DNA of 38,642 bases from Deltaproteobacteria bacterium (GTDB taxonomy: Bacteria > Bdellovibrionota > JACOXK01), in contig JACPKQ010000030.1 of assembly GCA_016186995.1 (NCBI GenBank), positions 1 through 38,642 of the forward strand, given 5' to 3'. The notes under the pieces were generated by a model. It did no database searches and was not told the DNA's origin. It was given only the letters and a program-made list of their open reading frames with translations. Made by a program: the position numbers and the translations under genes. Below are positions 1 to 38,642 of this stretch, in pieces. Within the stretch, counting starts at the first letter, position 1, and each line of letters starts with the position of its first letter.

Positions 1-778
1 CACCATACTCACCATTAAGGCAAGCAGCAACCGGTAGCACTCTTTTTTTGTCTTTTAAAATAGATTCTACCATCTGTATTACAGATGCACCGGGTGCAGA
101 AAACGCACTGCCTGTTTTAAGCAAGCCTACAATCTCTGCCCCACCATTACGGGTGCGCTCAACAATTTCATTCAATCTTTTTGTCTCAATGAGTTCTGTT
201 AAAGGGATACCTCCAACAGAGCAATATTCAACGACAGGCACCATGGTATCTCCATGCCCGCCTAAAACAAATCCGTAAACATCTTCAACCGAAACATCAA
301 GTTCTTGAGCTATAAAAGTTTTAAAACGTGATGAATCAAGTACACCTGCCATTCCAATGATTCGATTTTTTGGAAAACCACTTACTTTATAAGCCACATA
401 AGCCATGGCATCTAAAGGATTAGAAACAACAATAAGAATACAATTGGGTGAATACTTGACAACTTGTTCTGTACAAGTTTTTACAATAGAAGTATTTTTT
501 GAGAGCAGCTCATCACGACTCATACCAGGTTTTCTGGGAAGTCCTGCGGCCATCACAACAACATCAGAGTTTTTGGTAAGGGTATAATCACTTCCTCCTA
601 CAACCTTACAATCACTACCAAAAACAGGCGTTGCTTCTAAAAGATCAAGTGCTTTTCCTTGAGTCATTTCAGCATCGATATCAATAAGAACCACATCTCC
701 TAATTCTTGTACTACAGCCCATTTGGCACAGGTTAAACCCACCATTCCAGCACCCACAATCGTAATTTTTTTTCTCAT
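1..778 (-). CDS. mdh: Malate dehydrogenase (LDH-like type), 3' end outside window
   Basis: Oxidises malate to oxaloacetate with NAD+ in the TCA cycle, in the cytoplasm. The first 259 codons are visible and the gene runs off the left edge; the family is usually about 310 residues. The N-terminus [14 protein letters not shown] is the Rossmann dinucleotide loop. The active-site loop [11 protein letters not shown] carries the substrate-binding arginines, VLDSSRF holds the Asp/Arg pair and GGHGDTMVP the catalytic histidine. The arginine-rich loop PRKPGM is typical of malate rather than lactate dehydrogenases. The start ATG has an AGGGG ribosome site about 6 nt upstream. The gene follows icd by 11 bp, so the two are probably co-transcribed as a TCA-cycle unit. 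Confidence 0.95.
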
Positions 779-789
779 AGTTATTCCCC

Positions 790-2010
790 TTATAAGTTTT
801 CAATAATGGCGTAACCAAACTCAGAACACTTAAGAAGAGTGGCCCCCTTCATTTGTCTCTCTAAATCATATGTTACTTTTTTTTCAAGAATCGTTTTTCG
901 AAGAGCTTCTTTAATGTGAGTGCTTGCCTCAGTCCAGCCCATGTGTTCAAGCATCATACAACCTGAAAGAATCATAGACCCCGGGTTGACCTTATCAAGT
1001 CCTGCATATTTAGGAGCTGTTCCATGAGTCGCTTCAAAAAGTGCTGCTTCATCTCCAATATTAGCTCCCGGTGCCAAACCTAACCCTCCAACCTGAGCGG
1101 CTGCAGCATCAGAAAGATAATCTCCATTCAAGTTAGGTGTCACAAGCACATCATACTCACTAGGTCTTAAAAGAAGTTGCTGAAACATGGCATCAGCAAT
1201 ACGATCATTCACCACAACTTTTCCTTGAGGAATTTTTCCACCCTGTTTTTCCCATAATGTAGTTTCAGTTATAGTATCTTTCGAAAACTCTTCAGCGACT
1301 AATGCATAAGCCCATTCTTTAAAAGCACCCTCTGTAAACTTCATAATATTTCCTTTATGAACAAGGGTCACAGTTTTTCGCTTGAAAGCTAAAGCATATC
1401 GAAGGGCTCTTCTAGCTAAACGTTTTGTTGCAAAAGCTGTCATGGGTTTTACACCGATACCCGCATCTTCTCTTAACCGACAACCTAAGTTGTCATTCAA
1501 AAAAGAAATAAGTTTTTTTGCTTCAGCTGATCCTGATTTCCATTCCAACCCTGCATAAACATCTTCAGAGTTCTCCCTAAATATAATGACATTCAATTTT
1601 TCGGGTTCTTTCATCGGACTTGGAACACCCTTAAAATATTCAACAGGCCTCACACAGGCGTAAAGATCTAAAACATGCCTTAAAGTTACATTTAAACTTC
1701 GAATACCACCACCCACAGGTGTTGTAAGAGGTCCTTTAATGGCTATATGGTAATCGGCAATGGCTTTGACTGTTTCTTCTGGTAAAGGTGTGCCTACTTC
1801 TTCATGGGCTTTTTCACCTGCAAGAATCTGCTTCCAAAAAATTTTTCTCTTATTTTGATAAGCTTTGGCTACAGCACTATCAAAAACATTTTGAGAAGCT
1901 CTCCAGATATCAGGCCCTATTCCATCCCCTTCGATAAAAGGAATAATAGGATCATGTGGAACTTTTAAATTACCACTTTGATCCATTGTTATCTTTTGTC
2001 CTTTTAACAT
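790..2010 (-). CDS. icd: NADP-dependent isocitrate dehydrogenase
   Basis: Converts isocitrate to 2-oxoglutarate and CO2 in the TCA cycle. The 406 residues match the length of E. coli-type Icd. The substrate loop [15 protein letters not shown] is at about 102-116, with Ser105 at the position of the regulatory phosphoserine 113 of E. coli. NSEDVYAG (147-154) holds the catalytic Tyr and VHKGNIMKF (217-225) the catalytic Lys. GTAPKYAG is the NADP-type cofactor motif. The first ATG has no Shine-Dalgarno, while an in-frame ATG eight codons later does (AAAGGA). I keep the first because the extra residues GQKIT align with the family N-terminus and a promoter ends right before it. Followed by mdh. Confidence 0.96.
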
Positions 2011-2019
2011 TTTGAGAAA

Positions 2020-2048
2020 AGTTAACTCTCACCCCTCATCTGGGTCAA
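2020..2048 (-). promoter_or_regulatory. Predicted sigma70 promoter of icd-mdh, near-leaderless
   Basis: On the minus strand TTGACC (2048-2043), a 17 bp spacer and TTAACT (2025-2020). The start of transcription expected about 7 nt further falls near 2013, only about 3 nt before the icd ATG at 2010, leaving no room for a Shine-Dalgarno. Confidence 0.5.
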
Positions 2049-2151
2049 GGAGTTTTTACGAGAAACAAGATAAAGATCATATTTTAAACGAAAAATATTT
2101 GAATCCATGAGAGAGTAGGCTATTCAGAACCAAGGTTGTTTTTATGTGAGG

Positions 2152-2244
2152 AAATGGTCAGTGTCTGGAGCGAAAGTAAAGCGGAGCTCTATGAGGCCTT
2201 GCCGAATAAAGAGCGAGCCATGAAGCGGAAGACACTGACCATTT
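2152..2244 (+). repeat. Structured interspersed repeat A, copy 1 (short form)
   Basis: A 93 bp element bounded by perfect 15 bp inverted arms, AAATGGTCAGTGTCT at 2152-2166 and its exact complement at 2230-2244. Inside the arms are the two family hallmarks, GGAGCGAAAGTAAAGCG on the left and GCGAGCCATGAAGCGGAAG on the right. Unlike the other copies it has no nested D palindrome. Its middle is a short CTCT...AGAG stem around GAGGCCTTGCC. The right flank CAAGAACCTAAG and the left flank AACCAAGGTTGT recur at other sites in the window. It lies in the gap between icd and the 2394 gene (2011-2393), which holds no other gene that I can see. Confidence 0.85.
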
Positions 2245-2316
2245 CAAGAACCTAAGTATCGAACTAAAAAAAATATGCCCCCAATTCAGAACCAAGGTTG
2301 TAGAAGAAGAATCATA

Positions 2317-2346
2317 CTGGATCCCGGGTCTTCGCCCGGGATGACA
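2317..2346 (+). repeat. Short palindromic repeat D (GGATCCCGGG...CCCGGGATGACA)
   Basis: A hairpin CATCCCGGG/CCCGGGATG with TTCG-rich loop and the conserved outer ends CTGG and ATGACA. It is one of many copies in the window with variable stem sequence and conserved ends. It lies about 48 bp upstream of the outer-membrane-like gene at 2394, so it would be in or just before the leader of that gene. Confidence 0.85.
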
Positions 2347-2393
2347 AGAGCAGGCTTTTTAAGTTTAAAAGTTCTGGTATCATGGTGTTGCTT

Positions 2394-2927
2394 ATGAAAA
2401 AATATTTTGTTTTTTATGTTTTTTTAAGTTCTATCGTTTATGCAGCTCCGCCACTCGATCCAACACCTTATTCGAGTCGCTATGAATATAAATTAGGAGT
2501 TCATGTCAATGGTGGTGGTTCCACCGGCATTATTGGAATGTCAGCTGATTGGAGTGCTTTTGAAAAATATGCTTTTCTCCTTAAAGCAGGAACAGGGGTT
2601 TATTTTAGCTCTGCTGCCTTTGAAATACGCCGTTTTCTTTTTGAAACATCACTTGCACCTTATTTTTCTTTAGGAGTAACCAGGTGGGAACAAACAGGAG
2701 CACCTGAAAAACTCAAAAACATGTTTCCACAATCTGTTGATTTAGGGCTTGTAAATAGTGATGGAACCCAAAAAAATGCATATATTTATTTAAGTACCGC
2801 ATCGCTTGGGCTTCATTACTTAAGTGATTATGGCTTTTCTGCTGCGGTAGAATTAACAGGGCTTTTTTCCTACGCTACAACAACCTTTAAACCCTGGGCC
2901 GGACTTTCACTCGGTTGGTACTTTTAA
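2394..2927 (+). CDS. Putative outer-membrane beta-barrel protein, unknown function
   Basis: No family recognised. From the chosen ATG the protein is 177 residues. It starts with a signal peptide (MKKYFVFYVFLSSIVYA, cleavage likely before APP), has alternating polar/aromatic stretches and ends in Trp-Tyr-Phe, the C-terminal aromatic typical of outer-membrane barrels recognised by BamA. An in-frame ATG 12 nt upstream would add MVLL; I prefer the later ATG because MKK begins a normal signal peptide. Neither start has a good ribosome site. The stop codon overlaps the stop of the convergent lipid kinase gene by 4 nt, so there is no terminator between them. It may be a small structural or porin-like envelope protein; this is inferred from sequence character only. 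Confidence 0.7.
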   Translation: MKKYFVFYVFLSSIVYAAPPLDPTPYSSRYEYKLGVHVNGGGSTGIIGMSADWSAFEKYAFLLKAGTGVYFSSAAFEIRRFLFETSLAPYFSLGVTRWEQTGAPEKLKNMFPQSVDLGLVNSDGTQKNAYIYLSTASLGLHYLSDYGFSAAVELTGLFSYATTTFKPWAGLSLGWYF

Positions 2928-3841
2928 CAAATAAAATGAATGCATTTATGAAGAATGTGAAAAGTGGCAGGTAACTTTCCTATAATTTCTCCATCTGCTT
3001 CAAAAAAAACCTCTTTTTCAGATTGAAATTCAAGCCAAGGAGATCTAAAAACCTCAACCTCTTTTTCTTTTAAGTGCGTTCCTTTGTAAATTTTAGGAAT
3101 GATAAAGGGAAGTTTCCATTTAGGTAACTTTTCAAGGATGACGACATCAAAAAAACCATCATCTACTTTAGCATGGGGTGCCCATTTCATTTTACCACCC
3201 GAAAACATTCCATTAGCTACAAAAATATTATGTGCCAAATATTCTCTTTCAATCTGCTCCCCTTCTTTTTTTACATGAAAAATTTGTGCCTTTGATTTTA
3301 AAAAACTTAAGGCCGAGGTAGAAAGATAAGAAGCTTTACCCAGAAAACCCTTGGTAGAACCCATGTTTTCTAAAACCTCAACTGAAAGCCCAAAACTAGA
3401 AATATTTAAAAAATAATGATGTTTTTCCAATCCTTCTTCTTCATAGTTAATCTTTCCGACATCTATTTTTTGGACCATTCCCCTTGAAAGAAGCTTTAAA
3501 ACCTCTTCATCTTTTTGAGGAAATGAAAAATTACGTGGAAAATCCCCCCCCGTGCCTAAAGGGTACATTCCTAGCAAAACAGAATCTGACAAAAGCTTTC
3601 CATTTTCAAAAAAGCCGTTAAGAACTTCATTCAGTGTCCCATCTCCACCCACTGCAATAATTTTTTCAAAACCTGTAGAAATAGCTTTTCGAGCGAGCTC
3701 GGTAGCCTCTTTAGGTTTTGTTGTATAAGCAATTTCATGATGCGGAAAAAGATCAAGCCTTGTTTTAAAGGTTTTTTTCCAAAGATCTCTACAAGCTCCG
3801 CTTGCTGCCTGTGGATTCACAATAAATTTAGTCTTTGTCAT
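2924..3841 (-). CDS. Diacylglycerol kinase-family lipid kinase (YegS/DagK-like)
   Basis: ATP-dependent phosphorylation of a lipid such as diacylglycerol or a long-chain base, at the inner face of the membrane. The 305 residues fit the DAGK catalytic family. The N-terminal strand FIVNPQAASG (6-15), nucleotide loop AVGGDGTLNEV (63-73) and LGTGGDFPRNF (95-105) are all present. The last motif is normally GTGNDFAR, so Asn is Gly and Ala is Pro here, a small departure. The C-terminal half (VANGMFSGGKMKWAP, DDGFFDVVIL, FEADGE) is the usual beta-sandwich. It starts 2 nt after the aspS stop, so it is co-transcribed with and probably translationally coupled to aspS and hisS. The lipid substrate cannot be told from sequence. 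Confidence 0.88.
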   Translation of the reverse strand: MTKTKFIVNPQAASGACRDLWKKTFKTRLDLFPHHEIAYTTKPKEATELARKAISTGFEKIIAVGGDGTLNEVLNGFFENGKLLSDSVLLGMYPLGTGGDFPRNFSFPQKDEEVLKLLSRGMVQKIDVGKINYEEEGLEKHHYFLNISSFGLSVEVLENMGSTKGFLGKASYLSTSALSFLKSKAQIFHVKKEGEQIEREYLAHNIFVANGMFSGGKMKWAPHAKVDDGFFDVVILEKLPKWKLPFIIPKIYKGTHLKEKEVEVFRSPWLEFQSEKEVFFEADGEIIGKLPATFHILHKCIHFIC

Positions 3842-3843
3842 TA

Positions 3844-5145
3844 TTAAGGTGTTATTCGAATTCGATCACGTGGATAAAAACAGGCCTCTCGAATATTTGT
3901 AAGGTTTAAAACTTTCATCGTAATTCTCTCCGCCCCGATGGCAAGTCCTCCATGAGGAGGCATTCCAAATTTAAAAATTTCTAAATAATCTTTAAAACTT
4001 TCCGGATCTAAACCCCGAGAAGCAATACTTTGAACCAACATGTCATAGTTATGAATACGCTGCCCCCCTGTTGTAATTTCAAGTCCATTAAAAATAAGAT
4101 CAAAACTATGTGTTAATCCCTTTTTTGTTTTATGCGGCATCGCATACATAGGCCGTTTTGATTGAGGATAATCATTCACAAAAACAAGCGGCATTCCATT
4201 TTCTTTATCAAAATACTCACACAGTAGTTTTTCACTGTCTGGATCAAGATCTCCGTGAACATCTTTTTTAAATTTTTTAAGAAGAATTTTACATGCCTCT
4301 TCTAAAGAAATAATAGGAATTTCTTTAAACTCAGGTAAAACATATTTAAATAAAGAAAGTTCTTTGTGGCACTCTTCCCTTACCTTACTAAACATATAAG
4401 AGAGAAGCCCCATTTCAAAACGCATGATGTCAGTTTCGTCATTAATAAAACCCATTTCAAAATCAAGACTGTAATATTCATTTAAATGGCGTGATGTATT
4501 GTGCTGCTCTGCACGATACACATGGGCCGTTTCAAAAACTCTTTCATAACCAGCCCCTACCATGTGCTGTTTATAAAACTGCGGGCTTTGAGCTAAATAA
4601 GCTTTTCTTTCAAAGTATTTCACTTGAAAAAGCTCACTCCCCCCTTCGGTTCCGGTAGCTACAATTTTAGGTGTATAAATTTCGGTGAAATCATTTTTTA
4701 AAAGATATTCTCGAAAAGATTGAATAAGTTTATTTTGAATTTTAAAAATACTAGATATTTCTTCTTGTCGAATACTTAAAGTACGATGGTCTAAAATGGT
4801 ATCTAAATTAAGATTTAAATTCTGAAGAGGTTTATTCACAAGAATGGGAAGTTGCTCATGTGCTTTTGACACAATCTCAATATGAGTGGTTTGAATTTCA
4901 TACCCAATTTTAGATCGTTTATCTTCAGCAACTTTTCCTTTGAGAATCACAAGATCTTCAAGATTAAGTTTGCGAGTATCAAAAAGAGAGGCATCCACCA
5001 CACATTGCACTGTTCCACTTCGATCGCGCAAAATAAGAAAGCTAAACTTACTTAAAACTCGAAGATTATGAACCCAACCAGCTAACTCAACTATTTTGCC
5101 AGTCGAATGACCTGCATCTTTAATAAGGACTCTTTTTTCAAACAT
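3844..5145 (-). CDS. aspS: Aspartyl-tRNA synthetase, archaeal/nondiscriminating type
   Basis: Charges tRNA-Asp with aspartate. At 433 residues it lacks the roughly 150-residue GAD insertion of the ordinary bacterial enzyme (about 590 residues) and is built like archaeal AspRS: OB-fold anticodon domain (about 1-105), then a class II core. Motif 2 includes RAEQHNTSRHLNE (211-223). Motif 3 is GGLAIGAERITMKVL, and the C-terminus FYPRDRIRITP is typical. His26 in GWVHNLR is the residue reported for archaeal enzymes that also charge tRNA-Asn; Trp is found there in discriminating enzymes. That suggests, but does not prove, an indirect Asn-tRNA route through GatCAB. hisS lies 39 bp upstream with a D palindrome between; the lipid kinase follows by 2 bp. 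Confidence 0.93.
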   Translation of the reverse strand: MFEKRVLIKDAGHSTGKIVELAGWVHNLRVLSKFSFLILRDRSGTVQCVVDASLFDTRKLNLEDLVILKGKVAEDKRSKIGYEIQTTHIEIVSKAHEQLPILVNKPLQNLNLNLDTILDHRTLSIRQEEISSIFKIQNKLIQSFREYLLKNDFTEIYTPKIVATGTEGGSELFQVKYFERKAYLAQSPQFYKQHMVGAGYERVFETAHVYRAEQHNTSRHLNEYYSLDFEMGFINDETDIMRFEMGLLSYMFSKVREECHKELSLFKYVLPEFKEIPIISLEEACKILLKKFKKDVHGDLDPDSEKLLCEYFDKENGMPLVFVNDYPQSKRPMYAMPHKTKKGLTHSFDLIFNGLEITTGGQRIHNYDMLVQSIASRGLDPESFKDYLEIFKFGMPPHGGLAIGAERITMKVLNLTNIREACFYPRDRIRITP

Positions 5146-5160
5146 ATGTCACCGACCTCA

Positions 5161-5213
5161 GTGTCATTCCCGCGGCTTCCTCTGTCATTCCCGCGGCTCC
5201 GGCGGGAATCTAA
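5161..5213. repeat. Palindromic repeat D, one and a half copies at the hisS 3' end
   Basis: A partial unit GTGTCATTCCCGCGGCTTCC is followed at once by a complete unit, TGTCATTCCCGCGGCTCC with the complementary CGGCGGGAATC. The complete unit overlaps the end of hisS and supplies its last roughly nine residues and its stop codon. The tandem partial copy suggests a duplication or a second insertion at the same place. Confidence 0.88.
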
Positions 5214-6438
5214 AATAAGTTTCAATACGATCCAATCCTATTTCTTCTTGGCTCGATTCCTTCATATCTTTAACGAGAACTTTTTTATTTCGCAATTCAT
5301 TTTCACCAAGAACAAGTGCATAACGCACTTTTTCCTTATCAGCTGCTCGAAGCTGGGCTTTAAAGCTTTTGTCATCAAAAGAAAAAAGTGTTCGAACTCC
5401 TGATCTTCTCAAAGATGAAGCTATGCTTAGTGTTTGTGTTTTTGCCTCCGCCCCCAAGCCTACAATAAAAACACCCTCTAATTCTTTTTTAGGATCTTCC
5501 ACTAAAAGCATCAGGCGCTCCATACCAGCAGCACATCCTACGGCAGGAACATGTGGACCACCCAGTGTTTCAACAAGGTTGTCGTAACGCCCACCTCCAC
5601 AAATAGCATCTTTAGCCCCCAAATCTTGGCTAACAAATTCAAAAGCAGTACGTGTATAATAATCAAGCCCTCTTACAATTGTAGAATCAATCTCAAAAGA
5701 AACACCCGCCGCTTTTAAATATTCTTGAACTTTTCCAAAATGTTTTTCATCTTCTGACCCAAGAAAATCTAAAATTCGAGGGGCACTTTTCATTATTTTC
5801 TGTATGGATTCCACTTTAGAATCAAAACACCGTAGCGGATTTGTTTTAAGCCTCCCCTTGCTTTCAGGGTCTAAATCGTTTTCATATTTTTCTAAATAAG
5901 CAGTCAATTTCTTAAGATAGATAGTTCTTGATTCACGACTTCCTAAAGAATTAATAAAAAGTTTAAAAGGAATTTCTAATATCGTGTATAAGTCTGAAAA
6001 AACCTGGATCACTTCAGCATCTGCTTGTGGGTCATCTGTTCCGAGCACTTCAACCCCATATTGAAAAAATTGGCGCTGTCTTCCTTTTTGAGGTCTTTCG
6101 TAACGAAACAAAGGACCAAAATAAAAATATTTTTTTACAGATTTTTCTCCATAAATTTTATTTTCGATATAATTTCTAACAACAGACGCGGTTACTTCAG
6201 GCCTTAAAGTAATGGATTCTTCGTTTTTATCCAAAAACGAGTACATTTGTTTTTGGACAACTTCAGTATCTTTACCTGTACTTCGTGCAAAAAGTTCTGT
6301 TTTCTCTAAACAAGGGGTTTCAACAAATTGAAAGCCACATTGCTCTAAATAGTGACAGATTTTCTTTTGATGAAAAAACCACTTTTCACTCTCGGGCGGA
6401 AAAAGATCCATCATTCCTTTTAGTTTTTGAAACATCAT
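5185..6438 (-). CDS. hisS: Histidyl-tRNA synthetase
   Basis: Charges tRNA-His with histidine. 417 residues, the usual length for the bacterial enzyme. Class II motif 2 with FGPLFRYERPQKGRQRQFFQ (107-126), the histidine-specific RGLDYYTRTAFEF (256-268), GGGRYDNLVETLGG (281-294) and motif 3 GCAAGMERLML (301-311) are intact. A C-terminal anticodon-binding domain follows (about 325-410). The last residues, FRFPPEPRE, and the stop are read from a palindromic repeat, so the native C-terminus has been replaced or extended. Two adjacent ATGs can start the gene; the upstream GATGAG is a weak ribosome site. It is first in the hisS-aspS-lipid kinase series. Confidence 0.95.
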   Translation of the reverse strand: MMFQKLKGMMDLFPPESEKWFFHQKKICHYLEQCGFQFVETPCLEKTELFARSTGKDTEVVQKQMYSFLDKNEESITLRPEVTASVVRNYIENKIYGEKSVKKYFYFGPLFRYERPQKGRQRQFFQYGVEVLGTDDPQADAEVIQVFSDLYTILEIPFKLFINSLGSRESRTIYLKKLTAYLEKYENDLDPESKGRLKTNPLRCFDSKVESIQKIMKSAPRILDFLGSEDEKHFGKVQEYLKAAGVSFEIDSTIVRGLDYYTRTAFEFVSQDLGAKDAICGGGRYDNLVETLGGPHVPAVGCAAGMERLMLLVEDPKKELEGVFIVGLGAEAKTQTLSIASSLRRSGVRTLFSFDDKSFKAQLRAADKEKVRYALVLGENELRNKKVLVKDMKESSQEEIGLDRIETYFRFPPEPRE

Positions 6439-6615
6439 TTTCTCATCATGCCCAAAAAGTGGCTCAAGATCAATGCCATTTCACACTCGTGTTCAAAAAG
6501 CCTGCTTTTCTTTATAGCTAAGAACCTTGCTTCTGAGTAGGGAGGGTGTTTACCCAGTCCCTACTCTCTCATGGACTCAAAATAAAGTTATTCTATTATT
6601 CGTGACTATGTGAAG

Positions 6616-6773
6616 AAATGGTCTCAAGTCTGGAGTGGAAGTAAAGCGCAGCTCACGGTTTGTAAATATTTAGAATCTCGGGTCCCGGACAGTGCTTTAA
6701 CACTTACGGGACGACAGAAAAATTGATGTAACAAACTACAGCGAGCCATGAAGCGGAAGACTTGAGACCATTT
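6616..6773 (+). repeat. Structured interspersed repeat A, copy 2, with nested D palindrome
   Basis: A 158 bp element with perfect 16 bp inverted arms: AAATGGTCTCAAGTCT at 6616-6631 and its complement at 6758-6773. The inner arm sequence differs from copy 1 on both sides together. The left core GGAGTGGAAGTAAAGCGCAGC and right core ACAGCGAGCCATGAAGCGGA are conserved. A second stem GGTTTGT/ACAAAC (near 6658 and 6731) leads to a nested D-type hairpin (CCCGGACAGTGC...CACTTACGGG, about 6673-6714). It occupies most of the gap 6439-6885. Downstream at about 6790-6825 lies a broken D-like piece (AGATTCCCGCTTGTACTGCC). Confidence 0.88.
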
Positions 6774-6852
6774 CAAGGACTTAAGTGCCGAATCTAAATT
6801 TCTAGATTCCCGCTTGTACTGCCATTTTGTACCTATACAGAAGAACGATATT

Positions 6853-6861
6853 TGTTATACT
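6853..6861 (+). promoter_or_regulatory. Extended -10 promoter for the 6886 gene
   Basis: TGTTATACT: an extended -10 (TGn plus TATACT, 6856-6861) 24 nt before the ATG, with no well-spaced -35. The leader contains AAGGGGG about 7 nt before the start codon, a strong ribosome site. Confidence 0.5.
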
Positions 6862-6885
6862 AGAAAAAGATAAGGGGGATAAAAA

Positions 6886-7455
6886 ATGAAAAAAATACTT
6901 TTAGTTTTTACATTAGGGGTTTTTCTTGCCTCACAAGAGGCTTCTGCAAATTGGAGTTTAGGGCTTCAAGGCCATTCAGGTTGGCTTATCAATGACTCTG
7001 CCACAAGGCATTATAAAAATCCCCAATTTGGTGGGGGTGCTTATCTTTACTACGCACCAGAAATATTTTGGGATTTTGTAGACCTTGGCATACGTAGTGC
7101 TTACACACATTTTCGAGCTAAAACATCATCAACAGCTCAAGAGATCGATGCCATAGATGCACTTCTGTCCGGAAGACTTGTTTTTTTAGATGAACCCGGA
7201 GAGGATTGGGCTATTGATCTTCATCTTGATATTGGCGCTAATTATATGATGCCTTATTCTTCTGGAGGAAAAGACAAACTTAATTTTGCCTATGCCATTG
7301 GAACACAACTTCGTTACTTTGCTTTTGGGGAACACTCCATTGGACTTTTTGTAAGATTCCACCAAGTTTTAGGTGATGTGACAGTTGCAAGTAATACAAA
7401 AGTGAGTAATTTTAACTCATTTCAAGGGGGCATATCTATAGAGTTTAGCCTTTAA
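6886..7455 (+). CDS. Putative outer-membrane beta-barrel protein, unknown function
   Basis: No named family recognised. 189 residues with a clear signal peptide (MKKILLVFTLGVFLASQEASA, cleavage before NWS). The rest consists of short amphipathic strands rich in Gly and aromatics (GAYLYYAPEIFWDFVDLGIR, FAYAIGTQLRYFAFGEHSIG), as in small 8-stranded barrels of the OmpA/OmpW kind. It ends GGISIEFSL; the last residue is not aromatic but the penultimate pattern fits a final strand. It is a single gene with its own extended -10 promoter and strong ribosome site. It is similar in layout, but not obviously in sequence, to the barrel-like protein at 2394. Function unknown. Confidence 0.72.
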   Translation: MKKILLVFTLGVFLASQEASANWSLGLQGHSGWLINDSATRHYKNPQFGGGAYLYYAPEIFWDFVDLGIRSAYTHFRAKTSSTAQEIDAIDALLSGRLVFLDEPGEDWAIDLHLDIGANYMMPYSSGGKDKLNFAYAIGTQLRYFAFGEHSIGLFVRFHQVLGDVTVASNTKVSNFNSFQGGISIEFSL

Positions 7456-7512
7456 TTTCAATATGTTATGTAATTTTGGCTACTTTATCTACAGGCAAAA
7501 CTGAACGAGCAT

Positions 7513-7541
7513 TTGACATTTTTGTTTTTTTCTGCTAATAT
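7513..7541 (+). promoter_or_regulatory. Near-consensus sigma70 promoter
   Basis: TTGACA (7513-7518), a 17 bp spacer and TAATAT (7536-7541) preceded by TGC, an extended -10. This is the best-matching vegetative promoter in the window. Transcription should start at about 7548, directly before the hairpin at 7559, and the next coding sequence is the 26-codon ORF at 7640. Confidence 0.75.
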
Positions 7542-7547
7542 TTTAAT

Positions 7548-7606
7548 CATATAGTGGGGGCTGTAAGAAGGTCATGAAGTGATTTTCTTGCAGCCTTTTT
7601 TTTAGG
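7548..7606 (+). ncRNA. Predicted short terminated transcript or leader attenuator
   Basis: A transcript from the 7513-7541 promoter would run into a strong intrinsic terminator almost at once. GGCTGTAAGAA (7559-7569) pairs with TTCTTGCAGCC (7586-7596) with a single G-U, the stem can be extended inward by GTCA/TGAT around a TGAAG loop, and eight or more T follow (7597-7604). The product would be an RNA of about 55 nt. Either it is a small RNA in its own right, or a constitutive terminator/attenuator controlling the mini-ORF at 7640. No known family was recognised. Confidence 0.5.
7559..7604 (+). terminator. Rho-independent terminator
   Basis: An 11 bp stem (GGCTGTAAGAA/TTCTTGCAGCC, one G-U) followed by a run of T. 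It could also end transcription of the 6886 barrel gene, which stops about 100 bp upstream, but a strong promoter lies in between. Confidence 0.7.
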
Positions 7607-7639
7607 TTGTGGTGGAAGTTGAAAAAAAAGGAGTGAAAC

Positions 7640-7720
7640 ATGAGGCGGCTTGTTGAAGATATCGTAGCATTGATTGTAGGCATGAGTATTACTCTCATCT
7701 TTTGGGTGCTTTTAAGTTAA
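7640..7720 (+). CDS. 26-residue membrane mini-protein (hypothetical)
   Basis: A short ORF from ATG at 7640 to TAA at 7718-7720, preceded by an excellent ribosome site, AAGGAGTGAAAC ATG. The product begins MRRLVEDIVALIVG and ends in a hydrophobic stretch (SITLIFWVLLS): two N-terminal arginines and one membrane-spanning helix of about 17 residues, as in small bitopic regulators of membrane complexes. It lies downstream of a consensus promoter and a terminator hairpin, and its stop is 3 bp from the convergent comEC stop. No family recognised. Support is the ribosome site, the promoter and the coherent membrane helix; without homologues it could still be chance. Confidence 0.5.
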   Translation: MRRLVEDIVALIVGMSITLIFWVLLS

Positions 7721-7723
7721 CAG

Positions 7724-9913
7724 CTAGGATTTTTTATCTATTTTTATCTTTTTCCCATCTGTTCTTATCTGGACAGCTCCGTCGTCGTCTGTCCTTAAAA
7801 TCTGACTCTTTATTTTTTGAAGCCTTTTTAAAACGCCTCGATGCGGTTTTCTAAAACCACAAGAAATGACAGAGACATTTGTTTTAAAGTTTCCTAAAAA
7901 ATTTTGTGAAGTTGATGTATAACTTCCATGATGAGCTACTTTTAAAATACGATATTTTAAATTTTTAAAATGTGAGAAATTTAAAAACCTTTCACTGTAG
8001 TGTTCAATATCACCTGTAAACAAAAACTGCGTTTTTCCAAATTGAAGCATAAAAACAAGTGAACAAAAGTTTCTATTAAAGCCATTACAATTTTGATAAG
8101 GCCACAAAAATTGAAGATCAACTCCATCTATTTTTAATACCTCTTCATTCTGCGCTTGAGTTTTATAGAAAATATTTTTTTCTGTGAGAGTTTTAGTCAA
8201 GTCTGCGACATTTTCATCTTGAGAATCTACGGAGTTTAACCACACTTCTTGAACCTTTATTCTTTCTAAAACAGCTCTTGCCCCGCCAATATGATCCATA
8301 TCAGCATGGGTCATGACAAGGTAATCAAGCTTTCTCACCCCTTTCCACTGTAAAAACGGTACAACAACACGCTTTCCCATATCGACTTCTTTAAAGCGAT
8401 TTCCTGCATCAATCAGCATCGTTTTACCTTGAGGAAAACGAACAAAAATAGCATCTCCATGTCCTACATCAAGAAACGTTACTTGAAGTTCATTTTGATT
8501 GTAGCTGAGAATATTCTTAGACAGAAAAATTAAAAAAAGAACAAGAATGAATAATGGTTTTATTTTTTTTAAAGAAGTGTGATTAAACATAAAAATAAAC
8601 AAAAAAAGATAAATACAAAAAAGAGAAAGCCAATCTTCAATTGAAAAACTTAAAGGAAAAGAGGGAATAGTCTTAAATATAAGAATCATTTTTTGAAAAA
8701 CAAAATCAAGAAGGTTTAAAACCCAAAAATAGAAAAAGGAAAGATTCAATAAAATAAAAATTAAAGTCACAAATAAAGTGGGAATAAGAAAAACTGAAAA
8801 AAAAGGAATGAGAAGAATATTTAAGAAGAAACCAGTGAGAGAAATCTGATGAAAATAAAAAAGAATAAGCGGAGCTGTGCCCACATAAATAAAAAAACAA
8901 GTTAAAACAAGCTTCCATGTTTTATTTTTAATTAAAAGTGGCTGCGCTTTCTGGATTCCAGCTTGTGCCTGCGGCTCATGGCTGGAATGACATACAAAAC
9001 GGAGCCCTAAACCTAAAAATAAAAGGGCTACAAATGAAAGTTGAAAAGAAAGATCCCACAAAACTGAGGGGACTTTTAAAATAAGAAGAGAAGAAACAAA
9101 TATGAGAATTGAAAAATAAGAGGACTTTCTCTCTAAAAACTCATTCACACAAAAGCAAGAAATCATGAGATAGGCTCGATCTAGACAAACATGGGGGTAA
9201 CAAAGGTTTGTGTAAAAAAGGCAAATAAGAAAGCTCACCAATAAGCACCCCTTTTGATGATGATAAGAAAATAGCCCAAGTAAAAAAGAGTAAAAAAAGA
9301 AAAAGATAACACCTAAGTGAAGTCCTGAAATCACAAATAAATGCGATATTCCAAGGTTTCGAATTTTTTGAAATTCTTCTTCTTTTTGGGGTTCACCTAA
9401 GAGAAGAATTTTAAAGTATTGCTCTGATTTAAATTTTTTAAAGATTTTTTTAATTTTAATTCTTAAAGATTGAAAGAAATCATGATGGTGTTCTATTTTT
9501 TTAATACTTAGATCTTTTAATTGCCAAAAAATATTTTTTCGAAAGTAATAGGATTCATCAAAATAATCTCCAAAGTTGCTTAAAAGATTCAGTCTTTCTA
9601 TTTTAAATCGCCCTTCTACAATATCCCCAGGATGAAAATCATTTTTTAAATTCTTAAAATACCAAAAGGCATAAATAAACTTTCTTCCTAATCCTCCCCT
9701 CCCTTTCAAAACCTTTACAAGAGCCTTGTATTTAAAAACTGTGTCAATTTGAAACACTAGATTTTCGTGAGACACTCCATGTTCAGGTGGCTTTATGCAG
9801 GAAACAATGAATAAAGCACGCGTACAGGCGAAAATGAAGAAAACTGTCAGAAATATATAAAACTTCACAGAAGGCTCTAGGGCAAACCCCATGCCAACAT
9901 TTCCTCCGCTCAA
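7724..9913 (-). CDS. comEC: ComEC/Rec2-type DNA uptake channel
   Basis: Inner-membrane channel that takes single-stranded DNA into the cytoplasm during natural transformation. 729 residues, full length. N-terminal membrane segment and soluble OB-like domain (about 15-160), then the competence membrane domain beginning with the family signature ISHLFVISGLHLGV (189-202), several hydrophobic helices to about 475, and a C-terminal metallo-beta-lactamase domain (VTFLDVGHGDA at about 478-488, THADMDHIGG at about 533-542, KVAHHGSYTS at about 651-660) whose metal-binding residues look intact. A D palindrome lies in frame at residues 307-322 (EPQAQAGIQK), between membrane segments. Divergent from glpD across two structured repeats; no other competence gene is nearby. 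Confidence 0.93.
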   Translation of the reverse strand: MSGGNVGMGFALEPSVKFYIFLTVFFIFACTRALFIVSCIKPPEHGVSHENLVFQIDTVFKYKALVKVLKGRGGLGRKFIYAFWYFKNLKNDFHPGDIVEGRFKIERLNLLSNFGDYFDESYYFRKNIFWQLKDLSIKKIEHHHDFFQSLRIKIKKIFKKFKSEQYFKILLLGEPQKEEEFQKIRNLGISHLFVISGLHLGVIFFFFYSFLLGLFSYHHQKGCLLVSFLICLFYTNLCYPHVCLDRAYLMISCFCVNEFLERKSSYFSILIFVSSLLILKVPSVLWDLSFQLSFVALLFLGLGLRFVCHSSHEPQAQAGIQKAQPLLIKNKTWKLVLTCFFIYVGTAPLILFYFHQISLTGFFLNILLIPFFSVFLIPTLFVTLIFILLNLSFFYFWVLNLLDFVFQKMILIFKTIPSFPLSFSIEDWLSLFCIYLFLFIFMFNHTSLKKIKPLFILVLFLIFLSKNILSYNQNELQVTFLDVGHGDAIFVRFPQGKTMLIDAGNRFKEVDMGKRVVVPFLQWKGVRKLDYLVMTHADMDHIGGARAVLERIKVQEVWLNSVDSQDENVADLTKTLTEKNIFYKTQAQNEEVLKIDGVDLQFLWPYQNCNGFNRNFCSLVFMLQFGKTQFLFTGDIEHYSERFLNFSHFKNLKYRILKVAHHGSYTSTSQNFLGNFKTNVSVISCGFRKPHRGVLKRLQKIKSQILRTDDDGAVQIRTDGKKIKIDKKS
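8951..8993. repeat. Palindromic repeat D inside comEC, in frame
   Basis: CTGGATTCCAGC and GCTGGAATGACAT bracket a GCCTGCGGC loop. The 43 bp are read through in the comEC frame without a stop and encode a hydrophilic piece (SSHEPQAQAGIQKAQ) in what should be a loop between membrane helices. Confidence 0.85.
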
Positions 9914-9939
9914 CTTTTCAAGCCTTAAATTCTTAATTA

Positions 9940-10093
9940 CAGAGATAGGGATAGTACTTCCATCGGGTACGGCATCACTTTTTTCCTGCGAAAAAGTGTG
10001 CCTCGCGTCTCAGTCAATCTGCCGCATATACTATGCGGACCAAGCCAGATTTCCTTCCGACACGCCCCTCTGTAAGTACTATCCCTATCTCTG
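9940..10093 (+). repeat. Structured interspersed repeat B, copy 1 (MITE-like)
   Basis: A 154 bp element with perfect 19 bp inverted arms, CAGAGATAGGGATAGTACT at 9940-9958 and its complement at 10075-10093. Inside are a hairpin CACTTTTTTC/GAAAAAGTG-like (about 9975-9998), the constant stretch GCCTCGCGTCTCAG, and a second hairpin in which AATCTGCCGCAT pairs around ATACT with ATGCGG and CAGATT. The layout is outer stem plus two hairpins, tRNA-like in outline but not a tRNA. The outer arm ends (CAGAG/CTCTG) differ from copies 2 and 3 (AAAAG/CTTTT), with matching changes on both sides. Confidence 0.9.
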
Positions 10094-10144
10094 AAAAACC
10101 TTTTAATTTGTGATTAAATGCCAGTGTCTTCACGTAAACACGAC

Positions 10145-10300
10145 ATAAAGTTGCCTAGTGTGTTTTGAAGGCCGTCTCGGAGGCCTAAGCGGGCATGGAT
10201 TTTTTACGAAGTAAAAAAGAGCGAGGCCGAGAGGCGTGCGACATTTTCCTCGCAGGGGAAAATGATCGCTGTGCCTGAAAAATATACTAGGTAACTTTAT
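10145..10300 (+). repeat. Structured interspersed repeat C
   Basis: A 156 bp element with imperfect inverted arms of about 24 bp (ATAAAGTTGCCTAGTGTGTT at 10145 and the near-complement AATATACTAGGTAACTTTAT ending at 10300). Its interior holds three hairpins: AGGCC...GGCCT, TTTTTTAC-GAA-GTAAAAAA and CATTTTCC...GGGAAAATG. The stretch GAGGCCTAAGC and AAAGAGCGAGGCC resemble the middle of A copy 1. A 20 bp piece of its right end recurs at 32777-32798. It is GC-rich compared with its surroundings, and no coding frame is convincing. At 10116-10143, just outside, lies what looks like an A-element arm (AAATGCCAGTGTCT) with its flank. Confidence 0.75.
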
Positions 10301-10384
10301 GAAAACTAACCATTTAAGTAAATCAGGCACAACCGCTTTTTACTGCCATTTGCCATAGGCTTTGCTAAAGTGTTAGAGAAAGCC

Positions 10385-11866
10385 ATGCACAAAGAGTTTT
10401 CTTTCCACACACGCCTTGAAAACATTCAAAAACTAAAAACAAAAGAGTTTGATCTTTTAGTGATAGGGGGTGGTATTACAGGAGCTGGTATTGCTCGTGA
10501 TGCAGCTTTAAGAGGCCTTCGTGTGGCGCTTGTAGAAAAAAAAGACTTTGCAAGCGGAACAAGCTCAAAATCTTCAAAACTCATTCACGGCGGATTGCGC
10601 TATCTTGAAACAACAAATTTTAAACTTGTTTTTGAAGCTCTTTCTGAAAGGCACATTTTTGAAAAAACAGCACCCCGCTTAAGCCACCCTCTTCCTTTTT
10701 TAATACCTCTTTATAAAGACTCACGCGTGGGTATGTTTAAAATGGCTTGTGGTTTATGGCTGTATGACATGCTTTCTCTTTTTAGAGCTTATAAAAATCA
10801 CAAACGCTTTTCAAAAAAAAATATTTTACAATGTGAGCCTTCCCTCAAAGAACAGGATCTTAAAGGTGGCTTTCTTTATTACGATTGTTTGACTTACGAT
10901 TCAAGGCTTACGATTAATGTTGTTCAATCAGCCCATAAGACTGGAGCTGTGCTTGCTAATTACATTGAAATAATCGGTGCTGATTCCACAAATAACATTG
11001 TAGGCACCCTTTTAGCCAAAGATGTTTTAACTGGAAAAACTTTCCATGTCAGAGCCAAAAATTATGTGAATGCAACAGGCCCTTGGAGTGATATGACAAG
11101 AAAAATCATTAAAAAAGAAAACAATAATATTTTAAGACTTACTAAAGGCATTCATGTTATCTTTCCTCAACACCTTCTTCCCACTCAACATGCCTTTCTT
11201 CTTTTTGCCAAGGATGGACGTGTGTTTTTTTTGGTTCCCTGGGGAGAATTTCAAGTGTTAGGAACAACAGATACCGATTTTAAAGAAAGTCCTGACCATG
11301 TTTTTGCAACAAAAAAAGATGTTGATTATTTGCTTCACTCCCTCAGAAAATATTTTCCTCATAATCCTATTGAACACAAAGATATTATAAGCACGTTTGC
11401 TGGACTTCGCCCGCTGCTTAAACAAGAACAAGAAAAAGAATCGAATGTTTCAAGAGAGCACGAAATTAAAAAAGAACTTTCAAATTTTTATACTATTGCA
11501 GGAGGAAAGCTTACAACTTACAGAAAAATGGCTGAAGAAGTTGTTGATTTGTTTTCGAAAGAAAAATGTAAAACCGCTGAGGTTGTCATAGAAGGACAAA
11601 GTCCATTTCCAAAATCCGATTACACAGAAGAAGAAATAAACATCTTTTTAAAAGAAGCTCTTCATCATGAAATGACTTTGACCCTTTGTGATTTTATGCA
11701 AAGAAGAACACCCTTCTTCCTCACAAGCAAAGATCAAGGTTTAGAAATTGCAGAAAAAGTACTCCCCCTCATGGCAGCTCAATTGGGATGGAGTGAAACA
11801 AGAAAAGAACAAGAACTGCAAACCTACCTCAAAGAAATCGCCCTCTCCCAGAAGTTTAAAACTTGA
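10385..11866 (+). CDS. glpD: FAD-dependent glycerol-3-phosphate dehydrogenase
   Basis: Oxidises sn-glycerol 3-phosphate to dihydroxyacetone phosphate at the inner membrane and passes electrons to quinone. About 493 residues, typical length. FAD-binding fold LLVIGGGITGAGIARDAALR with the acidic end VALVEKKDF, then ASGTSSKSSKLIHGGLRYLE, the GlpD signature. VNATGPWSD, GTTDTDF and TIAGGKLTTYRKMAE are the usual later motifs, followed by a C-terminal helical domain. I chose the ATG at 10385, preceded by TTAGAGAAAG, over a GTG 15 nt upstream that has no ribosome site. It is not accompanied by glpK or glpF here. The leader region holds repeats B and C, which could affect expression. Confidence 0.95.
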   Translation: MHKEFSFHTRLENIQKLKTKEFDLLVIGGGITGAGIARDAALRGLRVALVEKKDFASGTSSKSSKLIHGGLRYLETTNFKLVFEALSERHIFEKTAPRLSHPLPFLIPLYKDSRVGMFKMACGLWLYDMLSLFRAYKNHKRFSKKNILQCEPSLKEQDLKGGFLYYDCLTYDSRLTINVVQSAHKTGAVLANYIEIIGADSTNNIVGTLLAKDVLTGKTFHVRAKNYVNATGPWSDMTRKIIKKENNNILRLTKGIHVIFPQHLLPTQHAFLLFAKDGRVFFLVPWGEFQVLGTTDTDFKESPDHVFATKKDVDYLLHSLRKYFPHNPIEHKDIISTFAGLRPLLKQEQEKESNVSREHEIKKELSNFYTIAGGKLTTYRKMAEEVVDLFSKEKCKTAEVVIEGQSPFPKSDYTEEEINIFLKEALHHEMTLTLCDFMQRRTPFFLTSKDQGLEIAEKVLPLMAAQLGWSETRKEQELQTYLKEIALSQKFKT

Positions 11867-12159
11867 ACTTGAAGGCCAGGCCAGTTCAGGGACAGCTATT
11901 TTTTGGGCATTTAGATGAGTCCCCAATGCATAATGGTTGAGCAGGAGTGTTTAGCGCATACGCATAGCTAAAAAGGGTGTTATTTTAAGATGTTAAGCAT
12001 TTATACCACCCATCCCCTCTAATTTGACTATTTTTTAAACAAGTGTCTTATGTGTATCAATAAGTCAGATATTAATATTTCATAGCAAATTCATATACAT
12101 ATAAAAATTTTTTGTTTTTGGCACCCCCTTTGCTCACTTATAGGATGACGGGAGGCCGA
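11867..12159 (+). other. Intergenic region, AT-rich, with probable promoter
   Basis: No gene and no copy of the A-E repeats seen. A plausible promoter for the downstream secreted-protein pair is TTGACT (12024-12029), 16 bp spacer, TCTTAT (12046-12051), giving a leader of about 100 nt. The leader ends in GGAGG 4 nt before the ATG at 12160. The segment 12050-12120 is very AT-rich. Confidence 0.4.
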
Positions 12160-13485
12160 ATGAAACGAAATTTACTCTATTCTATATTATTAAGCACATT
12201 TCTTATTTTAGGTTCTGTGGCAGCTCAAGAACCTAACCAAGATTATTACGATTTCTTAAACGAGAGAAATGCAGGTGATTCAGTAGATTCCTCTTCAGGA
12301 AGCTCTCCTGAGCCACAAATGAATACTCTCAATCCAAATGAAAGAGGTACTTTTGGAAAAATGGGTGATTATTTAGGAAGTTGGTTCACCTCTAGCAATG
12401 ATGAATATGGAACAGATGCTTATAACTTAAAATATAGAAATTCAGATGATAAAGATGTTATGAACACTATGAAAACTGCAAATATTTGTTCAGCTAAAAA
12501 TACAGATAATGGAGCTGATTTTTTAAACGATCAGTGTAAAAGAGAAGCTCTCGTAGATGAATCTAAAGCACAAACCTCCATTTTAGCGGGTCACGGAGAT
12601 ACTATCATGAAAGGCATTCAAGGTTTAAATTCTAGCCCTACCGATCAAGCTAAGGGAATGAGTCTTTTAAATGGTATTCAGGCACTTGATATATTTAGTG
12701 CTACTTCAGAATACGGACATCTTCGTGATGAAAATACAAACCGTGCTCACTATAATAGAATTCAAGCTCATGATAACGTCAATGCTGCTAACACCAATAT
12801 TATGAATAAGACAAGTGGAGCAGTTGCCAAGGAACACTCTCAAGCCTTTTTTAAGTTAGCTGATAATGTTCAATCTAAAGCTGATACTTATGGTACTAAA
12901 TCTCTAACTGGAAAGCTGGGTGGGCTTATGACATTAGGTATGGCCTATCAAAACTGGGATGCAGCTGAAAAAATGGCAAAGGCTGAAAAAGAAAGAAGAA
13001 ACGCAAACCGTCCTCTTGATCCTTCACAACTCCAAAATGGCTTACCACCCCTTCCAACGCTCACTGGACCAGCCAAAAATGACATGCCAGATCTTACAGA
13101 AGAAGAGGAAGAAGAAGTTCTTGCAAACAATTATGCAAACAGTGGCAATTCAGGTATGGGAAGTGAAGCTTCACAAGCTCATAATGGTTTAAGTCCTTTC
13201 GAAAAAGATCAAGAACAAAATCAGAAAAAAGGGACACCACAACATCCTTTAAGTACAAAAGTTCCTTTCTTGAGTTCCCAAGGTGGTGGAAGTGACTCGG
13301 GAGAATCCGGAATGGATGAAGCCTTAAGAAGACTTTTGGGAGAAAAACAAAAAGAAGAACAAGAAGCAAGAACAATAGCTTCTTTAGATGAAGAGACAAA
13401 AAAAGAAGGCTCAACCCTTCTTTCACCTAAAGCAAATATTTTTAAAGTGATTACACTAGCGCACCACAAACATATGGAAAAGTAA
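12160..13485 (+). CDS. Secreted protein of unknown function
   Basis: No family recognised. 441 residues from the ATG at 12160, chosen because GGAGG lies 4 nt upstream and the N-terminus is then a clean signal peptide (MKRNLLYSILLSTFLILGS, cleavage near VAAQ). An upstream in-frame ATG would bury this signal peptide. The mature protein is hydrophilic and Asn/Gly/Ser-rich, with two Cys (about 109 and 124), a mid-section of alanine-rich helices (about 190-290), an acidic run TEEEEEEV, low-complexity Gly/Ser and charged stretches, and a C-terminal tail NIFKVITLAHHKHMEK. One nucleotide separates it from the next gene, whose product ends in a similar tail, so the two are surely co-expressed. Possibly periplasmic or surface proteins acting together. 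Confidence 0.75.
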   Translation: MKRNLLYSILLSTFLILGSVAAQEPNQDYYDFLNERNAGDSVDSSSGSSPEPQMNTLNPNERGTFGKMGDYLGSWFTSSNDEYGTDAYNLKYRNSDDKDVMNTMKTANICSAKNTDNGADFLNDQCKREALVDESKAQTSILAGHGDTIMKGIQGLNSSPTDQAKGMSLLNGIQALDIFSATSEYGHLRDENTNRAHYNRIQAHDNVNAANTNIMNKTSGAVAKEHSQAFFKLADNVQSKADTYGTKSLTGKLGGLMTLGMAYQNWDAAEKMAKAEKERRNANRPLDPSQLQNGLPPLPTLTGPAKNDMPDLTEEEEEEVLANNYANSGNSGMGSEASQAHNGLSPFEKDQEQNQKKGTPQHPLSTKVPFLSSQGGGSDSGESGMDEALRRLLGEKQKEEQEARTIASLDEETKKEGSTLLSPKANIFKVITLAHHKHMEK

Positions 13486-13486
13486 A

Positions 13487-14239
13487 ATGAAAAAAGTTTT
13501 TGTACTACTCACACTTTTAGGCTTAGTCTTGACACCTTACCTTACAAAGGCTGGGCCTAAAGAAGACCAAAAAAAAGCGGCTGATACTGATCTTGAAGTG
13601 ACCACTTATGCTACTTCAGCTGCCATTGCTGCAGCAGCAGCCGGAGCAGAAACTCTTGCTGCCATGTTTGCCGGGCAGGCACTTTCTTCAGGGGTTTCTT
13701 ATCTTCAAAATAAAAGAGGTGTTAAGAAATTTAATGACGGAAATCTTTATAACCCAAATGGTAACTTAGATTTAAATGATCCAGCCCTAGCTCAACTTCA
13801 AACACTACCCAATCATCTCAGAAATACAAACGGAAGAATGCCAGCATCGGATGAGGAAATAAAAGAAGAAATGGAAAGTTTTATCGATAAGCTTGAAGAT
13901 ATGGATCAGATTGATACAGCATTTAATAAGATTTCTAAAGAAGAGCTGATTGATTCTTTAAAAGCAGGCCTTACCGATGAAGAAGAAAATAAAAATAATC
14001 TTTCACAAGACAGTGAATCCGACACATCTTATAACCCTCAATTTAGACTCACAAGTTCTGGACCTTCAGGGGGTAACGATTTTGACTATTCAGAAATGCT
14101 TTCAAGTATGTTTGGCAACCAAGAAAAAAGCATTAATGAAAACTATGTCGGTAACATCCCCACTCGTTATCTTGCCCAAGATGAAGGTTTAAGTATTTGG
14201 AACCGCATCTCTTTAAAAACCAGAAAGCTTTTAAAATAA
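13487..14239 (+). CDS. Secreted protein of unknown function, partner of the 12160 protein
   Basis: No family recognised. 250 residues with a signal peptide (MKKVFVLLTLLGLVLTPYLT, cleavage after KAG). An alanine-rich hydrophobic helix follows (TSAAIAAAAAGAETLAAMFA, about 43-62), possibly a membrane or packing helix, then an acidic, Asn-rich stretch with predicted helices (about 120-170) and a disordered Ser/Gly region. The C-terminus LSIWNRISLKTRKLLK parallels the tail of the upstream protein: both read I-aromatic-x-x-I-[ST]-L followed by basic residues. The gene starts 1 nt after the upstream stop, with GGAAAAG inside the end of the previous gene as ribosome site, so translation is coupled. 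Confidence 0.75.
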   Translation: MKKVFVLLTLLGLVLTPYLTKAGPKEDQKKAADTDLEVTTYATSAAIAAAAAGAETLAAMFAGQALSSGVSYLQNKRGVKKFNDGNLYNPNGNLDLNDPALAQLQTLPNHLRNTNGRMPASDEEIKEEMESFIDKLEDMDQIDTAFNKISKEELIDSLKAGLTDEEENKNNLSQDSESDTSYNPQFRLTSSGPSGGNDFDYSEMLSSMFGNQEKSINENYVGNIPTRYLAQDEGLSIWNRISLKTRKLLK

Positions 14240-14260
14240 AAATCATACTTCAGTTCAGCA

Positions 14261-14312
14261 CTTAGGTTCTTAAAATGACAGGCATAATAACAACCTTGGT
14301 TCTGAGTAGGGG
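14261..14312. repeat. Flank remnant or empty site of the A-type repeat
   Basis: CTTAGGTTCTTAAAATG followed by GGCATAATAACAACCTTGG and TTCTGAGTAG. Both halves match flanks of A copies elsewhere (AACCAAGGTTGT left of copy 1 at 2129; TTAGGTTCTTAAAATGG at copy 4), but the paired core is missing. It could be an excision scar, an unoccupied target or a decayed copy. Confidence 0.55.
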
Positions 14313-14341
14313 TGACAAGAAAGCCCTAATACGTTAAGTTG

Positions 14342-14878
14342 ATGAAGAATATGAAAACATTTTTTATTGTTACCCTCACAAGTGCTTTCTTATTTACATC
14401 AGCGTGGGGAAAGGAATGGGGAACAGAATACGTTAAATTTGAACTTCCTGAAACATGGAAGTGCCACATCGATGGAAGTGAATACACCTGTTTCCCTGAA
14501 GATGCCACAAAAAGAAAAGATGCTCTTATTGTTACAGCCGCTAAACTTCAAGATAAAAAAGAAGACACATACGAAAAGTATTACGACTATCTTAAAAAAC
14601 CTAAAAAAATTAGGGGCCTTCAAGGAGAGGAAATCACAAGTAAGGTTCATATTATAAAATATGTCACTATTAATGATATTAAATGGATTGATTCACTTCA
14701 TGAAAGCAGTGAGCTTTCTCAATATTACACACGTTATTTAGCTACTATTCATAAAGGCATTGTGGTTGTTCTTGCTTATTCTACATCAGTAGAAAAAAAT
14801 GTTCTTTATATTAAAGATCTACGCGAACTTGTAAAATCTCTTAAAGTCACAGCCAAAATTCCTCCAAAAGAAGATTAA
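14342..14878 (+). CDS. Secreted/periplasmic protein of unknown function
   Basis: No named family recognised. About 178 residues, with a signal peptide (MKTFFIVTLTSAFLFTSAWG after a short MKN). The motif YVKFELPETWKC near the mature N-terminus, a pair of Cys spaced about 10 apart (KCHIDGSEYTCFP, possible disulphide), and a C-terminal pattern of strands then a helix (VVVLAYST... LRELVKSLKV) resemble small periplasmic domains of the PsbP/DUF1795-like fold; this is a weak, pattern-level suggestion. Start choice is open: ATG at 14342 or 14351, neither with a clear ribosome site. A possible GTGACA/TTAAGT promoter lies directly before it. It converges on the amidotransferase gene with a 12 bp gap and no terminator. 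Confidence 0.65.
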   Translation: MKNMKTFFIVTLTSAFLFTSAWGKEWGTEYVKFELPETWKCHIDGSEYTCFPEDATKRKDALIVTAAKLQDKKEDTYEKYYDYLKKPKKIRGLQGEEITSKVHIIKYVTINDIKWIDSLHESSELSQYYTRYLATIHKGIVVVLAYSTSVEKNVLYIKDLRELVKSLKVTAKIPPKED

Positions 14879-14890
14879 TGAGATAGGTCT

Positions 14891-15706
14891 TTATAAGGGA
14901 ACAACATCGAAATTAACCTTATCATCCACCATAATAAGTGCATTGTCTGGAACCTTTTCCCAATACTCTGATTTTGAGATTTTTTCCGAAGAAATCAGAA
15001 AGTACTTTTCAATTTCTTTTCGCTTCTCGGCCACTTCAGGCTCATGTTTGATACCCATAGCACCATGATGTTCGGTGTAGTAAAGTTCGCGCCCACGACA
15101 GGTTGCAAGCATAATATGACCATTTGTAATAATAAAATTAAGACTGGATTGCCTTTTTGCACCTACATTGATACAAAGTTCATCTATTTTTTTAATTGTT
15201 TTAATCAATGCCTTCTCAAAAATACGAAGATCTTTACACGTATCAGGTTCGTCTGTTTCTTTTAAAAGATAAGTTAAGAAAAGATGAAAAACATACTCAG
15301 AATCTGTATCTCCTAAAATATGTTTGTGTAAATCTTGAGAGATCTCATTCAACATAAGAAGTTGCATTGCTTTAAAACGTTGAATTGTTCCATTATGAGC
15401 ACAAAGAATTTTACCAAAACGAAAAGGATGGCAGTTTTCAGTCTTTTTATGCATGCCTACGGTAGCGCGTCTTACATGACATACAATATTATGAGAAACG
15501 ATTGCCTTTGTAAGTTGTGGAAAATTAAAATCTTTAAAAGCTGCGTAGGCACGTTTTACAACAAAAAGTTCCTCTCCTACATAAAACCCTACACCCCACC
15601 CATCTTGATGCTTTCTACTTTGAATCACCATAGCATTCTCAGCATCATGAAGGGCCTGATGAATTTGGGTTGGAATAGAGCTTTTAAAAGCGAGGAGTCG
15701 ACACAT
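14891..15706 (-). CDS. Class II glutamine amidotransferase (YafJ-like)
   Basis: N-terminal-nucleophile glutaminase that would release ammonia from glutamine; the acceptor is unknown. 271 residues. MCRLLAFKS places Cys2 as the nucleophile after Met removal. QDGWGVGFY, HVRRATVG, NCHPFRFGKILCAHNGTI and DTDSEYVFHLFL are the typical glutamine-binding motifs of this stand-alone family. There is no synthetase domain, so it is not PurF, GlmS or AsnB. The start ATG overlaps the thioesterase stop by one base (TAATG), implying translational coupling in the rlmN-thioesterase-amidotransferase unit. Confidence 0.9.
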   Translation of the reverse strand: MCRLLAFKSSIPTQIHQALHDAENAMVIQSRKHQDGWGVGFYVGEELFVVKRAYAAFKDFNFPQLTKAIVSHNIVCHVRRATVGMHKKTENCHPFRFGKILCAHNGTIQRFKAMQLLMLNEISQDLHKHILGDTDSEYVFHLFLTYLLKETDEPDTCKDLRIFEKALIKTIKKIDELCINVGAKRQSSLNFIITNGHIMLATCRGRELYYTEHHGAMGIKHEPEVAEKRKEIEKYFLISSEKISKSEYWEKVPDNALIMVDDKVNFDVVPL

Positions 15707-16194
15707 TAAGATTTATACAATGCTTCTTGAGCTTTTTTCATGTTTAATCTATGTTCGCGTCTTTTTTTAGCCATTTCAAAACGTTTTTGCTCATCATCTG
15801 TTTTAGGAATAATCTGTGGTATTGCTGTTGGTTTGCCATGCTCATCAATAGCCACAAAAGTAAGATAAGCACTGGCTGTATGTTTTATTTCACCAGTCAT
15901 AGGATGTTCTGATTCAACCTTTACCCCAATTTCCATAGAAGTTTTTCCCGTATAATTCACACTTGCTTTAAGAATAACAAAATAACCCACCTTGATAGGA
16001 GAATGAAAATCCATAGCATCAATAGAGGCTGTGACAACATTCCTACGTGTGTGGCGCATCGCACAAATCGCAGCAACCTTATCAATCCACTGAACTACAG
16101 TACCACCAAAAATAGTTCCTAATGGATTCGTATCTCCTGGATGAACGATTTCTGTTCTTAATACTTGAGATTCTTTAACTGTTTTAGATTTCAC
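15706..16194 (-). CDS. Hotdog-fold acyl-CoA thioesterase (YciA/BACH-like)
   Basis: Hydrolyses acyl-CoA thioesters in the cytoplasm. 162 residues, a single hotdog domain. The pattern HPGDTNPLGTIFGGTVVQWID (17-37), with the conserved Asn/Asp and GG at the start of the long helix, and VVTASIDAMDFHSPIKVG (53-70) are diagnostic of this branch. The last 35 residues are a highly charged helix (KKRREHRLNMKKAQEAL). Its start lies 2 bp after the rlmN stop and its stop overlaps the amidotransferase start. Substrate chain length cannot be read from sequence. Confidence 0.92.
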   Translation of the reverse strand: MKSKTVKESQVLRTEIVHPGDTNPLGTIFGGTVVQWIDKVAAICAMRHTRRNVVTASIDAMDFHSPIKVGYFVILKASVNYTGKTSMEIGVKVESEHPMTGEIKHTASAYLTFVAIDEHGKPTAIPQIIPKTDDEQKRFEMAKKRREHRLNMKKAQEALYKS

Positions 16195-16196
16195 AC

Positions 16197-17267
16197 TTAT
16201 TGTTTTATCACATCTGAACGGAGTTGCCCACAGGCAGCAGAAACATCACGCCCCTTGCTCCACCGAATAAAGGAAAATACTTTATTTCTGTGTAAAATAT
16301 CTTGAAACTGTTGCAGTCGATCCAGTGAAGATTGTTTAAAAGAAAGCTCAGAATGTTCATTAAAAGGGATAAGATTTACTTTAAGATTCGATCCCTTCAG
16401 TAATTTGACTAATTCTAATGCATCATTTTCAGTATCATTCACATCCTTCATCATCACATACTCAAGCATAACTTTTCTTTGTTTATATTGAGAAGAGAAT
16501 TTTTTAGTTTCTTGAATGAGTTTTTCAATAGGATAAGGTTTATTGACAGGCATGATCTCGCTTCTTGTTTTATTATGAGAAGCATTAAGAGAAACCGCTA
16601 GATTCACCTTTGTCTTTTCACCAAGCTCTTTGATTTTAGGAACTAAACCACTGGTAGAAACTGTCACTCTTTTAGGAGCTAATTCCAAAGCTATATCTTT
16701 TGTCATAAAATGAATGGCTTGAAGAACATTATCAAAATTATCAAAAGCCTCTCCCATGCCCATCATCACAACATTTGTAATTTTATCTTTTTTGGAAAAT
16801 GAAGGAAGTTTGACCTCTCCACTTTTTAAAAGTTTCTCTACTTCGATAACTTGATTTAAAATTTCTGAAGCCTTGAGCTGTCTTTTAAGTCCTTGTTTTG
16901 CTGTGAGACAAAAAGTACACCCCATGCGACAACCTACTTGGGTAGAAATACACAGTGTATTTCTATCTTCATAAGGCATAAGAACTGTTTCAATTGTTTC
17001 TTCATCTTCCAACTCAAAAAGAAATTTGAGTGTCCCATCTTGTGATATTTTTTTCTGCTTAAGAAAAAAACGACTCATATAAGCTTCTTTTTCTAAAGCT
17101 TCTCTCACACTTTTAGAAAAGTTTGTCATCTCATGAAATGAAGATACTTTTTCTTTATAAAGCCATCTTATAAGTTGCTGTGCTCTAAACTTGGGCTCTC
17201 CTTTTTTCTCAAAATAGGATTCAAGTTCTATTTCAGAAAGATTTTTAAGATCTATTTTCGCTATCAT
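16197..17267 (-). CDS. rlmN: Dual-specificity rRNA/tRNA adenine C2 methyltransferase RlmN
   Basis: Radical SAM enzyme methylating A2503 of 23S rRNA and A37 of some tRNAs. About 356 residues from the ATG at 17267, chosen over a GTG four codons upstream because AAGGTGG lies 8 nt before it. The cluster motif CRMGCTFC (Cys 113, 117, 120) ligates the 4Fe-4S centre. GMGEAFDN, VSTSGLVPKI, LAVSLNA and the C-terminal AACGQLR, holding the second catalytic Cys, are all present. First of a three-gene unit with the thioesterase and the amidotransferase. Upstream lies A repeat copy 3. Confidence 0.96.
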   Translation of the reverse strand: MIAKIDLKNLSEIELESYFEKKGEPKFRAQQLIRWLYKEKVSSFHEMTNFSKSVREALEKEAYMSRFFLKQKKISQDGTLKFLFELEDEETIETVLMPYEDRNTLCISTQVGCRMGCTFCLTAKQGLKRQLKASEILNQVIEVEKLLKSGEVKLPSFSKKDKITNVVMMGMGEAFDNFDNVLQAIHFMTKDIALELAPKRVTVSTSGLVPKIKELGEKTKVNLAVSLNASHNKTRSEIMPVNKPYPIEKLIQETKKFSSQYKQRKVMLEYVMMKDVNDTENDALELVKLLKGSNLKVNLIPFNEHSELSFKQSSLDRLQQFQDILHRNKVFSFIRWSKGRDVSAACGQLRSDVIKQ

Positions 17268-17326
17268 AAGAAAAGCCACCTTAAGTTCTGAGAGAAGCTA
17301 AACTGATCATTCGTAACCATGTAAAG

Positions 17327-17482
17327 AAATGATCTCAAGTCTGGAGCGGAAGTAAAGCGCAGCCCACGGTTTATAATAAGACAGAATACTGGATCCCGGA
17401 TAGTGCTTCGCACTTCCGGCATGACAGAGAATCCATGTGGGACAACTACAGCGAGCCATGAAGCGGAAGACATAGATCATTT
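17327..17482 (+). repeat. Structured interspersed repeat A, copy 3, with nested D palindrome
   Basis: About 156 bp. Arms AAATGATCTCAAGTCT (17327-17342) and AGACATAGATCATTT (17468-17482) pair at both ends but not in the middle: the outer change GATC matches on both sides, while the inner part has decayed. Cores GGAGCGGAAGTAAAGCGCAGC and ACAGCGAGCCATGAAGCGGA are conserved. The second stem is CCCAC/GTGGG (17373/17438 region) and the apical nested D palindrome is GGATCCCGGATAGTGC...GCACTTCCGGCATGACA. It fills the gap between tsaB and rlmN. Confidence 0.87.
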
Positions 17483-17499
17483 CAAGAACAAAGGTAAAA

Positions 17500-18189
17500 T
17501 TATTCATAATAATTTTTTCTTAAATAAAGGGGTTCTATTTCTTTGTACGTCTTAAGTGAATTATTTTTGAATTTTCGCTCACCCAAAAAACCTAGATTAA
17601 GGAGTTGGGGTTGCCATAAATGCTTTGGGGCTATTGAGACTGGATCTGGGATGACACATTCAGAAAGCCCATCTCCCAGTAAAATAATTTTCTTCCCCTC
17701 CCTTTTACTCCCTCCCACAAGGGGAGGGAAAGAATACAGCACATTTAAAAACTTTTCAGAAGAACCAACACCATAATCTCCTTCCAAACAGGGTATGAAA
17801 TCATCCATTGTATAAAAACCCCAATAAACTTCATTTTTACGAGCCTTTAAAACCACCCCAATAAGAGCACCCTCTTTCTTGATATTCATACTTAAGTAAT
17901 CAAGAGTTGGAACAAGTGCTATTTTAAGATTTCTCCCCCTTGCAAGTCCAGCCATCGTTGTGAGTCCAATGCGAAGCCCTGTAAAAGACCCTGGCCCTTG
18001 AGATACAATAAGGCCAGAAACATTTTCTATTCTCTCACCACTTTTTTCAAAGACTTCATTAATCATGGGAAGCAATCGTTCAGAATGAGACATTGTAATA
18101 TTTTGGATAACACAAGAAAGAAGAACCCCCTCTTTCACAAGCCCCACACTCCCTTGCGAAGTAGAGGTATCAACTACTAAATACAACAT
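17500..18189 (-). CDS. tsaB: tRNA threonylcarbamoyladenosine biosynthesis protein TsaB
   Basis: Non-catalytic partner of TsaD in making t6A37 in ANN-decoding tRNAs. About 229 residues from MLYLVVDTSTSQGSVGL (ATG at 18189); the frame is open further upstream, but those residues do not match the family. SHSERLLPMINEVFEKSG and SGLIVSQGPGSFTGLRIGL are the family hallmarks. Residues about 154-166 (SFPPLVGGSKREGKK) are encoded by an in-frame palindromic repeat in the variable C-terminal half, and LSECVIPDPVS at about 175-186 looks like another degraded D end. The gene stands 118 bp after rseP, with a D palindrome between, near the usual neighbourhood of translation genes. Confidence 0.92.
   Translation of the reverse strand: MLYLVVDTSTSQGSVGLVKEGVLLSCVIQNITMSHSERLLPMINEVFEKSGERIENVSGLIVSQGPGSFTGLRIGLTTMAGLARGRNLKIALVPTLDYLSMNIKKEGALIGVVLKARKNEVYWGFYTMDDFIPCLEGDYGVGSSEKFLNVLYSFPPLVGGSKREGKKIILLGDGLSECVIPDPVSIAPKHLWQPQLLNLGFLGERKFKNNSLKTYKEIEPLYLRKNYYE
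17692..17730. repeat. Palindromic repeat E inside tsaB, in frame
   Basis: CCCTCCC-ACAAG-GGGAGGG hairpin preceded by a further CCCCTCCC, in the coding sequence of tsaB without breaking the frame. It resembles the element inside the nucleotidyltransferase fusion at 34966 (CCTCTCCC...GGGAGAGG). Confidence 0.8.
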
Positions 18190-18249
18190 AGAATTAAACC
18201 TACAGGTCATCTCAGAAATGTGAAACATTATCCGAGATCCAGAGTTTTC

Positions 18250-18290
18250 TAGATTCCCGCTTGTGCTTGCAGCTAGTGCGGGAATGACAT
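18250..18290. repeat. Palindromic repeat D between rseP and tsaB
   Basis: TAGATTCCCGC and GCGGGAATGACAT around a CTTGTGCTTGCAGCTAGT loop: a typical 41 bp copy in the 117 bp gap between rseP and tsaB. It could form a transcript hairpin between the two genes. Confidence 0.88.
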
Positions 18291-18306
18291 TTTGAAGGGG
18301 GTATGA

Positions 18307-19926
18307 TTATCCGAAAATAGCTCTCAAATCATTGTAACAAACATAAATAATAAGCACCAAAATAAAAGCTATGCCAGCTATGTTTGCTACCTGAGTCGCT
18401 CTTTCACCAAGAGGTTTTCTTCTTATAGCCTCAATAGTGCAAAACATCAAATGCCCCCCATCAAAAACAGGAAGCGGTATAAAGTTTAAAACACCCAAAT
18501 TAACACTAATAATAGCCATAATCTTAAGAAAATCAGAAAAACTGCGCTCAAACATTTCTCCAGCCATTTGACCTATGCGGATAGGTCCTCCTAGATTTTT
18601 AGTAGAAACTTGTCCTGTCACAAGTTGTGCCATTGTTTTGATGGTAACCCAGACCCAAAAACCTGTTTGGCTAGCAGCGTAAGAAAAAGCACGCAGAGGA
18701 TTTGAAGTTTTCCAAACAATAATTTGAGGAATATTTTGATAATTAGAATAGCTCACTCCAATGAGCCAACGGGTCAAGTCTTCACTTGAGTTAGGATCCA
18801 CAACTCCAACTACTTCTGTTTGGTATTCCACACCCGCTCTTCTATAAGTAATACTTATTTTCCCCTCTTTTCTCATCGCACTTTGAATAGCATCAACACT
18901 TTGTTCAAAAGATTGAATAACAATCCCTCCGACAGCAATGATATGATCACCTTTTTGAAGACCTGCTATTTCGGCAGGCATTTGAGAAGGCACTTCCGCT
19001 ATAAAAAGCGCTGAAGAATAAAGACCCAAAATTTTCCTTTTTTCGCTCAAAGAAAGAGAAAAATAATTTTGAGGTAATGTTAAATTAGCTTCAATAATGT
19101 TGTTTTCACGCTTTACTTTGAGATGGATCTTTCTTTCTTCTGTCTTAAAAAAAACATCTTCAACCTCTTGCCATGTTTGAAGAGGGATTGAATTGACTTC
19201 AAGAATTTGATCTTGGGTTTGAAGCCCCGTTTGTGCCAAGAGAGATTTCGGATCATCAATACCTACAAAAGCAGCTAGTGAGCTCACATAGAGCCCATCG
19301 ATAGCACCTTTTTTAACATATTTTCCAATAATCGATAAACCTTGGGTCTCCCACACAGGTGCATTAATAATAAGTTTTTCTCCTGTCTTTCTTTTAAGTT
19401 CAACACTTACACTGTGCCCAATATTGTGATCCAAAACATTTTCAACATCATCCCAACGGGTTATTTGACGTCCATTTATTTTAAGTATTTCATCACCCAC
19501 CTGAAAACCAGAAAGAGCGGCTTGAGTACCTTGAAGAACCCTTTCAGCAATAGGAGCTCGAACCTTCTCCCCTGTTGTAAGAGCCATCAATAAAAGAACA
19601 ACTAAGGCAAACAGAAAATTAAAAATAGGCCCTGCAGCTGCAATGAGAAATCTTTGTCCTACGGGTTTATTAACAAAAGCTTCATGGTCAGACTTAGCAA
19701 TTTCTTCATCTTGCTCTTGGCCATGAATTTTGACATATCCACCCAAAGGAATGGCGGAAACACAGTATTCTGTTTGACCCCATTTTTTCTTAAAAATTTT
19801 AGGACCAAATCCAATAGAAAAGACATCACAGCGCACCCCAAAAAGACGCGCAACAAGGAAATGCCCAAATTCATGAATACCCACAACAGCAAAAAATAAA
19901 ATACAAATTCCTAAAACATATGACAT
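18307..19926 (-). CDS. rseP: RseP/site-2 intramembrane zinc metalloprotease
   Basis: Cuts transmembrane anti-sigma factors or signal-peptide remnants inside the inner membrane. HEFGH (His18, Glu19, His22) is the zinc site and PLPVFDGGHL near the C-terminus supplies the Asp ligand (usually LDG). The protein is 539 residues, about 90 longer than E. coli RseP. The extra length is a third PDZ-like module: about 125-190 (GDEILKINGRQI), about 220-280 (QDQILEVNSIPL) and about 300-365 (GDHIIAVGGIVI). FNFIPLPV-type motifs and GGPI (membrane re-entrant region) are intact. It follows cdsA by 15 bp; the dxr gene that commonly sits between them is absent. Confidence 0.94.
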   Translation of the reverse strand: MSYVLGICILFFAVVGIHEFGHFLVARLFGVRCDVFSIGFGPKIFKKKWGQTEYCVSAIPLGGYVKIHGQEQDEEIAKSDHEAFVNKPVGQRFLIAAAGPIFNFLFALVVLLLMALTTGEKVRAPIAERVLQGTQAALSGFQVGDEILKINGRQITRWDDVENVLDHNIGHSVSVELKRKTGEKLIINAPVWETQGLSIIGKYVKKGAIDGLYVSSLAAFVGIDDPKSLLAQTGLQTQDQILEVNSIPLQTWQEVEDVFFKTEERKIHLKVKRENNIIEANLTLPQNYFSLSLSEKRKILGLYSSALFIAEVPSQMPAEIAGLQKGDHIIAVGGIVIQSFEQSVDAIQSAMRKEGKISITYRRAGVEYQTEVVGVVDPNSSEDLTRWLIGVSYSNYQNIPQIIVWKTSNPLRAFSYAASQTGFWVWVTIKTMAQLVTGQVSTKNLGGPIRIGQMAGEMFERSFSDFLKIMAIISVNLGVLNFIPLPVFDGGHLMFCTIEAIRRKPLGERATQVANIAGIAFILVLIIYVCYNDLRAIFG

Positions 19927-19941
19927 ATTCTTACCTTTGTA

Positions 19942-20772
19942 TCACGTTACAAACCGGATATACAAATAAATAAACGGCGCCACAAAAAGAACACTATCAA
20001 TACAATCCAGCATTCCTCCATGTCCTGGAATCACATTACCAGAATCTTTCACATTAAAATTTCTTTTTAAAAGAGACTCACACAAATCTCCGATTTGACT
20101 TAAAATAGATCCTACAATTCCAAGAAAAATAACTTCAAAAAGAGATAAAGAATGAAATAAAAATATTTTATAGAGTTCTAAAAAAAGAATGGCCCCCACA
20201 AAACCACTATAGGCTCCCTCAACGGTTTTATGGGGGCTTACTTGAGGCAAAAGTTTTCTTGTTCCAAAAGTTCTTCCACCAATGTAAGCACCTATATCAC
20301 TTCCCCAAGCAATGAGAAGTATGAGTATAATCCATTTTTCACCATTTTCTAAAAGACGAATCAAAGGAAAATACCCTAGAAAAAAACAAATATAGAAAAC
20401 ACCCAAAACAGAAAAGGCAAGGTCATAAGAAATATCTTGAATTGAAACTTTAAGTTCTATTGATTTAGAAAGATAGAACAAGAAGAATGCAAAAAGCCCT
20501 AGAGCTAAAGCATCAAAAACATATTCTGAGTAGCCTGCAACATGAACAAACAAGGTTAACATTCCCAAAGTCAACCCTAACCATTTATGATGTAAAAACT
20601 CGTCACTCGGGAAAAGCATGTTAAAATATTCATAAAAGCAAAGCCCAGCAATCACAAGCACAAGAAGCTGAACACCAATATAATCTCCAAATCTTAAAAT
20701 AAGAAAAATAAAACTTAAAAGAATAACAGCTGAAATGATTCTTTCAAAAAGTTTTTGTGATGATTGCTCCAT
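19942..20772 (-). CDS. cdsA: Phosphatidate cytidylyltransferase (CDP-diglyceride synthase)
   Basis: Makes CDP-diacylglycerol from phosphatidate and CTP in the inner membrane. About 276 residues from MEQSSQKLFERI (ATG at 20772), which has AAGGAACCGAAGGT just upstream; the open frame extends further into uppS, but that part is not family-like. Multiple membrane helices precede the C-terminal signature LLKRNFNVKDSGNVIPGHGG followed by MLDCIDS. The family signature has Arg after LD (LDRxDS); here it is Cys (TGT), a possible single transition from CGT. The start overlaps the end of uppS by 29 nt, so the two are coupled. Confidence 0.93.
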   Translation of the reverse strand: MEQSSQKLFERIISAVILLSFIFLILRFGDYIGVQLLVLVIAGLCFYEYFNMLFPSDEFLHHKWLGLTLGMLTLFVHVAGYSEYVFDALALGLFAFFLFYLSKSIELKVSIQDISYDLAFSVLGVFYICFFLGYFPLIRLLENGEKWIILILLIAWGSDIGAYIGGRTFGTRKLLPQVSPHKTVEGAYSGFVGAILFLELYKIFLFHSLSLFEVIFLGIVGSILSQIGDLCESLLKRNFNVKDSGNVIPGHGGMLDCIDSVLFVAPFIYLYIRFVT

Positions 20773-21460
20773 ACCTTCGGTTCCTTTTTTGGTATTCAAT
20801 AATAGCCTCATAAAGATGGGATTCTTCAAAATCAGGCCATAAAACATCTGTGAAATAAAACTCTGTATAAGCACTTTGCCACAGCAAAAAATTACTTATT
20901 CTTTGTTCTCCACTAGAACGTATGAGAAGATCTGGATCAGGAAGTTCACGAGTATAAAGAAATTTGGAAAACTGTTTTTCTGAAATCGTCTTTTTCCCCT
21001 CTTGTAGGATTTTTTTAACTGCTTGAAGAATTTCTTCTCTCCCACCATAAGATAAAGCAATATTAAGGATCATTCCTTGATTTTTTTCTGTTTCCCGACA
21101 CAATTTCAGTACTTCACGACGCACAAGAAAAGGGATTTTTTGAATATTCCCCATAACTTTAAGACATATCTTTTCTTGAAAGAGAGTTTCTCTTTCTTCT
21201 TTTATAAATCTTCTTAATAACTTAAAAAGCCCCGCTACTTCGCTTGCAGGTCTTTTCCAATTCTCAGTACTGAATGCATAGAGAGTTAAAACTTTAATAC
21301 CTAAGTGGTTGGCTGCCTTTGCAATATTAATGACCGTCCGACTTCCATGCTCATGGCCTTTAAGCCTTTCTAAATTCCTCTCTTTGGCCCACCTGCCATT
21401 ACCATCCATAATAATGGCAATGTGTTGTGGTAATTTTTTTTGATCTATATCCACCGTCAA
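20744..21460 (-). CDS. uppS: Undecaprenyl diphosphate synthase
   Basis: Cis-prenyltransferase elongating farnesyl diphosphate to the C55 lipid carrier for peptidoglycan and O-antigen. 238 residues. HIAIIMDGNGRWAKERN (with the catalytic Asp), GHEHGSRTV, LTLYAFSTENWKRP and PDPDLLIRSSGEQRISNFLL are all canonical. Its start overlaps the frr stop by 4 nt and its end overlaps the cdsA start, placing it in the middle of the rpsB-to-rseP operon. Confidence 0.97.
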   Translation of the reverse strand: MTVDIDQKKLPQHIAIIMDGNGRWAKERNLERLKGHEHGSRTVINIAKAANHLGIKVLTLYAFSTENWKRPASEVAGLFKLLRRFIKEERETLFQEKICLKVMGNIQKIPFLVRREVLKLCRETEKNQGMILNIALSYGGREEILQAVKKILQEGKKTISEKQFSKFLYTRELPDPDLLIRSSGEQRISNFLLWQSAYTEFYFTDVLWPDFEESHLYEAIIEYQKRNRRYGAIITKTF

Positions 21461-22014
21461 ACCTGCATAATTTCTTTTTCTTTTTGAAGAGCTAATTCAT
21501 CTATCTTTTTAATAGTACGATCTGTAAGATCCTGAATGTTTTTTTGTGAATTCCTAGCATCATCCTCAGATAGCACCTTACTTTTCTCTAGGTTTTTAAC
21601 CTCATCGTTAGCATCGCGTCTGTGATGCCGAATAGCAACCCTGGCTTCTTCTGCATACTGTTTGACAACTTTAACAAGATCTTTTCTTCTTTCTTCTGTT
21701 AAAGGAGGCATGGTAATACGAATAACTTTACCGTCATTACTAGGTGTTAATCCAAGGTTGGCAGCTAAAATTGCCTTCTCAATATCACCTACAATATGAG
21801 GATCAAAAGGTTGCACTATCAGCATCTTACTTTCGGGTACAGATAAAGTAGCTACCTGGTTAAGCGGGCATTGGGTTCCATAGGCATCCACTTTCACAGT
21901 ATCTAAAAGTTTTGTAGAAGCGCGTCCTGTTCTTACTTTACTAAATTCACCTTTGAGGGACTCAATAGTTTTGTTCATTTTATCTTCAGTGTTTTTAAAC
22001 GTTTTCTGTGACAT
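21457..22014 (-). CDS. frr: Ribosome recycling factor
   Basis: Splits post-termination ribosomes together with EF-G. 185 residues, the standard length. LKGEFSKVRTGRASTKLLD, VDAYGTQCPLNQVATLSVPE, IVQPFDPHIV, RITMPPLTEERRKDLVK and VAIRHHRRDANDE are the conserved blocks. Lies 2 bp after pyrH and overlaps uppS by 4 nt. Confidence 0.98.
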   Translation of the reverse strand: MSQKTFKNTEDKMNKTIESLKGEFSKVRTGRASTKLLDTVKVDAYGTQCPLNQVATLSVPESKMLIVQPFDPHIVGDIEKAILAANLGLTPSNDGKVIRITMPPLTEERRKDLVKVVKQYAEEARVAIRHHRRDANDEVKNLEKSKVLSEDDARNSQKNIQDLTDRTIKKIDELALQKEKEIMQV

Positions 22015-22016
22015 CT

Positions 22017-23349
<1,333 letters not shown>

Positions 23350-23364
23350 TGTTTGTTCCTCTTA

Positions 23365-24276
23365 TTATTCTTCTTCGCCATTTTGAGTTGCATCAAAATC
23401 TTCTGGCAAAACTTCAGAATCATCCATTAACTCTTCTGCTAAAACTTCTACAGGTTTGACTAAACGATGCACCTTTTCAACTTTAACCCCAGGTGTTGTA
23501 CTATCTGTTTCTTTAATTGAATACCCTTCACCCTTTTTGTCTTTGTCTTTTTTACTACCTGATTTTTCTTGTGCTCTTAATTTTTCTTCAAAAACTACTT
23601 TTCCTTTTAAAACAGAATCAGCCATAGCAGATGTATACAATTTGATAGCCTTAACAGCATCATCATTTCCTGGAATAACATAATCAACTCCATCAGGATC
23701 TGTGTTTGTATCTACAACTGCAACAACTGTAATACCTAATTTATTAGCTTCACGAACTGCAATGGCTTCTCTTCGGGGGTCAACAATAAAAATAGCTTCG
23801 GGTAAATCTTGCATATCGCGAATACCTTCAAAAACTTTTTGGAGTTTTCCTCTTTCTTTCTCAAGTTGAGCTGTCTCTTTTTTAGGAAGCTGTTCATAAA
23901 CCCCGGTTTCTTTCATGTGCTCAATCTCTTTGAGTCGATTAATTCCAATCTTAATGGTATTGAAATTGGTCAGTGTTCCACCTAACCAACGATGGGTGAC
24001 AAAAGGCATACCACACCTTAAAGCTTCTTCACGTGTCACTTCCTGAGCCTGAACTTTAGTTCCTACAAAAAGAATCTTTCCACCTTGAGCTGTGCATTTT
24101 TGAATAAATTCACAAGCCTCCCCAAGAAGTTTATATGTTGTTGAAAGATCAATAATGTAAATTCCATTCCGAGCTCCAAAAATGTATTCTTTCATTTTTG
24201 GGTTCCATCTCTGTGTTTGATGGCCAAAATGGGCCCCGGCTCCGAGTAAATCCTTTACGCTAACATCTGTTGACAT
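23365..24276 (-). CDS. rpsB: 30S ribosomal protein S2
   Basis: Small-subunit protein S2. From the ATG at 24276 ([19 protein letters not shown]), preceded by GGAG 9 nt upstream, the protein is 303 residues. An in-frame TTG five codons upstream is the less likely start. [52 protein letters not shown] and [11 protein letters not shown] are the family blocks. About 60 residues beyond the usual end form a charged tail ([12 protein letters not shown]..., ending acidic). First of the rpsB-tsf-pyrH-frr-uppS-cdsA-rseP run. Confidence 0.97.
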
Positions 24277-24384
24277 GCTTTTTTTCTCCAATCTTTAAAA
24301 CTTGTTTAAAAATAACACTCTATGTGCACAAAAGGGCACAAAGCTTCGGAAAAAGTAGCATAAGGGGTGAATCAACGCAAGAGC

Positions 24385-25446
<1,062 letters not shown>

Positions 25447-25453
25447 TTACAAA

Positions 25454-25482
25454 AAGTTAGCATCGCCCCAGTTTATTGACAA
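25454..25482 (-). promoter_or_regulatory. mreB promoter, sharing its -35 with the hpt promoter
   Basis: On the minus strand TTGTCA (25482-25477), 17 bp, TAACTT (25459-25454) with TGC directly before it. The -35 hexamer is the complement of the hpt -35 on the other strand, shifted one base, so RNA polymerase could hardly occupy both at once. A leader of about 25 nt remains for mreB. Confidence 0.6.
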
Positions 25483-25504
25483 GAAAAAACTCCATTGCTA
25501 AAAC
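25476..25504 (+). promoter_or_regulatory. hpt promoter, predicted leaderless
   Basis: TTGACA (25476-25481), 17 bp, TAAAAC (25499-25504) with TGC before it. The expected start, about 7 nt past the -10, is at the A of the ATG (25511). No Shine-Dalgarno is present, consistent with a leaderless message. Confidence 0.55.
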
Positions 25505-25510
25505 CCGTGG

Positions 25511-26029
25511 ATGACAGATCTCAATCTTAAACCTTATATTTCACAAGAACAAATTGAAAAAGCAGTTCAAAAACTAGCTGATCAAATTAACAAAGATTAT
25601 AAAGGGCAAGAACTCATTTGTGTAGGCGTTTTGAAGGGATCTTTTATGTTCCTTTCTGATCTTGTCAAAAAACTGAAATTGGAGATCCACATCGATTTTG
25701 TCAGGCTTTCAAGCTATCAAAACAATAAAACTTCTTCAGGAACGGTTGTTATCACAAAAGATATTGAATCAAGCATTACAGGGAAACGTGTTCTTATTAT
25801 TGAAGAAATTCTTGATTCAGGACGAACGCTTGATTTTTTGATGAAGAGATTTTTGGTCAATACCCCGCATTCTGTCAAAATTTGTGTTCTTCTTGATAAA
25901 AGAGAAAAAAGAGTGACCCCTGTTGAAGCTGATTATGTAGGGCTTAAAATTGAAGATCGATTTGTTGTAGGCTATGGCCTCGATTACCAAGAAAAATATA
26001 GAAATCTTCCCGAAATTTATTACGTTTAA
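25511..26029 (+). CDS. hpt: Hypoxanthine phosphoribosyltransferase
   Basis: Purine salvage: hypoxanthine (or guanine) plus PRPP to IMP or GMP. 172 residues. VGVLKGSFMFLSDLV, the flexible loop RLSSYQNNKTSSG, the PRPP loop VLIIEEILDSGRTL and YVGLKIEDRFVVGYGLDY are the HPRT blocks. The PRPP loop has Glu-Glu where Glu-Asp is usual. There is no ribosome site; see the leaderless promoter directly upstream. It converges on thiN across 12 bp that contain a 22 bp near-palindrome. Confidence 0.94.
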   Translation: MTDLNLKPYISQEQIEKAVQKLADQINKDYKGQELICVGVLKGSFMFLSDLVKKLKLEIHIDFVRLSSYQNNKTSSGTVVITKDIESSITGKRVLIIEEILDSGRTLDFLMKRFLVNTPHSVKICVLLDKREKRVTPVEADYVGLKIEDRFVVGYGLDYQEKYRNLPEIYYV

Positions 26030-26038
26030 TTCATTGTA

Positions 26039-26060
26039 TTTTCACCGTGCACTGTGAAAA
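26039..26060. terminator. Palindrome between convergent hpt and thiN
   Basis: TTTTCAC-CGTGCACT-GTGAAAA: a 22 bp near-perfect palindrome with one mismatched pair, symmetric about GTGCAC. It spans the thiN stop codon. It may serve as a bidirectional terminator or a protein-binding site; the missing long T run makes termination uncertain. Confidence 0.35.
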
Positions 26061-26662
26061 ACAAAGAGTGTTCCTTCGGGTATCTGAATAGTTGCTATTT
26101 CTGAAACAAGTTCATTGCTTAAACCTAAACTTCCTGGAAAAAGCTTTTCTTCAAAAAGGGGATATTTAAGCCCCGTTGTTTTAACCTCAACCCCTTTTGT
26201 ATCAAAGGTCATAAGAGAAACAAGATCTCCAACCCCTCCATTTATTTGAAGATAATGTGTCACAACATAAAGTGTGGATGTTTCACCATACACTTCAATT
26301 TCCACCTGTGGCGCATATTTTAAAAGAAGTGCATAGTGCCCGGCCACATGGTCTTCCCGCTCCCCTCCTTGAAAACCTAAAATAATTATTTTTTGGCACT
26401 TTTTGTGAAGAGCATACTCAATGGCTAACTCACCATCAGTTTTATCTTTTTCACTTTCATATTTAATAACCTCACAATCTTGCGGTGTTTTTTTTAAAGA
26501 ATCGAAATCACCCAATGTCACATGAGGGGTGAGGTTATAGTCTTTCAGTTTTTGGTAACCACGATCAGCAGCAATCACATAAGAAGACTCTTTAAAAATC
26601 TGAGTCGTCTTATCTTTTGAAGGAAGGTTGCCATTAAGAACGATCAGTGCTTGAAAATTCAT
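26042..26662 (-). CDS. thiN: Thiamine pyrophosphokinase
   Basis: Transfers pyrophosphate from ATP to thiamine, giving the cofactor TPP. 206 residues. VIAADRGYQKLKDY (28-41), HVTLGDFDSL (47-56), the YESEKDKTDGELAIEYAL block with the catalytic acidic residues (67-84) and LGFQGGEREDHVAGHYALL (94-112) are the family motifs. The start overlaps the valS stop by 4 nt, so it is coupled to valS. No thiamine riboswitch was seen. Confidence 0.92.
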   Translation of the reverse strand: MNFQALIVLNGNLPSKDKTTQIFKESSYVIAADRGYQKLKDYNLTPHVTLGDFDSLKKTPQDCEVIKYESEKDKTDGELAIEYALHKKCQKIIILGFQGGEREDHVAGHYALLLKYAPQVEIEVYGETSTLYVVTHYLQINGGVGDLVSLMTFDTKGVEVKTTGLKYPLFEEKLFPGSLGLSNELVSEIATIQIPEGTLFVFHSAR

Positions 26663-29334
26663 GATTTTAGTTTTTTAAGCGCTTCTTGTGCTGTACTTCT
26701 TTTTAAAACAAGTTCATCTAAACGCGCTTTGTGATCATCCACCACTTTTTGAGGGGCTTTACTTAAAAAGCCTTTATTGTGAAGGCGGCCGCCTATTTGC
26801 TTAAGCTCTTCCTCTAACTTTTCAAGTTCTCTCTGAAGCCTCTTTTTTTCTTCTTCTCTATTAATAGCTTCTCCTAAAGAAATAAAAATTTCTGTTCCTT
26901 CAAAAGAACCCTCTCCAAATAAACCTAACTTCAAGAAATCTTTCTTTTTTTCAAAGTGTATTTCTGAAGCTTTTGATAGATTCATAATTGATTTTTCTAG
27001 TGTTCCTATAAGTGTTTTTTGCCTTGAATTACAAATAATATGGATAGGAGCTTTCTTTGAAGGAGAAATATTATTCTCTCCACGAATATTCCGAACAGTG
27101 TTTACAACACCTTGAATAAGGTTCATATCTTTTTTAACGTTTTTAAAAATCCATTTTTTATTTACTTTTGGATATTCTGAAATAATGAGCGGCCTTTTCT
27201 CTGAAAGATGAGCCCAAATTTCTTCGCTGATGTGGGGGGCAAAAGGATGGAGAAGTTTCAAAATTGTTTTCAGTGTTGTTTCTAACACAAAAAGACTTTT
27301 TTCTTTTTCTTTTACATTGTCACCATATAGAACAGGTTTAATAAATTCTAAATACCAATCACAAAACTCACCCCATATAAATTGGTACAGTGTTTGGGCT
27401 GCCTCTCCTAATTTAAAAGCTTCTTGAAATTTAATTATTTCTGAAACTATTTCTTGAAGACGTGTTAAAATCCACTGATCTACTAAAGAAAAAGCTCTGG
27501 ATCCCCTGGTCAAGCCAGGGGATGACATGGAGGGCTCTAAAAAATTCAATGCAAAACGAGAAGCATTCCAAATTTTATTCATAAAATTTCGATACCCTTC
27601 AGTTTGCTCCAAAGAAAAATTAATAGAACGCGTATTGACTGTTTGGACAAGAAGGTTGTACCTCAACGCATCAGCCCCATATTGTGCCGTCACATCGAGT
27701 GGATCAATGGTGTTACCCGACGACTTACTCATTTTTTTACCTTCTTTATCAAGAACAAGAGGATGAAGATAAACATATTTAAAAGGAACTTTTTTCATAA
27801 ATTTTAAACCCATCATCACCATACGAGCGACCCAAAAGAAAAGAATGTCATGCCCTGTTTCCATAACAGTATTAGGATAAAATGTTTTTAAATCTTGTGA
27901 TTTTTTTGGCCACCCAAGGGTAGAAAAAGGCCACAGGGCTGAGCTAAACCACGTGTCTAAAACATCAGGATCTTGGCAAAGCTCTTGATTTTTACAATGT
28001 TCACACCGACTTGGATCTTTTCTTGAAACTGTTATTTTTCCACACTCGCCACAATACCAAGCTGGAATTCTATGCCCCCACCAAAGCTGACGTGAAATAC
28101 ACCAATCTTGAATATTATTCATCCAGTGAAAATAAATTTTTTCATAATGAGAGGGTATGATTTTAATTTTCTTTTCTTTCACAACCTTCATAGCAGGTTT
28201 TGCTAAAGGTTTTGTTTTAACAAACCACTGGGTTGAAAGCCTGGGCTCTACAACTGTTTCACAACGCGAACACAAACTAATATTGAGCTTATAATCTTCT
28301 TCTTTTTCTAAAAGATTTTGTTTCTTTAAATCTTCTAAAACTTTTTTTCGAGCTTGAAACCTATCTAACCCCTGGTAGGAAGGAACGTTTTCATTTATTT
28401 TTCCGTCAATATCAAAAATAGAAACCTGTTCGAGTCCATGACGCAGCCCCATTTCAAAATCGTTAAAATCATGACCTGGAGTGACTTTAACAGCTCCTGT
28501 TCCAAAATCTTTTTCTACATGATCATCTGAAATAAGCTCTATTTCTCTTTCAACTAAAGGAAGAATGAGTTTGTGACCCATCACATTTTTATAACGCTTA
28601 TCTTGTGGGTTCACAGCTACAGCTGTATCCCCCAACATGGTTTCAGGGCGAGTCGTTGCTACAACAATAAAAGTGCTCTTGTCATTCCCGCGAAAGCGGG
28701 AATCTATTTTCTTAAACGGATATTTCAAATACCACAGTTTTCCCTCTCTTTCTTCGTGATCGACCTCTAAATCTGAAAGGGCTGTGTGACACCGAACACA
28801 CCAGTTAATAAGGCGATGGCCTCGATAGATAAGCCCTTCTTCATAAAGACGAACAAAAACCTCCCTGACGGCACGAGAGAGATCTTCATCCATCGTAAAA
28901 TGTTCTCTTGACCAATCAAGAGAAAATCCCATAAAGCGAAGTTGCTCATTAATTCTATTGCCGTGCTTCTTTTTCCACCCCCACACTTTTTCTAAAAACT
29001 TGTCACGACCCACATCGTGACGTGTGACACCCTCTTGAGCCATTTCTTTTTCAACAACGTTTTGTGTTGCAATTCCTGCATGATCAGTTCCAGGTAGCCA
29101 AAGGGTATTAAACCCACTCATTCTTTTCCAACGAATAAGAGCATCTTGAATAACATAGAGGGCATGCCCCAAATGCAAAGAGCCGGTTACATTAGGTGGA
29201 GGAATGACAATCGTAAAAGAAGGTTTTTTGGATGTGCTCTCTGCTTTAAAAAGGTTTTTCTCTTCCCAGAACTTATACCACTTCGGTTCAATCTCTTGAG
29301 GGTTATAATCGGGAAGCTTGACGTTGTTAGCCAT
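26659..29334 (-). CDS. valS: Valyl-tRNA synthetase with two in-frame repeat insertions
   Basis: Charges tRNA-Val and edits mischarged threonine. 891 residues, the normal range. Class I signatures HLGH (54-57) and KMSKS (about 533-537), editing-domain motif VVATTRPETMLGDTAVAV, and a C-terminal coiled coil (EEEKKRLQRELEKLEEELK). Two palindromic repeats are translated inside it: residues 210-219 (IDSRFRGND), in the linker just before the editing domain, and residues 603-613 (SSPGLTRGSRA), between the catalytic and anticodon domains. Both lie in expected surface loops and the frame stays open, so the enzyme is probably functional. The start has no ribosome site. thiN follows with 4 nt overlap. 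Confidence 0.95.
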   Translation of the reverse strand: MANNVKLPDYNPQEIEPKWYKFWEEKNLFKAESTSKKPSFTIVIPPPNVTGSLHLGHALYVIQDALIRWKRMSGFNTLWLPGTDHAGIATQNVVEKEMAQEGVTRHDVGRDKFLEKVWGWKKKHGNRINEQLRFMGFSLDWSREHFTMDEDLSRAVREVFVRLYEEGLIYRGHRLINWCVRCHTALSDLEVDHEEREGKLWYLKYPFKKIDSRFRGNDKSTFIVVATTRPETMLGDTAVAVNPQDKRYKNVMGHKLILPLVEREIELISDDHVEKDFGTGAVKVTPGHDFNDFEMGLRHGLEQVSIFDIDGKINENVPSYQGLDRFQARKKVLEDLKKQNLLEKEEDYKLNISLCSRCETVVEPRLSTQWFVKTKPLAKPAMKVVKEKKIKIIPSHYEKIYFHWMNNIQDWCISRQLWWGHRIPAWYCGECGKITVSRKDPSRCEHCKNQELCQDPDVLDTWFSSALWPFSTLGWPKKSQDLKTFYPNTVMETGHDILFFWVARMVMMGLKFMKKVPFKYVYLHPLVLDKEGKKMSKSSGNTIDPLDVTAQYGADALRYNLLVQTVNTRSINFSLEQTEGYRNFMNKIWNASRFALNFLEPSMSSPGLTRGSRAFSLVDQWILTRLQEIVSEIIKFQEAFKLGEAAQTLYQFIWGEFCDWYLEFIKPVLYGDNVKEKEKSLFVLETTLKTILKLLHPFAPHISEEIWAHLSEKRPLIISEYPKVNKKWIFKNVKKDMNLIQGVVNTVRNIRGENNISPSKKAPIHIICNSRQKTLIGTLEKSIMNLSKASEIHFEKKKDFLKLGLFGEGSFEGTEIFISLGEAINREEEKKRLQRELEKLEEELKQIGGRLHNKGFLSKAPQKVVDDHKARLDELVLKRSTAQEALKKLKS
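27497..27528. repeat. Palindromic repeat D inside valS (second site), in frame
   Basis: CTGGATCCCCTGG-TCAAG-CCAGGGGATGACAT: perfect stem CCCCTGG/CCAGGGG with the family ends CTGGAT and ATGACA. It adds about 11 residues in the loop between the catalytic and anticodon-binding domains. Confidence 0.88.
28681..28705. repeat. Palindromic repeat D inside valS (first site), in frame
   Basis: GTCATTCCCGC-GAAA-GCGGGAATCT: stem ATTCCCGC/GCGGGAAT. Read on the minus strand as IDSRFRGND just upstream of the editing-domain motif VVATTRPETML. Confidence 0.9.
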
Positions 29335-29343
29335 TCATGGCTA

Positions 29344-29371
29344 GTTCTACTAAACTTGTGAAATCAGTCAA
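29344..29371 (-). promoter_or_regulatory. Possible valS-thiN promoter, near-leaderless
   Basis: On the minus strand TTGACT (29371-29366), 16 bp, TAGAAC (29349-29344). The expected start at about 29337 leaves about 3 nt before the ATG at 29334, which has no ribosome site. Confidence 0.35.
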
Positions 29372-29572
29372 GAAATGGAGGGCACAGAAAAGGGGTACAT
29401 CTCAAAATGCATAGTTTTTAGGCGAGGGTGTTAGGAAGTTCATCACAACTATAACCAGTTGATTTCATTTCACTATTATTCAATTTCGTGGGCTTTGAAC
29501 ACTATATGAACAAAAATACCCCCTTCAAAAAAATAAACGTCAATAATATCAATAGTTTATAAAAATAAAACC

Positions 29573-29588
29573 TGGCACAGGTGTTGCT
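29573..29588 (+). promoter_or_regulatory. Sigma54 (RpoN) -24/-12 promoter
   Basis: TGGCAC-AGGTG-TTGCT: the GG and GC doublets have the required spacing, and the -24 and -12 hexamers match consensus almost fully. Expected start at about 29599, 10 nt before the lipoprotein ATG, with AAGG in the short leader. Such promoters need an AAA+ enhancer-binding activator. Confidence 0.7.
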
Positions 29589-29608
29589 TTTTATAAGGAT
29601 AAGGCCGT

Positions 29609-29953
29609 ATGACACAATTATTTTCGTTTAAAGGACTCTTTATTCTTCGGATGATACTACTTCTTATTTTCTCACCCCTTCTTTTTACTTCTTGTGGTTT
29701 ACCAGGGTCGGATCATGAAGTTTTATCCAAATCCATTACTTTAGGTAATGGAAATTATCCTATTGCTCCAACTGCAATCTCTCTTGGGGGGACTTCTTAT
29801 CAGCACTACACACAAACAAACTCGAGTGGGAACAATCAAAGCCTCTGCCCACAAGGAACAACAAACATTGCTCCTCGGGCACAGATTTCTGTTTCACAGA
29901 CTCCCATGGGTTATCTTTATGATGAAGACCTTTCTTCAAGATGCCAAACCTAA
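29609..29953 (+). CDS. Small lipoprotein of unknown function
   Basis: 114 residues. The N-terminus ends in a lipobox, LLFTSCG, with Cys31 as the lipidated residue, after a basic/hydrophobic stretch (FILRMILLLIFSPL). The mature part is about 84 residues, Ser/Thr/Gly/Asn-rich, with two further Cys (CPQG and SSRCQT) that may form a disulphide. No family recognised. It is the only gene in the window behind a good sigma54-type promoter with a near-perfect match, so its expression is probably conditional. It converges on the RND exporter gene, with a 37 bp gap. Confidence 0.7.
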   Translation: MTQLFSFKGLFILRMILLLIFSPLLFTSCGLPGSDHEVLSKSITLGNGNYPIAPTAISLGGTSYQHYTQTNSSGNNQSLCPQGTTNIAPRAQISVSQTPMGYLYDEDLSSRCQT

Positions 29954-29990
29954 ATCTGGAATTCCTCAAAGTGTTATTGAAATTGGTTTT

Positions 29991-32459
29991 TCAGAACTTA
30001 TTTTTTGTGAATAAGAAAGAACGGTTTTCTAAATACTGGATTGCAGCAGGAAGGAAAAAAAGTGCTGAAATAAGACATGTTGCCAAACCTAAAATAGCAA
30101 GATTTCCTAAAGACTTTAATCCTGGATGATAAGCTAATAAAAGCCCGCCAAAGCCAATCATGGTTGTAAAAGTCGTCATAAAAATAGCAAGCCCTGTTTG
30201 ACGAAGAACAAGTCCTAAAGATTGGGCTCCTTCTTCCTCGTATCTGTGAACAATATGCACACCACTATCAATACCAATTCCGATAAGGGAAGGAATCACA
30301 ACAATATTAAAAAAATTAAGCTTCATTCCTGTTACAAACATAATACCCCCCATCCAAAAAATGCCACACACTAAAGGAATCAAAACAAGAAGTGTTGTTT
30401 TAAAACTCTTAAAATCAATGAGTAAAATCAAAAAAATAACAAAAAAACAGAGAAAGACCGCAAGTTTACCATCCTTCACCGTAACATAAAGCATGTCAGC
30501 AAAAACAATGGCATCACTTGAGGGATAATAACTTCTTTCTTCTTGAATGGTTTTTTCTTCACCCTCACTACTTATCTTTCTTTCCACTTGAGTTTTAATA
30601 TGTCGAATATCATCTGCAAATTTAATAGCTTCTCTTCCATCCCTTAACTGAATAGAAGGAAAGATATAAACAAAATACCCTGGACTTCCATCAACACCTT
30701 CAAACTGGCGAATCAGATTTTGTGGTATGTTTTCAAACTCAACTTTTGTTCTCATATCAGCTGATTTTTTAAAATCATGAATATGTTCTTTAACTTTTTT
30801 ATCTTCAATAGTTCCTAAACCTTTAGAATCTAAAAGCTCTCTTATTCTTTTAATAACTAGAAACTTTTCTTCCTGATGAGGGGGATAAATAGAGGGTAAA
30901 GCCATAACACTATCAATAGTGGGTGTTTCTTTATCTGTCTTAATAATATCTTCAACAGAATCAATAATTCCAAGCGCTTCATTGTAATTTTCTGCAATAA
31001 TGACAGCTGGTGATTGAGAGCGCGTAAAAATACTTCCTATCTTTTCTCGAAGAGGAAGCGTTTCATTTAAATTAGCTCTTAAATTTGTAAAATCATATTC
31101 AAGTTCAAGGAAAGGTACAGCACACATAGAAAGTAAGGTAAGAAAAGCTCCGCCCACAAGTAAAGGTTTTACAAAAGGATAGGGTTTCTTCACCTCTTGT
31201 TTTTCTACAATCTCTCTCTTTTTTATAAGATTTAATTTTTCACAAAAAACAAGAAGAGGAGGCAATACAACATAAATCGCGAAAAGAGTCATAAGAACAC
31301 CTGTTCCTGTAATGACCCCCATTTCACTAAAGCCTTTAAAATCACATAAAATGAGCGAATAAAAAGCAGCTGTTGTTGTAACAGCTGCTGTCAAACAAGC
31401 TCTTCCTGTTTTAGTTAAAATAAGAACAATAGAATCATAAATAGAACGCCCTCGATACCTGCTTTCGAGATAACGAGAAAACATGTGAATTCCAAAATCC
31501 ACCCCCAATCCAAAAAGGATAACAAAAAGAAAGGCTGTAATAAGATTTAAAGTTTGAATAAAAAGAGAAACCAGAGCAAAAGTCCATGCAATTCCCATAA
31601 TAAGAGGAATTGCAATAAAGAAAACAGCAACATATTGTCTAAATATAAAAGTGAGAAATAAAATCACGCCTAAAACAGCAAAAATGGCTGTTGATTTAAC
31701 ATCATGAATAATTGTGTTGTATTCGTCCACCTTATAACGAAATGGACCTGCAATCTCGATACTTAATTTACCATCAAACTTCTCTTTATTAAGCTTTGTC
31801 GAAAAATCTTCAAGATAAGCATAAAGTCTTTTAGCACTTCCTACATCTGATTCACTTCCATGTGGTTTTACTATAAAGGCAATAGTAGAATGATCTGGGT
31901 TGACAAAATAGCTTTCTACTTTTCCCTCTTGTTTAAAACTATTTTTAACACCAAATCTGCGTGCGTACTTATCTTCAAGGTCTGAAAAATCAAGATCTAC
32001 CTTTTTATTAAAAAGATTTACATAAAAAGGATTGGCTGCTCTTTTTTCGTGTTTGATTTTTTTATCTAATCTTTTTTCAATTGTTTTAAGGTCTTCTAAA
32101 TCAACATAAAGAAGAAGGTGTTCTTTAAAATAACTTTTTTCATATTCATAGTCTACATAGCGAATGGAAGGATGCGCTTCGATTTCTTTAGCGGCCAATC
32201 TTACAAACTTTTTTCTTGTTTCTAAATCTTCATTCTCTACGAGGACAATAAAATTTCCAAGCCCGCCTAATTTATCGATAACACGATTGAGACTTTGTAC
32301 TGATTTATAATCTTGGGGAAGAAGGGCTGCTAAATTAGTATCTATCTTAAACTTTTTAAGAAAGGTAAGAGAATAAGCTGTAAGCCCACAAGCTAAAATG
32401 AGAACAAGCCAGTAATATTTCTCATGGAATGAGGCAAGCTTATGCCAGAAATACTTCAT
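29991..32459 (-). CDS. RND-superfamily (MMPL-type) lipid exporter
   Basis: Proton-driven inner-membrane exporter, 822 residues, with the two-fold repeat of the family. A transmembrane helix at about 15-35, a periplasmic domain (about 36-255), five helices (about 257-410), a second helix and periplasmic domain (about 425-650), and a final helix bundle (about 655-815). GLGVDFGIHMFSRY in the first bundle and GIGIDSGVHIVHRYEEE in the second are the paired helix-4 motifs of MMPL/SSD proteins, with the Asp residues of the proton path. Resembles hopanoid-transport HpnN and similar lipid exporters; I cannot name the cargo. It starts about 510 bp after the flippase gene, across a block of repeats, so co-transcription is doubtful. 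Confidence 0.9.
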   Translation of the reverse strand: MKYFWHKLASFHEKYYWLVLILACGLTAYSLTFLKKFKIDTNLAALLPQDYKSVQSLNRVIDKLGGLGNFIVLVENEDLETRKKFVRLAAKEIEAHPSIRYVDYEYEKSYFKEHLLLYVDLEDLKTIEKRLDKKIKHEKRAANPFYVNLFNKKVDLDFSDLEDKYARRFGVKNSFKQEGKVESYFVNPDHSTIAFIVKPHGSESDVGSAKRLYAYLEDFSTKLNKEKFDGKLSIEIAGPFRYKVDEYNTIIHDVKSTAIFAVLGVILFLTFIFRQYVAVFFIAIPLIMGIAWTFALVSLFIQTLNLITAFLFVILFGLGVDFGIHMFSRYLESRYRGRSIYDSIVLILTKTGRACLTAAVTTTAAFYSLILCDFKGFSEMGVITGTGVLMTLFAIYVVLPPLLVFCEKLNLIKKREIVEKQEVKKPYPFVKPLLVGGAFLTLLSMCAVPFLELEYDFTNLRANLNETLPLREKIGSIFTRSQSPAVIIAENYNEALGIIDSVEDIIKTDKETPTIDSVMALPSIYPPHQEEKFLVIKRIRELLDSKGLGTIEDKKVKEHIHDFKKSADMRTKVEFENIPQNLIRQFEGVDGSPGYFVYIFPSIQLRDGREAIKFADDIRHIKTQVERKISSEGEEKTIQEERSYYPSSDAIVFADMLYVTVKDGKLAVFLCFFVIFLILLIDFKSFKTTLLVLIPLVCGIFWMGGIMFVTGMKLNFFNIVVIPSLIGIGIDSGVHIVHRYEEEGAQSLGLVLRQTGLAIFMTTFTTMIGFGGLLLAYHPGLKSLGNLAILGLATCLISALFFLPAAIQYLENRSFLFTKNKF

Positions 32460-32589
32460 CCCTTAACTTATCGAAAAAAGTAGCTTTTTTCTTTAATTCT
32501 GAAGGTTTGCTAGCAGCTCTAAGTTCTTAAAATAGCTCAATAACTTTAAGTTCTTGAAATGGCATAATAACAATAATCTTAGGTTCTTA

Positions 32590-32747
32590 AAATGGTTACT
32601 ATCTTTCGCTCCATGGCTCGCTGTAGTTGTCCCACATGAATTCTTCGTTATCCCGTAAGTGCTAAAGCACTGTCCGGGATGAGAGTATTTTATCTTAATG
32701 ACAAACCGTGTGCTGCGCTTTATTTCCGCTCCAGACAGTAACCATTT
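32590..32747 (-). repeat. Structured interspersed repeat A, copy 4, with nested D palindrome
   Basis: 158 bp in reverse orientation. Arms AAATGGTTACTATCT (32590-32604) and AGACAGTAACCATTT (32733-32747) pair except for one position that is a G-U in RNA read from the minus strand. Arm sequence is again different from copies 1-3. Family cores and the nested hairpin ATCCCGTAAGTGCTAAAGCA...GTCCGGGAT are present. Left flank TTAGGTTCTTAA, right flank TTACATAAACACG. Confidence 0.88.
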
Positions 32748-32806
32748 TTACATAAACACGAATTCAAAATCAAATTATCCAGTATATTTTTCAGGCGCAT
32801 ATAATC

Positions 32807-32960
32807 AAAAGATAGGGATAGTGCTTACAGAGGGTCGTGTCGGAAGGTAATCTGGCTTGGTCCGCATAGTATATGCGGCAGATTACCTGAGACGCGAGGC
32901 GCACTTTTTCGCAGGAAAAAAGTGACGCCGTACCCGATGGAAGTACTATCCCTATCTTTT
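32807..32960 (-). repeat. Structured interspersed repeat B, copy 2
   Basis: 154 bp in reverse orientation to copy 1. Arms AAAAGATAGGGATAGTGCTT (32807-32826) and AAGTACTATCCCTATCTTTT (32941-32960), one G-U or mismatch. The internal hairpins and the GCCTCGCGTCTC stretch (as complement) are conserved. It lies 59 bp from A copy 4, in the order B then A when read on the minus strand. Confidence 0.9.
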
Positions 32961-32969
32961 GTGGCCATT

Positions 32970-33929
32970 TCAAGAACCTGAGTGAGGATTGACAGGAATC
33001 AAGACACCAATAAAAGTAAAGCAAAGCATTCTTAAACGCCTTAAAAGCGGAAAACTCACAGCTAAAAAAGGAGAAAACCCCACATAAGTAAAAAGAAGAA
33101 AGAGGCTTCCTTCTGAAGCGCCCAGACTTCCAGGGATAAAACTTGAAAAGGTGTGCACTACAATCATAAAAGCCCCTAGTGCAAAAGCCGCTAAAAATGA
33201 AATAGGTTCTCCTAAAAAATGAAGTAAAAGATAAATTTCAAAAACACCAAGAATCCATCCTAAAAGGTGAAAAAATAAAGAAATACAAAAATCTTTTTTT
33301 CTTTTTTGAAGAAAGTTGGAAGAAATACTATCCAACTCCACAAATTTTTCTTGATACATCTCAAGCCATTTTATTTTTAAAAATGAGTTTAATTTATTAA
33401 TAAAAAAGAAAACCTTCCCCCTATTTTTAAAAATAAAAAAACTTAAACTAATAAAAACAAAACTAATAGGGATAAGTAATAACCGAATGTGGAATGGGTT
33501 TTTAAAATAAAAACTTGCTGCGAACGTTCCTAAACCCACAAAAATAATGCCACTATAAATATGAAGTGTTTTATCCAAGTAAACAGAAGAAATATTTTCT
33601 TTTAAAGAATAAAAGTTTTTTAAATAAAAAATCCGCAAAGGTTCACCTCCTGAAGAAAAAAAGGGTGTTATCATATTGTAGGTTTCAGCCTTCAATTTGA
33701 TTTTAAACAATGTCCACAAAGAAGGCTTTCGCCCCAGTAAAAAACTCCATGCATAAGTGTTACAAAGATGCCACAAAAAAGCCACAATGAGAATAATGGA
33801 AAACTTAAAACCTACTTTCTGAAAAGAGTCGTAAATATTTTCAAAACCCAATTTGTAGCACAGAAAAAAGATAAGGCTTAAACCCACAAGCAGAAGAAAA
33901 AAATGCCCATTAAACAGTTTGTGCTTCAT
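32970..33929 (-). CDS. YbhN/LPG-synthase-type flippase-like membrane protein
   Basis: Integral membrane protein of the UPF0104/lysylphosphatidylglycerol synthase transmembrane family, 319 residues with about 8 hydrophobic helices. TYNMITPFFSSGGEPLRIFYL (about 85-105) is the family motif (GE-hR block) and SFIPGSLGASEGSLFLLF (about 268-285) the second. Members move or modify lipids, often beside glycosyl- or phospho-transferases. The start overlaps the upstream fusion gene by 20 nt, so the genes are coupled. The last residues (NPHSGS) and the TGA stop come from an A-type repeat flank (AGGTTCTTGA), so the native C-terminus was probably altered. Confidence 0.85.
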   Translation of the reverse strand: MKHKLFNGHFFLLLVGLSLIFFLCYKLGFENIYDSFQKVGFKFSIILIVAFLWHLCNTYAWSFLLGRKPSLWTLFKIKLKAETYNMITPFFSSGGEPLRIFYLKNFYSLKENISSVYLDKTLHIYSGIIFVGLGTFAASFYFKNPFHIRLLLIPISFVFISLSFFIFKNRGKVFFFINKLNSFLKIKWLEMYQEKFVELDSISSNFLQKRKKDFCISLFFHLLGWILGVFEIYLLLHFLGEPISFLAAFALGAFMIVVHTFSSFIPGSLGASEGSLFLLFTYVGFSPFLAVSFPLLRRLRMLCFTFIGVLIPVNPHSGS

Positions 33930-35358
33930 ACTTTCTAAGAAGAACTAAAGAGTAAAGGCACACAACAAAACACCCCGCAATTAAAAGATAAAAAATAGGA
34001 AGCCATTGTTTAAAAAGCGCTAAAATAAAAAACGAAAAGGCATAAAAATCACGCTTTACAACAAAACTAAAATAACGAGGTAAAAAACTTAAAAAAACTT
34101 TTTTTTGTCTTCCTAAATTAAAAACAGCTCTTTCTATCAAAACAAGCGTTCCATGAGATTTATTCTTTTTTAAATAAAAATACATACTGAGAAGTGCTAT
34201 CACTAAAAAGAAAAAACCAATGCTCGAAAGAAATAAATAATAAGAAGAATGATAATAAGAAGAGAGTCCAATGCCAAAGCTTAAAACAAAAAGAACATAC
34301 ACGACATTATCTGACAAAGTATCAACCCAAGCCCCTTTTTCACTTTGCTCAAACTTAAGCTTAGCAACCTCTCCATCGCACCCATCTAAAACAGAAGCAA
34401 GCTGAAAGAAAAAAAAGGCCTTTAAAAAATCTCCACTCAAGGCACATGCACAAGAAAAAAGCCCCACCACTAAACCACATAAACTTACATACAGGGGTGT
34501 TATGGGAAGGTAAGAAAGCAGCCTACTGATCCACAAAGAAATAGGACGATTAAGATTTTTTGAAATAATACCATCTGTGGGTTTCCTGCACCATTTAAGA
34601 AGAAGTTTTTCTCCATGCTTAAGAGAAGAAGGCGTGTCTACATCTTGCCATTCAAAAGCGCCTATATCATAACATCTTATTTTTCTAAGCTCTGCTAAAT
34701 ACTTAACTGTGTTAATCAGTGATAAAGAAAAATCTCTTTTATCTTTTAAATAACCTAGCACCTTAAATATAAAAGGTGTGCAATAAAAAACTCCTGTATC
34801 AATCGCATTATACTTTTCTATTTCTTTACCTGTGTTTTTAATTTTAAAATCTTCCTGGTCTACCTTACTTGCATCTTCAAGATCAAAAATAGAGCTCATT
34901 TTAGAATCTATAGCTAATACAACCTCATCAGGGTCTCTATTATCTGCTTTCGATCCTCCGTTCTTCCTCTCCCTTGATGGGAGAGGACTGAGGAGAGGGT
35001 GAACAGTAGCTTGAATAAAATTTTCTAAAAATCCAGGTTGTAAAATATGATCTCCCATAAGAAGAATGAACGGATCGTCCACATAAGGCCTAGTTTTTAA
35101 AAGTGAATAACCATTTTCTTTGTGCCAATCTTCATTCACAACCCACTGAATACGAATATCTTTATATTTTTTATTAATATAATATTGAACAGCGTCTCCC
35201 CGATAACCCACAACGATAACAAAATCTTCAATGTGAGCTTTCTTGGCAGTTAAAATGCTTCGTTCTAAAAGAGTCAGCCCGCAAATATGAGTAAGAGACT
35301 TTGGTTTTTTACTCTGGAGCCTTTCACCTCGTCCTGCAGCTAATATAACAGCCTTCAT
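33910..35358 (-). CDS. Fused nucleotidyltransferase and CDP-alcohol phosphotransferase
   Basis: 482 residues, two domains. The N-terminal sugar/polyol-phosphate nucleotidyltransferase (1-240) has VILAAGRGERLQ, KPKSLTHICG and LLMGDHIL. The C-terminal membrane domain (about 265-475) has the CDP-alcohol phosphotransferase motif DGCDGEVAK plus GAWVDTLSD (about 323-349), with all four Asp in place (the usual Arg is Lys). The same domain order occurs in bifunctional inositol-phosphate cytidylyltransferase/di-inositol-phosphate-phosphate synthases. Here it may activate a phospho-alcohol with CTP and transfer it to a second alcohol or lipid; the substrate is not known. Residues about 118-131 contain an in-frame E palindrome (SPLPSRERKNGG). 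Overlaps the radical SAM gene by 4 nt and the flippase gene by 20 nt. Confidence 0.88.
   Translation of the reverse strand: MKAVILAAGRGERLQSKKPKSLTHICGLTLLERSILTAKKAHIEDFVIVVGYRGDAVQYYINKKYKDIRIQWVVNEDWHKENGYSLLKTRPYVDDPFILLMGDHILQPGFLENFIQATVHPLLSPLPSRERKNGGSKADNRDPDEVVLAIDSKMSSIFDLEDASKVDQEDFKIKNTGKEIEKYNAIDTGVFYCTPFIFKVLGYLKDKRDFSLSLINTVKYLAELRKIRCYDIGAFEWQDVDTPSSLKHGEKLLLKWCRKPTDGIISKNLNRPISLWISRLLSYLPITPLYVSLCGLVVGLFSCACALSGDFLKAFFFFQLASVLDGCDGEVAKLKFEQSEKGAWVDTLSDNVVYVLFVLSFGIGLSSYYHSSYYLFLSSIGFFFLVIALLSMYFYLKKNKSHGTLVLIERAVFNLGRQKKVFLSFLPRYFSFVVKRDFYAFSFFILALFKQWLPIFYLLIAGCFVVCLYSLVLLRKYEAQTV
34966..35001. repeat. Palindromic repeat E inside the fusion gene, in frame
   Basis: CCTCTCCC-TTGAT-GGGAGAGG hairpin followed by ACTGAGGAGAGGGTG. 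It encodes a hydrophilic insert (SPLPSRERKNG) in the nucleotidyltransferase domain after the LLMGDHIL strand, and keeps the frame. Confidence 0.85.
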
Positions 35359-36317
35359 GAAAGTAAATCCCTCACACGCCCCACATTCATGGGTGCTTGT
35401 ATCTCAGCGCGGCAACTCATCCAACACTCAACGCACTGTGTGGGTTGAAAAACATTTTTCCCCAAACCATAATCTTCATGATTAAAAAGTGGTTTTTTTT
35501 CAGAACATCTTTTAACTTGTCCGTCTGGGGTTACTTGAACCCAACTTAAACCCGCTTTGCACCCAGAAATTTTATTTCCTTTAAAATAAGAAGAAGCTTG
35601 ATCAAAAAAATAATCCCCCGTACTAATATTTTTTAATTTTCTTTTAAGTTTTTTAAGTTCTTTTAAAGCATCTTCAAGTTTTTTTCGATTATTTTCTGAA
35701 ATCATTCCCTTTCTATTTCCATTTTTACCAGAGTAATAAGAACTATAATTAATATAAGCCCCCCACTTTTTTGCTAAATGCGCTAGTGGGACAAGTTCAT
35801 CCACATTAGAGTCCATAATAATGGTATTCAGTGTAACACGGTCAAAGTATTTTTTTGAAATCTGCGGAATCAGTTCTTCCATTTTTGAGAAAACGCCTGG
35901 TAAATTTCTCACTTTTTCGTGAAAAGAATGTGCATAATCTAAAGAAACGCAAAACTGGGAAACCCCACTTTGATGAAGCCTTTTTATTTTATCCATATCA
36001 ACTAAAGAAAAATTACTGATAAGACTTACATAAGAATGGGGAACTGCTTTTCTGATTTTTGAGATGTATGCGGGTAAATCTTTTCTTAAAAGAGGTTCTC
36101 CACCTGAAATTGTAATTAAAACTGGATTCATTCGTTTTAAAAAATGAAAAAGAGTATCTCTCGTATCTTCAAAAGGTTTTTCCTTCCAATAATTACAAAA
36201 AGGGCATTGTGCATTACAGGCCATAGAAATTTCAAGATTAATGTGTAGAGGCTTTTTCTGAAACTTAAGATAGAGCCCCTTTGAACCAAGAACGACAAGC
36301 TTGTAAAAAGGGTTCAT
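35355..36317 (-). CDS. Radical SAM protein with SPASM/twitch-type C-terminus
   Basis: About 320 residues from MNPFYKLVVLGSKG (ATG at 36317). The frame is open for 60 more codons upstream, but these read through a palindromic repeat and into the antiporter gene, so I reject them. The 4Fe-4S motif is CNAQCPFC (Cys 34, 38, 41), followed by TISGGEPLLRKDL. The C-terminus has a second Cys set (SGCKAGLSW, KRCSEKK, CVECWMSCRAE), as in SPASM or twitch proteins binding an extra cluster. Downstream it overlaps the nucleotidyltransferase fusion by 4 nt. It could modify a lipid head group or a peptide; the operon partners favour the first. Substrate not known. Confidence 0.87.
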   Translation of the reverse strand: MNPFYKLVVLGSKGLYLKFQKKPLHINLEISMACNAQCPFCNYWKEKPFEDTRDTLFHFLKRMNPVLITISGGEPLLRKDLPAYISKIRKAVPHSYVSLISNFSLVDMDKIKRLHQSGVSQFCVSLDYAHSFHEKVRNLPGVFSKMEELIPQISKKYFDRVTLNTIIMDSNVDELVPLAHLAKKWGAYINYSSYYSGKNGNRKGMISENNRKKLEDALKELKKLKRKLKNISTGDYFFDQASSYFKGNKISGCKAGLSWVQVTPDGQVKRCSEKKPLFNHEDYGLGKNVFQPTQCVECWMSCRAEIQAPMNVGRVRDLLS

Positions 36318-36380
36318 ACAAAGTGGAGTATACAGTTTACGGTAGGCACTGTATAGTGTACATAGTTCGGAATATATGTA

Positions 36381-36420
36381 TTCTGGATTCCAGATAATGC
36401 TTTGCATTTCTGGAATGACT
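36381..36420. repeat. Palindromic repeat D between divergent genes
   Basis: TTCTGGATTCCAGA and TCTGGAATGACT around TAATGCTTTGCATT. It lies in the 109 bp gap between the radical SAM start and the antiporter start, probably inside the antiporter leader, where it would place a hairpin 6 nt before the ATG. Confidence 0.87.
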
Positions 36421-36426
36421 TTTTTT

Positions 36427-37722
36427 ATGAAAAATATTTTTTCTATTTTATTTTTAATCGGTGCTCCTTTGTTCGCATGTGCAAGTGGTGGACTCATTGA
36501 TCCTTTAGAGCACCAACTTCCTTTTATTATTACCCTTCTTTTGGTGGCAAAATTAGGTGGGGCTCTTTTTGCAAAAATTCATCAACCTGCTGTTTTAGGA
36601 GAGCTTATTTGTGGTGTTCTATTAGGAAACCTTGCTTATCTTTCAGGAGATTTTATTAGTTTCTTTGAACCCGTTAAAGATGAAGAATTTATTCGAACCA
36701 TTTCTGAAATGGGTGTTATTATTCTTCTTTTTCAAGTGGGTCTTGAAACAAAGCTTTCGTCCATGCTTAAGGTAGGGCTTTCTTCTTTTTTTGTTGCTTG
36801 CATTGGGGTCTTTTTTCCTTTTGTTTTTGGTTATCTTATAAGCTCCTGGTTAGGTTATGGTGCTAACAGTACAGTTCATATTTTTATAGGAGCAACGCTG
36901 ACAGCAACGAGCGTTGGAATTACAGCGCGAGTCTTACAAGATTTAAAAAAACTTGATCTTGATGAATCAAGAATCGTTCTGGGAGCGGCTGTTATCGATG
37001 ATGTTATTGGTCTTATTATTTTGGCCGTTGTTTCTGCTCTTGCTTCAAGCTTTTTAAATGGTGGTGAGGCTCATATTTCTTTTTTCTCAGTTCTTGTGAT
37101 TACAGCCAAAGCAGTTGGTTTTTTGGTGAGTGCTATTTTCTTAGGTCATTATTTAGCTCCGTGGATTCTCAACCTTTCGAAATATTTACGTGTTGAAGGA
37201 ATGAGCCTTGTTATGGCATTAGGCTTTGCTTTTACTTTGGCTTATATTTCTCACATGATAGGTCTTCATTTTATAGTAGGCGCTTTTGCTGCAGGGCTTA
37301 TTCTTGAAGAGGCTCATTTTGTGGGTTTTCATTATCACGAAAACTTAGAAAGAATTATCACCCCACTTTCAGATTTTTTCGTTCCCTTCTTTTTTCTTCT
37401 TATTGGAATGAAGGTTTCTCTTTCTGTGTTTACCCATCTTTCCGTAGTGACCATTGCTCTTGTTTTAAGTGCAGTTGCCGTTGTTACTAAACTTGCAGCA
37501 GGGCTGGGTGTTGTAGGAAAAAACATTGATCGGCTTTCTGTAGGTATTGGAATGATCCCACGCGGTGAAGTGGGGCTTATTTTCGCAAGCATTGGTCTTG
37601 GAACGGGTGTTTTAAAGCAAGATGTTTATTCTGCTATCGTTGTCATGGTCATGCTCACCACTTTTGTGACCCCACCCCTTCTTAAATGGTCTCTTTCAAG
37701 GAAAGAAGTGTCAAAACCTTGA
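36427..37722 (+). CDS. CPA2-family cation/proton antiporter
   Basis: Inner-membrane Na+ or K+/H+ antiporter of the Kef/NapA/NhaS3 type. 431 residues from ATG 36427 (MKNIFSILFLIGAPLFACA, signal-like); a start 51 nt upstream is rejected because it would translate a D palindrome. About 12 helices. HQPAVLGELICGVLLGNL (helix 2 region), ATLTATSVGITARVL and GAAVIDDVIGLIILAVV, with the ion-binding Asp-Asp pair, are the family motifs, and GMIPRGEVGLIFASIGLG is typical of the C-terminal half. No TrkA-N/RCK domain is attached. The ATG has no good ribosome site and sits 6 nt after the palindrome. Confidence 0.93.
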   Translation: MKNIFSILFLIGAPLFACASGGLIDPLEHQLPFIITLLLVAKLGGALFAKIHQPAVLGELICGVLLGNLAYLSGDFISFFEPVKDEEFIRTISEMGVIILLFQVGLETKLSSMLKVGLSSFFVACIGVFFPFVFGYLISSWLGYGANSTVHIFIGATLTATSVGITARVLQDLKKLDLDESRIVLGAAVIDDVIGLIILAVVSALASSFLNGGEAHISFFSVLVITAKAVGFLVSAIFLGHYLAPWILNLSKYLRVEGMSLVMALGFAFTLAYISHMIGLHFIVGAFAAGLILEEAHFVGFHYHENLERIITPLSDFFVPFFFLLIGMKVSLSVFTHLSVVTIALVLSAVAVVTKLAAGLGVVGKNIDRLSVGIGMIPRGEVGLIFASIGLGTGVLKQDVYSAIVVMVMLTTFVTPPLLKWSLSRKEVSKP

Positions 37723-37842
37723 CATAAACAGTCAATAAAATCAACAACTTAAATGTTTTTTTAAGGTTTTAAAACAGAATAAAAATAGAAAAATGTTGAT
37801 TATATGCATGTTTTAGGAATGATCTAACTTAGAATTCACTTC

Positions 37843-37858
37843 TGGTACGGATTATGCA
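37843..37858 (+). promoter_or_regulatory. Sigma54-like -24/-12 promoter
   Basis: TGGTACG-GATT-ATGCA: GG and GC doublets at the right spacing, two deviations from consensus (T in TGGTAC, A in ATGCA). Start expected near 37869, 5 nt before the ATG at 37874. A weaker match than that at 29573. Confidence 0.5.
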
Positions 37859-37873
37859 AGATAGAAGTTTTAG

Positions 37874-38299
37874 ATGCATGTCATATCCTCTCCTAAAATC
37901 ACCATTCTTCCACAAAAAAAATGTTTCACTATTCTTTCTTATGAAATGAATAAAGCAAAAGAAGAAAACCACCCCTTATCTGTGCTTTTACTTACTTTTG
38001 AAAAACCAGCAACCATTACTTATCAAACGCTCCATCACATTTTTGATTCTCTTCAAAAAACGCAGTTTCCTTGTGCTCGAGTGATTCAGTTTGGAAGCCA
38101 CCAACTTCTTATGGTTTTAAGAAATAAAAACCTTGAAGAAGCTAAGGTATTAGCCTTTTCTGTTAAAAGTATTGTCGAGGATTCCCAATTCTTTCTTCCG
38201 CCTTTAAGGGTTAACATTGGAGTTTCAAATTATTATTCTCCTCAGAAAGAGCCCATAGAAGTTTTCATTCGAACAAAACTCAAACAAGCCGCTCTATAA
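37874..38299 (+). CDS. Small degenerate GGDEF-like protein
   Basis: 141 residues, cytoplasmic, no signal peptide. The order of segments resembles a GGDEF domain: an N-terminal helix and HPLSVLLLTFE (where active domains read plsvll-D-iD), a helix, ARVIQFGSHQLLMVL where the GGDEF loop should be (FGSHQ replaces GGDEF), a helix LEEAKVLAFSVKSIVE, and RVNIGVSNYYSP...EVFIRTKLKQAAL like the end of the fold. The catalytic and Mg-binding residues are missing, so it would not make c-di-GMP; it could bind a nucleotide or be a regulatory partner. Family assignment is pattern-based and uncertain. It lies behind a sigma54-like promoter and 151 bp after the antiporter gene. Confidence 0.55.
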   Translation: MHVISSPKITILPQKKCFTILSYEMNKAKEENHPLSVLLLTFEKPATITYQTLHHIFDSLQKTQFPCARVIQFGSHQLLMVLRNKNLEEAKVLAFSVKSIVEDSQFFLPPLRVNIGVSNYYSPQKEPIEVFIRTKLKQAAL

Positions 38300-38353
38300 T
38301 TTACCCACAGCTTTAAGTTCTTAAAAATGGTTACAAACTAATCGTATTTTCAT

Positions 38354-38507
38354 AAAAGATAAGGATAGTACTTCCCTCGGGTACGGCGTCACTTTTTTCC
38401 TGCGAAAAAGTGCGCCTCGCGTCTCAGGTAATCTGCCGCATATTCTATGCGGACCAAGCCAGATTACCTTTCGACACGACCCTCTGTAAGCACTATCCCT
38501 ATCTTTT
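38354..38507 (+). repeat. Structured interspersed repeat B, copy 3
   Basis: 154 bp. Arms AAAAGATAAGGATAGTACTT (38354-38373) and AAGCACTATCCCTATCTTTT (38488-38507) pair with two imperfections. The internal hairpins are intact: AGGTAATCTGCCGCAT and ATGCGG...CAGATTACCT, and CACTTTTTTCCTGCGAAAAAGTG in outline. It is followed 33 bp later by A copy 5, the same B-then-A order as copies 2 and 4. Confidence 0.9.
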
Positions 38508-38540
38508 ACCCTATAAGTTTACTCTCGAGTTTATGTTAAA

Positions 38541-38642
38541 AAATGGTTACTATCTGGAGCGGAAGTAAAGCGCAGCCCACGGTTTGTAAATATTCAAAAC
38601 TGTGCATCCCGGACAGTGCTTTAGCACTTACGGGATAAAGAG
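38541..38642 (+). repeat. Structured interspersed repeat A, copy 5, cut by the window end
   Basis: Left arm AAATGGTTACTATCT (38541-38555), core GGAGCGGAAGTAAAGCGCAGC, CCCACGGTTTGT stem side and the nested D hairpin (ATCCCGGACAGTGCTTTAGC...ACTTACGGGAT). The right half lies beyond the window, so pairing of its arms cannot be tested. Confidence 0.8.

Follow-up and report, generated by a model that had tools for sequence, protein, structure and literature searches.

Integron attC sites work as folded single strands in which a few bases are fixed and the stem is variable. REP elements of E. coli are intergenic imperfect hairpins with conserved unpaired positions and one active strand (PMC8266576); REPs measure 20-50 nt, begin with a GTAG-like tag and are associated with a Y1 transposase. 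Template switching during replication creates and repairs stems in one event (PMC8794818), and the resulting quasipalindromes have long perfect arms and blockwise double changes. The hairpin family analysed here resembles REP/RAYT systems (REPtrons) in being a high-copy extragenic imperfect palindrome with conserved unpaired positions and a single active strand, but it has no tag and usually no Y1 gene, its core recurs across phyla and its arms vary freely. By behaviour it is a new REP-like family, although it does not pass as a member of REP/RAYT. It shares with attC the folded single strand, the few fixed bases and the variable stem, but the conserved boxes of attC lie at the hairpin foot and the fixed part of our element lies in the middle. 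Its long perfect arms, changed in blocks, are like those of template-switch mutations; these account for the arms only, and can neither hold a non-palindromic core nor yield a G-U strand bias.

The window, the 38,642-nt stretch analysed, is one whole contig (C25) of a 30-contig, 1.68 Mb genome. Pattern scanning and a covariance model (R2) both confirmed the five copies and two shared cores recognised in the sequence-only reading. The scan gave five matches to GGAGCGGAAGTAAAGCGCAGC (0-2 mismatches) and four to ACAGCGAGCCATGAAGCGGA, and shuffles gave none for either (0/100). Copy 1 (2152..2244, plus strand; R2 2156-2240, 45.5 bits) has arms AAATGGTCAGTGTCT/AGACACTGACCATTT, a short apex without an inner palindrome, and core halves at 2170..2187 (GC-GAAAGTAAA-GC-GGA-GC) and 2213..2226 (GC-GA-GC-CATGAA-GC), both on the plus strand and found by scan and R2. 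Copy 2 (6616..6773, plus; R2 6621-6768, 42.0 bits) has arms AAATGGTCTCAAGTCT/AGACTTGAGACCATTT, a second stem GTTTGT/ACAAAC and, by pattern scan, plus-strand core halves at 6635..6652 and 6741..6754; in its apex (6680..6716, plus), as read from the sequence, lies an inner palindrome common to many copies. This palindrome, earlier counted as part of the rod, is a separate repeat of another family nested in the loop. Copy 3 (17327..17482, plus; R2 17331-17478, 34.6 bits; core halves by scan at 17346..17363 and 17451..17464, plus) was thought to be partly decayed, but it looks like a chimaera of two arm classes, with a left arm of the TCTCAAGTCT class and a right arm of the AGACATAGA class, whose partner elsewhere in the genome is TCTATGTCT (L003). 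Copy 4 lies on the minus strand (32589..32747; R2 32594-32743, 43.0 bits) with arms AAATGGTTACTGTCT/AGATAGTAACCATTT. Copy 5 (38541..38642, plus; scan and R2 38545-38642) consists of the 5' part only and ends at the contig end; because the window is the entire contig, it was truncated by assembly. The arm pairs read as claimed, TCAGTGTCT/AGACACTGA, TCTCAAGTCT/AGACTTGAGA and TTACTGTCT/AGATAGTAA, including the one G-U in copy 4. The internal loop, said never to vary, is nearly constant: AATA replaces AGTA in copy 4, and copy 1 has GCGAAAG.

The shared part reads 5'-GGAARUAAAGCGCAG...CGAGCCAU(GAA/UCC)-3' and is clamped by stems that differ among copies. The consensus from a multi-genome set is 5'-clamp-GGAAGUAAA-GC-GCA-GC-apex-GC-GA-GC-CAUGAA-clamp-3', and the part fixed across subtypes is RUAAAGCGCAG and CGAGCCAU. 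Subtype B, GGAAAUAAA with CAUUCC or CAUUUC, has Watson-Crick pairs at the tandem G.A positions, and thus the loop edge itself covaries: columns 17-74 and 18-73 are mostly of the G.A type in subtype A and G-C, C-G, G-U or A-U in other copies, while column pair 19-72 is A.G or A-U. AGUA/GAA was also considered as a loop E (sarcin-ricin motif), but the pairing of column 17 with column 74 and the existence of subtype B led us to abandon this. Subtype A places GA/GA across from a CAU bulge and beside G-C clamps, an arrangement reminiscent of kink-turn and other tandem-G.A loops, but the Watson-Crick pairs of subtype B are not, nor are the several extra nucleotides on the other strand. GUAAAGCGCA shows what we take to be a 10-nt likeness to 16S rRNA. 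Apices measure 3-30 nt in other genomes, and in two genomes of the same class (G002 and G004) the same core is enclosed by outer stems of 20-40 bp that are entirely different.

The genome that contains the window has about 60 copies. Its 3' core, AGCGAGCCATGAAGCG, occurs at 67 places with up to 3 mismatches, compared to one place for the reversed pattern, and a genome-wide DNA search returned 42 matches. Some sites hold the 3' half only, fused to other repeats, giving mosaic and half copies. The arm classes, each with its own complement, are GGTTACTATCT, GGTCAGTGTCT, GGTCTCAAGTCT, GGTCTATGTCT and the quite different GCTAACCTTTCAAATTTTGC.

Paired change was far more frequent than in shuffled and slid controls. 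In a 57-copy alignment, 346 cells were changed on both sides and still paired (shuffled mean 108.9), 83.1% of cells were paired (at most 42.1% with slid partners) and the covariation score was 0.566 (at most 0.155 in controls). A 29-copy set gave 126 double-change cells vs. 48.8 in shuffles, and 79.8% vs. at most 45.0% pairing. Arms in G004, locus-specific and nearly perfect over 20-40 bp, had a mean pairing score of 53.7 with their own partner and 10.6 when crossed with sister copies. A few recent duplications do not explain the copies, which occur in different phyla and have different arms.

Parallel change had been taken as the signature of a selected hairpin. This inference is half right and insufficient by itself, because of the arms of one genome, G1246, and what is known of template switching. 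Among ten copies in G1246, 30 of 38 arm columns are variable with one non-Watson-Crick cell in 380; own arms pair at 37.9 of 38 positions and swapped arms at 22.3. The arms are 39 to at least 71 bp long; nine copies have them free of mismatches, and the tenth has a single G-T. In two copies, L381 (arms of at least 71 bp) and L383, they extend perfectly into sequence that the other copies do not share. This is too clean for compensation one base at a time, as G-U steps would leave more intermediates; apparently one arm is copied from the other. Simultaneous two-sided change without broken intermediates was found in G1246, but only partly in Woeseiaceae orthologs. Better evidence for selection comes from the unpaired core, fixed at orthologous sites, and from the excess of G-U over A-C on one strand.

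Paired arms contain 109 G-U and 20 A-C overall, indicating that the strand carrying the core must fold. The bias is strong in Woeseiaceae (59 vs. 6 in 40 distinct arms; 17 vs. 4 positions) and in Coxiellaceae, where the count comes partly from fixed subfamily positions, making Woeseiaceae the cleaner set. Smaller sets of distinct arms, from the window's own genome (10:3), from G002, G004, G005 and G266 (11:5) and from P_S1 (13:7), point in the same direction, weakly or not significantly. Whether RNA or DNA parameters are used, the fold of the plus strand is also more stable than that of the complementary strand; this holds for Woeseiaceae, Coxiellaceae and the own genome. The G-U strand is identical for every arrangement of flanking genes, also where the element is antisense to its neighbours (the Woeseiaceae antisense '--' class has 51:7), so that transcription from a neighbouring gene cannot be the rule. 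Together, the G-U excess, the fold stability and this independence from neighbouring genes indicate that the element has an intrinsic working strand. The bias could alternatively be due to mutation that favours one strand, and the strand data fit RNA or single-stranded DNA as the working form.

Elements are present in orthologous gaps of different species. In nine ortholog pairs, 29 arm pairs had changed: 17 on both sides with compensation, 6 to G-U, and 6 that were broken or not kept. The core differed at 2 of 234 positions. Some arm changes between Coxiellaceae orthologs may come from exchange between sister copies, as the same few arm alleles recur. For 21 Woeseiaceae pairs whose flanking genes share 68-87% identity, changes were counted in 214 of 400 arm pairs. 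Of these, 114 had changed on both sides and 41 on one side with pairing preserved, and 59 had lost their pairing; the core had 32 differences in 540, about a third of them from two doubtful pairs (L207/L213). The core cannot be repaired from a partner arm, and its near-constancy beside unalignable intergenic DNA indicates purifying selection in place. Compared Coxiellaceae sites were filled, diverged or, in one case, seemingly held outer-arm remnants only; no clean empty site or insertion boundary was seen among them, the intergenic DNA being too diverged.

The elements are mostly intergenic. By a simple in-house gene caller, Woeseiaceae gaps with an element were convergent in 59 cases, co-directional in 31 antisense and 12 sense cases, and divergent in 7. 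Since a genome has as many convergent as divergent gaps, the ratio of 59 to 7 is not due to chance. The end of most right-hand genes there is no more than about 20 nt away from the arm, placing the elements right after stop codons. Coxiellaceae and the own genome follow no placement rule. The U-tract of an intrinsic terminator was not seen in Woeseiaceae, where T4 followed the right arm in 3 of 114 copies. A replication-strand function seems unlikely, since copies on a single 0.9 Mb contig have mixed orientations.

Scanning named genomes for the pattern yielded 26 DNA stretches, in the Deltaproteobacteria MAGs GWA2_38_16 and RIFCSPHIGHO2_02_FULL_40_11 (G002 and G004, of the same class as the own genome), Coxiellaceae MAGs, Gammaproteobacteria P_S1_bin.12 and two Woeseiaceae MAGs. 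The following counts are lower bounds, since a subset of candidates was scored per genome and R1 misses subtype B (e.g. in G005): R1 or R2 matches occurred in 52 of 107 genomes of the Woeseiaceae family (up to 41 copies each; 55 without, though weak matches may have been missed), 4 of 36 of the Coxiellaceae family (29-36 copies listed in each), 5 of 369 in a Gammaproteobacteria sample, 2 of 398 in a wider phylum sample and 3 of 369 in the own phylum, all three in the own class. Most relatives lack the element. Many hosts are metagenome bins, where an individual contig may be assigned wrongly, but the spread of dozens of copies over many contigs argues against misassignment as a general cause. 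Arm and apex consensus and copy number are genome-specific, which, with the patchy presence, suggests occasional transfer followed by local multiplication. Carriage by phages or plasmids was rejected: viral contigs had no match to the exact pattern, and plasmids and phages gave partial matches at chance level only.

No transposase or REP-associated tyrosine transposase had been noticed in the window, and neither RAYT nor reverse transcriptase was found in the whole genome. PF01797 (Y1 transposase/RAYT) was absent from the own genome and matched in 5 of 14 genomes, one of which (G001) has no element. PF00078 (reverse transcriptase) was absent from the own genome, G002, G004, G005 and the tested Woeseiaceae-family genomes, and retroelements (group II intron, retron) were rejected on this ground. 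Both enzymes were dropped as partners, being missing from the own genome and most hosts. No REPtron-like locus was found at element clusters (own contigs C7, C19 and C22, contig C18 of G002, Woeseiaceae clusters); of the genes mapped there, those run against Pfam serve housekeeping, transport or signalling or match no known family. GTAG, CGTC or GTAC at the hairpin foot (20 of 223 elements vs. 11 of 223 in the control) was not clearly above control, the attC boxes RYYYAAC and GTTRRRY occurred together in 1 of 223, and the longest common word of the 12-nt flanks was no longer than in mismatched pairs, giving no sign of target-site duplication. A MITE of a DDE transposon was rejected because it is the centre that stays constant, the ends differing from family to family and from copy to copy, and because the flanks are not duplicated. 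As for the statement that the family was not recognised, Rfam 15 gave no match at gathering in the window and none at the element in six host loci, and a permissive scan gave far sub-threshold matches only. A sequence search of papers returned 0 for the 3' core, a broader one returned short unrelated matches only, and no paper joining Woeseiaceae with palindromic repeats was found by search.

Our best explanation, which we consider about as probable as all others together, is a non-autonomous, previously undescribed, strand-specific family of REP-like extragenic hairpins that spreads within genomes and then persists, its core being read by a putative trans-acting factor. The strand with GGAARUAAAGCGCAG...CGAGCCAU would fold, as RNA or single-stranded DNA, into a rod that consists in order of outer arms, clamp, asymmetric internal loop, two G-C pairs, a second small loop (GCA/GA) and a variable apex. 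Recognition of the near-constant loop by a protein or an RNA, proposed earlier, would still be the natural reading of the sequence, and the most likely use of the fixed core is recognition of the folded plus strand by the putative factor. The fixed double loop would be the recognition site, which the arms would merely present. Copies would multiply inside a genome, occasionally move between distant bacteria, land between genes and persist for long. Arm complementarity would come partly from selection for folding and partly from copying of one arm from the other, through template switching in replication or during dispersal. The data establish the hairpin structure, the strand, the dispersal, the persistence in orthologous gaps and the two-sided arm change; the factor, mobility as such and the working form are inferred. 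It is possible, though doubtful, that this amounts to a cross-phylum system in which a putative enzyme or RNA-binding protein reads the folded single strand via the fixed double internal loop, and each round of dispersal or replication rewrites one arm from the other, producing locus-specific, always perfect arms. Against the best explanation stand the failure to find an enzyme partner, the ordinary neighbouring genes and the absence of target-site duplication. Persistence at orthologous sites also exceeds that of a purely selfish element, and the position after stop codons in Woeseiaceae, with its convergent excess, could reflect a 3'-end function instead.

Such a function belongs to an account that we regard as rather unlikely, a structured RNA acting in place as a protein-binding transcript hairpin (factor-dependent terminator, RNase landing site or mRNA 3'-end protector) and selected site by site. 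The near-constancy of the core at orthologous sites, in contrast to the diverging arms and flanks, would agree with it, as would the Woeseiaceae placement and the G-U excess, which is typical of RNA stems, but the G-U strand ignores the direction of neighbouring genes, Coxiellaceae and the own genome show no placement rule, the U-tract is missing in Woeseiaceae, and copy numbers and arm consensus are specific to genomes. That only the core is functional, with matching arms arising as a mutational by-product of template switching at the hairpin in the fork and no selection for pairing, seems improbable to us. The clean arms of G1246, perfect even in unshared sequence, and the locus-specific arms of G004 are what stem-making of this kind (PMC8794818) would leave; copying alone, however, gives no strand bias, and G-U exceeds A-C about 5-fold overall and 10-fold in Woeseiaceae, where arm length is also narrow (median 26, middle half 24-29). 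That the element is an ordinary REP/BIME family with a RAYT transposase (TnpA-REP) as its mobiliser, or else a MITE derived from some known insertion sequence, we consider very improbable. The general form of the E. coli REP (PMC8266576), down to the dispersed intergenic copies, is present here, and so are mosaic and half copies, but PF01797 is absent from the own genome and most hosts, the hairpin foot has no clear tag, no target duplication accompanies it, and it is the centre rather than the ends that is conserved between families.

The element is a large, high-copy family absent from Rfam and from the open-access papers searched, present in two bacterial lineages far apart. Its fixed unpaired core and rewritten arms make it a natural test bed for stem evolution by single G-U steps as opposed to template copying in one event, and point to a putative factor that reads the folded strand. 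Were this factor a transposase, it would represent a REP-type mobiliser distinct from RAYT; were it an RNA-binding protein, the elements would mark a genome-wide 3'-end or intergenic regulon in Woeseiaceae.

The palindromic arms at loci L381-L393 of G1246, a genome with ten copies of the element, were perfect and ranged from 39 to at least 71 bp in length. From copy to copy, rewriting affected both arms.

In the window, the apex of family A (the rod-shaped intergenic hairpin with a fixed unpaired core) harboured an inner palindrome, ATCCCGGACAGTGCTTTAGCACTTACGGGAT, at 6680-6716, 17388-17427 and 32649-32681; related palindromes were also found beyond family A in the same genome. The motif AAGAACYTAAG recurred 3' of most family A copies in this genome (e.g. 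window 2245-2258 and 6774-6786) and adjoined other repeats as well. Mosaic joins were present there at GATGAC|AGCGAGCC. Another, larger repeat (approximately 150 nt, several hairpins) was located at 9943-10090 and 38351-38507 on the forward strand and at 32807-32963 on the reverse strand of the window, with 93-97% identity between copies.

Locus-specific arms (26 bp) were also observed in a further hairpin, L080 of G004 (a MAG of the same class as the window's genome), whose loop, TCATGGGCCCCTCCGCCCGG...CCTCCCATTC, is unrelated. In the window's own genome, the hairpins at L042, L044 and L045 have the loop GCACGTTNNGGA and maintain pairing though their arms vary among copies; they possibly constitute a second family with rewritten arms.

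Follow-up and report, generated by a model that had tools for sequence, protein, structure and literature searches.

A strong promoter, a terminator hairpin and a hydrophobic mini-ORF between convergent genes: candidates for a small RNA and a membrane micropeptide in an uncultured deltaproteobacterium

Why would a bacterium carry a strong promoter directly in front of a strong terminator, with a 26-codon ORF beyond it? The question is raised by a 268-bp spacer between two convergent genes of an uncultured Deltaproteobacteria bacterium, in which the promoter, the hairpin and the mini-ORF all lie on the plus strand. The window, by which we mean the whole 38,642-nt stretch of DNA that was analysed, is contig JACPKQ010000030.1; genome-wide statistics were computed on the whole 1.68-Mb genome (G000, 93% complete), in which gene calling by codon usage gave 1,405 genes. 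The features concerned are:

6886..7455, plus strand: gene for an outer-membrane-like protein of 189 aa with a signal-peptide-like start (an ORF with a 36% identical relative at the same convergent position in genome G001)
7513..7541, plus strand: probable sigma70-type promoter, TTGACA-17-TAATAT with a TGC extended -10 and likely start A7549 (sequence, genome ranking)
7549..7604, plus strand: predicted terminated RNA of ~56 nt, with a 7-nt 5' end, the hairpin and a U tail (placed from the promoter and terminator positions)
7556..7603, plus strand: probable intrinsic terminator, a 20-pair hairpin at 7556-7598 with a T8 run at 7596-7603 (sequence, folding)
7628..7639, plus strand: putative ribosome-binding site of the mini-ORF, AAGGAG plus spacer (sequence)
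7640..7720, plus strand: candidate gene for a 26-aa single-helix membrane protein (ORF, SD, hydropathy)
7724..9913, minus strand: comEC, with Competence and metallo-beta-lactamase domains, convergent (Pfam)

Here, we propose, tentatively and with a little less than even confidence, that the spacer specifies a lineage-specific RNA of ~56 nt, nested in the 3' UTR of the neighbouring outer-membrane-like gene, and that leaky read-through yields a little single-helix peptide. RNA polymerase would initiate at ~7549, at the strong promoter within that 3' UTR, and would halt at the hairpin at ~7604, giving a stable hairpin RNA whose terminator would be common to it and to the upstream mRNA. Minor and probably unregulated read-through transcripts would carry AAGGAG-AUG, from which a small amount of a lineage-specific membrane peptide could be made. 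Transcription, termination, read-through and translation are what we infer from the signals described below; the unit is a candidate of known kinds, and its mechanism is not new.

The -35 element TTGACA (7513-7518) begins 58 nt past the stop of the upstream gene at 7455, on the same strand, and is followed after a 17-nt spacer by the -10 element TAATAT (7536-7541) with TGC just 5' of it. The original prediction named this the strongest promoter in the window, and rightly so: about 18 sites in the window match at least 10 of the 12 hexamer bases, and the site at 7513, the best extended match, is the only one with a perfect -35, a TGn and the conserved -10 bases. Scored across the genome by hexamer matches plus a TGn bonus and a spacing bonus, it is equalled by few intergenic sites (6 at its score in the genome, vs 1 in one first-order shuffle). 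With genic DNA included, 8 sites score at least 12, five of them no more than 150 nt ahead of a gene start, and the same holds for 16 of the 35 sites scoring at least 11.5, as compared to 2.9% of random positions. This concentration upstream of gene starts indicates that the promoter model is valid for this organism. Among the top 8 sites, only 7513 does not point towards a called gene start, and even this exception would fall away if the mini-ORF were a gene. Its pairing with a terminator is also singular, in that a promoter of such strength stands no more than 30 nt before a strong intergenic terminator in 1 case of 127, which is this locus, where a rate estimate (in a post hoc test) puts the expected chance count at ~0.05.

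The hairpin itself (7556-7598) has 20 pairs, G-U counted, around a 3-nt loop, and a minimum free energy (MFE) of -26.3 kcal/mol (z -5.9, with 0 of 200 shuffles equally stable), which ranks 8th among the 3,947 hairpin-plus-T sites of the genome. With its stem starting ~7 nt past the likely start of transcription and its T8 run, it is indeed the strong terminator that had been described right after the promoter. Both the MFE and the centroid fold of a longer, 183-nt transcript retain it. The hairpin is one-sided, with the T8 on its 3' side and no U run opposite, and so would terminate in the plus direction only, unlike the A/T-flanked symmetric hairpins that make up many of this genome's terminators. 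The notion that it is a copy of a repeat was rejected, there being no second copy in the genome, and Rfam searches at gathering and permissive thresholds gave no credible element match at the locus.

A point overlooked at the outset is that the hairpin lies 100 nt past the stop of the same-strand gene 6886-7455 (the genome median for this distance is 89 nt), and thus may simply be the terminator of that gene. It is the only intrinsic-terminator-like site found on the plus strand after that gene (7556-7603), and its strength resembles that of 3' terminators, being far more stable than typical 5' attenuators (mean terminator energies -20.2 and -16.5 kcal/mol, respectively; PMC2965389). Since it is one-sided, very stable, at the usual distance from the stop and the sole candidate, the hairpin is most likely where the upstream mRNA ends; should the promoter be active, the ~56-nt RNA from ~7549 would end there too.

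The mini-ORF beyond it (7640-7720; 26 codons, MRRLVEDIVALIVGMSITLIFWVLLS) has AAGGAG six bases 5' of its ATG, and the best 17-residue mean hydropathy of its peptide is 2.69, in agreement with the near-perfect ribosome site and hydrophobic tail first reported for it. The ORF can start no further upstream, as a TGA lies in frame two codons before its ATG, and its stop and that of comEC are 3 nt apart. Intergenic mini-ORFs that are SD-led and hydrophobic (ATG, 14-59 codons, a strong SD at a good spacing, peak hydropathy at least 2.0) number 3 in the genome vs 0.25 expected from shuffles. Of the two besides this one, one has a paralogue with which it forms a family of two, which indicates that the test is informative. 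At +1.15 over 25 codons, the codon score of the mini-ORF is neutral or weakly positive and thus uninformative. By partition function, the ribosome-binding site is unpaired with a mean of 0.40 vs a genome median of 0.36; the possibility that the U8 tract of the terminator hides the SD was rejected on account of this ordinary accessibility. Hence transcripts that leak past the terminator would be translated, and, since no other promoter-like site was found in the interval between hairpin and ORF, read-through would be the only route to it. Based on their rarity in the genome (of the promoter, of its pairing with a terminator and of SD-led hydrophobic ORFs), we regard the promoter and the terminator as probably genuine and the mini-ORF as plausibly a gene.

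How old might this unit be? The sole family member compared, a groundwater metagenome-assembled genome (G001, JACOXK010000121.1), has homologues of both flanking genes (the outer-membrane-like protein at the identity given above, comEC at 39%), also convergent, with only 10 bp between their stops. G001 thus lacks the whole spacer, and with it the promoter, the hairpin and the ORF, which were either gained in this lineage or lost in that of G001. The outer-membrane-like protein has no family match in Pfam or NCBIfam, and a protein-level scan of genome contigs returned the G001 relative, one unrelated weak match and nothing else. Searches with the peptide gave no credible match in 291 genomes of the phylum, no paralogue in its own genome and no homologue in phages, plasmids, PDB, Pfam or NCBIfam; as a degenerate pattern (checked on the window) it had no match in viral contigs. 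A phage or plasmid origin of the unit was rejected, as these searches gave no match. The hairpin DNA found nothing beyond 22-25-nt matches in 369 phylum genomes. The original prediction had counted a lack of conservation beyond this strain against the ORF; the searches found none, a result which, with no same-genus genome in the comparison, is not decisive.

Is the hairpin, then, an ordinary 3' end, and are the mini-ORF and the resemblance to a promoter mere accidents of an AT-rich, lineage-specific spacer? This is the main rival to our proposal and we consider it possible, if doubtful. The distance of the hairpin from the stop, its strength and the lack of any other terminator-like site after the gene all fit it, as does the missing spacer in G001, and T-rich DNA readily yields hydrophobic frames. 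It sits less well with the promoter, since only ~0.06 equally promoter-like sites are expected in gene-end-facing spacers genome-wide (at the genic rate), with the over-representation of SD-led hydrophobic ORFs, or with a hairpin that is one-sided where many terminators here are symmetric. A small RNA with leaky read-through, as we propose, would share the same 3' end.

The original prediction had left a choice between a ~55-nt small RNA and an attenuated leader, with regulation acting on the hairpin, for instance by an antiterminator protein. The small-RNA option fits the anatomy best. For attenuation, in which such a protein or another signal would permit read-through of a regulated terminator to the mini-membrane protein, the order of promoter, terminator, SD and ORF is correct, with 98 nt from the -10 to the ATG, and as in known attenuators the terminator sits between promoter and ORF (PMC2965389). 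However, the seven nt before the stem could hardly sense a signal, and we saw neither a sequence that could form an alternative to the stem nor a match to a known element, which leaves a regulated antiterminator unsupported. Unlike known attenuators (PMC2965389), the locus has no sensor, leader peptide, T-box or riboswitch, its hairpin is over-stable for the task, and the controlled ORF is a mere 26 codons, lineage-specific, and with no gene downstream of it; the terminator is likewise not conserved, being absent in G001. Attenuation is thus unlikely, and the antiterminator protein is not borne out. A variant in which a minimal promoter-hairpin gene of a lineage lacking Hfq makes both a self-acting ~56-nt RNA and a regulated read-through micropeptide, a dual gene of less than 210 bp, strikes us as very unlikely.

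The peptide also invites comparison with membrane type I toxins, which are hydrophobic and shorter than 60 aa (e.g. IbsC, ShoB, and AapA1; PMC8309996) and which it resembles in size and in its single helix. On the comEC strand, no recognizable terminator precedes the mini-ORF (7456-7724, minus), so the comEC mRNA probably runs antisense through the whole unit and could serve as an antitoxin RNA; a minus-strand comEC terminator lying over the mini-ORF was considered and rejected (no structure, z +1.0). Unlike those toxins, however, this peptide has no cationic C-terminus and no sequence relationship to them that we could find, its SD is unsequestered, and no dedicated promoter for an antitoxin RNA was identified (none of at least 10/12 on the minus strand near the mini-ORF). 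With neither a paralogue nor a mobile context, a small hydrophobic toxin held in check by its terminator and by comEC read-through acting as antisense RNA is highly improbable here.

If the ~56-nt RNA is made as we propose, what might it do? Small RNAs embedded in 3' UTRs with their own promoter are known, such as MicX (reviewed in PMC9438474), and the arrangement here is alike in that the promoter lies past a gene's stop codon and the terminator would be common with the upstream mRNA. It differs from these in being predicted from sequence, ~56 nt long, nearly all stem and not conserved. A partnership with Hfq or another chaperone is typical of such RNAs, but not required; the Hfq family had no match at E<=0.001 in G000 or in five relatives of its class (G001-G005), with search controls positive in 5 genomes. 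As Hfq was not found and the predicted RNA is almost without single-stranded seed, a classical base-pairing regulator is disfavoured.

At present, the locus offers well-supported sequence signals, which are present as described and rare in the genome, with no conservation found and with an RNA and a peptide that are predicted only. Should the unit prove to be transcribed, an uncultured lineage in which no Hfq was detected would have a candidate small RNA and a candidate micropeptide, and the locus would illustrate the insertion of a young gene, confined to one lineage, between two conserved convergent genes.

Other features of the genome were observed along the way. Two paralogous single-helix ORFs of 37-38 aa, 78% identical (G000 contig C27, 8292-8408, plus strand, and contig C5, 31923-32033, minus strand), each have their SD within a long hairpin directly upstream (unpaired probability 0.10 and 0.001, median 0.36), and their stop codons are directly followed by a strong hairpin. 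They look like a translationally silenced family of small membrane proteins, similar to type I toxins, and have a partial relative in G004 (L135).

In addition, a dispersed repeat of ~100-130 bp with the core ACTACAGCGAGCCATGAAGCGGAAGATAGTAACCATTTTAAGAACCTAA, often after the palindrome CAGTGCTTTAGCACTTACGGGAT, is present in 47-48 copies, none in called genes; three are in the window (2212, 6740, and 17450) and ~45 at other genome sites. In-frame palindromic repeat pieces are found within valS (28683-28703 and 27490-27538), a tsaB-like gene (17689-17734) and the ORF 33910-35358, those outside the valS insertion being seen in ORF translations and the hairpin list only. In valS, the residues around DSRFRGND form an 8-residue insertion missing from the G001 homologue, an in-frame insertion reminiscent of the Rickettsia palindromic elements.
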